From Candidatus Taylorbacteria bacterium RIFCSPLOWO2_12_FULL_43_20 (GTDB lineage Bacteria > Patescibacteriota > Minisyncoccia > Phycocordibacterales > HO2-43-120), in contig MHSK01000015.1 of the NCBI GenBank assembly GCA_001821295.1, positions 1 through 51,007 of the forward strand: a DNA stretch of 51,007 bases. Direction: 5' to 3'. This document shows positions 1-51,007 of this stretch, one piece after another. Below the pieces are notes generated by a model. The model ran no database searches. It was not told the DNA's origin and was given only the letters and a program-made list of their open reading frames with translations. How positions within the stretch are numbered: the first letter of the stretch is position 1; each line of letters opens with the position of its first letter. The translations under genes were made by a program, and so were the position numbers.

Positions 1-221
1 AGGCGGCGCTTTTCGAGCGCCCTCCGGTCGCGTTTTATGATTGTTTTCATGCGTACAGTATATCATGCACTAACTTAATGTGGAAAGGTCAGTAGGATCT
101 TCGCAATCGGCTTATTAGTATCTCGATATTGACTCAAACGTATCTTTAATTAATATTCACATATTGACATAAATTTTGTGCCAAACATCCACAGAACGTT
201 TATCCAAAGCGGAGTTTAAGC

Positions 222-227
222 TATAAT
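222..227 (+). promoter_or_regulatory. -10 box of a leaderless promoter
   Basis: A perfect TATAAT ends 7 nt before the ATG at 235, so transcription should begin at or one base before the start codon. No Shine-Dalgarno is present. The same arrangement recurs at other genes in the window. No convincing -35 hexamer is seen. Confidence 0.6.
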
Positions 228-234
228 ACGACCA

Positions 235-1581
235 ATGCAAATAGTTAACAAAAAAGAGGCCATTATCTTGTTTTTTGGCGATGTTATTATATTCTTTTTC
301 TCTCTCTGGCTCGCTTTGCTTATCAGATACCAAGGGCTGGATACCGAGACTTACTTCAGCCACCTTCAGCCGTTTTCGTATATTTTTTTAGTCTGGGTCA
401 TTGTTTTTTTCATAGCCGGACTTTACGATATCCACACCACGATTCTGAAGGGCAAGCTTCCGTCAATAGTTTTTAATGCTCAGCTTGCGAACAGTGTCAT
501 CGCCGTTTTGTTTTTTTATTTTATTCCTTACTTCGGCATAACCCCCAAGACCAACCTGTTCATAACGCTATCAGTTTCATTCGTGCTGGTTCTTTTTTGG
601 AGGCGCTACGGATATAAACTTGCCAGTTACAGAAAAAAACAAAATGCGATTCTTCTCGCGTCAGGGGATGAGTCAGTACAGCTTGAAAAAGAAATCAATT
701 CCAATCCTCGCTACGGCATCAACATAGTGTCGCGTATTGACCTGGATCAAGTTAAAAACACCACGTTTGAAGAGGATTTTCTCGGAAAAATATCATCTCA
801 TAATGTTTCTTTCATAATCATAGACTTCAGGGACGATCGCCTCACGCCTTTGTTTAAGAGCTTATACAGTTTGCTTTTTTTGAGGATGCAGTTTATAGAT
901 ATGCACGATTTGTATGAAAATATATTCAATCGCATCCCTTTGTCTTTAGTGAGGGAAGACTGGATATTGGAAAACATCACCAATTGCCCCAAGCCAATTT
1001 ATGATTTTTTCAAAAGAGCGATAGATATCATCTCCGCTCTCATCCTCGCTGGCGCTTCGACCGCGCTGTACCCTTTCGTATTTCTAGCCATATGGTGGGA
1101 CGATCACTTCCCCATATTCATAAGGCAGTATAGGGTGGGGAAATTCAATCACGAGATTAAGCTCACGAAATTCCGAACCATGGCCAAGAGCGAGCAAGGG
1201 CAATGGGGAGGAAATAATGACAATCGCGTCACAAGAATCGGCAAATATCTCCGGACGAGCCGCATAGACGAATTGCCTCAGCTTTGGAATGTTCTCCGCG
1301 GAGACATTTCTCTCATAGGTCCTCGTCCTGAATTTTCTGAACCGGTCAAATGCTACAGCAGGGATATTCCGTATTACAATATAAGACACATCATTAAGCC
1401 GGGACTTTCCGGATGGGCGCAGATCAACCATGAGAAGCATCCTCACCACGTGTTGGACAAAGAAGAAACGCGCAACAAGCTTTCGTATGATCTGTATTAC
1501 ATCAAGAATCGTTCGTTAATGCTTGATGTGAAGATCGCTTTGAGAACCATAAAAATTTTATTATCCTTTGCAGGTAAGTAA
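235..1581 (+). CDS. Polyprenyl glycosylphosphotransferase (bacterial sugar transferase)
   Basis: Membrane enzyme that moves a sugar-1-phosphate from a nucleotide sugar onto undecaprenyl phosphate, the first step of exopolysaccharide or glycan assembly. The N-terminal part (about residues 10-130) has four to five hydrophobic segments, followed by a CoA-binding-like middle. The C-terminal third is the sugar transferase domain: FFKRAIDIISAL opens it, followed by KLTKFRTM, the RIDELPQLWNVLRGD block, SLIGPRPE and KPGLSGWAQI, all hallmarks of the WbaP/WcaJ/EpsL family. The length of 448 aa is normal. The start is set by the TATAAT box just upstream. It precedes a sugar epimerase gene, which suggests a surface glycan role. 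The sugar substrate cannot be told from sequence. Confidence 0.93.
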   Translation: MQIVNKKEAIILFFGDVIIFFFSLWLALLIRYQGLDTETYFSHLQPFSYIFLVWVIVFFIAGLYDIHTTILKGKLPSIVFNAQLANSVIAVLFFYFIPYFGITPKTNLFITLSVSFVLVLFWRRYGYKLASYRKKQNAILLASGDESVQLEKEINSNPRYGINIVSRIDLDQVKNTTFEEDFLGKISSHNVSFIIIDFRDDRLTPLFKSLYSLLFLRMQFIDMHDLYENIFNRIPLSLVREDWILENITNCPKPIYDFFKRAIDIISALILAGASTALYPFVFLAIWWDDHFPIFIRQYRVGKFNHEIKLTKFRTMAKSEQGQWGGNNDNRVTRIGKYLRTSRIDELPQLWNVLRGDISLIGPRPEFSEPVKCYSRDIPYYNIRHIIKPGLSGWAQINHEKHPHHVLDKEETRNKLSYDLYYIKNRSLMLDVKIALRTIKILLSFAGK

Positions 1582-1594
1582 AATGGACAATAAA

Positions 1595-1662
1595 AAAATA
1601 AAGGGGGAGTACTCCGCACCTTTTTATCAGATAAAAAGGTGCGGAGGGTGGGGGTTCTCTTT
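1595..1662. repeat. Family G hairpin element, copy 1
   Basis: A 68-nt unit centred on a long hairpin: CTCCGCACCTTTTTATC pairs with its complement across a tiny loop, flanked by GGGGGAGTA and GGTGGGGGTTCTCTTT. A second full copy lies at 16121-16188. One stem pair is C-G here and A-T there, a compensatory change. It follows the sugar transferase stop and could also act as a terminator. Confidence 0.8.
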
Positions 1663-1715
1663 ACCCCGGCAAGCTAACAGCTAATAGCTGATAGCTAAAA
1701 GCTACAATAATAAAT

Positions 1716-2627
1716 ATGAAAAAAAACATCAGAGACAAAGTGGTGGTGGTCGGCGGAGCGGGGTTTATAGGTTCTCATTTGGTGGACGAGCTGGTGCGCG
1801 ATGGTTTAAACGTGCACGTAGTAGACAATCTTTCGCAAGGCAAAAAATCCAACGTACATCCGAGGGCCAAGCTTCATGTCATGGATATCATTGATTTGCC
1901 GTCAATTGCTCCAGTTTTCAAAAATGCTAAATACGTCTTTCACTTGGCCGCGTTGCCGAGAGTTCAATATTCCATAGAGCATCCCTCGGAGACCAACGCG
2001 GCAAACGTCGATGGCACGCTGAATATCTTAATCGCTTCGCGAAAAAATAAAGTAAAAAAAGTTGTTTTTTCCGCATCAAGCTCCGCTTACGGTGATCAGA
2101 AACAACTGCCGTTACGCGAAGACATGTTACCAAATCCAAAAAGCCCGTACGGTTTGCAGAAGCTTATGGGTGAGCAGTATATGAAATTGTGGTCGCTGGT
2201 TTACGGCTTGCCTACCGTCTCCCTTCGGTATTTCAATGTCTATGGTGAGCGGCAGAGTTCGGAAGGCGCTTACGCCCTGGTTATCGCGAAGTTTTTGGCC
2301 CAGAAGAAGCAAGGCGTACCTCTTACAATTACGGGCACGGGAAAACAGACTCGCGACTTTACCCACGTGCGTGACGTTGTCCGGGCTAATATTCTTGCCG
2401 CGAAAAGCCGAAAGACAGGCAGAGGGGAAGTGATAAATATTGGCGGAGGAGATAATCAATCCGTAAGAAAAGTGGCGTCTCTCATTGGCGGAAAGGTGAA
2501 GCACGTTCCTCCTCGCTTGGAGCCGCGTGACACGCTTGCCGATGTAAGTAAGGCGAAAAAACTTCTCGGATGGAAGCCGACCGTAAAATTTGAAGATGGA
2601 ATCAAAGAACTCTTGGACCTCCAATAG
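1716..2627 (+). CDS. NAD-dependent epimerase/dehydratase (nucleotide-sugar modifying SDR)
   Basis: Extended short-chain dehydrogenase of 303 aa that probably epimerises or oxidises a nucleotide sugar (UDP-glucose 4-epimerase-like). The N-terminal dinucleotide fold shows VVVVGGAGFIGSHLVD (GxxGxxG) with the acidic VVDN at the end of strand 2. SSSAYGD and the catalytic YGLQK (YxxxK, near residue 146) follow, then SLRYFNVYG and the C-terminal substrate domain. The ATG lies 8 nt after a TACAAT -10-like box. It follows the glycosylphosphotransferase in the same direction, separated by hairpin element G. The exact substrate is not determinable. Confidence 0.9.
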   Translation: MKKNIRDKVVVVGGAGFIGSHLVDELVRDGLNVHVVDNLSQGKKSNVHPRAKLHVMDIIDLPSIAPVFKNAKYVFHLAALPRVQYSIEHPSETNAANVDGTLNILIASRKNKVKKVVFSASSSAYGDQKQLPLREDMLPNPKSPYGLQKLMGEQYMKLWSLVYGLPTVSLRYFNVYGERQSSEGAYALVIAKFLAQKKQGVPLTITGTGKQTRDFTHVRDVVRANILAAKSRKTGRGEVINIGGGDNQSVRKVASLIGGKVKHVPPRLEPRDTLADVSKAKKLLGWKPTVKFEDGIKELLDLQ

Positions 2628-2941
2628 CAAAATTTCCCGATGGGGTACTCATTAGAAATTACCTGTCCCGAGCTTTGTTGAGGGAGATATTGGAAATTAT
2701 GGTTCAATTGCTTCACCATCCTGAGGAACTTGAAGGAAAAATTTGTTCCCCTCCCCCTCCTCTACCCCTTTTTAAAGTGGGAGTCCTAGTTCTTACTGTG
2801 TGCCGCCGAAGCTCGCTTCGAGCGTAGGGGTACGAGGGAGGGGTTTTCTCCCTTTTACCCATTCTTATTAATTTGCATATTTAACATTGAGTATTCCAAT
2901 GTCCAGCAAAAAACGCTATAATCCTCATTAATCGTATCCAT
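2628..2941. repeat. Mosaic of dispersed repeat elements upstream of secD
   Basis: No gene is seen. The block holds the 24-bp CCTGTCCCGAGC unit (2662-2685), the 38-bp ATGGTTCAATTGC unit (2699-2736), a pyrimidine-rich run, and a GCCGAAGCTCGCTTCGAGC hairpin unit near 2802-2840. All recur elsewhere in the window. Confidence 0.8.
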
Positions 2942-2981
2942 CCCCGACGCTTTGGTCGGGGCTCCGACCGAAGCGTCGGAG
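2942..2981. repeat. Family A 40-bp double-hairpin palindrome, copy 1 (upstream of secD)
   Basis: Two adjacent hairpins, CCCCGAC/GTCGGGG and CTCCGAC/GTCGGAG, whose loops are complementary, so the whole 40 bp is also one near-perfect inverted repeat. It is flanked on the left by ATTCGTATCCAT-type sequence and on the right by TAGTATATTCGTATTAATTC. It lies 39 nt before the secD start. One loop base is T instead of C relative to the commonest copy. Confidence 0.9.
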
Positions 2982-3020
2982 TAGTATATTCGTATTAATT
3001 CGTATATTGGCATCGTTATT

Positions 3021-4340
3021 ATGAAAATCCGCATTACAGCTTTCGCACTTCTTCTTATTGGCGCCGCCATTGGTTTTTTCGTATACAATTCCGAAGCGAG
3101 CCGGGATTCCAAATTTAATTTTAAGCTCGGGTTGGACTTGTCTGGAGGCAGTCATTTGATATACAAAGCCGATGTTTCCGAAATCAGATCGGATGATGTC
3201 AACGAATCAATGGAGGCGTTGAGAAATGTTATAGAAGCCAGAGTCAATCTTTTTGGCGTGTCTGAGCCATTGGTGCAGGTTGAGGAGGGCTTTTTTGGCG
3301 GAGAGAATCAGCACAAGCTTATTGTTGAATTGCCGGGCGTTACGGATATAGAGAAGGCGATTATGCTCATAGGCGCCACTCCTCTTTTGGAATTCAAACG
3401 GCTGGATAAAGACGTGGATTTTGAAAATATTGCGGAAGCTACAAGTACGGATATTTTTTTGAGTACGGGTTTGACGGGACGGTTGTTGGAGAGGGCTCAG
3501 TTGGAATTCAATCCGCAGACAGGGGAGCCGTCAGTAGTTTTGATATTCAATGACGAAGGCGCCGATCTTTTCGCGAGAATCACGGGAGAAAATATAGGAA
3601 ATATACTAGCGATTTTTCTGGATGGAAATATTATCTCTTCTCCCATAGTTAGAGACGAGATAACTGGCGGTCGAGCAGAAATCAGCGGGGGATTCACGGC
3701 CGAAGAGGCGAAACTTTTGGTGCGTGATTTGAACTACGGCGCTCTGCCCGTTCCCATAGAGCTTCTTTCCACTCAGACCATAGGCGCCACTTTGGGAGAA
3801 AAAGCGATTGAAGCGGGTGTATTAGCCGGCATTATTTCGTTCGTACTGATCTCGCTCTTTTTGATAATTTGGTACCGCCTGCCGGGCGCAATCTCAGTTG
3901 TGGCGTTAGCCGTTTACGTCGCGATAGTTCTTGCCATATTCAAGCTTATCCCCGTTACGCTTACCGCCGCCGGTATCGCTGGATTTATCCTATCCGTAGG
4001 CATGGCTGTTGATGCCAATATTTTAATCTTTGAGCGGATGAAGGAGGAACTTCGCGCCGGCAAGAACCTTCACCAGTCGGTCAAAGACGGATTTATACGC
4101 GCCTGGTCTTCAATACGCGACAGCAATATATCCAGCATCATAACTGCCGTGATATTGTTTTACTTCGCTTCCACGCCGATAGTGAAAGGGTTTGCTCTCG
4201 TTTTCCTCATTGGAGTCCTTGTCAGTATGTTTAGCGCCATCACTTTTTCCCGTACACTGCTCTTGGCTATTTTGCCCAAAGACGAGAACGCCCAGGGCGG
4301 CTTCCTGTTCAGATCCGGATTTAATAGAACCAGAAGTTGA
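3021..4340 (+). CDS. secD: Protein translocase subunit SecD
   Basis: SecD works with SecF in the inner membrane to pull secreted proteins through SecYEG using the proton gradient. At 439 aa it is shorter than the E. coli protein, as is common in small genomes. Visible features are the N-terminal membrane helix (residues 5-24), the GLDLSGGSHLIY motif, the periplasmic P1 region ending GALPVPIELLSTQTIGATLG, and six-helix RND-type membrane segments from about residue 255. GMAVDANILIFERMKEE is the conserved loop with the key acidic residue. Palindrome A1 lies directly upstream. secF follows after 153 nt that contain another copy of the same palindrome. Confidence 0.96.
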   Translation: MKIRITAFALLLIGAAIGFFVYNSEASRDSKFNFKLGLDLSGGSHLIYKADVSEIRSDDVNESMEALRNVIEARVNLFGVSEPLVQVEEGFFGGENQHKLIVELPGVTDIEKAIMLIGATPLLEFKRLDKDVDFENIAEATSTDIFLSTGLTGRLLERAQLEFNPQTGEPSVVLIFNDEGADLFARITGENIGNILAIFLDGNIISSPIVRDEITGGRAEISGGFTAEEAKLLVRDLNYGALPVPIELLSTQTIGATLGEKAIEAGVLAGIISFVLISLFLIIWYRLPGAISVVALAVYVAIVLAIFKLIPVTLTAAGIAGFILSVGMAVDANILIFERMKEELRAGKNLHQSVKDGFIRAWSSIRDSNISSIITAVILFYFASTPIVKGFALVFLIGVLVSMFSAITFSRTLLLAILPKDENAQGGFLFRSGFNRTRS

Positions 4341-4493
4341 TCGATGATTGATTTTTTTCGAATTTTTGATTTGTAATTTTTTGGAATTTGTTATTTGATG
4401 CTTATCTTATTCGTATCCATCCCCGACGCTTTGGTCGGGGCTCCGATCGAAGCGTCGGAGTAGTATATTCGTATTAATTCGTATATTTGTATC
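4341..4493. repeat. secD-secF gap: element E fragment and family A palindrome copy 2
   Basis: Positions 4360-4410 resemble family E (AT-rich text ending GATGCTTATCTTA), and 4421-4460 is the family A palindrome. This copy has two substitutions in the arms (T in loop 1; GATCG in place of GACCG). The AT-rich TAGTATATTCGTATTAATTC tail runs to 33 nt before the secF ATG. An element between two genes normally co-transcribed suggests that it is tolerated in mRNA or supplies a promoter. Confidence 0.85.
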
Positions 4494-5435
4494 ATGGACT
4501 TTATCAAACACAGAAAAATATTTTATTGGATCACCGGTATTATATCGGCGGCATGTGTCGCGGCGTTACTTATCTGGGGCTTAAATTTCGGGATAGATTT
4601 TACGGGCGGATCGGTCATAGAAATTTCTTACGGCAAAGAGACCGTGGAAAGAACTGAAATAGTTTCGGCGCTTGAGCAAATTGATCACCGAGGCGCTTCC
4701 GTGAGGGAAACCAAAACATCGGACGGCGGGCAGGGGGTCACGTACATTATAAGGACTAGAGAACTGGCGGGGCAGGATAGACAGATCTTTGTTTCCGCTC
4801 TGGAGCGGCTCGGGAGAGGGGATATGGAAATAATTAGATTTAATGCCATTGGCCCCATTCTTGGTAATGAATCCGCTCGCAAAGCCGCGTACTCAATAGT
4901 TTTTGTCATTATCGCAATTATTATTTTTATAACTTTCGCTTTCAGAAAAGTTTCCAAGCCGATATCATCATGGAAATACGGAGTGATAGCCATCGTCGCT
5001 CTCATTCACGACATGCTTATACCCACCGGAGTATTCGCCGCTCTCGGTCAATTCACAGGCGCGGAAGTTGACACTTTATTCGTTACGGCTCTCCTTGTAA
5101 TTCTCGGATTTTCAGTCCACGATACCATTGTCGTATTTGACAGGGTAAGGGAAAACTTGGCAAAAAATGAAGAAAACAACATCAAGAGAGATTTCTCAGA
5201 AGTTGTTAACGATGGCATAAAGCAGACCATGATGAGATCCATCAATACTTCAGTGACGACACTCCTTGCTTTGGCGGCCTTATATTTTTTCGGTCCCGAA
5301 GCCACGAAGCACTTTACTCTCGTCCTCATGATCGGCATAGCCGCCGGAACCTACTCATCCATCTTTCTCGCTTCCCCCTTGCTTGTCACAGCCGAAAAAT
5401 TGCAAAATAAAATCAATAAATCTAAAGTTAACTGA
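4494..5435 (+). CDS. secF: Protein translocase subunit SecF
   Basis: Partner of SecD in the accessory Sec complex, 313 aa. It has an N-terminal membrane helix, then GLNFGIDFTGGSVIEI (the SecF counterpart of the SecD GG motif), a short periplasmic part, and five further membrane helices with ARKAAYSIVFVIIAI and the FSVHDTIVVFDRVREN motif characteristic of SecF. The C-terminus is complete. A perfect hairpin begins 4 nt after the stop codon. Confidence 0.96.
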   Translation: MDFIKHRKIFYWITGIISAACVAALLIWGLNFGIDFTGGSVIEISYGKETVERTEIVSALEQIDHRGASVRETKTSDGGQGVTYIIRTRELAGQDRQIFVSALERLGRGDMEIIRFNAIGPILGNESARKAAYSIVFVIIAIIIFITFAFRKVSKPISSWKYGVIAIVALIHDMLIPTGVFAALGQFTGAEVDTLFVTALLVILGFSVHDTIVVFDRVRENLAKNEENNIKRDFSEVVNDGIKQTMMRSINTSVTTLLALAALYFFGPEATKHFTLVLMIGIAAGTYSSIFLASPLLVTAEKLQNKINKSKVN

Positions 5436-5438
5436 CAA

Positions 5439-5469
5439 AAATCCATCAAGGTTTAACCTTGATGGATTT
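5439..5469. terminator. Family H hairpin, copy 1 (after secF)
   Basis: Perfect 15-bp inverted repeat with a single central base around the core AAGGTTTAACCTT. It starts 4 nt after the secF stop and ends in a short T run, so it could terminate secDF. The same core occurs at 13972-13990, 16072-16096 and 46071-46097, each directly after a gene. Confidence 0.7.
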
Positions 5470-5567
5470 GTTGAATGACCGATTACCCGTATTCTTATTC
5501 TTGCGTAATTTAATATCAGTGCTAATATATTACCCATGAGTTTAGGACGGGCCACAATTATCATAGC

Positions 5568-5666
5568 TATAATTATTAAGATCTCCGGAAGTGGAGGTCT
5601 GGCTCGTGTTTACGCAAACTAAAAGAATCTCGTAGTCACAAGCCAGCTCTTCACCCCGAAGAGCTG
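5568..5666 (+). promoter_or_regulatory. Promoter and structured leader of the 5.7 kb gene
   Basis: TATAAT at 5568-5573 is followed by two hairpins in the presumed leader: AGATCTCC/GGAGGTCT (5579-5600, one mismatch) and a perfect CAGCTCTTC/GAAGAGCTG with a 5-nt loop (5644-5666). A GGGGAGG Shine-Dalgarno follows at 5704-5710. A long leader with SD is unlike the leaderless genes around it. Function is inferred only. Confidence 0.4.
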
Positions 5667-5713
5667 CTTTCGTTTAAAGCACTGTTTAACGCGAAAGGAA
5701 ATAGGGGAGGAAT

Positions 5714-6061
5714 TTGTTCTTTTTTGCTATGACTATATTAAATTGTTGGACCGAGCCCAAGGCGGACGATATTGGCCGTTGTTTGAGTGCGTTATTCTAT
5801 TCTGAAAGAGGAAAGAAGATTGATCTTGATATACGCACCGAATCAGATCACTTTCCCTGCGTGAGGTATATCCGGCTTATTAGTTTTGGCAGTGTGGGCG
5901 ATGAAGTTTCTTTGATGGCTTTTGAGGGGCAAACAACCCCAAAGGGAAACAACCGTGTCATCTTCTGGTGGACGAGAGAGAACGAGAAGTTTGATCCCGA
6001 TTCCTTGGAGGAAGATCTTCCGACCAGAAAAATCATCCAAATAAAATGGTTTTCCGATTGA
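5714..6061 (+). CDS. Hypothetical protein of about 110-115 aa
   Basis: I do not recognise this protein. It is small and soluble-looking with no signal peptide or membrane helix; a mid-part with alternating hydrophobic residues (VRYIRLISFGSVGDEVSLM) and FWWTRENEKFD look like beta strands. The start is ambiguous. TTG at 5714 lies only 3 nt from the GGGGAGG site, while the in-frame ATG at 5729 lies 18 nt from it. It has its own promoter, structured leader and strong intrinsic terminator, so it is an independent unit between secF and recG. Confidence 0.6.
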   Translation: MFFFAMTILNCWTEPKADDIGRCLSALFYSERGKKIDLDIRTESDHFPCVRYIRLISFGSVGDEVSLMAFEGQTTPKGNNRVIFWWTRENEKFDPDSLEEDLPTRKIIQIKWFSD

Positions 6062-6076
6062 CTCGCTCCACAAGCC

Positions 6077-6102
6077 AGCCGCCGCGCCCCGGCGGCTTTT
6101 TT
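6077..6102 (+). terminator. Intrinsic terminator
   Basis: AGCCGCCG and CGGCGGCT form a perfect 8-bp GC-rich stem with a 5-nt loop, followed by a run of T. It lies 16 nt after the stop of the upstream hypothetical gene. Confidence 0.85.
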
Positions 6103-6343
6103 ATTCTCCTTTTCCCCTCTTTAGAGGGGAAGTGCCGAGGTCTCCGAGGCGATGGGGTGTCTTCTCTTTTCTTCCCTTTTTTCCCCTTTTTGAATTTACA
6201 ATTTTTTCGAATTTGTTATTTGGTGCTTCGTGCTTATCTTATTAGTATTCATCCCCGACGCTTCGGTCGGGGCTCCGACCGAAGCGTCGGAGTCGTATAT
6301 TGGTATTTTCTAACAACTATTGACTAACAACTATCAACTTCTT
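6103..6343. repeat. Element cluster B + E + family A palindrome copy 3
   Basis: 6114-6159 is family B (CCCCTCTTTAGAGGGG hairpin followed by AAGTGCCGAGGTCTCCGAGG and GATGGGGTG), uninterrupted here. 6193-6243 is family E (GAATTTACAATTTTTTCG ... TTGGTGCTTCGTGC). 6253-6292 is the commonest form of the 40-bp palindrome A. The block sits between the convergent 5.7 kb gene and recG. Confidence 0.85.
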
Positions 6344-8509
6344 TTACTCAAAATGTATTTCCTCATCTTTTCTTTTTTCCAAATGTTCTTTAAGCAGGGG
6401 ATACTTCTCAAGGTTTTCGTCGTGAGCCACGATATTTACCGCTTCCACTCGCGCCGCCTCCACCATTTTTATATTTTTTAGCGCTTCCATGCCGACATCC
6501 GTAACTCCCCATTGTCTGGTTCCGCCAAGCTCGCCCGATCCTCTAAATTTCAAATCATACTCCGCGAGTTCAAAACCGTTTTTTGCGTCTTTCAACGCTT
6601 TGAGCCGAGCCATTGTCTTTTCTGTCGTGCTCTCGGTAAATACGTAGCAATACGCTTGATGGTTGCTTCGGATGACTCGTCCGCGGAGCTGATGCAGTTG
6701 TGCCAGCCCAAATCTCTCGGCGCCCTCAATGATGATAACCGTTGCGTTGGGCACGTTTACTCCCACTTCCACTACCGACGTCGCCACGAGGATGTTGAAT
6801 GATCCGGCGTTGAATGCGTTCATAACTTTTTCTTTTTCATCGGGCGTCATCTTTCCATGAAGAACCGCGATATTATATTCAGGAAAGACCTTTTCTTTCA
6901 GCCGCCTGGCTTCCGCTTTTGCCGATTTTGCTTGTACGGCAAGCTCCATGTCGGGGTCTGGCTCATCTATTCTCGGACATATCACGTACGCTTGCCGTCC
7001 CGCCTGGATTTGCGCCCGAATTTTTCCATAAGTCTCTTCTCGTTTGTGCGGAGGTATTATTTCCGTGATTATCGGTCTTCTGCCCGCGGGCATCTCATCC
7101 AGAAGCGTAAGGTCCAAGTCTCCGAACACGGTCAGCGCGAGCGTTCTCGGTATGGGCGTCGCTGTCATTGACAAGAGGTGAGGGGACGTATTTCCTTTCC
7201 GCGGCAACTTTTGTCTTTGTGACACCCCGAATCTATGCTGTTCGTCTATAATTACATATGCCAGATGTTTGAATTTGACGTTCTTTTGAATAAGCGCGTG
7301 CGTGCCCACGACAATCGCTATCTCGCCGTTTGCGGCCCATTTGAGAAGCTGCGGTTTTGAGATCTGCGTCCACCCCGAAGGGTTAATTTTTGAAGGGAAT
7401 TTCAGGCATTTTTTACCCGTAATGAGAGCAATGTTTATGGGCATATGTCTGAAAAATTGTATGAAAGACAGAAAATGCTGTTTTGCCAGAATTTCCGTCG
7501 GACACATATACGCGGTCTGCAAGCGGCCGGCTGCTTGCCCGCTCGGTTTTGTATTCGTGACCGAGTAAGCCGTAATGGCGGCGACGAAGGTTTTACCGCT
7601 TCCCACGTCGCCTTCAAGCAGGCGCATCATCGGATGATCACGTTTAAAATCTTCAAAAATATGCTCCACCGCGCGGTTTTGCGCGCTTGTCGGCCGGAAG
7701 GCGAATCTCTCTTTAAATTTTTCCACATCATCTTTCGCGGCGTCCACTCTAAATGAAGATTTTTTTCTGTACTCGGCCCTTTTTTTCAGCCGTTCCAGTT
7801 GGATTAAAAAAACTTCTTCAAAAGCGAATCTCTTTCTGGCAGAAAGTGCGTCTGACTTGTTTTTTGGCGAGTGTATCCATACGAAGCATGTCTTCAGGGC
7901 GGGCAGATGATATTTATCCAGTATTTCTCTGGGCAGAGGGTCGGTGATTTGCTCAAGCGCGCCGCTTTTCAATATCTTCAATATTGCATGGAATATCCAG
8001 TTGGATGTTATTCCTCTTGATTCGGAATATACCGGATAAAGACGGAACGATTCGCCTTCCGGTCCGAAGAGGGAGTCGCCCACGCCGGTCGGCAGTTTTT
8101 CCACTTTTTCTATTTTAGGATTGGAAAAATACATCTCTCCCGACTTTCTTCTTTTTGAAACTCTGCCTTCCACGCGAACGATTGAGTTCTCGGCTATCAT
8201 CTTGGCGATGTATGGCTGGTTGAACCATATCACTTTTATTTTTCCGCTATCATCTTGAACTACGGCCTCCGCCATCGGTATTTTTTTTACAAATGCCTTG
8301 GATGTTTTGAGATGGCTGATTTTGCCGAATACCGTGGCGTCTTTCCCAGATTCAAGGGAGGAGATGTTTGTGATCTCCGAAGTGTCTCCGTATCGGGAAG
8401 GGAAGTGTCGGATCAGGTCTTCCAAGGTAAATAAGCCGAGTTTTTTCAGGGCTTTTCTTTGCGATTCTCCCACTCTTATCTCGTCTTCAATTTTATTTCC
8501 TAAAATCAT
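6344..8509 (-). CDS. recG: ATP-dependent DNA helicase RecG
   Basis: Branch-migrating helicase for stalled forks and recombination intermediates, 721 aa, full length. The N-terminal wedge/OB-fold region (LGLFTLEDLIRHFPSRYGD, then a HLKTSKAF barrel) precedes superfamily 2 motifs. These are motif I LLEGDVGSGKTFVAAI, the DEAH-type box IIDEQHRFGVSQR, motif III SMTATPIPRTLAL, VEVGVNVPNATVIIIEGAERFG and QLRGRVIRSNHQAYC. The C-terminal TRG-like stretch (FRGSGELGGTRQWG) is present. It is convergent with the upstream hypothetical gene, with only repeat elements between. The ATG at 8509 has no visible Shine-Dalgarno. Confidence 0.97.
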   Translation of the reverse strand: MILGNKIEDEIRVGESQRKALKKLGLFTLEDLIRHFPSRYGDTSEITNISSLESGKDATVFGKISHLKTSKAFVKKIPMAEAVVQDDSGKIKVIWFNQPYIAKMIAENSIVRVEGRVSKRRKSGEMYFSNPKIEKVEKLPTGVGDSLFGPEGESFRLYPVYSESRGITSNWIFHAILKILKSGALEQITDPLPREILDKYHLPALKTCFVWIHSPKNKSDALSARKRFAFEEVFLIQLERLKKRAEYRKKSSFRVDAAKDDVEKFKERFAFRPTSAQNRAVEHIFEDFKRDHPMMRLLEGDVGSGKTFVAAITAYSVTNTKPSGQAAGRLQTAYMCPTEILAKQHFLSFIQFFRHMPINIALITGKKCLKFPSKINPSGWTQISKPQLLKWAANGEIAIVVGTHALIQKNVKFKHLAYVIIDEQHRFGVSQRQKLPRKGNTSPHLLSMTATPIPRTLALTVFGDLDLTLLDEMPAGRRPIITEIIPPHKREETYGKIRAQIQAGRQAYVICPRIDEPDPDMELAVQAKSAKAEARRLKEKVFPEYNIAVLHGKMTPDEKEKVMNAFNAGSFNILVATSVVEVGVNVPNATVIIIEGAERFGLAQLHQLRGRVIRSNHQAYCYVFTESTTEKTMARLKALKDAKNGFELAEYDLKFRGSGELGGTRQWGVTDVGMEALKNIKMVEAARVEAVNIVAHDENLEKYPLLKEHLEKRKDEEIHFE

Positions 8510-9168
8510 TTTTTTTCGCCACTTGTAAATTTAATAGCGGCACCGCAGACCGTTCCCTCTCTTCCCCTCTTTAGAGGGGAAGTGCCGACCGTGTCCCGCC
8601 GAAGCTCTTCTTAGGGCGAAGGGGGAGGTTTCCGAGGCGATGGGGTATTCCCCATTCGTGTGCACTTTTCGTCATGTGGTATCTACTATAAGTCATCGTA
8701 TCTCCATTATATTCTTTATCTATTCTTTTATAAACCCATAAATCAGCCGTTTTTTCTTTTCATTAGAAATTAGATATTAGAAATTATGGTTCAATTGCTT
8801 CACCATCCTGAGGAACTCGAAGGAGAAATTTCTTCCCTCTCCTCCTCCTTTCATAAAGGAGGTGGTCATAGACCGGAGGATTTCTCTCTCTTCCCTGTCA
8901 ATTGTTCATGTCAGTCGAGGGTTCCTCATTTGTAGCATTCGTCTTCATCCCCGACGCTTCGGTCGGGGCTCCGACCGAAGCGTCGGAGTCGTTGATTTGT
9001 GTTATTTACTAGCAAGCCAATAGCTAACAGCAAAAAGCTACCCGAAGCTATTGACGAGGCCACATCATCCATGTTAAAATAAACGCAGAAAAACTTTTAA
9101 ACAACGAGCATTTTTATCTTCAAATTCTGGTTGAATTTGGAGGAGTTTTTGGCAGAGAGGGTGATATT
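8510..9168. repeat. Mosaic of repeat elements between recG and the 9.2 kb gene
   Basis: No gene is seen. The region holds family B (8564-8646), carrying an inserted GTGTCCCGCCGAAGC unit, and family M hairpin (8657-8690, reverse orientation). It also holds the 38-bp ATGGTTCAATTGC unit (8786-8823), a CCTTTCATAAAGG hairpin with AGGTGGTCATAGACCGG (8843-8883), family A palindrome copy 4 (8949-8988) and a GCTAACAGC-rich tract. A TAAAAT -10-like box near 9075-9080 may serve the next gene. Confidence 0.85.
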
Positions 9169-9621
9169 ATGTATATTATTGTCGGATTCTCTTCATTGTT
9201 TCTAATCATAGCTGGCGTGCTCGGGATGATTTTCTGTACCAGGGGAAAGATGCCATTTTTTATAGCTATTATGTTTGGACTGGTAGGAGTACTCGTGTTA
9301 GCTCCGTCCCTCGTACCAGAATCGTCAAAGCTGATTACAATGCGCCCCGCCGGCTCTCCCACCACGTTGGCTTCTTTGGACACGGAAACTGTATTCAAAG
9401 TCATCGGCACTGGAGAAATAGAGAAGGATGGCGGCGGAGGGTTGGCGGTTCTGATTGATGCCGTCAAACACATCCCGTCTGGCCCCGTTCTTGTGCTGAT
9501 TGGCACAAACGAGGTCAGTAGGGGTATGTACGTAACGGTTGAAGGGGACGCGCTTGTGCCGTTTCCTCCGCCTCCTCCACCGGACACGGTTGCGTTGACT
9601 GCAACAAATGCATTGGAATAA
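9169..9621 (+). CDS. Hypothetical two-helix membrane protein
   Basis: 150 aa, function not recognised. Two hydrophobic helices lie at residues about 2-24 (IIVGFSSLFLIIAGVLGMIF) and 29-50 (PFFIAIMFGLVGVLVLAPS). An extracellular-side domain of beta-strand character follows, ending in a proline run (PFPPPPPPD). The ATG at 9169 has a GAGAGGGTG Shine-Dalgarno, and a strong intrinsic terminator follows the gene. A long open frame exists on the opposite strand, but the SD and terminator favour this strand. Confidence 0.6.
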   Translation: MYIIVGFSSLFLIIAGVLGMIFCTRGKMPFFIAIMFGLVGVLVLAPSLVPESSKLITMRPAGSPTTLASLDTETVFKVIGTGEIEKDGGGGLAVLIDAVKHIPSGPVLVLIGTNEVSRGMYVTVEGDALVPFPPPPPPDTVALTATNALE

Positions 9622-9648
9622 TGCATTGCCGAAAGTCCATTTTTTAGC

Positions 9649-9682
9649 AAAGGCCCGTTCATCAAAGAACGCGGCCTTTTTT
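9649..9682 (+). terminator. Intrinsic terminator
   Basis: AAAGGCC and CGTTC arms pair with GAACG and GGCCTTT, with one mismatch, followed by a T run. It lies about 28 nt after the stop of the 9.2 kb gene. Confidence 0.85.
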
Positions 9683-9717
9683 CATTAGACAGATAACCGA
9701 GCGGAAACATTTAGGTG

Positions 9718-9746
9718 TTGACAAATACGATATTAATGTAATAATG
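9718..9746 (+). promoter_or_regulatory. Sigma-70-like promoter
   Basis: A consensus TTGACA (9718-9723) lies 16-17 nt before a TAATAATG -10 region (9740-9746). The transcript would have a short leader with AGGA about 6 nt before the ATG at 9778. Confidence 0.65.
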
Positions 9747-9777
9747 CACAGGGAATTTGAACAAAAAAAGGAATAAA

Positions 9778-10218
9778 ATGTTAGAAAAAAGAGAAATTTG
9801 CGTAATTGAAACGGGAAACCGTGAGGTTGCCGCGGTGTTTGTGCATAGGCCAGGCGAGTATCGCGTTATCTCTTGGGAAAGGTCCGAAAGAATTGGAATC
9901 ATAAAAGAAAAAATTTTGGAGTTGGAAAAATGGACTATGAGTTTTGGAACAGGTGTTCTGGCGACATGGTCTGGGTGTGACTTCGCAAAGTTTTTTCTGG
10001 AGTTCGGGATTTTTTCAGGAAATGGTTTTGTTTTAGATATTCGCACTTTTTGGCTGACTCTCTCACTCAATCCGGAGACTATTGTCCCGGCGTCTGTTCT
10101 TGAGTTTGGAGCATCTCCGCTTCAACGTGCCAAAAAGCTGGCGGAGATCATGGAGCATCTGATAGAGCTGCGACGCAAACTGTCTGAACACGCCCATCGT
10201 TCCAAGCTTAAGCTTTGA
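9778..10218 (+). CDS. Hypothetical protein
   Basis: Not recognised. The protein is about 146 aa from the ATG at 9778 (MLEKREICVIETGNREVAAV), chosen because AGGA sits at the right distance; an in-frame ATG exists 21 nt earlier. It looks like a soluble alpha/beta protein, with a C-terminal helix rich in charged residues (AKKLAEIMEHLIELRRKLSE). It carries its own TTGACA promoter and intrinsic terminator. Like the genes at 5.7, 9.2 and 16.4 kb, it behaves as an autonomous small unit. No catalytic motif is evident. Confidence 0.6.
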   Translation: MLEKREICVIETGNREVAAVFVHRPGEYRVISWERSERIGIIKEKILELEKWTMSFGTGVLATWSGCDFAKFFLEFGIFSGNGFVLDIRTFWLTLSLNPETIVPASVLEFGASPLQRAKKLAEIMEHLIELRRKLSEHAHRSKLKL

Positions 10219-10234
10219 TCTTTAGTCAGTCGTC

Positions 10235-10268
10235 AATCGGCAAATTCTCATTTGCCGATTTTTTTTTC
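10235..10268 (+). terminator. Intrinsic terminator
   Basis: AATCGGCAAAT pairs perfectly with ATTTGCCGATT across a TCTC loop, and nine T follow. It lies 16 nt after the stop of the preceding hypothetical gene. Confidence 0.92.
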
Positions 10269-10276
10269 TTCCTCTT

Positions 10277-10402
10277 CCCCTCTTTAGAGGGGAAGTGCCG
10301 AGGTCTCCGAGGCGATGGGGTGTCTTCTCTCTTCTTCCCTTTTTTCCCCTTTTTGAATTTACAATTTTTTCGAATTTGTTATTTGGTGCTTCGTGCTTAT
10401 CT
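10277..10402. repeat. Family B and family E elements
   Basis: 10277-10322 is family B in its uninterrupted form, nearly identical to 6114-6159. 10351-10402 is family E, again matching the 6.2 kb copy. The same B-E order is found at both sites, so the pair may move or be copied together. Confidence 0.85.
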
Positions 10403-10790
10403 AAAAATGGTGTGTCTCCTCTTCTCTTCCGTTAGAAATTTCTCCCAAGTGCCCCACCGCTAGTCCCGCGGTTACAAACAGCAGAGAAATATCCCTGAAC
10501 AAAATGTCTATCTGATTCAAGTTGAAAAGCACAACGGCCAGGAGCAATATTGTCGCCGTGGCATAAGGCACGAATAGCTTCTTGCCGGTCAGTATCCATA
10601 CAGCGATCGCGACATGGACAAAAGTATAGATGCTCACCAAGATGAGTTCCGGAATTGACGCTTTTATAAAAAGGGGGAAATATCCCGTCCATGACTGAGG
10701 GTCAAAGTGTATTCTCACGGCCGGATACAGAAAAGCGAAAGCGATAGCGGTCCTTATTAAAAAGTATGAAATTTTTTCCCTGTTACCCAT
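10401..10790 (-). CDS. Small DoxX-like integral membrane protein
   Basis: 129 aa with four predicted membrane helices: ISYFLIRTAIAFAFLYPAV, ELILVSIYTFVHVAIAVWIL, YATATILLLAVVLFNL and FRDISLLFVTAGLAVGHL. The size, four-helix layout and early FLYPA segment resemble the DoxX/TQO-small-subunit-like superfamily common in CPR, but no diagnostic residue is certain. The biochemical role is unknown. It is the only gene between two repeat blocks and reads toward the 9.8 kb gene. Confidence 0.65.
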   Translation of the reverse strand: MGNREKISYFLIRTAIAFAFLYPAVRIHFDPQSWTGYFPLFIKASIPELILVSIYTFVHVAIAVWILTGKKLFVPYATATILLLAVVLFNLNQIDILFRDISLLFVTAGLAVGHLGEISNGREEETHHF

Positions 10791-10973
10791 GTCATTTCAT
10801 TGATTGCAAACTCTTTGTCTTAGTAATATCTTTTTTTTCTTTTTTTCTTCCTTTTTTGAATTTACAATTTTTTCAACTTTGTTATTTGGTGCTTCGTGTT
10901 TATCTAATGATGGGGTGTCGTTTCTTATTCGTATTCATTCGTATCATTAGTACCATTCGTATATTGGTATCTG
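10791..10973. repeat. Family E copy and an unoccupied family A flank
   Basis: 10855-10909 is family E. 10930-10972 carries the AT-rich flanks normally found around palindrome A (ATTCGTATTCATTCG, then TTCGTATATTGGTATC) without the palindrome. Confidence 0.7.
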
Positions 10974-11504
10974 TTATTTCACAATCACCGTCCCTTCGTG
11001 GTTTGCCTGCAGGTGATTATGATATTGCCACTCACCCGTTTTGTCAAAAGTAAAGTCAAAGACACTTTTGCCCCGCGCATCGGTTTTGTATTGGTCAAAT
11101 TCCGGATAAATATTGTGCGTCGGATGATCGTTGGAAGCCACGGACATCGGCGTTGCTGACTCGTTTATAAATCTCACGGTCTGGCCTTTGTTTACAGTGA
11201 TGCTTTTCGGATTAAATCCTTCCTTCGTGTAAATTACGAATATCTCTTCAATCATGTCGTCATCCAATGTGGCTGAGGAATTTGCTTCCTCCTCCTCTTC
11301 TTCCTCATTATTTCCGCCATTAGTTTGAACCGGACTTTCCGTATTTTCGTTCATATCACGATCGTTGTTAAGAGTGGCGTTTTCGTCCGAAGAGTTGCCG
11401 GGCGCTAAGACCACATTCCCGTTATTTTTAGGAATGAAAGCTATCACTGCCAGCGCCAAAATTATTATTACCAATACTCCGATTACAGTGTTTTTTTTGT
11501 TCAT
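10974..11504 (-). CDS. Membrane-anchored cupredoxin-fold protein
   Basis: 176 aa. A single N-terminal hydrophobic segment (residues 6-25, NTVIGVLVIIILALAVIAFI) anchors it outside the cell. A low-complexity linker with a run of Glu follows, then a cupredoxin domain (about residues 85-176: GFNPKSITVNKGQTVRFIN, ..HPTHNIYPEF, WQYHNHLQANHEGTVIV). In typical type 1 copper proteins the end reads Y-x-C-x(2-4)-H-x(2-4)-M. Here the Cys and Met positions hold Asn and His, so a classical blue copper site is not present. It may bind metal through its histidines or have lost copper binding. Confidence 0.82.
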   Translation of the reverse strand: MNKKNTVIGVLVIIILALAVIAFIPKNNGNVVLAPGNSSDENATLNNDRDMNENTESPVQTNGGNNEEEEEEEANSSATLDDDMIEEIFVIYTKEGFNPKSITVNKGQTVRFINESATPMSVASNDHPTHNIYPEFDQYKTDARGKSVFDFTFDKTGEWQYHNHLQANHEGTVIVK

Positions 11505-11755
11505 AAAATTTATATATATAGCTAGTCAATTTACGGCATTATGATCGCCGTAAACATGTATTAATGCTTTCCTATTATATACAGGATCAACACAATCGGC
11601 TATATTTCCCTCCTTTTCTTCCTTTCCCACGGATTTCCTTTTCCCCTCTTCCATTAGAATTTACCTGTCCCGAGCTTTGTCGAGGGAGATATTAGAAATT
11701 ATGGTTCAATTACTTCACCATCCTGAGGAACTCGAAGGAGAAATTTCTTATTACC
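11505..11755. repeat. Intergenic block with the 24-bp and 38-bp inserted units
   Basis: 11664-11687 is the CCTGTCCCGAGC unit and 11701-11738 the ATGGTTCAATT unit, both inside a TTAGAAATT tract. Nothing else is recognised except an AT-rich upstream region of the cupredoxin gene. Confidence 0.8.
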
Positions 11756-13228
11756 TCACTGCCATGTCTTGAACCAAAATCTGGACATTAGTTTTTCCGT
11801 TTCCATAGGCAAGCCGTAAGAGAGCGGCGCAAAATATATGAAAGAAAGGGCGCATATAGCAATAATAGAAGCCGCGGCGACCCTCCTGTTTCTTTTTTTG
11901 GCAATTTCGTCAATCAAGAAAGCCAGGATAATGATTGAGAAGATTAAGGCGGCAAAATAATGGTATATGAACATTACTCTGCCGATAAAAATGAACGGGA
12001 TAAGATTTATGAAATACCCCGCGAGAAGAATCATAGAGAGCTCTTTTTTCCTGCGAGAAGCTTTGCCGTCAAACATGAGCAGGGCGAAATATCCGAGGAG
12101 TATAATGACTGACGCGCTTCCAATCCAGTAGATAAGTGGATTGCCGAGGAGGTATATTCTTGCCAACCTTCCGGCGTTGTCCGTGTTTTCCAGTGAAGGG
12201 GAGCCGTCCCAGAAATACACTGGCCTTTTCATGTATACCCAGCTATACCACGGGCTTCCGTAAGCGTGGAGGTCATCCAGTCGTTGGTTGGCTCTATACA
12301 TCTCCGCGTTAAGTTCAATAAATTTATCAAATATACCCGACGGCCGGACATCCTCATCGTCTTCATATTTATTTCCCGCCAGCGTTTTCTGGAATTCTTT
12401 GCTCATGAAATCTTTTCCCGGTCCGGTTTTATCAAGGAGAGCGAAATGGACGGCAAAAACAGCGAAATAAATAGCGAAAGGCAAGATGACGAAAAGCCCG
12501 ATCTTCATCGCGAATTCCCTGATTTGAGGTTTGCGCCAAGGGATATCTTTCGCGCTGAATGAACGCTTCCACAATGAAGCTCCGAGCGGCAGCGCGTGTT
12601 TTTTAAACAGATCATATATTTCAACTCCGGCCATAATGGCGAGGAATGAGAGGCCTGTCCATTTGATGCTTACCGCGAACGCGCCGAGGGCTATCGCCGC
12701 TGTAAGCCGCGCCCAAGAGGTCGTGTGTTCTTTGCGGTTTCTGTAGGAAAAATAGAACGCGAGACCGGAGAATCCGAGGAGCAGGAGAATGCTGTCCAAG
12801 AGAATAAAGCGGGACTGGACCAATAGAGAATTCTCCAAGATCACGAGAAGGCCGGCGGTGAAAGCGGCTATTCTGGACAGTTTTAGCGTCCTGGATAGCA
12901 TATAGATAATGATCGGAAGCAGTGTTCCGGCTATTGCTGGCAGGAGGCGTAGCCACGCGAAATTCGTACCTGCGAGACTTTCTCCTATGGAGCCGAAACC
13001 CACGACAGGATCAAATTCTCCGAAATATCCGACCGCGCTTATCAGTAGTTTCGCCAACGGCGGATGGATGTCAAAAAAATATTCTCCGGTAAGATAGCCG
13101 GAGATAAATTTGCCGAAATGCACTTCGTCAAATACTGTTTCGGCGGGGTAGCCAAAAAAAGCGAAATGCGTGGCGATGCTAATCACAAGCAAGACCGCGA
13201 CCCCCGCGTATGTCGCTATTTTTTTCAT
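11756..13228 (-). CDS. Protein O-mannosyltransferase-like glycosyltransferase (PMT family, GT39)
   Basis: 490 aa polytopic membrane protein. The first luminal loop carries FDEVHFGKFISGYLTGEYFFDIHPPLAKLL. This contains the acidic DE pair and the HPPLAK motif typical of dolichyl-phosphate-mannose protein mannosyltransferases. About ten hydrophobic segments follow, with the NRKEHTTSWARLTAAIALGA cytosolic stretch and the SPWYSWVYMKRPVYFW and HYFAALIFSI segments seen in the family. It should transfer a lipid-linked sugar onto secreted proteins or glycans. Together with the glycosylphosphotransferase at the window start it suggests a glycosylated surface, possibly including the pili. The sugar is inferred, not shown. 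Confidence 0.9.
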   Translation of the reverse strand: MKKIATYAGVAVLLVISIATHFAFFGYPAETVFDEVHFGKFISGYLTGEYFFDIHPPLAKLLISAVGYFGEFDPVVGFGSIGESLAGTNFAWLRLLPAIAGTLLPIIIYMLSRTLKLSRIAAFTAGLLVILENSLLVQSRFILLDSILLLLGFSGLAFYFSYRNRKEHTTSWARLTAAIALGAFAVSIKWTGLSFLAIMAGVEIYDLFKKHALPLGASLWKRSFSAKDIPWRKPQIREFAMKIGLFVILPFAIYFAVFAVHFALLDKTGPGKDFMSKEFQKTLAGNKYEDDEDVRPSGIFDKFIELNAEMYRANQRLDDLHAYGSPWYSWVYMKRPVYFWDGSPSLENTDNAGRLARIYLLGNPLIYWIGSASVIILLGYFALLMFDGKASRRKKELSMILLAGYFINLIPFIFIGRVMFIYHYFAALIFSIIILAFLIDEIAKKRNRRVAAASIIAICALSFIYFAPLSYGLPMETEKLMSRFWFKTWQ

Positions 13229-13554
13229 ACAACCATTCTACGTGAAATGCCCCAAATTTCCAAAATTATTCCCGCGCCTTTTTTGTTAGAAATTACCTGT
13301 CCCGAGCGTTGTCGAGGGAGATATTAGAAATTATGGTTCAATTACTTCACCATCCTGAGGAACTCGAAGGAGAAATTTCTTCCTCCCCCTCTTCCTCTTC
13401 CCCTCTTTAGAGGGGAAGTGCCGAGTCCGCGAGGCGATGGGGTGTTCATTAAAGGGAAAGTGCCAACTGTGTCCCGCCGAAGCGTTGCGCGAAGGGGGAG
13501 TCCCCGAGCCGATGGGGTGTTCATTAGAAATTAGAAATTTCTTTCTTCTTGTGC
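13229..13554. repeat. Mosaic of repeat elements upstream of the Nudix gene
   Basis: 24-bp unit at 13296-13319, 38-bp unit at 13333-13370, family B at 13400-13444, then a GTGTCCCGCCGAAGC-type unit at about 13470-13502. 13523-13541 is TTAGAAATTAGAAATTTC, an empty version of the 38-bp unit's insertion site. No gene is seen. Confidence 0.85.
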
Positions 13555-13560
13555 TATAAA
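13555..13560 (+). promoter_or_regulatory. -10 box of a leaderless promoter
   Basis: TATAAA ends 6 nt before the ATG at 13567. This decides the start in favour of the ATG over the TTG at 13549. Confidence 0.5.
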
Positions 13561-13566
13561 TTAGGC

Positions 13567-13983
13567 ATGATATTACAGGTGGGAGTCAAGGTATTCCTTG
13601 GAAACAAGCATGGACAATACTTGTTGCTTTATAGATCTTTGGAAAAATACCCGGACGTGAAGGGTAGGTGGGACATTGTCGGCGGAAGGATCGTTCCAGG
13701 TTCAAAGCTTAAAGAAAATTTAAGAAGGGAAGTCAAAGAAGAGACTGGTCTAGAGATAATTTCCGAGCCGGTGCTCATAGCCGCGCAGGATATAATGCCG
13801 GATGGCGATAAGCATGTTGTTCGGCTTACATACACGGCTGAAACGGAGGGGGAGCCGGTACTAAATACTTCAGAAAATACGGATTATAAATGGATGTTAA
13901 AGGAGGAAATAGAAGCGTTGGATGATTTGGATATTTATGCCAAAGACGCGCTAAAAGCGATTTCTCACCCCATCAAGGTTTAA
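13567..13983 (+). CDS. Nudix hydrolase
   Basis: About 138 aa. Hydrolyses a nucleoside diphosphate linked to another group; the substrate is not predictable. The Nudix box is G-x5-S-x7-REVKEETGL (box starts near residue 39). The REVxEExG metal-binding core is intact, but the usual Glu at the seventh position of the box is Ser. The N-terminal VGVKVFLGNKHGQYLLL strand and GRWDIVGGR are typical. The start is placed at ATG 13567 because TATAAA ends 6 nt earlier. Its stop codon lies inside a family H hairpin. Confidence 0.9.
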   Translation: MILQVGVKVFLGNKHGQYLLLYRSLEKYPDVKGRWDIVGGRIVPGSKLKENLRREVKEETGLEIISEPVLIAAQDIMPDGDKHVVRLTYTAETEGEPVLNTSENTDYKWMLKEEIEALDDLDIYAKDALKAISHPIKV

Positions 13984-13990
13984 CCTTGAT
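13972..13990. terminator. Family H hairpin, copy 2 (overlapping the Nudix stop codon)
   Basis: ATCAAGGTT-T-AACCTTGAT is a perfect 9-bp inverted repeat that includes the TAA stop of the Nudix gene. It is one of two H hairpins bracketing the transglutaminase-like gene. Confidence 0.65.
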
Positions 13991-14013
13991 ATTTTCAGTA
14001 TTCTAACTATAGA

Positions 14014-16062
14014 ATGGGTCTTAAAAATCAAATCAAAATGGCAGATAAATATTCAATAGCTAATAAGCCTAATTGGGCAGGGATAACTTCAAATGAGGAA
14101 TTAGTGGCACTTTGTTCAAACAATGAAAAAGATGCTGAAATAAAAGACTCAGGGAAAGGTTTGTGTTACCTGAATACTGAAATTGTAAACACTTCTAACT
14201 TAAAAACAGAGCGGTACTTTTTTAAAATTTGGAACTTGAGCAATACACAAAGTCTCCAAGCGGCCTCTTCCAGTGAAATTATTTTAAACGACGATCAGAA
14301 AATTATAATTCATCGAGTATGCCTGATACGTGATGGTCAGATATTAGAAAAAACCAATACTCTTAATGTCAGGGTATTGGATGATGAAAAATCATCTGCG
14401 TATGGAATGATATCTAAAACTAAAAAAATTCATTGGATAGTTGCCGATCTGCAATTGCAAGATACCTTTGTTCTTGAGTACAGCATTGTTTCTGTCTTTA
14501 ATTCCGATGCGGAGCTTGATAAAAAGTATTTTCGCCATGTGCAATTAATGCCTCCCGCGTATTGGTTCTGCAAAAAATATATTTTCAAACTGATTAATGA
14601 TCGTGAAGAAAATTTACGCATAATCCAAAAATACTTCCGAGACGATAGGGGACATAAGGTGGAAGCAAATTCCATTCTAATTGAAAAAGAAAATTCCTTT
14701 ACCTTTGAAAGGGTCAATTTTCAATCTGTTAATCCAAAGGATGTTTTTATCCCATATATCGAGATTGCAACCGATGCGTCATGGACGCAAATATCCAGTC
14801 AGATATATTCTATGTATAAAGAGGCGTTGAGTAATACCAACATCGCTAAGTCGTCCACATATAAAACCTTAGGTCTTGGGAATGACACAGAAAGCGATAT
14901 AAGAAAGATAATTGAGTTTGTTCAGAACCAAATTGTTTATTTATATGACGCAGAAGTCATGCTCGGGCATGTGCCCCAATCGTCCGATTTATCTTTGCGG
15001 CAAAAATCAGGTGATTGCAAGGCAAAGTCACTACTCTTGGTGGATTTATTAAAAACGATAGATATAGAATCAGAAATTATTCTGGTTAATTATTCTCAAG
15101 ATTTTTTTATTTCCGAAAATTTACCGTCTCCGTTTGTATTCAATCATGTTATCGTAAAAATTTCCCATAAGGGTGTAAATTATTTTGTTGATTCAACATG
15201 GTCGGATCGGTACGGTCTTTTGGGAAAGAGAGCCGAACCATTTTTTTCCAGCTATCTTCCGATAGCTGCCAATGCCGATCTTGTAAAAAGATCTAATGAT
15301 GTTCCATCAGATTTTAGTATTGAGGAAAGCATTAAAATTAATTTAGACAATAAAGAAAGTTCACTCCTAGACGAAACTGTATTTCGACAAGCATCGGCTG
15401 ATATTGTTCGAACCAATTTTAAAAAAGCAGATAAGATTCAATTGATTGAAAATGAGAGCAATATGCAGGCAGGTAGACTGTCCCTTGATATATCACAGGG
15501 TCTGAATAATCTCTTCAAAGATGTTGAATATCATATTTTGTCAGATGATAAGGATGAAAACCTCGTAAAAACTATTTATAAAGCAAAACTCATTAATCCG
15601 TATCAAGTTCTCAAGGGGGGCAAGGTTTTTAGATACTACTATTTTTTAAATACCGACAACGTGCTTTCATACAATCACAATGATGTACCCTGCTCCAGTT
15701 TTATTTCTTTTCCTTTGAAACATAATTTACATATTCAATCAAAGGACTTTATTCTCAAGAACGATCCTCTTACGACCAGAAACACGGAGATTATGAATGA
15801 TTACTTCTATTTTTCAAATAAAAAAACGATTTCATTTCGAAGTGCCACAGTGAATAGCATATACATGCCTAAAATATATGGGGATGTTAGGCCCGAGGAT
15901 TTAGAAAAATTTAAGAAGGATTGTATTAAAATAAATGATAGTAATTTTGGAATAGGTATCATCTATGCCAATTTTTGGCGATATATTTTTAGAAACAGCT
16001 ATTGGTTTATTATTATATATATAATAATACGTGTCATTACTGAGGCATTTGAAAGTATATAA
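14014..16062 (+). CDS. DUF3857/transglutaminase-like protein with C-terminal membrane anchor
   Basis: 682 aa. The layout matches proteins with an N-terminal DUF3857-type beta domain (about residues 50-260) followed by a transglutaminase-like papain-fold domain. The likely catalytic triad is Cys in SGDCKAKSLLL (near 335), His in FNHVIVKI and Asp in FVDSTWSD. A beta-rich region follows, then one membrane helix near the C-terminus (YWFIIIYIIIRVI). The family's substrate is unknown; a peptidase or amidase role is possible. A second in-frame ATG at 14038 may be the true start, since TATAGA lies at 14008-14013. The gene is AT-rich compared with its neighbours and bracketed by two family H hairpins, which suggests transfer; such proteins are common in Bacteroidota. 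Confidence 0.8.
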   Translation: MGLKNQIKMADKYSIANKPNWAGITSNEELVALCSNNEKDAEIKDSGKGLCYLNTEIVNTSNLKTERYFFKIWNLSNTQSLQAASSSEIILNDDQKIIIHRVCLIRDGQILEKTNTLNVRVLDDEKSSAYGMISKTKKIHWIVADLQLQDTFVLEYSIVSVFNSDAELDKKYFRHVQLMPPAYWFCKKYIFKLINDREENLRIIQKYFRDDRGHKVEANSILIEKENSFTFERVNFQSVNPKDVFIPYIEIATDASWTQISSQIYSMYKEALSNTNIAKSSTYKTLGLGNDTESDIRKIIEFVQNQIVYLYDAEVMLGHVPQSSDLSLRQKSGDCKAKSLLLVDLLKTIDIESEIILVNYSQDFFISENLPSPFVFNHVIVKISHKGVNYFVDSTWSDRYGLLGKRAEPFFSSYLPIAANADLVKRSNDVPSDFSIEESIKINLDNKESSLLDETVFRQASADIVRTNFKKADKIQLIENESNMQAGRLSLDISQGLNNLFKDVEYHILSDDKDENLVKTIYKAKLINPYQVLKGGKVFRYYYFLNTDNVLSYNHNDVPCSSFISFPLKHNLHIQSKDFILKNDPLTTRNTEIMNDYFYFSNKKTISFRSATVNSIYMPKIYGDVRPEDLEKFKKDCIKINDSNFGIGIIYANFWRYIFRNSYWFIIIYIIIRVITEAFESI

Positions 16063-16071
16063 TATTAAAAA

Positions 16072-16096
16072 AATATTAAGGTTTAACCTTGATATT
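16072..16096. terminator. Family H hairpin, copy 3
   Basis: AATATTAAGGTT-T-AACCTTGATATT is an inverted repeat with one G-T mismatch. It lies 9 nt after the stop of the transglutaminase-like gene. Confidence 0.65.
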
Positions 16097-16120
16097 CCTC
16101 TTCCCCTATATTTTTTCTTA

Positions 16121-16312
16121 AAAATAAAGGGGGAGTACTCCGCACATTTTTATCAGATATAAATGTGCGGAGGGTGGGGGTTCTCTTTGTTATTTCAAAT
16201 CCACAATTTTTGCGATTTCGTTCTTGGTGTTTATCTAAAGACGGGATGTCTTCTTCTCTTATTCGTATTGATTTGTATATTCGTATTAATTCGTATATTA
16301 GTATCGTTTGTA
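16121..16312. repeat. Family G hairpin copy 2, element E variant and unoccupied family A flank
   Basis: 16121-16188 is the second copy of family G, with a C-G to A-T compensatory change in its stem. 16190-16240 is a diverged family E. 16260-16312 has the AT-rich flank text of palindrome A (TATTCGTATTAATTCG) without the palindrome. Confidence 0.8.
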
Positions 16313-16340
16313 TTGTAAAAAAGGCAGTACGAGATATACT
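16313..16340 (+). promoter_or_regulatory. Promoter of the 16.4 kb genes
   Basis: TTGTAA (16313-16318), a 16-nt spacer, then TATACT (16335-16340). The presumed leader of about 70 nt contains a TCGGTCGCAGAGCGGTCGA partial inverted repeat. Confidence 0.5.
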
Positions 16341-16414
16341 CACATATAGAGAGTTGTCGGTCGCAGAGCGGTCGACGGGAAGCACAAAACAATCAAATAG
16401 AGAGGAACACACCT

Positions 16415-16612
16415 ATGCGCCGGATTCAAATTAAACCGGAATATTCTGACCTGATAAGGTATGGAGGACAAGATGATCCGTTACAAGAAATGCCTGACTC
16501 GCCGCCTCCGGACAATTTTGAATTTCTGGAGGAAAGAAACACTCGGCCGATCAACTTGAAATCCAATACGGAATGGGGGAGAGAGATTCGGAGGGCGACA
16601 ACGGGAAGCTAG
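16415..16612 (+). CDS. Hypothetical small protein, 65 aa
   Basis: Not recognised. It is hydrophilic, with a proline-rich centre (DSPPPDNFEF). GAGAGGAA lies about 9 nt before the ATG and gives a normal Shine-Dalgarno. It is read with the next small gene under one promoter, with a shared terminator at 16866. No membrane helix or motif is visible. Confidence 0.5.
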   Translation: MRRIQIKPEYSDLIRYGGQDDPLQEMPDSPPPDNFEFLEERNTRPINLKSNTEWGREIRRATTGS

Positions 16613-16648
16613 ACTGGAAGTTTGGCAGTCAACAAAGAAAGTGAACAT

Positions 16649-16843
16649 ATGAAAAGAAAATTGAAGAAGTGGGAAAAACAGCCCTGCGTGCACTCCGTAC
16701 CCAAGAACGATCTCGGTGTTACTCAAATGCAGAGTTCCCGAGGTAATCGTCAGATGAGTACAGCCGATCATGGAAAAGTCCTTTCGCGTGCCATTGCCCC
16801 CATTCAGCAACTTCTTAGATCGGAATGTAAGAAGGTTAACTGA
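16649..16843 (+). CDS. Hypothetical small basic protein, 64 aa
   Basis: Not recognised. The frame opens at a TTG at 16622, but ATG 16649 (MKRKLKKWEKQ) is a more natural start. It has a basic N-terminus and no clear domain. It lies 36 nt after the preceding small gene and is followed by a strong terminator, so the two probably form a transcript of their own just before purH. Confidence 0.45.
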   Translation: MKRKLKKWEKQPCVHSVPKNDLGVTQMQSSRGNRQMSTADHGKVLSRAIAPIQQLLRSECKKVN

Positions 16844-16865
16844 CCTGAATGCCCTCGCCGCAGTT

Positions 16866-16893
16866 CGCCGTCCCAGTTGACGGCGACTTTTTT
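16866..16893 (+). terminator. Intrinsic terminator
   Basis: CGCCGTC pairs with GACGGCG across CCAGTT, followed by AC and six T. It ends the transcript of the two small genes. Confidence 0.9.
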
Positions 16894-16928
16894 CCAAGAA
16901 TGTCAACGCTTAGCGTTGACATTCTTGG
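16894..16928. repeat. Family I palindrome, copy 1 (left of purH)
   Basis: Perfect inverted repeat of 17 bp with one central base (CCAAGAATGTCAACGCT and complement). It is followed by GACAGATCAAACTTCAGGTG, which also follows copy 2 on the other side of purH, so purH is flanked by direct repeats of about 54 bp. Confidence 0.9.
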
Positions 16929-17073
16929 ACAGATCAAACTTCAGGTGACTGGCGAGTCTCTTTTCTTGTTTTTTTACCGTTTTTGAGTAATATACGGTTC
17001 AGATGTATATGGGAAAAACTCCCGAAGTTGACGGGCATTTGTCTGTCATAACTGAACAAAATGAAAGGAACTG

Positions 17074-18645
17074 ATGAAAAATGCATTGTTGTCCGTGTAC
17101 CATAAGGACGGTATTGTCGAATTCGCCAAGGCGCTAGTAGAGCTCGGATTCACGATCTACGCCTCAGGCGGGACATTCAAACATCTCACCTCAAATAATG
17201 TCACAGCCATTCCGGTCTCTGACTTGGTAGGCGGTGAGGCCATTCTCGGGCACCGCGTTGTCACGCTGTCGCGAGAAGTCCATGCCGGACTGCTTGCAAA
17301 GAGCACGCCGAATGATGAGAAGGTGCTGGCGGATCTTATGATCCCTCGTCTCGATCTCGTCTGCGTCGATCTCTATCCGCTTGAAGTGGAAATTGCAAAG
17401 CTCGGCAGTACCCGAGAATCGGTGATTGAACAGACGGATATCGGCGGTCCGACCATGATCCGCTCCGCCGCGAAAGGCGGGCGAATCGTGATCTGCGATC
17501 CGAATGACCGGCAGAAGGTTATCGACTGGTTGAAAGCCGGCGCGCCTGCGAATGGTTTTGTGGACGATCTTTGCGCGAAAGGCGAGTTCATTGTTTCTCG
17601 ATATTGCATGGCTTCCGCCGGGTATCTCTCCGGAGGCATGTATCTTGCATCTTTCGGAAAACGGATCGCGACCTGCAAGTATGGCGAGAATGCCTGGCAA
17701 AAGCCCGCGTATTTGTATTCCAACGGAAGTCATGATCCCCTCGCTCTTGACAAGTTCGTCGTGATAGAAGGAACGCCGCCGAGTTACAACAACTGGGTTG
17801 ACATCGATCGATTGCTCCAGACAACGACTCACATCGCTTCAGGGTACGCGATCAATCAGGGTATTGACACGGCCATCGCGGTCGGCGTGAAGCATGGAAA
17901 TCCTTGCGGCGCGGCGGCGGGACAAGATCGGTACGAGGTTCTAGCGAAGATGATGGCGGGCGATCCGCTGGCAATTTTCGGAGGTCTGGTCATGGTCAAC
18001 TTCGAGATTGACAGGGAGCTTTGCCAATCGCTCACCGGAAAAATGCTGGATGGCATCATTGCCCCCGCGTTTACTCCTGGGGCTATCAAAATGCTTCGCC
18101 GCAAAGGTGATAAGTGCCGTTTTGTGAGTAATCCCGCGTTGAAGGAACTTGAAGACAACTTGGATCGTGCGCCTCGCTACCGTTACGTCCGTGGTGGCTT
18201 TCTGGCACAGCCGAACTACACCTTTGTTCCTGATTTCAATCGGGGGGATATCGTGAAGCACGGCTGGGCTAGTTCAATGCAGGAATGCGACATGATGCTT
18301 GCTTGGGCGGTTGGTTCGACGTCAAATAGCAACACGATCACTATCGTGGAGAACGAACAGCTCATCGGCAATGGTGTTGGACAGCAGGATCGTGTTGGCG
18401 CGGCGGACCTTGCTATAACGAGAGCTCGTCGCTCTGGGCATGACCTGATCGGTGCTGTGGCGTACAGCGATTCGTTCTTCCCATTCCCTGACGGACCGCA
18501 GACTCTCATTGAAGCTGGCATCGCGGCCATCTTCACGAGCAGCGGTTCAGTCAAGGACCAGGCAACGATTGAAGTGTGCGCTAGACACAACGTCCCTTTG
18601 TACATGATTCCGGATCAGGACGGTCGAGGTTTCTTCGGCCACTGA
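17074..18645 (+). CDS. purH: Bifunctional AICAR formyltransferase/IMP cyclohydrolase PurH
   Basis: 523 aa. Carries out the last two steps of de novo IMP synthesis: formyl transfer from 10-formyl-THF to AICAR, then ring closure. The N-terminal MGS-like cyclohydrolase domain shows ALLSVYHKDGIVEFAKAL, ASGGT and EQTDIGGPTMIRSAAKGG. The transformylase domain shows YGENAWQ (usually YGENPHQ), VKHGNPCGAA with the catalytic Lys-His, and YSDSFFPFPDG near the end. A GAAAGGA Shine-Dalgarno lies just before the ATG. The gene looks more GC-rich than its neighbours, has SD and terminator signals, and is flanked by direct repeats with palindromes, which suggests horizontal acquisition. No other purine gene is nearby. 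Confidence 0.93.
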   Translation: MKNALLSVYHKDGIVEFAKALVELGFTIYASGGTFKHLTSNNVTAIPVSDLVGGEAILGHRVVTLSREVHAGLLAKSTPNDEKVLADLMIPRLDLVCVDLYPLEVEIAKLGSTRESVIEQTDIGGPTMIRSAAKGGRIVICDPNDRQKVIDWLKAGAPANGFVDDLCAKGEFIVSRYCMASAGYLSGGMYLASFGKRIATCKYGENAWQKPAYLYSNGSHDPLALDKFVVIEGTPPSYNNWVDIDRLLQTTTHIASGYAINQGIDTAIAVGVKHGNPCGAAAGQDRYEVLAKMMAGDPLAIFGGLVMVNFEIDRELCQSLTGKMLDGIIAPAFTPGAIKMLRRKGDKCRFVSNPALKELEDNLDRAPRYRYVRGGFLAQPNYTFVPDFNRGDIVKHGWASSMQECDMMLAWAVGSTSNSNTITIVENEQLIGNGVGQQDRVGAADLAITRARRSGHDLIGAVAYSDSFFPFPDGPQTLIEAGIAAIFTSSGSVKDQATIEVCARHNVPLYMIPDQDGRGFFGH

Positions 18646-18682
18646 ACGCTTCATAGCACTCCATTCCAAAGGAAGGACTCAT

Positions 18683-18713
18683 ACTCCGAGATACCACTCT
18701 CTCGGAGTTTTTT
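18683..18713 (+). terminator. Intrinsic terminator after purH
   Basis: ACTCCGAGA pairs perfectly with TCTCGGAGT across an 8-nt loop, followed by a T run. It lies 37 nt after the purH stop. Confidence 0.9.
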
Positions 18714-18716
18714 ACC

Positions 18717-18751
18717 CCAAGAATGTCAACGCTAAGCGTTGACATTCTTGG
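18717..18751. repeat. Family I palindrome, copy 2 (right of purH)
   Basis: Same 17-bp arms as copy 1 with A instead of T at the centre, followed by the same GACAGATCAAACTTCAGGTG. It is the right partner of the purH-flanking direct repeats. Confidence 0.9.
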
Positions 18752-18840
18752 ACAGATCAAACTTCAGGTGCGGCGAAGCCGAGATGATCGGTCGCTGTAG
18801 GCAAGAAAACTTTATGGTGTCCATGTACTTGAGCAATAGA

Positions 18841-19175
18841 GTGAAAATAAACACAAATAACCCCGAACACCATAGTGTTCGGGGGCGCGACGTAATTGAA
18901 CATGCTTTAGTCTTATCAGCTTTTCGGTTGTGAATTGCTGACGGATTCGGTGTTGCGTTCGCTCCACCTACTTGGGAGTCAAAATTGGCTTTAGCGCCTT
19001 GCGTGCATTACCCGCGTCTTTTGGGAATACACTTAGGACTACCTTAACCGCTCCCTCGACACCGGCACACCCGGTTTAGACTCTTCCGTTGTCCGGAATC
19101 ATTGTTTATTTTCTTGCCTGTTCAACTACGCTGAAGAAAGTGCAGCATTTTCTAGTTGAGTGTCAAAAGTATGCA
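18841..19175 (-). ncRNA. Candidate structured RNA of about 310 nt, unknown class
   Basis: The region has no open frame of note but dense complementary segments on the minus strand. There is a 5' hairpin with TCAACTA (19153-19159) pairing TAGTTGA (19122-19128) around GCTG/CAGC, then TTCCG/CGGAA, then ACCGG/CCGGT. The end is a perfect 10-bp CCCCGAACAC/GTGTTCGGGG stem (18861-18884) followed by a T-rich tract, which looks like a terminator. TTGACA at 19161-19166 lies just before the 5' hairpin. I could not match it to RNase P RNA, tmRNA, 6S or SRP RNA. Strand and ends are inferred. Confidence 0.4.
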
Positions 19176-19216
19176 TAACAAAGCATGGCAAAGCAACCAA
19201 CATGAGTTTAAGGGCA

Positions 19217-19247
19217 AAGAATGTCAACGCTAAGCGTTGACATTCTT
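19217..19247. repeat. Family I palindrome, copy 3
   Basis: AAGAATGTCAACGCT with its complement, perfect apart from the centre. It starts 3 nt after the stop of the minus-strand gene at 19250 and probably serves as its terminator. Confidence 0.85.
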
Positions 19248-19249
19248 CA

Positions 19250-19618
19250 TTAATTAACTTGAATCGCTTGTGTTATTTTATCAATCAAATCACTCGTATC
19301 TGAGTATTGGAGAAAGGTGTTAGTCACGGCCTTAAGCGAGCCCGATAATATAGAATCCTTTTTATATATGCAAACAACGGGGACTTTGAGCATATTTGCC
19401 CACCCAAGCTCAATACCGAGACCTGTCGCTGGATATGATACTTCAGCAATTATCAAATCGCATCCGTTTTGAAAAAAATCTTTGGAGCTGAAAAGTTCCT
19501 CGCTCTTTTCGTGAGGAAAGATGAAAGTATGTTCTCTTGCTAGAGAACTATTTTTTATAGGGTCGTACAACTCCTTTCGGAAGTCGAAGCCTCTTGAATG
19601 TGCAATGTAAATTTTCAT
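19250..19618 (-). CDS. Nucleoside 2-deoxyribosyltransferase-like protein
   Basis: 122 aa. The Rossmann-like fold begins MKIYIAHSRGFDFRKELYDPI. It then has CDLIIAEVSYPATGLGIELGWA, the family hallmark of an Asp/Glu-containing strand and a conserved Glu in a G-x-E-L-G context that acts as nucleophile in deoxyribosyltransferases. Family members exchange or hydrolyse the base of (deoxy)nucleosides, and related proteins sense nucleotides in immune systems; the substrate here is unknown. The gene ends 3 nt from palindrome I3. Its neighbours (PurH, RNR elsewhere in the window) fit nucleotide salvage. Confidence 0.75.
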   Translation of the reverse strand: MKIYIAHSRGFDFRKELYDPIKNSSLAREHTFIFPHEKSEELFSSKDFFQNGCDLIIAEVSYPATGLGIELGWANMLKVPVVCIYKKDSILSGSLKAVTNTFLQYSDTSDLIDKITQAIQVN

Positions 19619-19704
19619 ATATTTAGCATCTCTTCTTTTTTTACATTATCATTTTCTGTGGGTTTATGCACAATATTTACACGTAATAATAAATGATGTA
19701 AATT

Positions 19705-20106
19705 ATGAGAGTGAATAGACCAATTGGTGTCAATCTATTAGGGACCGCGGCAATATTCCTTGGATTATTGTTTTTGGCTTGGGCTCTCAATTCGGGGGGT
19801 ACCGAATTTATATTGTTGTCTTTATTTTGGCTTGCCATGTCATTCAGTTTTTTTGGTTCTGGAATATATTTATTGAAATTAAAAAATTGGGCACGAATAC
19901 TGTTAATATGTTCTATGCTGATACCTCCGCTCTTTTTTGATTGGTTTTTTCTGATGTGGGGAATCGCTGAAAATAATATGTATTACGGATACCTTACATT
20001 TGAGTTTCTCATGAAGCTTCCTTTTCTTGTTTTATTATCTCTCACCCCTTCCTTTCTAGTGATTTTCTACCTCACTCGTCCTTCAATCAGGATTTATTTT
20101 AAATAA
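19705..20106 (+). CDS. Hypothetical four-helix membrane protein
   Basis: 133 aa with four hydrophobic segments: VNLLGTAAIFLGLLFLAWAL, FILLSLFWLAMSFSFFGSGI, WARILLICSMLIPPLFFDW and LPFLVLLSLTPSFLVIFYL. A short basic tail follows (RPSIRIYFK). Family not recognised. It is divergent from the deoxyribosyltransferase-like gene with 86 nt between. Palindrome I4 lies 33 nt after its stop. The AT-rich composition suits the local background. Confidence 0.65.
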   Translation: MRVNRPIGVNLLGTAAIFLGLLFLAWALNSGGTEFILLSLFWLAMSFSFFGSGIYLLKLKNWARILLICSMLIPPLFFDWFFLMWGIAENNMYYGYLTFEFLMKLPFLVLLSLTPSFLVIFYLTRPSIRIYFK

Positions 20107-20700
20107 CACTGCGCCGAACGGGCATCATAGTTCGCCCAAGAATATCAACACTTAGTGTTGATATTCGAGAAGAAAAAACCTCCGGTTAGGAGGCGTGGGT
20201 TAAATGCATGCAGTAGGGTGAGCTATATTAGTGGGAAATCTGAACGTACCATCATCTGATGGTGAGATTGTTCGGCCAAAGCTCGGCCTGACTGTGTGCC
20301 CGCATGAAAGGACTTCATCCAGTGCGTCAACAGCATCAGATGTGCTTATTTCTAACGACAGTGACTCGAATTTGCTCGCGAAATCACGAGACGTCTTCTC
20401 CGTAATCTACAGCAACTCGCTGCTTGTATGCTTCGACGGTTGTCTTCATATTTCTTATTGCATTCTAACGCCTGCAATGCATATTTGCAAGTTTCTGCTG
20501 TTGGACGTCTGATGTCCGACACAATAAACTAGCAAAACTCTTCCGACACATGCTAAGGGCTCGTTCAATGGATGCAAGACGGGGGAGTTATTTATGAACG
20601 AGCCCTAAGTTAGTACATATTTAAATGCGTAATTAAATACTTACATGGCGGTGCATAAAAAAATAAAAATGTGCGGAAGGTAATCAAAAAGAATGTCGAC
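20107..20700. repeat. Gene-poor stretch with palindromes I4, I5 and TIR element K1
   Basis: I4 (20140-20166) and I5 (20688-20720) are family I palindromes with compensatory changes. 20553-20611 is a small element with inverted ends GGGCTCGTTCA/TGAACGAGCCC, recurring in longer form at 50807-50957. 20655-20682 resembles a decayed family G. A 93-codon open frame from a GTG at 20231 has no SD or motif and is probably not a gene. Confidence 0.75.
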
Positions 20701-20836
20701 ACTTAGTGTTGACATTCTTTCATGCGCTGCATTGTTCTCATTATTTTTGCGGTGTTTTTTGGACGAAGTTCGAACATTCTTTGAGCAAAACCCCCACTAA
20801 GGAAGCCAGCCCCGCCACCGCTCGACAAGCTCGCCA

Positions 20837-20923
20837 CACCACAGAAAAATACTCTTTGCTCTTTTCATTTTGCGCGCGCCGGATTTCTTTTTCTTCTAAT
20901 GAATAGAGTATTTTTCTGTGGTG
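20837..20923. repeat. Inverted repeat with 19-bp arms
   Basis: CACCACAGAAAAATACTCT (20837-20855) and its exact complement (20905-20923) enclose 49 nt. It may be the remains of an element with terminal inverted repeats. The sequence on to 21174 has open frames on both strands, but none with gene-like signals. Confidence 0.8.
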
Positions 20924-21174
20924 TCCTGCCTTCCAAGCATTCAGGCAGGTGGCGGAACAATGCGGACTCGGTTTTGCGGAAGCAATTTTCTGGGGATATG
21001 GATTTTCGCAAAATTGAGACTAATTTGTTTTTTGCATTTTGTCCGCGCGGAGGAGAGGTCTGGGGAGGAATGCGGGCGGGTATCGGACTGGGCGTTTTCG
21101 TTTTCGCCGCTGAATTTTGTGCCGGTGAAACTGGCGCGCCGCCACTCAAAAACACAATCCTTTAAAAAGCTGTT

Positions 21175-21648
21175 CTAATATTTTCGGTGCAAGGCATAGA
21201 AAATTATACCTGTCGAAATAGAAAAGAGTCCAATCAAGAGTGTGAGACTGGCGAATGCATATGCGAAAATTCCAAGATTGAGCGCCGTTATGAGCGTGGT
21301 TGCTGTAATCCAAATATCACGCGCAGTATTCGCCGTCATCACGGGCTTGCCGTCTTCACCTACAATCGACTTGCCGGTCTCGTCAAGCTTCGGAATCTGA
21401 CGAGGCATTTCAGAAAATGTTTTTCCTCCGGTCATACGAAGTGTGTGTACTCTGATTATATCGGTCTGGGCTTTGAGCGTGAACGGTCCGCGCACGGGAA
21501 CCCCCGGAATAGAAGCGTCATCAGGCGTCGTGATGTTTTCCCTTGCGACATTTTTGTACGTGAATGTAAGCCCCCATATGCCACCACTGACCAATACGAT
21601 GCCGACAATAGTTGCCAAAAACGATGAAATTAAAAGTATCTTTTTCAT
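21175..21648 (-). CDS. Hypothetical membrane protein with two helices and a large outer loop
   Basis: About 157 aa from the ATG at 21648 (MKKILLISSFLATIVGIVLV). It has an N-terminal helix, an extracytoplasmic loop of about 80 residues (APxxVPVRGPFTLKAQTDI-like region with LDETGKSIVGEDGKPVMTAN), and a C-terminal helical hairpin (LITALNLGIFAYAFASLTLL, GLFSISTGIIFYAL). The start is chosen because the upstream gene's stop ends one base before the ATG, giving coupled translation. Function unknown; the partner suggests an envelope or metal-linked role. Confidence 0.7.
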   Translation of the reverse strand: MKKILLISSFLATIVGIVLVSGGIWGLTFTYKNVARENITTPDDASIPGVPVRGPFTLKAQTDIIRVHTLRMTGGKTFSEMPRQIPKLDETGKSIVGEDGKPVMTANTARDIWITATTLITALNLGIFAYAFASLTLLIGLFSISTGIIFYALHRKY

Positions 21649-21649
21649 G

Positions 21650-21898
21650 TTATAAATCTTTTTTCTTCTCCTCAAATTCTTTTTTGTCAATCTCACCTTT
21701 GGCGTAGCGTTCTTTCAGAATTTCGAGTGGTGACTTATCTTTACCGTGTACGCTATCGCCATGATCGTGTCCGCACCCGTGGCCATTTCCAAAATTGCCT
21801 CGTACTAAGGCGGCAATCGCCCAGATTACGAGACCCCAAAAGACGACCATAAATATCCATCCGAACCCGCCCATAGCCCCATATCCAAAGTTCATCAT
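21650..21898 (-). CDS. SHOCT-domain small membrane protein with His-rich linker
   Basis: 82 aa. One membrane helix (about residues 12-33, FGWIFMVVFWGLVIWAIAALV) leads into a His/Gly linker (GHGCGHDHGDSVHGK), then a C-terminal SHOCT motif (SPLEILKERYAKGEIDKKEF). Proteins of this layout are widespread and often lie near metal-handling genes; their function is unclear. The His-rich linker could bind metal. The gene is directly upstream of and coupled to the next membrane protein gene. Two adjacent ATG codons are possible starts. Confidence 0.85.
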   Translation of the reverse strand: MMNFGYGAMGGFGWIFMVVFWGLVIWAIAALVRGNFGNGHGCGHDHGDSVHGKDKSPLEILKERYAKGEIDKKEFEEKKKDL

Positions 21899-21920
21899 AT
21901 AATTGTTTGATTAATTATAA

Positions 21921-22670
21921 CATTTATTCTTCGACCGTAAACGGAAATGTACTAAACGGAAAAATCCTTGTTCACAAAGGTATGCCAGAGAAGACGCCAT
22001 CACTTCTCAAATCAGAGAGGAAATCAAAAAAGTTTATTTGTCTTCCGCTTGGGCAAATGCCTCAATCGCACAATTTGAAAAAGAAAAAATGGAGATTGCC
22101 CAAGCGGAAAGCACTTTCGCCCAAAAAGCGAGAAATGAGATTGTGGAGATAGAAACAAAACTTGATCGTTTACTTGATTTACAACTGGACGGCAATTTGT
22201 CGCAAGCAGAATATACCGCCAAAAAGCACAAGCTCATTCTCGCCAAAAAGGATTTGGAAGAAAAAATATCCGCTTTTGGGCGAAAGAGCAATAATCGGTT
22301 CGAACTTACGGAAAAGTTTTTGAAATACAATATGGAATTGGCAAACGAGGAAACAAATGAAGAAAATACTCATTTGTTCAAAAAAGTCGGTTCGAACTTT
22401 CAAATTAAGGATCGAACCGTACTTTTTGAGCCACGCGGAGCGTGGCGAATCCTTGCAGATTCAGGATTTTTTGGGGGGAATACATTTGTGTCGGCACTTC
22501 GTGCCGACCCCATTTCGGCTTCCGATTCCGATTTTCAATTTTGGCGGAGAGGATGCGACGAAGTTCGAACCTACGGACAAAAAGAACGCAAACTCGTACG
22601 ACAAATATACCACTTCTTCAGGGAAAAGTGTCTATCGTCTACAGGGGAGATTGTCTGGCCGGATTTCTGA
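21921..22670 (+). pseudogene. C-terminal remnant of a large serine recombinase
   Basis: The frame is open from 21921 without a good start. It begins with the second half of the recombinase zinc ribbon (KCTKRKNPCSQRYARED), then AITSQIREEIKKVYLSSAWAN, a coiled coil (KLDRLLDLQLDGNLSQAEY, LILAKKDLEEKI) and GSNFQIKDRTVLFEPRGAW, the usual end of CPR large serine recombinases. Similarity ends near 22445; the remaining frame to 22670 looks unrelated. The catalytic resolvase domain and first half of the ribbon are missing, so it cannot be active. It marks a past integration or inversion event in this gene-poor region. Confidence 0.78.
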
Positions 22671-22685
22671 AGCTTTTAACACATT

Positions 22686-22946
22686 TTAGTCCAATCCAAC
22701 GTGTTCCTTGATCTTATCTATATCCTTGTCATGAGAAATGACAAGCTCTGACATGCCGTTGAAGCGTGTTTTGATGTCTTGAACATCATCACGAAGAAGG
22801 CGGAGACTATCGACGAGAACATCAAACCTTGCATTTGATGTCTTGTCTCGCTCTTCAAGTCTTGCTTCAAATCGTTCGCTCATTTCGTCAAACCCAGTCT
22901 TCACCATCATCGCCAGGTCATCAATTGTAGTAGTGTTTTTTGGCAT
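22686..22946 (-). CDS. Small coiled-coil protein
   Basis: 86 aa, strongly helical and charged. It begins MPKNTTTIDDLAMMVKTGFDE and continues with heptad-like repeats to the end (DVQDIKTRFNGMSELVISHD). Proteins starting with this TTIDDLAxMVxxGF pattern are frequent short hypotheticals in Parcubacteria, often near phage or integrase remnants. No enzymatic motif is present. It is convergent with the recombinase remnant, 16 nt apart. Confidence 0.65.
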   Translation of the reverse strand: MPKNTTTIDDLAMMVKTGFDEMSERFEARLEERDKTSNARFDVLVDSLRLLRDDVQDIKTRFNGMSELVISHDKDIDKIKEHVGLD

Positions 22947-23200
22947 ACTGAAATATTAACATACCGGTCTCTAATGAGTCTATTATCGCTGTGGACAGGG
23001 TGAGATCAAAGGATGCAAAACTTGCGTTTGCCGGCAAAACGTTAACGTAACTATCTTATGATATGCATTTAGGCAACAGAATAGGGTGTAGTGGAAGTTT
23101 GGAGGATTTGCACCGCCTTCCATTCTGAGTAATATGAACGTTAACAAAAGAGAACAATGGCGTCTGTACCCGTGTCCACTTTTTAGGGTACGGTTCACTG

Positions 23201-23287
23201 CGGAGAGGGAGGGATTCGAACCCTCGGGACCCTTTCGAGCCCAACAACTTAGCAGGTTGCTGCATTCGACCGCTCTGCCACCTCTCC
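23201..23287 (-). tRNA. tRNA-Ser(GCU)
   Basis: Acceptor arms GGAGAGG and CCTCTCC with discriminator G. The anticodon loop is CTGCTAA (anticodon GCT) on a CAAC/GTTG stem, with a long class II variable arm and a normal TTCGAAT T-loop on a GAGGG-type stem. The CCA end is not encoded. No intron. Confidence 0.95.
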
Positions 23288-23482
23288 ATATTTTACATTT
23301 GCACTTCTTTATCTTTGTAAACAGCCGCGCAATGTATGAACTTTACACTTAAAATCCTTAATTTTCAATGCCGCGATAAACCCGCCACCCGTCTGGCGTG
23401 TTTTCTTTGGCTCTGTTGGGCTGTATATAAGCTCGCTCAAGCGGAGAGGACCCTGACCGTTCGCAGGGTGTGAGCAGTCACC

Positions 23483-24151
23483 TTAATGCGCGAGCGTAAA
23501 GCAGATGACTTTTCTCGCTCCGGCTTTTAGAAGGGTTTGTCTTGATTCGTTAATAGTGCTTCCCGTTGTCAAAACATCATCCACCACGATAATATTCCTA
23601 TCTCTTACCAGTTCCGGCTTGGCCACGGCAAAACAACCTTTAAGGTTCATAATTCTCAGTCGCCGGTCTTTCATAGTGGTCTGCGGCAGAGTGTCTCTCC
23701 TTTTCGTCAAAATATTTTTCGAGAATTCCATTGTTCGGCCGAGGTCAATCTTTCTTAACTCATCAAGAATAAGCTCTATTTGATTGAATCCTCTTTTTCT
23801 TTTTCGCTTAAGAGAAAGGGGCACGGCAAGAACAAGGGGTTTCGTGAAATTCCCGAAGATGGTCTCATCTTCCAGCTCGGCGATCATTTCATCGTAAAGC
23901 AATTGCGCGAGGAGCTTGGCCACGTCTCTGTTTCCTCTGTATTTTATTTGCCAAATGGCGGTTCTCATCAAAGGATGCCTGTATCTGAACAGGGGATAGA
24001 AGTCGCTCGCGGAAAATTCATCTTTTGGTTCCGCCCGCGGCACTCTGGCGGCAAATTCCGCCGGACTTATTTTCTCCAAGACTTGCACGTTCTCATGAAG
24101 CGGAAATATCAAGTCTAAAATTTTTTGAATAAGTTTCAACAAGTAGTTCAT
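23483..24151 (-). CDS. comF: ComF family phosphoribosyltransferase-like protein
   Basis: About 222 aa from ATG 24151 (MNYLLKLIQKILDLIFP). The family is needed for natural transformation, though its reaction is unproven. The sequence shows FRYRHPLMRTAIWQIKYRG, VPLSLKRKRKRGFNQ, RRDTLPQTTMKDRRLR and the PRPP-binding loop NIIVVDDVLTTGST. The N-terminal zinc-binding cysteines found in many ComF proteins are absent. The open frame extends 23 codons further upstream into repeat J, but that extension is not protein-like. Lying next to the type IV pilus locus, it supports a DNA-uptake role. Confidence 0.9.
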   Translation of the reverse strand: MNYLLKLIQKILDLIFPLHENVQVLEKISPAEFAARVPRAEPKDEFSASDFYPLFRYRHPLMRTAIWQIKYRGNRDVAKLLAQLLYDEMIAELEDETIFGNFTKPLVLAVPLSLKRKRKRGFNQIELILDELRKIDLGRTMEFSKNILTKRRDTLPQTTMKDRRLRIMNLKGCFAVAKPELVRDRNIIVVDDVLTTGSTINESRQTLLKAGARKVICFTLAH

Positions 24152-24168
24152 CGGTGGTATAATATTTT

Positions 24169-24306
24169 GAATTACGAACGAAACTCGTCGAAGGCAGGGC
24201 TTTTGCGGAACATTGCGCAAGCTGACGGGCGAGCATAGGGATTTTTTAGCAAAAAAATACCCGTGTTCCGCAAAAGCCCTGCCGAGAAAAGAGTTTCGTA
24301 ATTCAC
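24169..24306. repeat. Long-hairpin element J, copy 1 (between comF and pilM)
   Basis: About 138 bp with terminal inverted repeats ending GAATTACGAA..CTCG. An inner perfect 20-bp stem (GGCAGGGCTTTTGCGGAACA and complement) encloses a further AGGGATTTTTT/AAAAAAATACCC hairpin. A second copy at 50504-50631 differs mainly in the inner loop. It sits between the divergent comF and pilM starts. Confidence 0.9.
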
Positions 24307-24352
24307 GATATAATAATTATAATTCATGTAAACAGAGTTCCCAATATTTTTT

Positions 24353-25522
24353 ATGTCCAATATTCTCAGCAAAATTTTCAAGCGCGGTGATCACAGTGTC
24401 CTTGGTGTGGATATCGGCCCTTCATCCATCAAGCTCGTGCAGTTGAGAAAAGAGAAAGGTAAAGCGGTGCTTGAGACGTATGGCGCTTTGGCGCTCGGTC
24501 CGTACGCGGGTGTTGACGTGGGCAGGGCCACGCATCTTTCTCCGGAGAAAGTGGCTGAGGCGCTCGTAGATATTCTTAAAGAAGCCAACACGACGACAAA
24601 GAAGTCCGGCATGTCCATCCCCATGTCTTCCAGTTTGATCACCCTTGTGGAGTTGCCGACATCCGATGATAAACAGATTGCCGAGATGATGCCGATTGAA
24701 GCGCGCAAGTTTGTCCCGGTGCCTATCTCCGAAGTCGCGCTGGATTGGTGGGTTCTGCCGAGAGAAGACAAGATTTGGACGCGCGAAGATGAAGAAGAAA
24801 AAAAAGAAAAAACAGAGCAGGTTTCGGCACAGGGAGCAAAGCAAAACCCCGTTCCCGCTTCGGTAGAAAAAAACGAGAAAAGCCAGGTGCTTCTTGTGGT
24901 TATACACAACGACGCTCTTAGAGAGATGAGAGAGGTTATCCGTTATTCCCAGCTTGAATCCAGTTTTTTTGAAATTGAAATATTCAGCACCATTAGGGCG
25001 GTGCTTGATGAGGAGATCAATCCCATTCTTATATTTGATATGGGTGCCGGCACGACCAAGCTTTACATAGTGGAGCGGGGAATACTCAAGAATTCACACA
25101 TAGTAGATCGCGGTTCGCAGGACATCACTTTGGGGTTGTCCAGAGCGATGGGTATAAATATAGGAGAAGCGGAAAATTTGAAACGGACGAAAGGCATGGA
25201 TATTACCGAAGAAAACAAGGATTTGAAGGAAGTGATGTTATCAACACTTAACTATATATTTTCTGAAGCCAATAGATTATTATTAAACTATAGGAAGAAG
25301 CACAATAAGAATGTGGCCAAGGTGATAGTTACGGGCGGCGGCTCCGGACTCAAAGGTTTCGTCAAGCTCGCGGAAGAAAATTTTCAGGTGGAGGTCGCGG
25401 CGGCCGATCCTTTTTCCAAAGTTGAAGCTCCCGCGTTTCTTGCAAACATTTTGAAACAAGCAGGACCTGAATTTTCAGTCTCAGTGGGTCTGGCTCTGCG
25501 TAAGCTGCAGGAGCTTGAGTAA
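24353..25522 (+). CDS. pilM: Type IV pilus assembly protein PilM
   Basis: 389 aa actin/FtsA-like ATPase that links the inner-membrane PilN/O platform to the motor. The phosphate-1 motif is VLGVDIGPSSIKLVQL; the phosphate-2 motif is ILIFDMGAGTTKLYIV. The adenosine motif lies near KVIVTGGGSGLKGFVKLA. A charged insertion (EEEKKEKTEQ, about residues 143-170) separates subdomains. It starts the pilMNOP-B-T-C gene run. The promoter may lie in the AT-rich gap after element J (TATAAT-like text near 24310). Confidence 0.94.
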   Translation: MSNILSKIFKRGDHSVLGVDIGPSSIKLVQLRKEKGKAVLETYGALALGPYAGVDVGRATHLSPEKVAEALVDILKEANTTTKKSGMSIPMSSSLITLVELPTSDDKQIAEMMPIEARKFVPVPISEVALDWWVLPREDKIWTREDEEEKKEKTEQVSAQGAKQNPVPASVEKNEKSQVLLVVIHNDALREMREVIRYSQLESSFFEIEIFSTIRAVLDEEINPILIFDMGAGTTKLYIVERGILKNSHIVDRGSQDITLGLSRAMGINIGEAENLKRTKGMDITEENKDLKEVMLSTLNYIFSEANRLLLNYRKKHNKNVAKVIVTGGGSGLKGFVKLAEENFQVEVAAADPFSKVEAPAFLANILKQAGPEFSVSVGLALRKLQELE

Positions 25523-25534
25523 TTTGATACAATA

Positions 25535-25669
25535 TAGGACGTACGCGTTTATGGATGTCATTCCCGCGAAGGCGGGAATCCAGAGTACGCAGATAAGACT
25601 CTGGATTCCCGCCTTCGCGGGAATGACAGATGGGGAATAGTTTAAATAAACCGAACTACGTAAGTCCTA
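25535..25669. repeat. Small element with terminal repeats and dRS3-like arms
   Basis: The ends TAGGACGTACG and CTACGTAAGTCCTA are imperfect inverted repeats. Inside, TGTCATTCCCGCGAAGGCGG and its complement (25556-25628) form a long hairpin. The arm fits ATTCCC-N8-GGGAAT, the pattern of the Neisseria dRS3 repeat. Related copies lie at 27438-27542, 39056-39164 and 45551-45619. Confidence 0.85.
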
Positions 25670-25707
25670 AATAAGGTATATACAATCGGCTCCCCATTCG
25701 TATCCAT

Positions 25708-25747
25708 CCCCGACGCTTCGGTCGGGGCTCCGACCGAAGCGTCGGAG
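25708..25747. repeat. Family A palindrome, copy 5 (upstream of pilN-like gene)
   Basis: Standard 40-bp double hairpin with its usual ATTCGTATCCAT left flank, 71 nt before the pilN-like ATG. The right flank is diverged. Confidence 0.9.
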
Positions 25748-25818
25748 TTGTACATTGGTATCTGTCATTAGTATAATTAGTACGCATTCGTATATTAGCA
25801 TCGCATAGCATCGCTCCA

Positions 25819-26508
25819 ATGGATCAAAGAGAACAATCATCTTTCATACCAAAAAAACCGGTAACAGACGGCGTGGGCAAATCCTCCGGTGTCGGCATGT
25901 TCTCTTTGGTCGCGACAATTATATTTATAGCATCTATCCTGTCCTTGGCTGGCGTTTTTGGATATAACATTTATTTGAAAAAAGACCTTCAGAAGAAAGA
26001 TATGCAATTGCAAGAGACCCGCAAGCATATCAAACCAGAGCTCATTGAAGAATTGGTCCGTTTGGACAAGAGGATCAAGACTGCCGGTTCCATACTTTCT
26101 GGCCACGCCAGCGTGTCCTCTCTTTTTAAGAAGCTGGAAGAAGACACTCTTGTGACTATAAGGTTTACCAGCTTCAAATTCACAACTGATAAAGACGGCA
26201 AAAACAAAATTCTGACAATGGCGGGATTGGGCAGAAGTTACAATTCTTTGGCTTTACAGTCTGATATTTTTAGGGCGGAGAAATATTTGAAAAACCCCAT
26301 ATTTTCCGAGCTAGAGCTTGATGATTCAGGCGGCATAGCATTTGAGGTAAAGATGGAGATTGATAACGAGCTGGTTCTCTACAACAGTCGGCTGGCGAAG
26401 ACACTTGAGGAGGGCGATCTGGCTCTGCCGGAAGAGACAGCTACCACCACAGACGCGACAGACTCCTCGGACTTGTCAGATACGGATGGTGGGGAGACGG
26501 AGATCTGA
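25819..26508 (+). CDS. pilN: PilN-like type IV pilus platform protein
   Basis: 229 aa with a short cytoplasmic N-terminus, one membrane helix (about residues 28-52, FSLVATIIFIASILSLAGVFGY) and a coiled coil. A ferredoxin-like periplasmic domain (FTSFKFTTDKDGKNKILTMAG) follows, then an acidic Ser/Thr-rich tail (about 205-229). The assignment rests on this layout and the position between pilM and the PilO-like gene. The usual N-terminal PilN motif that binds PilM is not obvious, so it is a diverged member. Confidence 0.75.
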   Translation: MDQREQSSFIPKKPVTDGVGKSSGVGMFSLVATIIFIASILSLAGVFGYNIYLKKDLQKKDMQLQETRKHIKPELIEELVRLDKRIKTAGSILSGHASVSSLFKKLEEDTLVTIRFTSFKFTTDKDGKNKILTMAGLGRSYNSLALQSDIFRAEKYLKNPIFSELELDDSGGIAFEVKMEIDNELVLYNSRLAKTLEEGDLALPEETATTTDATDSSDLSDTDGGETEI

Positions 26509-26554
26509 TGAAGAAAATTATGTCAGATGGTCATAGAATAAAATATAAACAAAA

Positions 26555-27127
26555 ATGCGCTATTCCAATTTTTTAACACCAATTCTGCTTTTGGTTCTCT
26601 CGGTCGCTTTGTTTTTCGGTTTTGTGAAAAAACAATACGCCAAAACGGGCGAGTTGAAGGGGGAGATCGTCGTTTATGAAGATGCTTTGAGAAAAGCGGA
26701 GTTGCTCAACGCCAAACGCGATGCTCTGGAGAAAAAGCGCAGCGAAATCGGACTAGCCAACGTGAGTGATTTGGAAAAAATTCTGCCGGACAGCGTGGAT
26801 ACCGTGCGGCTTGTCATGGACATAAACGGCATTGCCTCAAGGTACGGCGTGCTTATCAAGTCAATAGATATCAATGATAGGTCACAAGTTTCGGATGAAA
26901 CCGGTGGCCGGCCGTCTTTGGACCCTGAAGCCGCGGCCGCGAAGTCCTACGGGAGTATCGGCTTAAGTTTCAACGTGGACACCACTTACGACAAGTTTGT
27001 TTCTTTCATTACGGATATGGAAGAGAGTTTGAGGATTATAGACATTACCGAGATAGAGGTGGAGCCGACCGATAATGCCGGCATTTACGAGTTTAAAGTC
27101 CAAGCAGAGACTTATTGGCTGAAGTAA
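26555..27127 (+). CDS. pilO: PilO-like type IV pilus platform protein
   Basis: 190 aa. It has a membrane helix at residues 6-23 (FLTPILLLVLSVALFFGFV), a coiled coil (ELKGEIVVYEDALRKAELLNAK), then a periplasmic alpha/beta domain with VRLVMDINGIASRYGVLIKSI and ISLSFNVDTTYDKFVSF-type strands. This is the standard PilO layout, where it pairs with PilN to align the pilus machine. It lies 46 nt after the pilN-like gene and 10 nt before the next one. Confidence 0.8.
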   Translation: MRYSNFLTPILLLVLSVALFFGFVKKQYAKTGELKGEIVVYEDALRKAELLNAKRDALEKKRSEIGLANVSDLEKILPDSVDTVRLVMDINGIASRYGVLIKSIDINDRSQVSDETGGRPSLDPEAAAAKSYGSIGLSFNVDTTYDKFVSFITDMEESLRIIDITEIEVEPTDNAGIYEFKVQAETYWLK

Positions 27128-27137
27128 ATTTAAATCT

Positions 27138-27437
27138 ATGCTGTCTAAAAGTATAAAAACAATCATCGCGGTTCTCGTGGCAATTCTGCTTTTGTTCATT
27201 GCTTTCAAATACTTGAGAGGCGACGACATTCCGGCGGAAATTTTAGAGACAGTGGGCGGAGGACGCGTTGAGGTCGGCAGAGATATCATAGTTGAACTGA
27301 ATAAAATTAACTCGGTAACTCTGGACGATCAGATTTTCCGGGGAGAATCTTTTCTAAGTTTTAAGGATTTTACTCTGGAGGTGGTAAGTGAGACCAAGGG
27401 ACGCAGTAATCCTTTCGCGCCTTTCGGTTCAAACTAA
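27138..27437 (+). CDS. Small membrane protein in the PilP position
   Basis: 99 aa with one N-terminal helix (IKTIIAVLVAILLLFIAFKYL) and a short outer domain of beta-strand character ending GRSNPFAPFGSN. Its place directly after the PilO-like gene matches that of PilP. It lacks a lipobox cysteine and is much shorter than proteobacterial PilP, as expected for a cell without that kind of outer membrane. The assignment is by context only. Confidence 0.6.
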   Translation: MLSKSIKTIIAVLVAILLLFIAFKYLRGDDIPAEILETVGGGRVEVGRDIIVELNKINSVTLDDQIFRGESFLSFKDFTLEVVSETKGRSNPFAPFGSN

Positions 27438-27542
27438 TGTAGGACTTACGCAAAAGTTTGTTCTGGTCGGTGTCATTCCCGCATAGGCGGGAATCCAGGG
27501 CATTACTACGCACTCTGGATTCCCGTTTTCACGGGAATGACA
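27438..27542. repeat. dRS3-like hairpin element, copy 2
   Basis: Begins with TAGGACTTACGC just after the PilP-like gene, then TGTCATTCCCGC and its inverted partner ending at 27542. The arms have drifted (CATAGG in the loop of one, TTTTCA in the other). Confidence 0.8.
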
Positions 27543-27562
27543 GAAAATGTGTCAGTTCTATA

Positions 27563-27638
27563 AGAGCCCATCCACTATCTAATGGCAGGCAAGCCATGTC
27601 TTGCTTTATATCTGGCGGTTAGATCGTGGATGGGCTCT
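27563..27638. mobile_element. MITE-like element D, copy 1 (intact)
   Basis: 76 bp with perfect 13-bp terminal inverted repeats AGAGCCCATCCAC and GTGGATGGGCTCT, and no coding capacity. Copy 2 at 47813-47922 carries an inserted 38-bp unit. The element lies between the PilP-like gene and pilB. Confidence 0.85.
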
Positions 27639-27669
27639 AACAACTTAATCTCCATTCATTATTTCCATT

Positions 27670-29388
27670 ATGTCCATCTTAGAAACATTAGCTGAAAAAA
27701 AAATAATAAATGAATCTGACATTCCTTTTATTAAAAAAGAAGCGATAGAAGGCGGCGTGACTATAGAAGAAATTCTTGAAAAGAGGGGAATAAGCCGGGA
27801 CATCATCGCGAATAATAGAAGTGACTCTTCGAATATTCCCAAACGTTCTCTTGAGAATCAGATCATTCCTTTTGACGTGCTCAAATATGTGCCGGAAGAG
27901 TCGGCCATTTATTACCGTTTTGTGCCAATAGGGGTAAAGGACGGAGTACTTGAAGTGGGGGTGGTTGACCCCGACAATATTGAAGCTAGAGACGCCCTGG
28001 CTTTTATTTCGTCCAAAATCAATCTGCCATACAAGATATTTCTCATATCAAACACGGATTTTGAGAGGGTTATTGAGATGTATAAAGGGCTTTCCGGCGA
28101 GGTCACCGAGGCCTTGAGTGAGCTTGACGCGGAGCTGGAAAAAGAGACCAAACAGGAAAAGGAAGGAAAGGAAGATGTGGTTGTAAAGCAGGGTAAAACA
28201 ACAATCATTGAAGATGCGCCCGTCACTAAGATTGTCGCCACTATTTTGCATTACGCGACCGCCGGCAATGCTTCCGATATACACATAGAGCACACGGACC
28301 AGAATATCAGAGTGAGGTTTAGAGTGGATGGCACGCTGAATACCAGTCTCGTTCTTCCGGTGAAAGTGCATTCGGCCGTAGTTGCGAGAATTAAGATTCT
28401 GTCCAACATGAAACTGGACGAAAAGAGAAAGCCCCAGGACGGCAGATTTAGCGCGAAGATAGAAGGCAGAAAAGTGGATTTTCGCGTTTCCACTTTTCCT
28501 TCTTATTATGGAGAGAAAGTGGTGATGAGAATTTTAGACACGGAAAAAGGAGTAAGGTCTCTGGATGCGATCGGCCTTAGCCAGCGTAATTTAAGTCTCA
28601 TAAGGGAAGGTATTAAACGGCCGTACGGTCTTATTCTCATATCGGGACCGACCGGTTCGGGCAAGTCCACCACGCTTTACTCCATGCTAAATGAGCTGGA
28701 TAAAGAAACACAGAACGTCTTGTCTCTGGAAGATCCCGTTGAGTACAACATGCCGGGGATGAGCCAGTCGCAAGTTCGTCCGGAGATCGGCTACACATTT
28801 GCCACGGGTTTGAGGACGACTCTTCGCCAGGATCCGGACGTTATAATGGTGGGTGAGATAAGAGACAAAGAGACCGCCGGCTTGGCGGTGCAAGCCGCTC
28901 TTACCGGACACTTGGTCTTTTCCACTATACACACCAACGACGCCGCCGGCGTGATACCCCGCCTCTTGGACATGGGCGTTGATCGTTACTTGATAGCTCC
29001 AACTTTGATTCTGGCAATTGCCCAGCGTCTGGTGAAGATGCTTCCGCCCGGAGGAGGCAAGCCGATTCCGGTTGAAGGCAGTATTAAAATGATGATTGAA
29101 AAGCAGTTTTCCACTTTGCCCGAGAAATTCAGAAAGGATATCAAGTTTGGGGACAACCTTTACGAGATTCAGCCGACAACCGAATGTCCGAAGGGCACAA
29201 GCGGAAGAGCCGCTGTCATGGAGGTGCTTGAGATGAACAAAGATATAGAGAAAGTGATTTTGGGGAGCGCGTCCGCGAGCGAGCTGGCGAGCAAAGCCAG
29301 AGAGCAGGGCATGCTGACAATGAAAGAGGATGCTATTATTAAAGCATTCAACAGAGAGATACCGTTTGAGGAAGTTAACCGCCTGTAA
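27670..29388 (+). CDS. pilB: Type IV pilus extension ATPase PilB
   Basis: 572 aa. GspE/PilB-family hexameric ATPase that drives pilus extension. The N-terminal MshEN-like domain (about 1-150) is followed by the core with Walker A GPTGSGKSTTLYSML, the Asp box (EDPVEYNMPG), Walker B DVIMVGEIRDKETA and the His box LTGHLVFSTIHTND. The zinc-binding four-cysteine loop usual in GspE/PilB is reduced to one Cys (TECPKGTSGRAAVMEV), so metal binding there is unlikely. The receiver gene starts 2 nt after its stop. Confidence 0.95.
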   Translation: MSILETLAEKKIINESDIPFIKKEAIEGGVTIEEILEKRGISRDIIANNRSDSSNIPKRSLENQIIPFDVLKYVPEESAIYYRFVPIGVKDGVLEVGVVDPDNIEARDALAFISSKINLPYKIFLISNTDFERVIEMYKGLSGEVTEALSELDAELEKETKQEKEGKEDVVVKQGKTTIIEDAPVTKIVATILHYATAGNASDIHIEHTDQNIRVRFRVDGTLNTSLVLPVKVHSAVVARIKILSNMKLDEKRKPQDGRFSAKIEGRKVDFRVSTFPSYYGEKVVMRILDTEKGVRSLDAIGLSQRNLSLIREGIKRPYGLILISGPTGSGKSTTLYSMLNELDKETQNVLSLEDPVEYNMPGMSQSQVRPEIGYTFATGLRTTLRQDPDVIMVGEIRDKETAGLAVQAALTGHLVFSTIHTNDAAGVIPRLLDMGVDRYLIAPTLILAIAQRLVKMLPPGGGKPIPVEGSIKMMIEKQFSTLPEKFRKDIKFGDNLYEIQPTTECPKGTSGRAAVMEVLEMNKDIEKVILGSASASELASKAREQGMLTMKEDAIIKAFNREIPFEEVNRL

Positions 29389-29390
29389 AT

Positions 29391-29804
29391 ATGGAAAAAA
29401 ATAACAAAATTTTAATAGTGGACGACGACGCTTTTTTGTTGAGCATGTATGAAGTCAAATTCAAAAAAGCAGGTTTTGAGGTTATAACATCGCCCGGGGC
29501 AAGAGACGCGCTCAAGAAATTGGAAGACGGCCTTACGCCTGATGCCATAACTATTGATATGGTGATGCCCGATATGAGCGGCTTGGAATTTCTTGAGGAG
29601 GTGAAGAAGAATAAATATTCTCCTGAAGCGGCCATTATTGTTCTTTCCAACCAAAGCCAGACTAGCGACATACACAAAGCTATAGAAATCGGAATTGACG
29701 GGTATGTAGTGAAAGCCACGACTATTCCGTCGGAAGTGGTCGCGGAAGTAGAAAAAATAATGAAAGAGAAATTCGGCGAGAAACGTGCTTCCGTGGCGGC
29801 ATAA
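29391..29804 (+). CDS. Stand-alone CheY-like response regulator receiver
   Basis: 137 aa, receiver domain only. The acidic pair is in ILIVDDDAFLLSMYE, the phosphoacceptor Asp in AITIDMVMPDMSGLEF, Ser/Thr at IIVLSNQSQT and the conserved Lys in GYVVKAT. No output domain is present. Lying between pilB and pilT, it probably modulates pilus extension or retraction by protein contact, much as PilG/PilH do. No histidine kinase is in the window, so the phosphate donor is unknown. It starts 2 nt after the pilB stop, so it is co-translated. Confidence 0.93.
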   Translation: MEKNNKILIVDDDAFLLSMYEVKFKKAGFEVITSPGARDALKKLEDGLTPDAITIDMVMPDMSGLEFLEEVKKNKYSPEAAIIVLSNQSQTSDIHKAIEIGIDGYVVKATTIPSEVVAEVEKIMKEKFGEKRASVAA

Positions 29805-29845
29805 ACAATGATGAGGTATAATAGAAATATAAATTTTATAAAAAC

Positions 29846-30907
29846 ATGGATTATAAACGAGAACTAGACGACTTGCTTTCAACGGTTTTCAAGGAGCAGG
29901 CATCCGACCTTCACTTGTCTGAAGGGCGCCATCCTGTCATAAGAGTGGCCGGCCTTCTTTCCCCCCTTGTAAAAAAATCCGTTTTGACAAAGGAAGACAC
30001 CACTGGCTTTCTGAAGGTAATGCTGGATGGTGAGGACATGCAAATTTTTTTGAAAAACAAAGAAATGGATTTTTCTTATAGTCATGGCGGGGTCGGAAGG
30101 TTCAGGGTCAATGCGTATTTCCAGCGCGGCTCTGTGGGTATTGCTTTCCGCTGGATCCCCAAGACTATCAAAACGCTTGATGAACTCAATTTGCCCCCCG
30201 CTCTTGAGATATTTACGCGCAAACAGCAGGGTTTTTTCCTCGTAGTCGGTCCCGTGGGACATGGCAAAACCACTACTATTGCTGCCATGATTGAAGTCAT
30301 CAATCAGGAAAGAGCTGAACATATTATTACCATAGAAGATCCGATAGAATATGTGTTTGAAGACAAAAAAGCCATCATTGACCAGAGGGAAGTCCGGCAG
30401 GATACAAAGAGCTTTCAGAACGCGCTTCTCAGCATATTCAGGCAAGACGTTGATGTGGTGCTTATCGGCGAGATGAGAGGCATAGAAACTATAGCCACGG
30501 CGGTTACCGCCGCCGAGACCGGGCATCTTGTCTTTTCCACCCTTCACACCAATAACGCCGCTCAGACCTTGAACAGAATTATTGACTCGTTTCCTCCCGC
30601 TCAGCAAGATCAGATCAGGATACAGCTTGCTTCCAGTTTGGCCGGAATATTTTCACAGCGCCTTATTCCAAGAATTTCGGGCGGACTTATACCGGCCTAC
30701 GAGCTTCTTATCAACAATTCCGCTGTCGCCAACTTGATACGTGAAAGAAGAACGCATGAGATAAACACAGTCATAGAGACCGGCATGGAGCAGGGAATGA
30801 TAGATATGAACAGGAGTCTGGCGGATCTGGTCAGAGCGGGCGAGATTACCATAGAGAACGCCTATGCTCATTCTTTGAATACCAGGATATTAGAAAGAAT
30901 GATATAA
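29846..30907 (+). CDS. pilT: Type IV pilus retraction ATPase PilT
   Basis: 353 aa retraction motor. It begins with the PilT N-terminal domain (ASDLHLSEGRHPVIRVAG). Walker A is GPVGHGKTTTIAAM; the usual form is GPTGSGKST, so Ser is replaced by His within the loop, but the Lys and Thr remain. The Asp box EDPIEYVFED, Walker B DVVLIGEMRGIETI and ETGHLVFSTLHTNNA follow. The AIRNLIRE-type element is represented by SAVANLIRERRTHEINTVIETG. TATAAT at 29817 could give an internal promoter. Confidence 0.95.
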   Translation: MDYKRELDDLLSTVFKEQASDLHLSEGRHPVIRVAGLLSPLVKKSVLTKEDTTGFLKVMLDGEDMQIFLKNKEMDFSYSHGGVGRFRVNAYFQRGSVGIAFRWIPKTIKTLDELNLPPALEIFTRKQQGFFLVVGPVGHGKTTTIAAMIEVINQERAEHIITIEDPIEYVFEDKKAIIDQREVRQDTKSFQNALLSIFRQDVDVVLIGEMRGIETIATAVTAAETGHLVFSTLHTNNAAQTLNRIIDSFPPAQQDQIRIQLASSLAGIFSQRLIPRISGGLIPAYELLINNSAVANLIRERRTHEINTVIETGMEQGMIDMNRSLADLVRAGEITIENAYAHSLNTRILERMI

Positions 30908-30998
30908 AATATAATATCTAATTTCCAATATCTAATTACTAAGAAAATTAGAGATTGAGATTAGAAATTAGGAATTAGAAATTAGATATTTTTTAATA

Positions 30999-32204
30999 AT
31001 GTTATTTAACTACAAAGCCATAGATACTACTGGAGTTCCCAGGGAGGGCGCCATAGACGCCATCAATGTAGATATTGCCATCAATTCTTTGCAGAGGCGC
31101 GGTTTATCGGTGTCCAGCATAAAGGCGGAAGAGAAAGAATCTTTTCTTACGAAAAAATTCACTTTTCTCGAGCGGGTTTCAAATAAAGACATAGTCATAC
31201 TTTCTCGGCAATTGTCCACTTTGTTTGAAGCGCAGATATCGGCGTTGAGGATATTCCGACTGTTGGGTTCCGAAACGTCCAACCATCTTTTGAGCGTTAC
31301 CTTAAATGCCGTGGCCGACGATCTTCAGGGGGGCAGTTCAATATCCAACGCTCTATCCAAGCACCCCAAGGTTTTTTCCAGTTTCTACATAAATATGGTA
31401 AAGGCGGGCGAGGAGTCGGGAAAGCTCAACGATGTCTTTATGTACTTGGCGGACTATATGGACCGCACTTACGAAGTGACTTCAAAGGCCAAAAACGCCT
31501 TGATATACCCGGCGTTTGTCGTCTTTACTTTTGTGGCTGTTATGTCTTTGATGCTAACTGTTGTCATCCCCAAGATAAGCCAGATTATCGTAGACTCGGG
31601 GCAGGACATTCCTCTCTATACTCAAATAGTGTTGAGTATTAGCGACTTTTTTGTGGCGTACGGACTTATATTTCTGGTTGCCGTCATTGTCGGATTTTTC
31701 TTTTTTATAAAGTATATCCACACAAGAGAAGGCAGATTTCAATTTGATAAATTTAAGCTCACCATACCTTATCTTGGCACGTTGTATAAAAAATTATATC
31801 TTTCCAGAATAGCCGATAACTTGAACACCATGCTTGTGTCCGCCATTCCGATTTTGAAAGCTCTGGAAATAACTTCCGATGTCGTTGGTAATGCCTATTA
31901 CGAAACAATTCTGAAACAGATAGCCGAGGATGTGAAAGGCGGTAATTCCTTATCATCAGCTTTTGAAAAATATGAAGAGATGCCGGGCATTCTTATACAA
32001 ATGATCAAGGTGGGGGAGGAGTCTGGTGAGCTTGGCAGTATATTGGCGAGCTTGGCAAAGTTTTACCGCAGAGAAGTTACGAACGCCGTGGACACCATGG
32101 TGGGGCTCATAGAGCCGGTGATGATTGTCGGTCTCGGAGTAGGCGTGGCTGTTCTTCTCGCTTCTGTCCTTATTCCCATATACAATATATCCTCCAACGC
32201 CTAA
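30999..32204 (+). CDS. pilC: Type IV pilus inner-membrane platform protein PilC
   Basis: 401 aa, GspF/PilC family. It has two repeated cytoplasmic helical domains, each with the F/L-x-x-x-L-A-x-L hallmark (VILSRQLSTLFEAQISALRI and LYLSRIADNLNTMLVSAIPI). Each is followed by a membrane hairpin, with a third helix at the C-terminus (MIVGLGVGVAVLLASVLIPI). VKAGEESGKL and IKVGEESGEL are the paired conserved motifs. It forms the base on which the ATPases act. The 91-nt gap from pilT is AT-rich and contains TTAGAAATTAG text related to the repeat elements. Confidence 0.95.
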   Translation: MLFNYKAIDTTGVPREGAIDAINVDIAINSLQRRGLSVSSIKAEEKESFLTKKFTFLERVSNKDIVILSRQLSTLFEAQISALRIFRLLGSETSNHLLSVTLNAVADDLQGGSSISNALSKHPKVFSSFYINMVKAGEESGKLNDVFMYLADYMDRTYEVTSKAKNALIYPAFVVFTFVAVMSLMLTVVIPKISQIIVDSGQDIPLYTQIVLSISDFFVAYGLIFLVAVIVGFFFFIKYIHTREGRFQFDKFKLTIPYLGTLYKKLYLSRIADNLNTMLVSAIPILKALEITSDVVGNAYYETILKQIAEDVKGGNSLSSAFEKYEEMPGILIQMIKVGEESGELGSILASLAKFYRREVTNAVDTMVGLIEPVMIVGLGVGVAVLLASVLIPIYNISSNA

Positions 32205-32376
32205 CCCTCTCTCTTCCTCTTCCCCTCTTCCATTAGAAATTAGAAATTAGAAATTTCTTCTCCCCCTCTTCCCCTCTCTTGCTCCGCTGAAGTGGGTGAT
32301 TCGTATTTTGGTATTTTTTTGTAATTTGTTATTTGGTGCTTCGTGCTTATCTAAAGATGGGGTGATTCGTATCCAT
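32205..32376. repeat. Empty insertion sites and element E downstream of pilC
   Basis: 32232-32262 reads TTAGAAATTAGAAATTAG then AAATTTCTTC, a version of the 38-bp unit's site without the unit. 32273-32297 resembles a truncated GCTCCGCCGAAG unit. 32316-32360 is family E. Confidence 0.75.
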
Positions 32377-32416
32377 CCCCGACGCTTCGGTCGGGGCTCC
32401 GACCGAAGCGTCGGAG
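32377..32416. repeat. Family A palindrome, copy 6
   Basis: Standard 40-bp double hairpin with ATTCGTATCCAT on the left and the full AT-rich tail on the right (TATATTCGTATTAATTCG). It lies upstream of the major pilin gene, separated from it by element L. Confidence 0.9.
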
Positions 32417-32456
32417 TTGTATATTCGTATTAATTCGTATATTGGTATTGTTTAGT

Positions 32457-32562
32457 TTATCCACGCATATCCCCTCACGGGGTAACTAGATCATTCATGG
32501 CTTTGAATATGGGTCAATAATTGCAATTACCCCATCAAGGGATACACGTGAGTTTATCCACA
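32457..32562. mobile_element. Element L, copy 1, flanked by TTATCCAC
   Basis: About 100 bp, nearly identical to 45157-45262. The ends are inverted (TATCCC and GGGATACACGTG) and an 8-bp direct repeat TTATCCAC lies on both sides, like a target duplication. The core has no open frame. The outer copies also match the DnaA box, but only as two sites. Confidence 0.8.
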
Positions 32563-32674
32563 GCCCCATTTTATATCCCACGAGTATGTAGTATAATAAT
32601 TCCATTAGTTTTAACGGCTTCCTTTCCGAAGGGAGGGGTCGAGTCAATAAATGATTTAATAATAATTTAACAAT

Positions 32675-33043
32675 ATGTATTCAAATAATAAACGAGGTTT
32701 TACTTTGATCGAGCTTTTGGTCGTTATCGCAATCATCGGCATCTTGGCATCCGTTGTTTTGGCTTCTCTAAACACCGCGAGAACAAAAGCAAAAGTTGCT
32801 GCGTTTAAAGCGGAAACCAAGTCGCTTCAGCCAAAGTATATGATAATTTGTGAAACGGCTGATTTAGCAGCAGCCGATTACACAGCTCCGGCGGGTGTAA
32901 CATGGAATACTGGATCACCGATTTCTAATGGCACTGATTGTTACCCGAATGGTGTATTTGGTATAACTCATACCGCGTCAAACGGTTCTGGTTGTACCGC
33001 CCTAGTAACGGATCAAAAAGTGACTTACACTGGCTGTTTGTAA
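32675..33043 (+). CDS. Type IV pilin (probable major subunit)
   Basis: 122 aa class III-signal pilin. A short positive leader MYSNNKRG is cut before F, followed by TLIELLVVIAIIGILASVVL with Glu at +5. The rest is a small globular domain with four Cys (likely two disulfides) and many Gly/Thr residues. The short leader and textbook helix make it the best candidate for the main pilin. It has its own upstream region with repeats and is followed by an intrinsic terminator, consistent with separate strong expression. Confidence 0.9.
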   Translation: MYSNNKRGFTLIELLVVIAIIGILASVVLASLNTARTKAKVAAFKAETKSLQPKYMIICETADLAAADYTAPAGVTWNTGSPISNGTDCYPNGVFGITHTASNGSGCTALVTDQKVTYTGCL

Positions 33044-33168
33044 CTGATTTAGTGATTATTAAAATACAGCCATACGCGTGTTGCTATATAGGGTTAAACC
33101 TTGGTACAGAGTGTTGTTGTATGGAAGAGTACAAAGAATGATTACGAATTTTCCGAATCTATTGAAGC

Positions 33169-33203
33169 AAAAAACTGTCTCCAAAAGGGCAGTTTTTGCT
33201 TTT
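33169..33203 (+). terminator. Intrinsic terminator downstream of the pilin
   Basis: AAAAACTG pairs with CAGTTTTT across a 12-nt loop with T-rich flanks. The 287-nt gap between the two pilin genes otherwise holds nothing recognised. Confidence 0.6.
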
Positions 33204-33329
33204 GGGCTCTAGTATTTATAAATGATAGAGTTATAATTTTGTTATGGATGATCAACTTAATTATCTTCACGAAGTTAGAAATTTTTAGACATCAAGCTTT
33301 AGTCTTGATAAAAAATATATTTAAATATC

Positions 33330-33839
33330 ATGATAAACGACAAGCAAAAAAACAATAAAAGAAACGGGTTTACTTTAATGGAACTTCTTGTGGTGATAGC
33401 CATCATCTCGATATTGACGGCGATAGTTTTTCCCAATCTGAACAAGTCGCGTATCAAAGCGCGAGACGCCAGGAGAATTTCAGATATTAAAAGTATACAG
33501 CTTGCCTTGGCGGTGTATTATGATAACAACAGATCGTCCGGCTATCCCGCTGATATATACGCGGCTGACAAACTTGCGCCAACATATATGCCTAAAGTGC
33601 CGACTGATCCCCTGGGATATAATTATGCCTATGCTGCTATAGATCTAAACGGTAGTATTTGCAGCAGTTATCACCTCGGTGCGACTTTAGAGGGGGATGT
33701 GGCTCCGACCGATGACGTAGACGATACAAGTCCGGGTACTGAATGTACTGGAAGCAGCCCTGATTTTTCAGGAAGTGACAGCGCGAAATGCTCGTCAAGC
33801 CACACATCCGGAAGCAAATGCTACGACGTAAAGCCGTAA
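33330..33839 (+). CDS. Type IV pilin-like protein
   Basis: 169 aa. The leader MINDKQKNNKRNG is followed by FTLMELLVVIAIISILTAIV, the prepilin helix with Glu at +5. ARDARRISDIKSIQLALAVYYD is the typical helix extension of GspG-like pseudopilins. The C-terminal domain has four Cys and is Ser/Asp-rich. It lies 17 nt before the phosphoesterase gene, so the two are probably one transcript. Confidence 0.9.
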   Translation: MINDKQKNNKRNGFTLMELLVVIAIISILTAIVFPNLNKSRIKARDARRISDIKSIQLALAVYYDNNRSSGYPADIYAADKLAPTYMPKVPTDPLGYNYAYAAIDLNGSICSSYHLGATLEGDVAPTDDVDDTSPGTECTGSSPDFSGSDSAKCSSSHTSGSKCYDVKP

Positions 33840-33856
33840 CATAATCAGCAGGTGTT

Positions 33857-34879
33857 ATGAAAAAAAAGCATTGGAAGATATTGTTTATATCCTCAGTTTG
33901 CGTCATTGGTGTAGCGCTCTTTATTTTTATCGGATATCAAAAATATGAAAATAAGAGCTACAGTACCCTCGGTAAGATAATGAAGGGTGAACCCATATTT
34001 ACTTTTACATCCGTTGGCGACTATGGCGCGAGTGAAAAAACTGCCGAGGTTCTGAATCTTATCAATGACCTGAATCCGGATTTTCACATTGCTCTCGGAG
34101 ATTTTGGATACGAAACGGACGAGGAGGAGTGGTGCCGCTTCACGCGGGATATTATCGGTGAAGATCTGTCGTTTGAGCTTATAGCGGGCAATCATGACAG
34201 CGGGATGGGAGGAGAAAAGAGCGTGAGCAAGTACGTTAAATGCATGCCGAGCATGATGCCGGAAATATCCGGCATATACGGCGAGCAGTACTATTTTGAT
34301 TATCCTTCGGACAATCCTGTCTTAAGAATCATACTTATTTCTCCGGATATAAATTATGAGGGAGGGCGGTATGATTATGATGAAAAAAGCGATAATTGGA
34401 AATGGTTGGAGTACAGTATTGACTCGGCGCGAGACTCTGGCATAAAGTGGCTTATCGCCGGCTCGCACAAGCCTTGTCTCAATCTGGGATCCAGGGGGTG
34501 CGAGATCACGGAAGAGTTGGAAGAATATCTTATTGATAAGAAAGTTGACGTGATACTGCACGGACATGATCACAATTATCAGAGGACGAAACAGCTTAGC
34601 TGTTTTGACGAGTCGGAATATCTTACTGATTGCGCTACGGAAGGATGCGGCAAAGACAGTTTGTACGACAAGAATGGCGGTACGGTTATCATTACAGCCG
34701 GCACCGGCGGGCGTCCGCTGTACGATCTGGTTCTTGGTGAGGCCAAGACAAAATATTTCGCTTCCTTTGATGATGGCTCATACGGTACGATACGCGTCTC
34801 TGTGTACGAAGACGTGCTGGCAGGGGAGTTTATAGACATCCGCGGACAGATTAAGGATCGCTTCTTGATAAAGAATTGA
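33857..34879 (+). CDS. Membrane-anchored purple-acid-phosphatase-like metallophosphoesterase
   Basis: 340 aa. It is anchored outside the membrane by an N-terminal helix (ILFISSVCVIGVALFIFIG). The dinuclear metal motifs are complete: TSVGDYG, ALGDFGYE, AGNHDSG, AGSHKP and HGHDHNYQRT. This combination is that of the purple acid phosphatase and related calcineurin-like family. It should hydrolyse phosphate esters outside the cell; the substrate is unknown. Its position inside the pilus locus, 17 nt after a pilin gene, suggests a role linked to pili or phosphate scavenging at the host surface. Confidence 0.9.
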   Translation: MKKKHWKILFISSVCVIGVALFIFIGYQKYENKSYSTLGKIMKGEPIFTFTSVGDYGASEKTAEVLNLINDLNPDFHIALGDFGYETDEEEWCRFTRDIIGEDLSFELIAGNHDSGMGGEKSVSKYVKCMPSMMPEISGIYGEQYYFDYPSDNPVLRIILISPDINYEGGRYDYDEKSDNWKWLEYSIDSARDSGIKWLIAGSHKPCLNLGSRGCEITEELEEYLIDKKVDVILHGHDHNYQRTKQLSCFDESEYLTDCATEGCGKDSLYDKNGGTVIITAGTGGRPLYDLVLGEAKTKYFASFDDGSYGTIRVSVYEDVLAGEFIDIRGQIKDRFLIKN

Positions 34880-35119
34880 TAAAGAAATAGGATAATTGCA
34901 ATCCCTCTCTTGCTCCGCCGAAGCTCGCTTCGAGCGAAGGGGGGTTAGAGGGGAAGTGCCGAGGGTTTCCGAGGCGATGGGGTGATTCGTATCCATTAGT
35001 ATTATTTTTTGTAATTTGTCATTTAGTGCTTCGTGCTTATTTAAAGATGGGATGTCTTTTATGATTTAGAATTTAGAATTTTTTCGAATTTCGTATTTCG
35101 AATTTCGTGCTTTGTATTT
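34880..35119. repeat. Family B with inserted unit, empty family A site, two family E copies
   Basis: 34903-34984 is family B, whose CCCCTC/GAGGGG hairpin is interrupted by a TTGCTCCGCCGAAGCTCGC unit. 34986-35000 (ATTCGTATCCATTAG) is the uninterrupted form of the palindrome A site. 35000-35050 and 35060-35119 are family E and a degenerate AT-rich relative. Confidence 0.85.
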
Positions 35120-35944
35120 ATGTTATATCCAATACTCATTTTCATCTTCGGAACAATAATAGGAAGTTTTCTTAATGTCGTCATATTAAGGTACAACTCC
35201 GGCATGTCGCTTGGCGGCCGTTCCGGATGTTTCTCCTGCGGCAAGCCCTTGACTTGGAAGGAGCTTATCCCCTTACTCAGTTTTTTTTATCAGAGGCGGA
35301 AGTGCGTCGGCTGCGGTAGCGCGATCTCATGGCAATATCCCGCCGTGGAGGCGCTCACCGGCTTGTCTTTCGTCTTGATATTCTATAAATACTTTGGCAA
35401 CGACCTAATTTTGAGCGCGGAGCGCGTATCGTCCGCTCTTATCTATGCCGTGATTTTTTGCCTGCTTATTGTCATTGCCGTCTACGATATGAGGCACAAG
35501 ATCATTCCGAATGGTCCCGTTTATCTTTTTATTACACTGTCTTTCGTGTCAACAATTTTATTTCCTCTCTTTTTTAATACTTTCAGCTTTCAACCTATAA
35601 CCATTCTTGCCGGCCCGGCTCTTTTCCTACCTTTTTTTATCTTGTGGTTCATGTCCGACGGGACGTGGATGGGGTTCGGCGACGCCAAGATCGCCTTGGG
35701 TATTGGATGGCTGTTCGGGCTAGCTCAGGGATTCACGGCTCTGGTCTTGGCATTTTACATTGGCGCGGCATTCGGTCTCAGCGCAATAGCGGCAGAAAAA
35801 GTGATTTCCAAGTTGCGCACTGTAAGGGGATTGAACATTAACTCTAAACGTCTTACAATGAAGAGTGAGATACCTTTCGGTCCGTTTCTCATTCTCGGCG
35901 TGTATCTGGTCTTTATATTCAATTTCAACTTTTTCAATTTTTAA
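35120..35944 (+). CDS. pilD: Prepilin peptidase / N-methyltransferase PilD
   Basis: 274 aa polytopic enzyme that cuts prepilin leaders and methylates the new N-terminus. The N-terminal domain is present with its zinc cysteines, CFSCGKPLTW and CVGCGSAISW, preceding YPAVEALTG. The two catalytic aspartates are in VYDMRHKIIPN and GFGDAKIALGIG (GxGD). About seven membrane helices are seen. All substrates encoded around it (five pilin-like proteins) have matching leaders. Confidence 0.95.
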   Translation: MLYPILIFIFGTIIGSFLNVVILRYNSGMSLGGRSGCFSCGKPLTWKELIPLLSFFYQRRKCVGCGSAISWQYPAVEALTGLSFVLIFYKYFGNDLILSAERVSSALIYAVIFCLLIVIAVYDMRHKIIPNGPVYLFITLSFVSTILFPLFFNTFSFQPITILAGPALFLPFFILWFMSDGTWMGFGDAKIALGIGWLFGLAQGFTALVLAFYIGAAFGLSAIAAEKVISKLRTVRGLNINSKRLTMKSEIPFGPFLILGVYLVFIFNFNFFNF

Positions 35945-36188
35945 TTTTTATATGGATTTCACAATCGGCTCTTATTCCTCCTTTTGTAAAGGAGGTGGTC
36001 ATAGACCGGAGGATTTTTTCCCTCTTCCCCTCTTTAGAGGGGAAGAGCCGAGGTTTCCGAGGCGATGGGGTGATTCGTATTCATCCCCGACGCTTCGGTC
36101 GGAGCCCCGACCGAAGCGTCGGGGTAGTATATCGGTATCTGTTATTATTAAGTAAGAAATGAATAATCCAGACCAACTGTGTAAGTTA
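35945..36188. repeat. Elements F, B and family A palindrome copy 7 (inverted core)
   Basis: 35971-36014 is family F (CCTTTTGTAAAGG hairpin with AGGTGGTCATAGACCGG). 36027-36072 is uninterrupted family B. 36085-36124 is palindrome A with its core in the opposite orientation (GGAGCCCC in place of GGGGCTCC) while the flanks are in the usual orientation. Confidence 0.85.
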
Positions 36189-36194
36189 TATATT
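36189..36194 (+). promoter_or_regulatory. -10 box of a leaderless promoter
   Basis: TATATT ends 6 nt before the ATG at 36201, supporting that start rather than the ATG at 36159. Confidence 0.4.
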
Positions 36195-36200
36195 ACAAAA

Positions 36201-36884
36201 ATGTCGTCCAAACACCTCAAAAAAAATTTCTCATCTCGTTTGCCTCGCGCAAATCGCGGCTTTACCCTTTTTGAGCTCATGGTCACGATAAGTATTTTCG
36301 TCATACTGACGACAGTTATCCTGATCAATAATTCCAGGTTCAAAAGTGACCTTGAGGTAACCAACCTCGCTTACGAGATAGCTCTGGCTGTCCGCGAAGC
36401 GCAGGTCTATGGAATAAATGTCAGAGCGGAAATGGTTGATGAATCATATGAATATGCATACGGCATACAGTTTTTGGCAAGCCAAGAGCCGACTCCAGAC
36501 ACAAATCCTCCCGAGGAGAGAACTTTTTTTGATTTATTTGTGGATATCAATGGCGACGGACATTATGGTGTTACAGACGGCATAGAAGAAAATGGCTATT
36601 TTGAAGAGCGTTATATTTTAAGAGGCCAAATTAAAATAAAAGCGGTATGCTCGCCGGAGGGGTCCGGTTGGGACTGTGACCGTGGTTCCACGGATATTAC
36701 ATTCAAACGTCCGGATCCCGAAGCTAAAATTATCGTGCGCAATACTGCTGGAGGCGGGTGGCAAAATGTAAATAAGATTAGAATAGTAATAGAATCACCG
36801 AAGGGAATTCAGAGGGCTATAGAGGTCAAGTCCACAGGTCAGATAACCGTTTTGCAGGATTTTGTTGTAGAGTCGGCGCCCTAG
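36201..36884 (+). CDS. Pseudopilin (GspH-like)
   Basis: About 227 aa from ATG 36201 (MSSKHLKKNFSSRLPRANRG). The leader is basic, with cleavage before FTLFELMVTISIFVILTTVIL and Glu at +5. ALAVREAQVYGINVR after the helix is typical of GspH/FimT-like minor pilins. The rest is a beta-rich domain with a DINGDGHYGV calcium-loop-like stretch, which may bind Ca2+. It is the first of four consecutive minor pilin-type genes. Confidence 0.88.
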   Translation: MSSKHLKKNFSSRLPRANRGFTLFELMVTISIFVILTTVILINNSRFKSDLEVTNLAYEIALAVREAQVYGINVRAEMVDESYEYAYGIQFLASQEPTPDTNPPEERTFFDLFVDINGDGHYGVTDGIEENGYFEERYILRGQIKIKAVCSPEGSGWDCDRGSTDITFKRPDPEAKIIVRNTAGGGWQNVNKIRIVIESPKGIQRAIEVKSTGQITVLQDFVVESAP

Positions 36885-36920
36885 TTTTTGAGGTGACTCT
36901 ATCTTTTAATTTTTACTAAA

Positions 36921-37532
36921 GTGAGTTTCAGAAAAAAGTTTAAAAAAAGAATACATGAATACCACGCGGGTTTCTCTATCATAGAGATGATAGTTTCCGT
37001 TACGATTTTTATCGTCGTTATGACGGTGGCGGCCGGGGCGGTTCTGACCATAGCTGACGCCAACAGGAAATCTCAATCGGCCAAGATTGCCATAGACAAT
37101 CTCGGTTTCGCTCTGGAGAGTATGTCAAGGCACATAAGGGTGGGTACGAGCTATAGTTGCACGGAAAATCCTGATGAAATTGATACCGTATGTAAATACA
37201 ACAATGGAAGCGGGACGAAAAGCGACACATTTAGTTTTATGTTTAAGGATCCGAACACTGACGATCCTGCTTATCAGATTTCGTATACTATCAATGATAA
37301 CAATGATAATGCTCTTAAAACATCGGTCAACCTTGGCGATTATGAATCCATGACCAGCCCGGACATTGTGATTACTGACGGCGGCTTTTATGTGGAAGGA
37401 AGCAAAAAAACTGATAAAATTCAGCCGAGAGTCATCTTTTTTGTCAAAGGATATGCCGGCGGATCCAACCCAAAGCACAAGACTGAATTCAACTTGCAAA
37501 CGTCCGTAACCCAGAGAGCTCTTGATTCATAG
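36921..37532 (+). CDS. Pseudopilin (PulJ/GspJ-like)
   Basis: 203 aa, starting at GTG 36921. The basic leader FRKKFKKRIHEYHAG is followed by FSIIEMIVSVTIFIVVMTVA with Glu at +5. DNLGFALESMSRHIRVG after the helix is characteristic of GspJ-type pseudopilins. The C-terminal beta domain has two Cys and an acidic loop. It belongs to a minor pilin group that primes pilus assembly. Confidence 0.85.
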   Translation: MSFRKKFKKRIHEYHAGFSIIEMIVSVTIFIVVMTVAAGAVLTIADANRKSQSAKIAIDNLGFALESMSRHIRVGTSYSCTENPDEIDTVCKYNNGSGTKSDTFSFMFKDPNTDDPAYQISYTINDNNDNALKTSVNLGDYESMTSPDIVITDGGFYVEGSKKTDKIQPRVIFFVKGYAGGSNPKHKTEFNLQTSVTQRALDS

Positions 37533-37552
37533 TAAATGCAGCATGAAGAAAA

Positions 37553-37600
37553 GTACACATATGAAAAGCACCAGGCACCAAATGACAAATTCCAAATTAT
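37553..37600 (-). repeat. Family E element in reverse orientation
   Basis: Reads AAGCACCAGGCACCAAATGA followed by AATTCCAAATTAT on the plus strand, the reverse of the usual E text. It lies between two minor pilin genes and makes the 5' extension of the next frame an artefact. Confidence 0.75.
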
Positions 37601-37631
37601 GTTAATACGCGATAATATAAAAAAAATAATT

Positions 37632-38246
37632 ATGAAAAGAAGCGGAGTCCTGACACGCCGTGCCAACCATAAGCAAGGGTTTACCCTGGTTGAGACATTT
37701 GTTGCCATCACTATTCTTATGTTTGCAATCGTCGGGCCGTTGTCCTTGGCTGAGCGCAGTATAAGCTCCGCCAATCTTACCAAAGAGAAATTGGTGGCGT
37801 ATTATCTCGCTCAAGACGCGATTGAATATATACGCATAATGAGAGATGAAAATGTTTTAAGTACAAATCCGACTAATAATTGGGAAAGTTTTCTAGCCGA
37901 TCTATCGCAGTGCGGTGGAGATATAGACGATGGTCCAAAGTGCACTATTGATACGTCAAAAGATTATAAAGTAAATAACAACAATAATAATGGAATAGAT
38001 GATTGTAGCTGGTCCACTTGCAAACGTATGGATTATGACATTAATACCGGGGTTTATCGCTACAACACGAGTAATGCGACGCAGGGTTGGGAAAAAACCC
38101 CATTCAAGAGGGGGATACGAGTGACGACATTGGAGACTACGGCCGGAGACGAGCACATGCTTGCCATTGAAGTTACGGTAGAGTGGAAATCTGCTGGCTA
38201 TGGAGACCAAACCATAGAATTGAGAGACACTCTGCTCAACTGGTAA
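37632..38246 (+). CDS. Pseudopilin (GspI/PilV-like)
   Basis: About 204 aa from ATG 37632 (MKRSGVLTRRANHKQG). The prepilin site precedes FTLVETFVAITILMFAIVG with Glu at +5. AYYLAQDAIEYIRIMRDEN after the helix is typical of PilV/GspI-like minor pilins. The frame is open further upstream, but that part is element E sequence. The C-terminal domain includes an Asn-rich loop (NNNNNNG) and two Cys pairs. Confidence 0.87.
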   Translation: MKRSGVLTRRANHKQGFTLVETFVAITILMFAIVGPLSLAERSISSANLTKEKLVAYYLAQDAIEYIRIMRDENVLSTNPTNNWESFLADLSQCGGDIDDGPKCTIDTSKDYKVNNNNNNGIDDCSWSTCKRMDYDINTGVYRYNTSNATQGWEKTPFKRGIRVTTLETTAGDEHMLAIEVTVEWKSAGYGDQTIELRDTLLNW

Positions 38247-38315
38247 ACGGATAAATTATTAAAACATTAACTTCATTTTTTTCATGTGGGCTTACGTATT
38301 TGGTGTCATTCCCGT

Positions 38316-38348
38316 CCCCTCTGTAGGAGTTAAACTCCTACAGAGGGG
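38316..38348. repeat. Perfect 16-bp hairpin inside a dRS3-like element
   Basis: CCCCTCTGTAGGAGTT and its complement flank one A. It is embedded where a dRS3-like arm (TTACGTATTTGGTGTCATTC then CCG) would continue, and CGGG resumes after it, so it looks like an insertion into that element. Confidence 0.75.
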
Positions 38349-38393
38349 AACGGGTATATCATGTCTTGAATCTTAATTTCATAATCCAACAAC

Positions 38394-38945
38394 ATGATTT
38401 TATTACCGTCAAAATTTAAGAGCAGAGGTGGGGAGCGGCGTGGCTTCACCATTCTTTACGCTGCTTTAGTTTCCTCGTTACTGCTCTCCATTAGTCTCGG
38501 AATCTACAATATTTCCATCAAACAATATGTACTTTCGTCCTCCGCTATTGATTCTCAGCTCGCTATATATACCGCGGACGGCGCTATTGAATGCGCTATA
38601 TATTGGGACGCGATAAAAGGGGTTTTTGAATCTCCTAATGAAGCAGATAACGCGTCAGTTTCAAGTCAGATTAAATGCGGGGAAGATGACATTACAACTG
38701 CGACCAGTTACGACACAGGTGAGGTCACTACCCGATTTGAAACAAATTTTAGTTCGTCTGCGTCGGGCGATCTGCAGTGCGCGAAAGTTAAAATAGAAAA
38801 AAAATGGAACGATTCAAATACAGATGTCATAACCAGAATTGAATCAAGGGGCTACAATTATTGCACGACCAATCCTCGCAAAGTGGAGAGAGCCCTTCGG
38901 GTAACATACCCCATTGATCCCGCGACCGGCCTTCCAATAGAGTAG
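38394..38945 (+). CDS. PilX-like pilus assembly protein
   Basis: 183 aa. The basic start MILLPSKFKSRGGERRG is followed by FTILYAALVSSLLLSISLGI; this lacks the Glu at +5, as in PilX/GspK-type proteins. IDSQLAIYTADGAIECAIYWD is the PilX-type helix, where a Glu-Cys follows ADGA. It is the last of the minor pilin gene group (H, J, I/V, X-like order), which in other species forms the pilus tip complex. Confidence 0.85.
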   Translation: MILLPSKFKSRGGERRGFTILYAALVSSLLLSISLGIYNISIKQYVLSSSAIDSQLAIYTADGAIECAIYWDAIKGVFESPNEADNASVSSQIKCGEDDITTATSYDTGEVTTRFETNFSSSASGDLQCAKVKIEKKWNDSNTDVITRIESRGYNYCTTNPRKVERALRVTYPIDPATGLPIE

Positions 38946-41257
<2,312 letters not shown>

Positions 41258-41549
41258 TCCATCTTCTCCCTCTTCCCCTCCCTTGCTCCGCCGAAGTAGG
41301 TGATTCGTATCTTGGTATTTTTTTTGTAATTTGTTATTTGGTGCTTGGTGCTTATCTGAAGATGGGGTGTCTTTTCTTCTTCCTCCTTTCATACCGTGTG
41401 CCTCCGTAGCTCGCTTCGAGCGAAGGGGCAAAGGAGGTGGTTGTAGACCAGAGGATTTCTCTCTCTTCCCCGTCAAATGTCAATTGTTCATGTCAGGTGT
41501 TTTTTACTAGCAAGCTAACAACTTCTTCACATTATGATATTATAAACTC
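41258..41549. repeat. Element E, family F with inserted unit, GCTAAC tract
   Basis: 41325-41370 is family E. 41384-41462 is family F, whose CCTTTCATA/AAGGAGG hairpin is interrupted by a GTGTGCCTCCGTAGCTCGC unit. ACTAGCAAGCTAACAAC follows. No gene is seen. Confidence 0.8.
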
Positions 41550-41834
41550 ATGAACATTAATGAGGTGGAAAAACTGGCAGAGCTTTCACGTATACGGCTC
41601 ACTGATGAAGAAAAAAGCAGATTTCAAGAGGAAATTGGTTCTATTTTGAATTTCGTCAGCCAAATCAATGAATTTACGTCGGGAAGCAAGGATATTGATG
41701 ATGGCCGCGCTGAGGTAAGAAGCGTACTCAGAGCAGACGCTGGGCCGCATGAACGAGGGATTTATACGGAAAGTATATTGAATAACGCCCCCCGAAGGGA
41801 AGGTGATTATTTAAAAGTAAAAAAAATATTATGA
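41550..41834 (+). CDS. gatC: Asp-tRNA(Asn)/Glu-tRNA(Gln) amidotransferase subunit C
   Basis: 94 aa, normal for GatC. It begins MNINEVEKLAELSRIRLTDE, the family signature, followed by ILNFVSQINEF and an acidic stretch; it ends YLKVKKIL. GatC is the belt that holds GatA and GatB together while Gln-tRNA or Asn-tRNA is made by amidation. gatA follows after 174 nt of repeats; gatB is not in the window. Confidence 0.94.
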   Translation: MNINEVEKLAELSRIRLTDEEKSRFQEEIGSILNFVSQINEFTSGSKDIDDGRAEVRSVLRADAGPHERGIYTESILNNAPRREGDYLKVKKIL

Positions 41835-41885
41835 CCGCAATGACGTGTCGTAAATCGAAAGATTTTCCCCCTCTTCCTCTTTCCC

Positions 41886-41990
41886 TCTCTTGCTCCGCCG
41901 AAGCTCGCTTCGAGCGTAGGAGTACGAGGGATGGGGTGATTCGTATCCATCCCCGACGCCTCGGTCGGGGCTCCGACCGAGGCGTCGGAG
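41886..41990. repeat. gatC-gatA gap: GCCGAAGC hairpin unit and family A palindrome copy 8
   Basis: 41886-41937 has the GCTCCGCCGAAGCTCGCTTC unit and GATGGGGTG. 41951-41990 is palindrome A with a compensatory change: CGCCTCGG and CCGAGGCG replace CGCTTCGG and CCGAAGCG. It ends 18 nt before the gatA ATG, so the AT-rich tail (TAGTATATTGGCATC) could supply the gatA -10. Confidence 0.9.
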
Positions 41991-42008
41991 TAGTATATTG
42001 GCATCGCG

Positions 42009-43448
42009 ATGAAAATTGACCTGAAAAATCTGACAATTCAGAAAGCCAGCGATCATATGAAGCGCGGGGATTTTGGCGCACTTGACTTGGCGGAGCAGTA
42101 TGTGAAAGTTATAGCTGATAATAATGCCGGCATCAATTGCTATCTTGAAATGTTTGATGACATAGGCGATCAGGCGAAGGCGGCCCAAAAAATGATTGAT
42201 GATGGTACCGCGACTCTGCTCACTGGCATACCTATAGCGGTAAAAGACAATATTCTCATAAAAGGAAGAAAAGCTGGAGCCGCGTCCAAAATTTTGGAAG
42301 GTTTTGTTTCTCCATACGACGCGACGGTCATATCAAAACTTAAAAAAGAGGGAGTGGTCTTTTTGGGCAGGACAAACATGGATGAGTTCGCGATGGGCGC
42401 TTCCACGGAAAACTCGGCATATGGTCCGACGAGAAACCCCTGTGATGAATCACGGGTGCCTGGAGGATCTTCTGGCGGAAGCGCCGCCGCTGTCGCCATG
42501 GATGGAGCGCTGGCGGCCTTGGGGTCTGATACAGGAGGGTCCGTACGTCAGCCGGCTAGCTTTTGCGGCGTTGTCGGCTTGAAGCCGACTTACGGATCGG
42601 TCTCAAGATTCGGTCTTATCGCAATGGGTTCGTCTCTGGACCAAATAGGATCAATGGGAAAGACGGTTGAGGATGTCAAAATATTATATGACGCAATGCG
42701 CGGGTATGACACGAAAGATAGCTCCACACTGCCCGACTACGATCCTTACTCACTTCGTGGCAAAGCGGAGGGCCTTACTATCGGCGTTCCGTGGCACTTC
42801 ATGAGAAATGGGGGAATAGATCCCGATGTGTTGGAAAATTTTGAATCGTCAATAAAATTACTGGAGAGTATTGGCTACAAAACGAAGGAAATATCGCTCC
42901 CGAATATCAAGTATTCGCTGGCCATATATTACATCTTAATGCCGGCGGAAAGTTCATCTAATCTGGCTCGTTTTGACGGTGTAAAGTATGGACTCATGGA
43001 AGAGGGGAGTGATCTTCTCCAAACTTATATCAATTCTCGCACTGTCGGTTTTGGTCCGGAGCCGAGAAGGAGAATAATGCTTGGCAACTATATCTTGTCC
43101 GCGGGTTATTACGACGCGTATTATAATAAAGCAAACGCTCTCAGGGCTCTCATTAATAAAGATTTTGATGATGCTTTTCGGGAGGTTGACGCGCTCGTCA
43201 CTCCGACGACGCCGTCTCCGGCTTTTAAAATCGGCGACAAGACCGGCGATCCGCTTTCCATGTATTTAGAGGATATATTCACCGTTCCCGCGAACCTTAC
43301 CGGCGTTCCTGCCATATCAGTGCCATCGGGCAAGGTGACGCGCGAGGGCAAAGAACTTCCTCTCGGATTGGAAATCATGGCGAGGCGTAAAGAGGAGGGT
43401 GTTTTATTTAAAATTGGCAAGGATTTTCAATCTGCGTCCTTGCGATAA
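42009..43448 (+). CDS. gatA: Asp-tRNA(Asn)/Glu-tRNA(Gln) amidotransferase subunit A
   Basis: 479 aa amidase-signature enzyme that frees ammonia from glutamine or asparagine for the GatB kinase site. The Ser-Ser-Lys triad is visible: Lys in IAVKDNILIKG, Ser in GSDTGGSVRQPASFCGVVG and the second Ser in the GGSSGGSAAAVA loop. GRTNMDEFAMGASTENSAYG is the GatA hallmark. Full length. The gap from gatC is filled by repeat elements, an unusual separation for this pair. Confidence 0.96.
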   Translation: MKIDLKNLTIQKASDHMKRGDFGALDLAEQYVKVIADNNAGINCYLEMFDDIGDQAKAAQKMIDDGTATLLTGIPIAVKDNILIKGRKAGAASKILEGFVSPYDATVISKLKKEGVVFLGRTNMDEFAMGASTENSAYGPTRNPCDESRVPGGSSGGSAAAVAMDGALAALGSDTGGSVRQPASFCGVVGLKPTYGSVSRFGLIAMGSSLDQIGSMGKTVEDVKILYDAMRGYDTKDSSTLPDYDPYSLRGKAEGLTIGVPWHFMRNGGIDPDVLENFESSIKLLESIGYKTKEISLPNIKYSLAIYYILMPAESSSNLARFDGVKYGLMEEGSDLLQTYINSRTVGFGPEPRRRIMLGNYILSAGYYDAYYNKANALRALINKDFDDAFREVDALVTPTTPSPAFKIGDKTGDPLSMYLEDIFTVPANLTGVPAISVPSGKVTREGKELPLGLEIMARRKEEGVLFKIGKDFQSASLR

Positions 43449-43535
43449 CATTAATATTATATAGGACTTACGCGGTTGGATGCTGTTCGAGGCGTGAGCG
43501 AGGACTGAGACCAAAATACCTAATCTATATGTTAT

Positions 43536-44216
43536 ATGGAAGAGGAGCGTAATATAATCAGCGGTGGAATCAAAACAGCGGGTGAGAGAATAACCGCTCT
43601 GCTGTTTATCCTGTTTCTCATATATATGGTTTTAAATCGTATAGGCGGAGGTAAGATTGATATGGGGGGGATCGGGGCTTGGTTTTCGTATGTTTTTACA
43701 GAGACGGCTTTTGCCGACTTTCTCGCGGGATTTTATTTTTGGTTCAAGTTTTTTAGTGTCTATTTTTCTCTTGTGCTGATTATTCTTATTGTTTACACAG
43801 TTATCAAATTTACTGAGGTCAACAAAAAAGAAGCCGATTATTACAGAGAGGGTGCGGTTCTGAGTTCTGAAGATGAGCGGGTGGAAGGCGAGGAAGTAGC
43901 GGCGAAAGCCAAATGGAAGAAGATACAAAATCATATCGATTCGGACAATCCCAGCAACTGGCGCCTTGCGATACTTGAGGCGGATATACTATTGGACAGC
44001 ATGATTGATGATATTGGCGGTTTCGGCGAAACCCTCGGTGATAAGCTGAAAAATGCCGATAAAAATAAATTTACAACCATTGATAAAGCGTGGGAGGCGC
44101 ACAAAATACGCAATCTTATAGCTCATGAAGGTGAAGATTTTTTAATATCACAAAGAGAAGCTCGGCGGGTGATAGGGCTTTACAAAGACTCTTTTGACGA
44201 ATTTAATTACGTTTAA
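43536..44216 (+). CDS. Membrane protein with C-terminal HEPN-like helical domain
   Basis: 226 aa. Two to three membrane helices lie in the first 105 residues (RITALLFILFLIYMVL, GFYFWFKFFSVYFSLVLIIL). A cytoplasmic helical domain follows with NWRLAILEADILLDSMIDDIGGFGETLGDKL and AWEAHKIRNLIAHEGEDF. The RNLIAH sequence fits the R-x4-H motif with Asn after Arg that marks HEPN domains, many of them ribonucleases. Similar membrane proteins are widespread unnamed hypotheticals in CPR. Whether it cuts RNA is unknown. It follows gatA by 87 nt that start with a TAGGACTTACGCGG fragment. Confidence 0.65.
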   Translation: MEEERNIISGGIKTAGERITALLFILFLIYMVLNRIGGGKIDMGGIGAWFSYVFTETAFADFLAGFYFWFKFFSVYFSLVLIILIVYTVIKFTEVNKKEADYYREGAVLSSEDERVEGEEVAAKAKWKKIQNHIDSDNPSNWRLAILEADILLDSMIDDIGGFGETLGDKLKNADKNKFTTIDKAWEAHKIRNLIAHEGEDFLISQREARRVIGLYKDSFDEFNYV

Positions 44217-44570
44217 CAGCAGACACCATTTAACAAAAAGCGATAGGGTAGTCTCTTCTTCCTCCTTTCATAGTATATACCGCTTAACGAAAAGCGCACA
44301 CGAATGGGGAACACCCAGCGCTTCGGCAGGATAGAGTCGGGGTGGTCGTAGACCGGAGGATCCTCCCTTCTTGACTGGAAATTAGATATTAGAAATTATG
44401 GTTCAATTGCTTCACCACCCTGAGGAAGAGAAATTTCTTCATCCCCTCTTCCTCTTCCCCTCTTTAGAGGGGAAGTGCCGAGGTTTCCGAGGCGATGGGG
44501 TGATTCGTATATTTGTATTTTATGAGCTGACGACTGAAAGCTAATATTCGCTTCTCTCGCGCTTGTAAGG
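44217..44570. repeat. Heavily nested repeat block upstream of the CAU tRNA
   Basis: Family F (44258-44360) is interrupted by family M (44274-44305) plus a CAGCGCTTCGGCAGGATAG stretch. 44398-44428 is the 38-bp unit with its last bases missing. 44457-44502 is uninterrupted family B. 44503-44520 is truncated A flank. No gene is seen. Confidence 0.8.
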
Positions 44571-44572
44571 AA

Positions 44573-44603
44573 AAGACGAGAGCTTCTAGCTCTCGTCTTT
44601 TCC
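44573..44603. terminator. Bidirectional terminator of the minus-strand CAU tRNA
   Basis: AAAAGACGAGAGC and its complement form a long stem (AAGACGAGAGCT around TC) with A/T runs on both sides. It begins 6 nt past the 3' end of the tRNA. Confidence 0.85.
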
Positions 44604-44608
44604 AATAG

Positions 44609-44679
44609 TTGCGGAGGCCCGAATTGCACGGGCGCCTCAAGGTTATGAGCCTTGCGAGTTACTGCTTCTCTACCCCGCA
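44609..44679 (-). tRNA. tRNA with CAU anticodon (tRNA-Met elongator or tRNA-Ile2)
   Basis: 71 nt; acceptor TGCGGGG/CTCCGCA with one G-U pair and discriminator A. The anticodon arm is CAAGG-CTCATAA-CCTTG. The stem lacks the three G-C pairs of initiator tRNA. The T-arm is GCCCG-TGCAATT-CGGGC: position 55 is G rather than U. CCA is not encoded. Confidence 0.88.
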
Positions 44680-45078
44680 ATGTGGCTCCAATATATCATA
44701 AAATGAAAATTATTCAAGCGATTTGTTAAATATACAAAATTATAATATATTTAAAACCGGAGGCCGAAGGATTTCTTCTTTTCCCATCCTTTCATAAAGG
44801 AGGGGGTCGTAGACCGGAGGATCCTCCCTTCTTGACTGGAAATTAGATATTAGAAATTAGAAATTTCTTCATCCCCCTCTTCCTCTTCCCCTCCCTTGCT
44901 CCGCCGTAGCTCGCTTCGAGCGAAGGGGAGTTAGAGGGGAAGTGCCGACTGTGTCCCGCAGTAGCTTCTTAGCGAAGGGGGAGGTTTCCGAGGCGATGGG
45001 GTGTCTTTTCTTATCCTTCTTTTTTTGAATTTATAATTTTTTGGAATTTGTAATTTGGCGCTTCGTGCTTATCTAAAT
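44680..45078. repeat. Nested repeat block between the two CAU tRNAs
   Basis: 44757-44823 is family F (CCTTTCATAAAGG). 44845-44871 is an empty site of the 38-bp unit (TTAGAAATTAGAAATTTC). 44888-45003 is family B carrying two separate inserted units, one in the hairpin (44895-44930) and one after GTGCCGA (44949-44981). 45025-45078 is family E, which runs directly into the tRNA. Confidence 0.85.
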
Positions 45079-45149
45079 GCCGGTGTAGTTCAATGGTAGA
45101 ACGGAGGACTCATAAGCCTCAAACAATGGTCCGATTCCATTCACCGGCA
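45079..45149 (+). tRNA. tRNA with CAU anticodon (tRNA-Met elongator or tRNA-Ile2)
   Basis: 71 nt; acceptor GCCGGTG/CACCGGC perfect, discriminator A. D-arm GTTC-AATGGTA-GAAC. The anticodon arm is GAGGA-CTCATAA-GCCTC with an A-G mismatch next to the loop. T-arm AATGG-TCCGATT-CCATT, so position 55 is C rather than U. CCA is not encoded. Its sequence differs strongly from the other CAU tRNA, so the two likely serve Met and Ile. Confidence 0.88.
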
Positions 45150-45156
45150 AATAACT

Positions 45157-45262
45157 TTATCCACGTGTATCCCCTCACGGGGTAACTAGATCATTCATGG
45201 CTTTGAATATGGGTCAATAATTGCAATTACCCCATCAAGGGATACACGTGACGTTATCCACA
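45157..45262. mobile_element. Element L, copy 2, flanked by TTATCCAC
   Basis: Nearly identical to 32457-32562; only a few bases at each end differ. Ends CACGTGTATCCC and GGGATACACGTG are perfect inverted repeats here, and TTATCCAC lies directly outside both ends. Confidence 0.82.
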
Positions 45263-45304
45263 TGAATCAGTTGATTAATCATATGATTAATCAACTGATT
45301 CATG
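45261..45304. promoter_or_regulatory. Perfect 44-nt palindrome, probable operator
   Basis: CATGAATCAGTTGATTAATC followed by AT and its exact complement: 22 bp per arm with no spacer. It ends directly before the TATAAT box of the AbrB-like gene, so it covers the -35 region. It probably binds a dimeric regulator, most simply the product of the gene itself. Within it, GATTAATC is repeated on both arms. Confidence 0.7.
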
Positions 45305-45310
45305 TATAAT
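45305..45310 (+). promoter_or_regulatory. -10 box of the AbrB-like gene (leaderless)
   Basis: TATAAT directly follows the palindrome and ends 7 nt before the ATG at 45318. Confidence 0.65.
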
Positions 45311-45317
45311 TGTATCC

Positions 45318-45500
45318 ATGGCACGAAGAAAAATAGAGGATAAAAACGTTCGGTCTCTCATCAAAAATCGTCAGCGTAATAGCTATTCACTGTCGCTTCC
45401 GATAGATATCATTCGCCGTTTTGATTGGCAGCATCGGCAGAAGCTTCAGCTTACGATTGATAAGTCAAGAAAAAGGATAATTATTGAGGACTGGAAATAG
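45318..45500 (+). CDS. AbrB/SpoVT-like DNA-binding protein
   Basis: 60 aa. RNSYSLSLPIDIIRRFDW is the swapped-hairpin AbrB pattern (S-x-x-x-x-L-P-x-x-x-x-x-x-x-W), followed by RQKLQLTIDKSRKRIIIEDWK, the second strand pair. Such proteins bind DNA as dimers and often act as antitoxins or autorepressors. No toxin gene follows. The palindrome over its own promoter fits autoregulation. Confidence 0.8.
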   Translation: MARRKIEDKNVRSLIKNRQRNSYSLSLPIDIIRRFDWQHRQKLQLTIDKSRKRIIIEDWK

Positions 45501-45550
45501 CGGAGAACGTGATCTTTCACACCTTGAGGGCTGTTATTTCCGCGCTCCTC

Positions 45551-45619
45551 TGTCATTCCCGCGAAGGCGGGAATCTAGGCCTCATTTTAATCTGGATTCC
45601 CGCTTTCGCGGGAATGACA
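45551..45619. repeat. dRS3-like hairpin element, copy 4
   Basis: TGTCATTCCCGCGAAGGCGG and its partner CCGCTTTCGCGGGAATGACA flank a 30-nt middle. The left TAGGACTTACG end seen in other copies is not found here. Confidence 0.85.
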
Positions 45620-45723
45620 CCACTCAATCTTGTGAGGAGTTACTGTACAGAAATGGACTAAGAGGGACTAAGAGAGTTGAATTCTTTCGTATTATTTGTT
45701 AAATTGATCAAACAGTGAAAATT

Positions 45724-46031
45724 GCGGCTGTAGCTCAACGGTAGAGCACTCGCCTGTCGATTGGCAGCTTTTTATTGAAAGATAAATTGAAACTTTCTGG
45801 GATATCGGTGAAGCCCGAATCAGCTTTTTGCGTTGCTTAAAGAAGAGAAGGGGAATACCGAGGGAACCTCGAAAATCGCTTTTGTGATTTCGGGGGCGCC
45901 GTAGAGACTAGATACCGGAACACCTAAATAATCAGATATCTGACTACAAGGTGAAGATATAGTCCATGCCATTATGTAAATAGTGGGTAAATGCACGCGA
46001 GAGGTTGTGGGGTCAGCACCCATCAGCCGCG
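45724..46031 (+). tRNA. tRNA-Asp(GUC) interrupted by a group I intron
   Basis: Exon 1 is 45724-45757 and exon 2 is 45994-46031. Joined, they give acceptor GCGGCTG/CAGCCGC, D-arm GCTC/GAGC, anticodon arm CTCGC-CTGTCAC-GCGAG (anticodon GTC) and T-stem GTGGG/CCCAT, with discriminator G, the Asp identity base. The intron splits the anticodon between its second and third bases. The T-loop (GTCAGCA) is unusual. CCA is not encoded. Confidence 0.9.
45758..45993 (+). ncRNA. Group I self-splicing intron, 236 nt, no ORF
   Basis: P1 is visible: exon CTGT with intron C pairs with GGCAG (45762-45766), leaving the U-G wobble at the 5' splice site. The intron ends in G. The conserved core has GTAGAGACTAGATACCGG (R side of P7) and AAGATATAGTCC (S side), whose GACTA/TAGTC arms pair. 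No homing endonuclease frame is present. Exact splice sites are inferred from these rules and from restoring a tRNA-Asp anticodon arm. Confidence 0.88.
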
Positions 46032-46036
46032 CAAGG

Positions 46037-46097
46037 AAAAGCCCCGAATGGGGCTTTTTGCTTGCTCGAAAAATATCAAGGTTTAACCTTGATATTT
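46037..46097 (+). terminator. Terminator of tRNA-Asp and family H hairpin copy 4
   Basis: AAAAGCCCC and GGGGCTTTT around GAAT (46037-46059) form a strong intrinsic terminator just after the tRNA. AAATATCAAGGTT-T-AACCTTGATATTT (46071-46097) is a perfect family H hairpin. Confidence 0.9.
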
Positions 46098-46148
46098 GGT
46101 GACATGTTACAAATATGTATAATGCGTTGAAGATTCGGTTCTGACTGC

Positions 46149-46154
46149 TATACT
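46149..46154 (+). promoter_or_regulatory. -10 box of a leaderless promoter
   Basis: TATACT ends 6 nt before the ATG at 46161 of the glycosidase gene. Confidence 0.5.
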
Positions 46155-46160
46155 TCTCGC

Positions 46161-47300
46161 ATGGGAACGTTTTTTAAATACGGATCTTTCATATTGTTCG
46201 TATTTATCATTGTGGTTAGTCTTTTTATTTACAAGAGTAAGTACGTAAACCAAAAAGCGGAAGAAATTACAAAATCGTCGGATAGCTTAAAACAAGATCC
46301 TGTTCTGGCCGAAATTGATAATATGACTATTGATGAGAAGGTCGGCCAAATGTTCATGTTGGGAGTCTTCGAATCAGGCTGGGAAACAATAATTGAACAA
46401 GCAATATCAGAAAAAACAATAGGAGGGATACTTATAACCGGCTCAAATGTAAAAGAAACTTCCGATATTCGGTCAGCGATAGAGGAGTTTCAGTCAATTG
46501 CCCGTCAAACTGAACAGCCCAAGCTTTTAGTGTCTGTGGATCAGGAGGGCGGCATTGCTTCCAGGTTTATAGGAGATGGCTTTGTAAACACCGCGCAATG
46601 GGAAATAAAAAATGCAAAACAGGCGTACGAAACAGCATTTAAGCGAGCCGTGGAGCTCAACGCCTTGGGTTTCAATACAAATTTTTCTCCGGTCCTTGAA
46701 CATGTTACCAATTCCAAATCATTTTTATACCCGCGAGTTTTTAGAGGAAATAAGGATGAAATAATAGAATGGGGAGGCGCTATGGTCAGGGGATACAAAG
46801 ATGGCGGAATCATCTCAACCGTGAAGCATTTTCCCGGCCACCTGGACGATTCATTGGATTCTCACAGAGAACTGCCCGAGGTCAATGTCCAAAGTGAAAA
46901 CAAGGAGGAGTATCTAAGTGTATTCAAAGAAATTATTAAAGAAGAGAATCCTGCTATGGTAATGACGGCTCACGTTCTTGTGCCTTTTTTTGACGAGGAG
47001 TATCCCGCGACTTTATCTTCAAAAATTATTAAGGGAATTCTTCGCGAAGAGTTTGGCTATGACGGAGTAATTATCACCGATGATATGGAGATGGGCGCCA
47101 TTAGAAACTCGTTTACTCTTGAAGCGGCTGTCATAAGAGCTGTGGAGGCGGGTAATGATATTTTGCTTTTTACTTCTTCAAGTGAACGCCAGAGACAAGC
47201 ATACGGCATTTTATTGGATGCCGTAAAATATGGCCGCATTGACGAAACTCGCATTGATCAAAGTCTTCAACGCATAATGCGATTGAAGCTTACATATTAG
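46161..47300 (+). CDS. Membrane-anchored family 3 glycosidase (beta-N-acetylhexosaminidase-like, NagZ-type)
   Basis: 379 aa. An N-terminal helix (residues 5-25, YGSFILFVFIIVVSLFIYK) anchors it outside the cell. The TIM barrel is of glycoside hydrolase family 3: DEKVGQMFMLG, LLVSVDQEGG, GFNTNFSPVLE, KHFPGHLDDSLDSHRELP (the NagZ-type catalytic loop with Asp-x-His) and the nucleophile Asp in GVIITDDMEMGAI. It probably cleaves GlcNAc-containing glycans, such as peptidoglycan of the host or itself. TATACT just before the ATG indicates a leaderless transcript. Confidence 0.92.
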   Translation: MGTFFKYGSFILFVFIIVVSLFIYKSKYVNQKAEEITKSSDSLKQDPVLAEIDNMTIDEKVGQMFMLGVFESGWETIIEQAISEKTIGGILITGSNVKETSDIRSAIEEFQSIARQTEQPKLLVSVDQEGGIASRFIGDGFVNTAQWEIKNAKQAYETAFKRAVELNALGFNTNFSPVLEHVTNSKSFLYPRVFRGNKDEIIEWGGAMVRGYKDGGIISTVKHFPGHLDDSLDSHRELPEVNVQSENKEEYLSVFKEIIKEENPAMVMTAHVLVPFFDEEYPATLSSKIIKGILREEFGYDGVIITDDMEMGAIRNSFTLEAAVIRAVEAGNDILLFTSSSERQRQAYGILLDAVKYGRIDETRIDQSLQRIMRLKLTY

Positions 47301-47363
47301 TTGTTGAGCTTTGGTCTCGCACGTTATAAAATAATACTTAAGAATTATTAGTTTTAAAAAAAT

Positions 47364-47744
47364 ATGAACAACAAATTGATTCAGTGGGTTTTGAGAATTG
47401 CCGTGGCCGGAGAATTTTTGGGACACGGTGTCTTTGCCCTTCAAGGCAAAGAGCAATGGATCGGGTGGGTGAGTCAGCTCACAGGGATGGACATGGAGTC
47501 CGCGGCGATGTTTATCCTTTGGGTTGGAGTTTTGGATATTATAGTGGCGTTATTTATTCTTATAAAGCCGATACGTATATTTTTACTCTGGGCAGTTATC
47601 TGGGGTTTTTGGACTGCTCTCGTCAGGCCATTGGTTGGCGAGCCGATCTGGGATTTCGTTGAAAGATGGGCAAATTGGGGAGCGCCTCTTGCTTTACTCC
47701 TGCTTATCGGATGGCCAAAAAATTGGAAAGAGTGGTTCCGTTAA
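47364..47744 (+). CDS. Small DoxX-like membrane protein
   Basis: 126 aa, with about four hydrophobic segments: WVLRIAVAGEFLGHGVFAL, AAMFILWVGVLDIIVALFIL, IFLLWAVIWGFWTALVRPL and GAPLALLLLIGW. Early RIAVAGEFLGHG and the size resemble DoxX-like proteins. The specific role is unknown. It has an intrinsic terminator and probably shares the glycosidase promoter (63 nt apart). Confidence 0.7.
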   Translation: MNNKLIQWVLRIAVAGEFLGHGVFALQGKEQWIGWVSQLTGMDMESAAMFILWVGVLDIIVALFILIKPIRIFLLWAVIWGFWTALVRPLVGEPIWDFVERWANWGAPLALLLLIGWPKNWKEWFR

Positions 47745-47763
47745 AGTAAAAAACGCAACAAAA

Positions 47764-47799
47764 AAAGAGACACATCGATCATACGATGTGTCTCTTTTT
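47764..47799 (+). terminator. Intrinsic terminator
   Basis: AAAGAGACACATCG pairs with CGATGTGTCTCTTT across ATCATA, followed by TTG-rich sequence. Being symmetric, it may work in both directions. Confidence 0.9.
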
Positions 47800-47812
47800 G
47801 CTTAATCTTTTT

Positions 47813-47922
47813 AGAACCCATCCACTATCTCCTTCGAGTTCCTCAGGATGGTGAAGCAATTGAACCATAATGGCAAGCCATGTCTTGCTTCATATCTGGC
47901 GGTTAGATCGTGGGTGAGCTCT
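47813..47922. mobile_element. MITE-like element D, copy 2, carrying the 38-bp unit
   Basis: Same ends as copy 1 with a few changes (AGAACCCATCCAC and GTGGGTGAGCTCT). Between CTATCT and AATGGC, adjacent in copy 1, it contains the 38-bp unit in reverse orientation (47831-47868). The right end overlaps the last base of the RNR stop codon. Confidence 0.88.
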
Positions 47923-50234
47923 TATACCACCTCACAGACTCCGGACATGCAAGCGAGCTCTTTTTTGACATCAAGATCGTCGGTTTTTTCGTACGTGATA
48001 ATCTTGGAATAGTCCACATGAGCCAATCTTTCAGAAAGCTCCTTATATTTTTTCTCATCTATCGTCTCGTAAGGGGCAAGGGGATAGATATGATTGTCTC
48101 TGGGCAGGAAAGACAGCCCCCCCACAATGTCCCAGTTGGCGTATACCCAGTTCGCCACTTCTATCCACTCATTTTCTCCCACGGACACCGTAACGGACGG
48201 GTTATGCTCGGTATAATTGGTTTTTACAAGTTTCCAATGTTCCAGTTGGTCAATTGCTGTTAAGTCATTTTTAAATATTGAACCTGGCGGAGCTTTTACC
48301 GGAAACTCTAGGACGTAAGTGGTGGCGTTTTCTTTGGATTGTCCGATTTCCGGGTGATAGGGAACACCCTGATCCTTCAGCATCTTGAACAGAGAGTCTG
48401 TTGCCGATATTCTGATTCTTCTTATGTAATATGGAGCATGCCTCGGATGCATTCCCGACGAGCAATCCACTGTCTGTGACAGAGTTCCTGACGGTTTGAC
48501 GCAAGTGATGCATGTTGACGCGCTGATGTTCATTCTCTTTGCGTAAATCTGGTTAATTTTTATTGCTTCTTTTTTAAGTTTTGCCAGCATTTTCGGCTCG
48601 CAGACAGCGGGGCAGTCCCATTGTCCCGTAATTGATACTCCGAGCAGGCGCTCTTTATCGCAGTTTTCCTGCCATCCTTTGGAAATGTAAGGGAAATGGG
48701 TCAGACTGGCCTGGTATGTTCCCAAAATGGTCGCGATTCTCATTTTTTCGAGCAGTGTCTTTTCCGTGTCATCCGAGCGGGCGACAATTTCCGACAAATT
48801 ACAGAACTGTTTGGATTGCAATATGATCTCACCGCATGGGTTTGTGCCGATGGAACCGATGATGTTGTTTCCGCTGGCGTCAAAATAACCTTTGTACTGC
48901 TTCAATACCTGTATCCTCCTTTCAGGCAAAGTTTTTGCCAGCGATCCTCTGTTGAAAATACCTCTTTCTCCAGAGCCCGATTTCATAAGGGATATCCACT
49001 CCTCCATAAATTCGGAATTTGACGGCTTTTGCATATAAACCGCTGAGTTGTTGGCGAGCATTCTTTGCGGTTCGCTATTGTAGAAGGCGCCCTTTTTCGC
49101 GTCCCTTATGTCATCATCATCCAGGTCTGAAAGCGATATCATCGCGCTCCTTCGGACTCCTCCCGAGACGACACAGTCGCCAATCATGCAGATAATGTCA
49201 TGCACGTCTATGTTGCGCAGGCGTTTGCCCTGTCTGGTCAGCATTTTCTCTCTTGTAAACGACAGTAAACGTCTCAAAGGATCAGGTCCGGAGGCCTTCC
49301 CTCCCATAGTCTTCAGTCGCGTTCCCGCCGGGCGTAGAAGTGAAAAATCAAAATCAACGTCTTTGCCGCTTGCCCATGTTTTCATGCCGAATACAAAAGC
49401 GTCCGACCATCCTTCTTTGTCATCAGATATTACATGCGTTGGTAGTTTTTCTCCCGTCTGCATCATTATTTGAGGAAATTTCTGGACGTTTTGGCTCTCA
49501 ACGGACCATCCTGCTCCCGTGCCGCACATGGAGACATACATGATCTCCGCCATGTCTTGAAAATTTTCCGGCGCTATGTAAGAACAGTTATAAGCGCAAA
49601 CATTTGTCGCTCGCGCCGCCTTGCCGGCAAACTGCAAAAGCCGCATGGATGGCATCGCCTCCTGTTTCAAAATACCCTCCCTGATTTCTTTGTACTCGGA
49701 TTCTTTCAGCTTATTACCCAGATTTTCTTTCATAAATCCTATGTATCTGTCCACCGTCTCAATCCATGTCTCTCGCCTCTGTTCTTCTTCCATCCAGCGG
49801 GAATAGGTTCTGTAGTAGACGAATTCGCCGAGCGAGTTTCTGAAGTATTTTTTGCTTTCCTCGGCCATTTTTTTGACCTTTGGGGGTACTCGTACGCCCT
49901 GCTCCCTCAGTTTCGCCCTTTTTTCTCTGTAGAGTATGTATGATTTGGCTGTCTTGACGTATTCGCTCAGTATCAGCTCTTTTTCCACCGTATCTTGCAC
50001 TCCCTCAACCGTGGGAATGAAATTTTTGTATTTTCGAGTTATACGCAATACATCAGCGTATACTTTGTTGGCGACCAGTTCCGCTTCTTTGGGAGATCCT
50101 TCTCCTGTGGCAATCATTGACTTATTGATCGCCGTCGCGATCTTGGAAATGTCAAAAGGGACGAACGTCCCGTCTCTTTTCTGAATTGTTTTGACCTTGA
50201 CCTCCACGTTTCGTGCTTGTTTTTTGGTTGCCAT
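47922..50234 (-). CDS. nrdJ: Adenosylcobalamin-dependent (class II) ribonucleotide reductase
   Basis: 770 aa. Makes deoxynucleotides using a B12-derived radical, so the cell needs cobalamin. An N-terminal ATP-cone (KTIQKRDGTFVPFDISKIA) gives allosteric control. The catalytic barrel has CGTGAGWSVE (first substrate Cys) and NPCGEIILQSKQFCNL, where the radical Cys and the second redox Cys are 11 residues apart, exactly as in the Lactobacillus monomeric enzyme. The C-terminus ends ACMSGVCEVV with a shuttle Cys-x4-Cys pair. Element D2 abuts its stop codon. No corrinoid synthesis gene is in the window, so B12 must be imported or salvaged. Confidence 0.95.
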   Translation of the reverse strand: MATKKQARNVEVKVKTIQKRDGTFVPFDISKIATAINKSMIATGEGSPKEAELVANKVYADVLRITRKYKNFIPTVEGVQDTVEKELILSEYVKTAKSYILYREKRAKLREQGVRVPPKVKKMAEESKKYFRNSLGEFVYYRTYSRWMEEEQRRETWIETVDRYIGFMKENLGNKLKESEYKEIREGILKQEAMPSMRLLQFAGKAARATNVCAYNCSYIAPENFQDMAEIMYVSMCGTGAGWSVESQNVQKFPQIMMQTGEKLPTHVISDDKEGWSDAFVFGMKTWASGKDVDFDFSLLRPAGTRLKTMGGKASGPDPLRRLLSFTREKMLTRQGKRLRNIDVHDIICMIGDCVVSGGVRRSAMISLSDLDDDDIRDAKKGAFYNSEPQRMLANNSAVYMQKPSNSEFMEEWISLMKSGSGERGIFNRGSLAKTLPERRIQVLKQYKGYFDASGNNIIGSIGTNPCGEIILQSKQFCNLSEIVARSDDTEKTLLEKMRIATILGTYQASLTHFPYISKGWQENCDKERLLGVSITGQWDCPAVCEPKMLAKLKKEAIKINQIYAKRMNISASTCITCVKPSGTLSQTVDCSSGMHPRHAPYYIRRIRISATDSLFKMLKDQGVPYHPEIGQSKENATTYVLEFPVKAPPGSIFKNDLTAIDQLEHWKLVKTNYTEHNPSVTVSVGENEWIEVANWVYANWDIVGGLSFLPRDNHIYPLAPYETIDEKKYKELSERLAHVDYSKIITYEKTDDLDVKKELACMSGVCEVV

Positions 50235-50503
50235 TTTTTTATTGGTTAGTTTTATAAATAAAGTTCTATTCGTGTGCTTTTTTCGTCAAGCGGTATCTAC
50301 TATGAAGGTTGTGCATGACAAGTATACCAGCACCTCGCTTGGGCATTCAATAAAAAAAGGTGGATAAGCCCGAGCCATGCATCATATTGATTACCAAGTC
50401 AATTTTACGAATTAAAAAATTTGACTGAATAAACATTTTGTTCTTTATACATTAAAAAAACATTGCTTATTTGATATTGCGATGCTAAATTTACTTTGTA
50501 TTA
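50235..50503. repeat. Upstream region of RNR with family M hairpin
   Basis: 50269-50302 is family M in reverse orientation (GTGTGC..TTCGTCAAGCGGTATCTA). The remainder is AT-rich with no gene or riboswitch that I can recognise; a cobalamin riboswitch box (GCCACTG) is not seen. Confidence 0.7.
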
Positions 50504-50631
50504 TGAAACTCGTCGCAGGCAGGGCTTTTGCGGAACATTGCGGAAGCCGACGGGCTCTGCATAGGGATTTTTTAGCAAAAAAATACCCGTGTTCCGCAAA
50601 AGCCCTGCCGAGAAAAGAGTTTCGTAATTCA
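50504..50631. repeat. Long-hairpin element J, copy 2
   Basis: Same 20-bp GGCAGGGCTTTTGCGGAACA stem and GAAACTCG/CGAGTTTC-type ends as 24169-24306. The segment between stem and inner hairpin differs (GGAAGCCGACGGGCTCTGC). Confidence 0.9.
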
Positions 50632-50806
50632 CAATAATTTAGTATTAAGTTATTTGTCGAGCAGGTGCTCGAGCTCCGCTTTGCGGAGTTGGAAATGAGG
50701 TTTGATTCCTCTACTGTGCCGCAACGGTGAAGCTCGGCGCATGTTTTTTCAAGAAATCCTAATTTCTTGAAAAAGTATGTGTCGAGACAAGTCCGGTCAT
50801 CAGATA
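50632..50806 (+). other. Unassigned structured stretch
   Basis: Contains hairpins GAGCTCCGC/GCGGAGTT (50673-50690), GAGG/CCTC with TTTGATT loop (50697-50712) and TTTCAAGAAAT/ATTTCTTGAAA (50748-50773). No open frame or known RNA class is recognised. Confidence 0.3.
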
Positions 50807-50957
50807 ACTTAGGGCTCGTTCATAAATAACTCCCCCGTCTTGCATCCATTGCATCACTGGATATGGCCGCTACTCAATCACAAAATCTCTCATCGTACTT
50901 CTAGTACGCCTCAAGATTTTGTTCAATCGTAGCGACCATATCCGGCGCGCATTGAAC
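50807..50957. repeat. Element K, copy 2, with a 100-nt internal segment
   Basis: Starts with AACTTAGGGCTCGTTCATAA, the reverse of K1 at 20553-20611. After TGCATCCATTG it contains about 100 nt absent from K1, bounded by ATTG on both sides and holding inverted arms GGATATGGCCGCTAC/GTAGCGACCATATCC. 50967-51003 is another GTGTCCCGCCGAAGC unit, cut by the window end. Confidence 0.75.
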
Positions 50958-51007
50958 GCAATCCGACCGTGTCCCGCCGAAGCTTCTTAGCGAAGGAGGA
51001 GGAAGTT

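Follow-up and report, generated by a model that had tools for sequence, protein, structure and literature searches.

Reduced Patescibacteria genomes are often called streamlined, and the question raised by this locus is what the short repeats crowding its intergenic gaps are and whether they move. The window, that is, the whole stretch of 51,007 nucleotides analysed here, comes from Candidatus Taylorbacteria bacterium RIFCSPLOWO2_12_FULL_43_20 (GCA_001821295.1, contig MHSK01000015.1); the host genome of this repeat community belongs to the Paceibacterota (Parcubacteria). An initial annotation had described at least twelve recurring families of mostly palindromic units that fill nearly every gap. 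Consensus scans placed 16 families or sub-units in the window and assigned to repeats 52% of the intergenic bases vs 3.3% of the ORF bases; self-blastn delimited 50 repeat segments, 5563 bp in total. Repeats are abundant, but they were present in 27 of the 38 window gaps of ≥60 bp, fewer than the annotation had implied. In the folding test of the window families, A, E, C, and G folded strongly, D showed a weak to moderate signal (z −1.6 and −2.5), and B and the 24-mers gave none, which makes "mostly palindromic" an overstatement. Each of 23 family patterns gave 0 matches on the reversed 428-kb sample of the own genome. The nested intergenic repeats of the window were confirmed as a real observation.

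Palindrome A, of 40 bp and with ~50 copies in the own genome, lies on the + strand at 2942..2981, 4421..4460 (the secD-secF gap), 6253..6292, 8949..8988 (in a second host context, TCGTTGATTTGTG), 25708..25747, 32377..32416, and 41951..41990 (a variant with the compensated change CTCGG/CCGAG), and on the − strand at 36085..36124, where its body is inverted relative to its host. The host block ATTCGTAT/ATTGGTATC occurs without A at 10927..10971 (+). The insertion point of A lies between YAT and T(C/T/A)GT, and in the 428-kb sample 43 of the 46 copies were preceded by AT and followed by T and GT, the full set of three host features. Orientation relative to the host was alike in 41 of these 46 copies, with four inverted and one tie; copying of host plus A as a unit contributes to this shared orientation. 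A had no terminal inverted repeat (TIR), and its junctions at occupied/empty sites were free of target duplications.

An occupied/empty junction scan over 428 kb of the own genome returned 3328 raw matches vs 6, 0, and 12 in three shuffles, and 116 occupied loci were left after filtering; in the same-genus relative G001, only 3 occupied loci remained in 215 kb once filtered. Some of what looks like presence/absence comes instead from hairpins (H) that are single in one copy and paired in another, from recombination chimeras, or possibly from internal deletions within miniature inverted-repeat elements (MITEs). G001 has an empty site upstream of secF, orthologous to the A copy at 4421..4460, at the exact base and without target duplication: the local score of the secD-secF gap was 37 with A removed vs a shuffle maximum of 18, and 23 with A present. 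Alignment of orthologous gaps, a check proposed in the initial annotation, yielded this single site. The syntenic gap pairs with G001 numbered 37 at first and 65 after G001 sequence was added, and the element-gap tests were alignable in 1/24 cases overall and 1/9 for A; orthologous proof therefore amounts to one site, and the 23 unalignable comparisons neither support nor refute movement. A protein scan for close relatives (80/246 kept) gave a best RecG match of 67% identity, too distant for gap comparison; A was absent from the loci of all 80. Among the 397 genomes of the order that were searched, A was found in the own genome only and was absent from the 396 others, and the host block of A, unlike A itself, also occurs in G001. 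The shuffle control, the restriction of A to 1/397 genomes, and the orthologous empty site in G001 together uphold precise insertion as first claimed. G001 also carries an A-like double hairpin 5′ of its 5S gene. Derivation of A from an rRNA spacer was rejected, as 3.1 kb around the own 5S gene held no A.

These data also bear on the reading that the elements are regulatory or terminator hairpins of old, vertical descent, or else a product of faulty assembly. Their mostly intergenic position would suit it, but the exact occupied/empty pairs and the 396 genomes without A speak against it, as does the finding of A in 13 of the 14 own-genome stretches, which makes an assembly artefact unlikely. 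The reading is contradicted by these data, and we regard it as extremely improbable.

The 38-bp unit and the GCCGAAGC unit both belong to D. The host site of the former, between GTGCCGA and GGTTTCCGAGG, is empty at 44466 and, with one extra base, at 34947, and is occupied at 8589-8626 by a 38-bp unit (+; C-right host, ends that can slide by 1-3 bp) and at 44949-44982 by a 34-bp D unit (+). Across the 428-kb sample this site was found empty four times, with 34-39 bp six times, and with 64 bp once. The C-hairpin host of the GCCGAAGC unit is split between CTTCCCCTCT and TTAGAGGGGAAG: a D unit sits inside the C hairpin loop at 44895..44930 (+), a D core lies in a C hairpin with a diverged left arm at 34918..34942 (+), and an intact C hairpin is empty for D at 44454..44475 (+), as are those at 6111, 8561, 10274, 13397, and 36024. 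The G hairpin loop likewise holds a D unit at 41393..41429 (+). Further D cores lie on the + strand at 2806..2830, 13477..13497, 50977..50998, and 41898..41922, the last being a recombinant with its left arm from the C host and its right arm from another host. D has 49 copies in the own genome vs 0 for the reversed pattern; its ends recur across several hosts, its junctions are duplication-free at occupied/empty sites, and no common motif was visible among its targets by inspection.

The flanks of D formed a stem of ≥7 in 13/41 copies vs 3.1 expected, and a post hoc hand classification put D in the loop of a host hairpin in 4/7 hosts. The same kind of classification over all guests placed the guest in a loop in 6/17 guest-host pairs, a set that leaves out variable spacers, the MITE cases of 94 and 106 bp, and cases of single vs paired H. 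Each guest-host pair may reflect one event, copied many times. A loop test on all 78 junctions gave 23 with a stem of ≥6 vs 225/2652 nearby and 117/4000 random positions; as this count is inflated by deletions in MITEs and by H copies that are single or paired, we do not treat it as the main evidence.

The 24-bp unit and B are further guests. The 24-bp unit lies within an N block at 2662..2685, 11664..11687, and 13296..13319 (all +), is missing from the N block at 8759..8790 (+), and is also out at 44371. B units are found at 8788..8824 (+), 2693-2742, 11703-11739, 13335-13371, and 38990-39026, and on the − strand inside a K element at 47830-47866; their junctions were duplication-free in one host, whereas another host had a possible duplication of 6 bp. 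B, D, and the 24-mers had neither TIRs nor a consistent target duplication. As the initial annotation had stated, A, the 38-bp unit, the 24-bp unit, and the GCCGAAGC unit each have occupied and empty host sites at fixed bases.

Such guests might also arise with no transposition at all, if a structure-specific nuclease cut hairpins or hairpins stalled replication, template-switch repair pasted hairpin into hairpin tip, and recombination shuffled the modules. The loop positions of D, its recombinant copies with arms from two hosts, insert lengths varying over 32-39 bp, the four A copies inverted in place, and the guests' shared want of TIRs or consistent target duplications all suit this explanation. 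What it does not predict are the uniform junction features of A (43/46 copies) and the recurring ends of D in several hosts, and we judge it rather unlikely.

Other repeats do have TIRs. The TIR GAATTACGAAACTC and its complement are carried both by family I copies, at 50498..50630 (+) and about 24180-24327, and by a 971-bp IS982-like element on contig C20; no clear duplication was seen by eye in the family I flanks. A P element with TIR TAGGACTTACGC (one mismatch per end) lies at 25535..25669 (+) and encloses an H hairpin pair (25556..25637, +), further pairs of which occur at 27469-27545, 39090-39166, and 45545-45624. K elements, with a GAGCCCATCCACGATCTAA type of TIR, lie at 27564..27638 (+) and, with an inserted B unit, at 47814..47922 (+). 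The initial annotation had seen no transposase, which holds for the window ORFs scanned, but the genome encodes IS982-like and IS1634 elements as well as four RAYT-like Y1 genes, the last in accordance with the search for RAYTs elsewhere in the genome that it had proposed. Of the transposase families sought in the own genome, DDE_Tnp_1 gave two matches and IS605 OrfB and rve 0 each. From the common TIR, we infer that the IS982-like protein moves I.

A short palindrome stands next to each of the four RAYT-like Y1 genes, on one side or on both. The NHFH and YI stretches, corresponding to the HxH and catalytic Tyr motifs, are invariant across the four proteins, which scored 26.8-39.9 bits against Pfam Y1_Tnp (cut-off 23); their best NCBIfam model was the REP-associated tyrosine transposase, at 27-45 bits and below its cut-off of 80, and a PDB search with the protein from contig C31 returned a single match, which was insignificant. 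In an IS200/IS605-like check for A, the own Y1 genes had the length typical of RAYTs (223-251 aa), and the search for IS605 OrfB gave none. Y1 genes were detected in 25/41 genomes, and one palindrome word flanked the gene on both sides for 12/27 of them vs 9/2000 control window pairs (own genome 1/4, G001 2/3, others 9/20). Palindromes therefore adjoin RAYT-like genes in sampled Paceibacterota genomes. Among the own four, only the C10 gene has matching palindromes on both sides under a 12-base rule, and E adjoins the C31 gene on the 5′ side only. In the window, E palindromes lie on the + strand at 16896..16926 (the family that also occurs 5′ of the C31 RAYT-like gene), 18719..18749, 19217..19247, and 20689..20719, the last with paired changes. 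No GTAG was constant, by eye, beside the 17 E-like copies listed. The AAGGTTTAACCTT core of O resembles palindromes beside the RAYT genes of relatives. We infer that a RAYT moves E, and the resemblance to RAYT-driven REPs drawn in the initial annotation fits E, perhaps O too, and not A, B, C, or D; no RAYT or IS was linked to A, B, C, D, or H. Given the RAYT-like genes beside palindromes and the TIR common to family I and the IS982-like element, a number of the layers resemble REPs and MITEs of the ordinary kind.

If a single mover served all families, the four RAYT-like proteins would act on E and equally on A, B, C, D, and H, and the whole would be one REP/RAYT system comprising several types of REP. 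Y1_Tnp was the only HUH family with matches among those sought, IS605 OrfB being absent, A inserts without target duplication, and H is a REPIN-like hairpin doublet, all of which would accord with it. Against this, the palindromes adjoining the four Y1 genes differ in sequence from these families, I and P have TIRs, and the D targets share no visible motif; we think such a unified mechanism improbable. Copying from RNA by reverse transcriptase has been suggested for tiny mitochondrial repeats, and the own genome has one reverse transcriptase gene, with a group II intron RT/maturase as its best NCBIfam model (152 bits vs a cut-off of 300). Next to this gene lie two nearly identical TR/VR-like stretches and an accessory gene of bAvd-like type; it therefore looks like a diversity-generating retroelement, and we give this route very little credence.

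The explanation that we favour, and hold to be fairly probable, is that the gaps are occupied by layers of small non-autonomous mobile elements, which fall into three classes or more. In the first class, the short perfect palindromes (E, perhaps O) would be REPs copied by RAYT (HUH, Y1) single-strand transposases encoded elsewhere in the genome. The second would comprise the TIR elements I, P, and K as MITEs, with the IS982-like transposase driving I. The third would consist of the guests A, B, D, and the 24-mers, which would enter other repeats at exact bases without TIRs or a consistent target duplication, A nearly always in one orientation and D with a preference for host hairpin loops. Host-guest composites would then be duplicated whole and undergo recombination at the guests they share, which would produce the mosaics. 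The guests may move via single-stranded (hairpin) DNA, in a process that is either structure-directed or trans-acting and of HUH type. Much more tentatively, they may represent a kind of mobile DNA new to bacteria, namely, units of 24-40 bp free of TIRs, target duplications, and genes that enter hairpin loops (D) or a 6-7-base motif (A) and build Russian-doll palindromes, driven by a single-strand or structure-directed activity of the Paceibacterota cell.

The first reading of precise, nested mobile units is partly supported. Under the favoured explanation, nested mobile sequences from three or more classes would make up half of the intergenic DNA here, in contrast to the streamlined image of these genomes. 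With A, a 40-bp palindrome of the own genome alone, occupied sites, empty sites, and one orthologous empty site are all in hand, and together with the exact insertion points these make the movement of gene-free palindromes of <50 bp testable.

No account of nested palindromic repeats in Patescibacteria was found in our searches of the open-licence literature. As a general claim, the initial view of the scheme as undescribed goes too far: palindromes within palindromes are known from Volvox organelles, from merging yeast mitochondrial GC clusters, and reportedly from Nostoc. The small dispersed repeats (SDR) of Nostoc are said to be tiny hairpin elements of 21-27 nt, nested, embedded in tandem repeats and minitransposons, and confined to a clade, and we know of no transposase for them. 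Tiny units nested in other repeats are common to both systems; by description rather than by sequence, the SDR differ in size (21-27 nt vs 24-40 bp here) and phylum, and some layers here have likely movers. Rickettsia palindromic elements are short palindromes amplified in a reduced genome, as here, but they enter coding sequence in frame; in our window, repeats occupy 3.3% of ORF bases vs 52% of intergenic bases, and the likeness drawn in the initial annotation fails on this point. Like the MITEs of DDE insertion sequences (IS982-like, and the TAGGACTTACGC elements that end in TA), I, P, and K have TIRs, and that of I is also found on a complete element, but A, B, D, and the 24-mers have neither TIRs nor consistent target duplications. 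REP/REPIN-RAYT systems are matched by the E palindromes, the RAYT-like genes beside palindromes, and the H hairpin doublet (PMC3116915, PMC8266576), but E lacks the GTAG tag and the RAYT-adjoining palindromes here are other than A and D. Some clusters arise from REPINs inserted into or beside REPINs, although a multi-family nest does not form part of that account as available (PMC3116915). In Volvox carteri organelles, noncoding palindromes of ~50 nt are often inserted within one another by a mechanism that the authors left open; that system concerns organelle DNA, and exact empty-site junctions as found here do not figure in the available part of the account (PMC2670323). The yeast mitochondrial GC42, a 42-nt GC-rich palindrome among the GC clusters, varies in presence and absence and merges and shuffles with other clusters, a combination of presence/absence and merging of palindromes that is also seen here, as far as that source describes it (PMC4478555).

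The genome of Candidatus Taylorbacteria bacterium RIFCSPLOWO2_12_FULL_43_20 (1,008,403 bp in 38 contigs, completeness 100%) contributes the window as contig C15, which encodes secD, secF, recG, ligA and gatA; the closest matches of its RecG belonged to Paceibacterota and other Parcubacteria, at identities of at most 67%. Comparison of the window with itself yielded 50 repeat segments amounting to 5563 bp. When the window was compared with a 428-kb sample of its own genome, with ORFs of ≥90 aa serving as a crude gene call, repeats made up 52% of the intergenic sequence (5704 of 11,011 bases) and 3.3% of the ORF sequence (1327 of 39,996 bases), and 27 of the 38 gaps of ≥60 bp carried ≥20 bp of repeat. 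None of 23 family patterns matched the reversed 428-kb sample. The median gap length was 148 bp, versus 95 bp in the same-genus relative G001.

Occupied and empty versions of host sites were then sought as 12-mer pairs that adjoin at one site and are separated by 15-160 bp at another. The 428-kb sample gave 3328 raw hits, compared with 6, 0 and 12 in three first-order shuffles; the 705 plus-strand events fell to 352, at 116 occupied loci, once tandem-duplication-like cases were dropped. Left out of the insertion count were the many 41-45-bp events that set single arms against pairs of the hairpin family H, and the 94- and 106-bp events, which may be deletions of MITEs. The 32-39-bp guest unit D was inserted between CTTCCCCTCT and TTAGAGGGGAAG, a host with 17-18 empty copies, and also between CCTCCTTTCAT and AAAGGAGG, CCTCGTTCTTA and CGAGG, GTGCCGA and GGTTTCCGAGG, and CGTA and TATTAG, as well as within an H hairpin between ATTCCCGC and GAAAGCGGGAAT. 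The 40-bp palindrome A occupied blocks between ATACAA and ATGGAT, the guest B was found in the TIR-bearing family K and in the host blocks N and F, and the 24-bp units had N blocks and B-type elements as hosts.

The core of A matched the genome 45 times forward and 49 times in reverse, corresponding to about 50 copies because a palindromic core matches on both strands, and had no match in the 396 other genomes of the order that were searched, drawn evenly from a larger group; the ATTCGTAT/ATTGGTATC block around it is also present in G001. Of the 46 copies in the 428-kb sample, 43 were preceded by AT and followed by T and GT, and orientation relative to the host was the same in 41, inverted in 4 and tied in 1. 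These shared features are partly due to the copying of composites, but empty copies are known for at least two different A hosts; a third context looks more like module exchange than clean insertion. One diverged copy, at about C35:18711, lies in surroundings that differ from the usual host motif. The initial annotation had proposed aligning orthologous gaps, and against G001 this gave, across 65 syntenic gaps, a single alignable element test out of 24, the A upstream of secF, the other 23 being unalignable. There G001 reads CAT joined to TTGTATATT, with neither A nor a duplication, and the local score was 37 with A removed versus 23 with A kept (shuffle maximum 18); an earlier global alignment, over a stretch with other limits, scored 13.4, which fell short of its shuffle maximum of 14.0 and so lacked significance. 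Elsewhere in G001 (C5, about 48020), a double hairpin with stems as in A and different loops precedes a 5S rRNA. In the genome under study, one arm of the 5S rRNA on C28 appears to contain an insertion, and an H-like hairpin pair on the same stretch (L221, about 1115-1190) sits in what we take to be a 3' helix of 23S rRNA; insertions in CPR rRNA genes have reportedly been the topic of a published study (PMC11270868).

The exact D pattern matched the genome 49 times, versus 0 when reversed, and occurred 1-7 times in each of 65 other genomes among the 397 searched, so D is older than A and was amplified here. D flanks paired as a stem of ≥7 in 13 of 41 sample copies, with 3.1 expected from mismatched flanks. 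In a hand classification by host, made post hoc on data already seen, D lay in the host loop at 4 of 7 sites and all guests at 6 of 17 (binomial chance 0.0015 and 0.002, respectively, against a nearby-position rate of 225/2652); selection for harmless positions would produce an identical pattern. In several D copies the left arm comes from one host and the right arm from another, and recombination at D contributes to the mosaic.

The initial annotation saw no transposase, and this held for 20 long ORFs of the window (10 searched against Pfam, 10 against NCBIfam) but not for the genome, which has an IS982-like element, an IS1634 element and, upon the search for a RAYT (Y1 HUH) gene that the annotation had advised, four Y1 genes of 223-251 aa with conserved NHFH and YI. 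Their sole NCBIfam match was the RAYT model, scoring under its cut-off. Palindromes of family E occur four times in the window, and one stands directly 5' of the Y1 gene on C31. Among 27 Y1 loci (4 own, 3 from G001 and 20 from other genomes), 12 (1, 2 and 9, respectively) were flanked on both sides by one and the same palindrome word of ≥12, compared with 9 of 2000 random window pairs; of the remainder, several had palindromes on a single side, and at least three lacked them altogether. At 147 aa, the gene at one of these 27 loci matches IS200 transposases in length. In the window, purH lies between two 54-bp direct repeats (16894-16947 and 18717-18770), each an E palindrome plus a common flank of ~18 bp, and on C31 (L043) a 33-N run falls within a hairpin of family C downstream of the RAYT-like gene.

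The TIR of the MITE-like family I recurs on a 971-bp element that encodes an IS982-like protein (104 bits, against a cut-off of 130); the IS1634 element scored 335 bits (cut-off 100). Family P has the TIR TAGGACTTACGC and ends in TA; among 12 listed TIR pairs, five enclose an H hairpin, and in one the two TIRs form a palindrome of 24 bp. Transposase searches of the genome found no mover for A, B, C, D or H. Read by eye, the IS982-like element appears to split an IS66-type transposase-like gene (L211, 1120-2090), and a direct repeat of ~26 bp borders the IS1634 element (L210, about 960-2520). A diversity-generating-retroelement-like cassette on C37 (L220, 945-2340, with 28-345 and 699-1064) comprises a reverse transcriptase, a bAvd-like accessory gene and two near-identical TR/VR-like stretches; two A copies lie on the same stretch.

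The nearest known bacterial case is that of the Nostoc SDRs. Short palindromes of Volvox organelles often sit inside one another by a mechanism that the authors left open (PMC2670323), a mobile 42-nt palindrome of yeast mitochondria undergoes merging and shuffling (PMC4478555), and some clusters look like REPINs placed within or beside REPINs (PMC3116915). Unlike REPs under the recognition rules in PMC8266576, E has no GTAG tag, and the terms candidate phyla, Parcubacteria and OD1 were absent from the main-text portion consulted of PMC6006769. That the system forms a distinct class of its own is the minority case. Because of its likenesses to the Volvox, yeast, REPIN and Nostoc SDR systems, we place it among known kinds.

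Follow-up and report, generated by a model that had tools for sequence, protein, structure and literature searches.

A predicted group I intron of a mobile lineage interrupts the anticodon of the sole tRNA-Asp gene found in a Patescibacteria genome

We analysed a 51,007-nt stretch of DNA, here called the window, and propose that positions 45758-45993 are a group I intron of a mobile lineage that would restore the GUC anticodon in the sole tRNA-Asp of its genome; we put the probability of this reading at about 0.95. The intron is 236 nt long and lies inside the anticodon of the tRNA-Asp(GUC) gene of an ultra-small bacterium. The evidence consists of the sequence itself, a structure tested by covariation, splice sites located with empty homologues, the range of host tRNAs, and the sole copy of the gene; from these, splicing chemistry in the cell is predicted.

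Results

Position of the intron in tRNA-Asp

The 5' exon reads GCGGCTG-TA-GCTC-AACGGTA-GAGC-A-CTCGC-CTGT, and the 3' exon, after the intron, reads CAC-GCGAG-AGGTT-GTGGG-GTCAGCA-CCCAT-CAGCCGC-G (Table 1). ARAGORN reported nothing for the unspliced stretch and tRNA-Asp(gtc) for the joined exons. The joined exons form a cloverleaf with a GUC anticodon by ARAGORN, and carry C38 and G73 by reading of the sequence, as expected of tRNA-Asp. This bears out an earlier note on the same DNA, which had described a tRNA-Asp with discriminator G and a CTGTCAC loop.

The earlier note had also placed the intron at exactly these coordinates, and we retain its boundary. In the window copy, a C starts both the intron and the 3' exon, and the sequence alone also permits a boundary one base further on. 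The introns of relatives begin with A or G, and no one-base slide is possible there. Because of these relatives, and of the rule that a U.G pair marks the 5' site and a G ends the intron, we place the boundary after U35. Our data thus support a predicted group I intron that splits the tRNA-Asp(GUC) anticodon between U35 and C36.

The T loop of this tRNA is GUCAGCA (window 46011-46017), which departs from the canonical TTCRANY. An identical T loop is present in 12 intronless relatives, and the odd loop is therefore no argument against a working tRNA-Asp. The combination of a short D loop with the T loop GUCAGCA was seen in the window copy and in L068-L071, L073-L075 and L077-L081, whereas tRNA-Asp of relatives with a longer D loop has the usual TTCRA.

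Table 1. Features of the split tRNA-Asp gene, in window coordinates
Feature	Position	Strand	Remarks
tRNA-Asp(GUC) 5' exon	45724..45757	+	Ends ...C32-U33-G34-U35; ARAGORN calls tRNA-Asp(gtc) after joining to 45994-46031; uninterrupted in relatives
Group I intron (predicted)	45758..45993	+	236 nt, CGATTG...AAATG; RF00028 match; covariation in 16 aligned introns
Internal guide sequence GCAG	45764..45767	+	Forms P1; partner exon CUGU 45754-45757, with U.G at the splice site; invariant, 16/16
P2 hairpin, GAAA tetraloop	45771..45786	+	Both-side changes in 5/6 pairs
P3 5' strand	45795..45800	+	Partner 45915-45920; both-side changes in 5/6 pairs
P4-P5	45805..45861	+	P4 45805-45809/45857-45861; P5 45814-45816/45850-45852; P4 A-U/U-A swap 9:7
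P6 and P6a hairpin	45863..45900	+	Both P6 pairs invariant
P7 5' strand GACUA, G-binding site	45906..45910	+	Partner UAGUC 45960-45964; invariant, 16/16
P8 hairpin	45921..45953	+	Both-side changes in 2/4 counted pairs
P9.0 5' strand	45966..45967	+	Partner 45991-45992, adjoining the 3' splice site; Y-R pair
P9 hairpin, GUAA (GNRA) loop	45969..45986	+	Both-side changes in 5/7 pairs
tRNA-Asp 3' exon	45994..46031	+	C36, A37, C38, anticodon stem, T arm, acceptor, discriminator G73 at 46031
G+C-rich hairpin, then T run	46037..46059	+	Probable intrinsic terminator for this gene; direct sequence reading

Empty sites in relatives

A survey of related genomes, which the earlier note had named as a check, covered 148 genomes of the same order by DNA search. 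A tRNA-Asp intron of 204-250 nt was found at exactly the same site in 16 genomes, including the window's own and that of a member of the same genus (G001, locus L062), and tRNA-Asp was uninterrupted at the predicted junction in 12 genomes. A second intron lineage, "type B", occupies the same 35/36 site in tRNA-Asp (L082) and in tRNA-Asn (L084, L089 and L096), and the latter three score higher in Rfam, at 71-87 bits. Type B and the window lineage may be two lineages that converge on one site, or that share it.

Structure and covariation of the intron

A match to the Rfam model RF00028 spans positions 45746-45986 and scores 45.6 bits (E 1.6e-10 in a local search, 7.9e-11 genome-wide). The gathering score of RF00028 is 50, so the window copy would go unlisted by Rfam's own rule and is missed by a default Rfam scan; this sub-gathering score counts against the group I reading. 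We aligned 15 tRNA-Asp introns of the same order with one related tRNA-Asn intron (alignment A1, n=16), and compared them with a hand-drawn structure comprising the acceptor and anticodon stems, P1-P9 and P9.0. Across the 16 aligned introns, 97.8% of cells were paired, as against 34-45% when the partners were slid by 1-3 columns. Double-sided changes were found in 29 of 55 pairs, while shuffles gave 11.0 +/- 2.0 and none of 500 reached 29. Covariation was strong in P2, P3, P8 and P9; in P4 it was limited to double changes at one of five pairs, and P1, P6 and P7 never vary among the aligned introns. The pseudoknotted P3-P7 core, P4-P6 and P8 of a group I intron are thus recovered by covariation, and every counted helix pairs in the window copy.

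All 16 aligned introns have the U.G pair at the 5' site within P1 and end in G, and the P9.0 pair is C-G in ten, U-A in four and U-G in one. Direct folding of the unspliced RNA gave z = -2.9 for a fold that does not contain the pseudoknotted core, because the folding program considers nested pairs only. We found no convincing P10, in which the guide would pair with the 3' exon, in the window intron, and this counts against the group I reading. The GAAA loop on P2, the GNRA loop on P9 and the lack of P5abc point toward subgroup IC3, and are only suggestive. Overall, the earlier note had based its group I call on the U.G pair in P1, the P7 arms GACTA/TAGTC and the terminal G, all of which are present; the call holds up with the match to RF00028, the covariation in 16 introns and the empty sites in relatives.

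A single tRNA-Asp gene

We next consider the copy number of the gene. The window's genome (1.008 Mb in 38 contigs) is rated 100% complete. The tRNA model found 39 other tRNAs in it, and their types as called by ARAGORN include no Asp. A search of the genome with the joined tRNA matched only the two exons in the window; the earlier note would have given up its reading had a second, uninterrupted tRNA-Asp accompanied a failure to splice, and no such gene was found. Provided that the genome is complete, all Asp codons are read through the split gene, and tRNA-Asp function would depend on splicing. Similarly, no intact tRNA-Asp was found in the 15 intron-bearing relatives, within the sensitivity limits of BLAST; the weaker contiguous matches examined there were tRNAs for His, Ile, Val, Phe, Thr, Met, Arg and Lys.

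Host tRNAs across Patescibacteria

Scanning GTDB genomes for the P7 core motif returned at least 113 stretches, and nearly all of 80 listed stretch titles were Patescibacteria or unnamed bacteria. ARAGORN run over all possible joinings proved far too permissive as a classifier, so we assigned host tRNAs by pairing of the anticodon stem, acceptor and T stem, with hand reading of weak cases. By stem pairing, the matches listed comprised 51 Asp, 40 Asn and 12 Tyr loci (103 in all); after hand reading of the remaining ten, they comprised 52 Asp, 46 Asn, 14 Tyr and one Leu, the last a tRNA-Leu(UAA) locus from a bin that carries the name Bdellovibrio. Hand reading corrected one apparent tRNA-His host, L188, to Asn, and the misread "weak" calls L105, L124, L125, L174 and L198 to Asn, L135 to Asp, and L204 and L212 to Tyr.

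A U before the intron and a G at its end were search conditions for the 103 GTDB loci, and agreement with that rule is therefore not independent evidence in this set. Neither a restriction to GUN anticodons nor a GTG or ATG ending was imposed, and CTGT before the site was scored rather than required. Among the 103 matches listed, the host anticodons are nevertheless confined to GUN, 98 introns end in GTG or ATG, and 97 have the guide GCAG 5-17 nt past the 5' site; the other six have a long insert ahead of it. Of 380 genomes sampled evenly from the phylum, 9 contained the exact core motif. We conclude that the arrangement is common in Patescibacteria, not rare.

In uninterrupted genes the anticodon loops are CUGUCAC (Asp), CUGUUAA (Asn), CUGUAAA/C (Tyr) and UUGUGGW (His, from two genes only). 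The guide GCAG fits C32-U33-G34-U35 in the tRNAs for Asp, Asn and Tyr. The two tRNA-His genes do not match, since they have U32 and one C-G pair with the guide would be lost, and no tRNA-His host was found among the matches listed in the GTDB scan. This correlation suggests that GCAG may limit the host range: Asp, Asn and Tyr tRNAs would serve as hosts because their anticodon loops contain the CUGU half that is the intron's address.

Host switching and HNH genes

A tree of 130 intron cores requires at least ten changes between Asp, Asn and Tyr hosts. SH-aLRT was the sole measure of support, and many of the branches lack resolution; when strongly supported branches are counted by themselves, no fewer than three host changes are still required for Asp. 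Judging from these sequences, the intron lineage is mobile within Patescibacteria.

An open reading frame lies between the 5' site and the guide, in the P1 loop, in five distinct tRNA-Asn introns that are 519-557 nt long (L127; L138, which is identical to L180; L166; L206; and L209). Three of four proteins scanned matched HNH (PF01844; E 1.3e-5 to 6.7e-4), two of them above the curated cut-off. In all five introns the frame continues through the guide into P2, and the same stretch of DNA thereby serves as protein code and as ribozyme. The HNH endonuclease of these tRNA-Asn copies probably drives homing, a role that we infer; the window intron copy has no HNH reading frame.

Neighbourhood of the gene

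Upstream of the tRNA-Asp gene, the window contains an inverted repeat at 45551-45622 (TCATTCCCGCGAAGGCGGGAATC ... GATTCCCGCTTTCGCGGGAATGA) that resembles small mobile repeats, and large imperfect inverted repeats at 45160-45500 (ATCCACGTGTATCCC ... GGGATACACGTGACG; AATCAGTTGATTAATCATATGATTAATCAACTGATT), directly followed by a 60-aa open reading frame that looks like an AbrB/MazE-type DNA-binding protein. A tRNA-Met(CAU) at 44609-44679 on the minus strand has the unusual T loop UGCAAUU. Group I introns are also present in the 16S (L048) and 23S (L049) genes of this genome, together with other large inserts in both.

Discussion

We envisage the following route for splicing. In the precursor, exon C32-U33-G34-U35 would pair with intron GCAG to form P1, placing the U.G pair at the 5' site, and a guanosine bound in P7 would attack after U35. 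The freed U35 would then attack after the terminal G, positioned by P9.0, and its joining to C36 would restore the GUC anticodon. Two stems, the acceptor stem and the anticodon stem of 5 bp, would additionally keep the exons together, and the intron-spanning anticodon stem may hold the 3' exon in place of P10. In Anabaena tRNA-Leu, the anticodon stem reportedly holds the 3' exon.

One reading to be weighed against ours is that the intron is real and no longer splices unaided, either because it needs a host protein or because the gene is decaying into a pseudogene, with its function supplied by another locus. The Rfam score under the gathering cut-off and the unusual T loop would fit such a loss. 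However, no counted helix is left unpaired in the window copy, P7 and P1 are invariant, the T loop is common to intronless relatives, and a genome rated 100% complete has no other tRNA-Asp; we consider this alternative unlikely, although a protein may assist splicing. It is very improbable that assembly or binning has brought in a split tRNA-Asp from another organism. The assembly is indeed a draft of 38 contigs, but the gene lies within a 51-kb contig that also carries ordinary genes and three further tRNAs, the intron recurs at this site in G001, a genome of the same genus, and the window's genome would otherwise be without tRNA-Asp.

An archaeal bulge-helix-bulge intron, spliced by proteins rather than acting as a ribozyme, would also suit a location within a tRNA anticodon loop, and size is no bar to it. 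Against this stand the complete group I core with its covariation, the agreement with the U.G and terminal-G rules, and a site at 35/36 where archaeal introns usually lie at 37/38. Moreover, the host is a bacterium, and to our knowledge bacteria lack the bulge-helix-bulge endonuclease. We regard such an intron as scarcely credible, and retain the self-splicing group I intron as the preferred reading.

Like the window intron, the IC3 introns of cyanobacterial and plastid tRNA-Leu(UAA) lie in the anticodon. They are short, usually have no endonuclease gene, and carry GNRA loops on P2 and P9. The tRNA-Leu loci L155 and L218 have the P7 core motif in common with the window family. By contrast, the tRNA-Leu intron site follows U34, whereas the window family inserts after U35 and uses a different guide, GCAG, opposite CUGU. 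The tRNA-Ile(CAU), tRNA-Arg(CCU) and tRNA-fMet(CAU) introns of proteobacteria and cyanobacteria are likewise group I ribozymes in anticodon loops, but they differ from the window family in tRNA, site and guide; fMet introns may carry an endonuclease gene, and the genes of the window family are HNH (PF01844). Phage records yielded no homologue of the split tRNA-Asp gene. Two IMG/VR viral contigs contain the P7 core motif, one (L218) in a tRNA-Leu(UAA) intron after U34 and one (L217) outside any recognisable tRNA.

The earlier note's remark that such an intron in tRNA-Asp is rarely or never reported is right for the older literature consulted; it does not stand for the phylum, where the arrangement is common, and the title of a 2025 preprint indicates a report. 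The consulted portion of a 2014 review describes bacterial group I introns as predominantly in tRNA and rRNA genes, and that portion does not name tRNA-Asp (PMC3984707). The tRNAscan-SE 2.0 paper (PMC8450103) describes fMet and Ile2 intron cases missed by the program, and PMC8172020 mentions, giving no detail, group I introns in some of the tRNAs in its genomes, most of which are CPR. Group I introns in CPR 16S and 23S rRNA (Tsurumaki 2024, PMC11270868) share the hosts and differ in the genes of insertion; the main text of that paper does not mention tRNA. Cyanobacterial "group I introns" of 22-49 nt (PMC5733544) were not counted as a precedent, because we judged them too short for group I. 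PMC12641178 cites a 2025 preprint by Nakagawa, Amikura, Omae and Suzuki on group I introns in tRNAs of Patescibacteria (bioRxiv 10.1101/2025.07.03.662931). Judged by its cited title alone, to which our comparison is confined, the preprint probably covers the intron family described here.

More broadly, the introns could represent an unreported, phylum-wide mobile ribozyme family, limited by GCAG to tRNAs with C32-U33-G34-U35, moved among the essential Asp, Asn and Tyr tRNAs by HNH genes whose frame crosses the guide and P2, and making the decoding of entire codon sets ribozyme-dependent; we advance this tentatively and consider it rather doubtful. Most likely still new are the address rule with observed host switching and the overlap of gene and ribozyme. 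The family offers a natural test of how group I introns are sited, with a guide of 4 nt and three host tRNAs, and tRNA-His, which differs by one base and was not found invaded among the matches listed, provides a contrast case. ARAGORN and Rfam at its default threshold miss the intron, with the result that genomes are reported to be without tRNA-Asp, -Asn or -Tyr, and tRNAs missed in this way could be mistaken for gene loss in reduced genomes.
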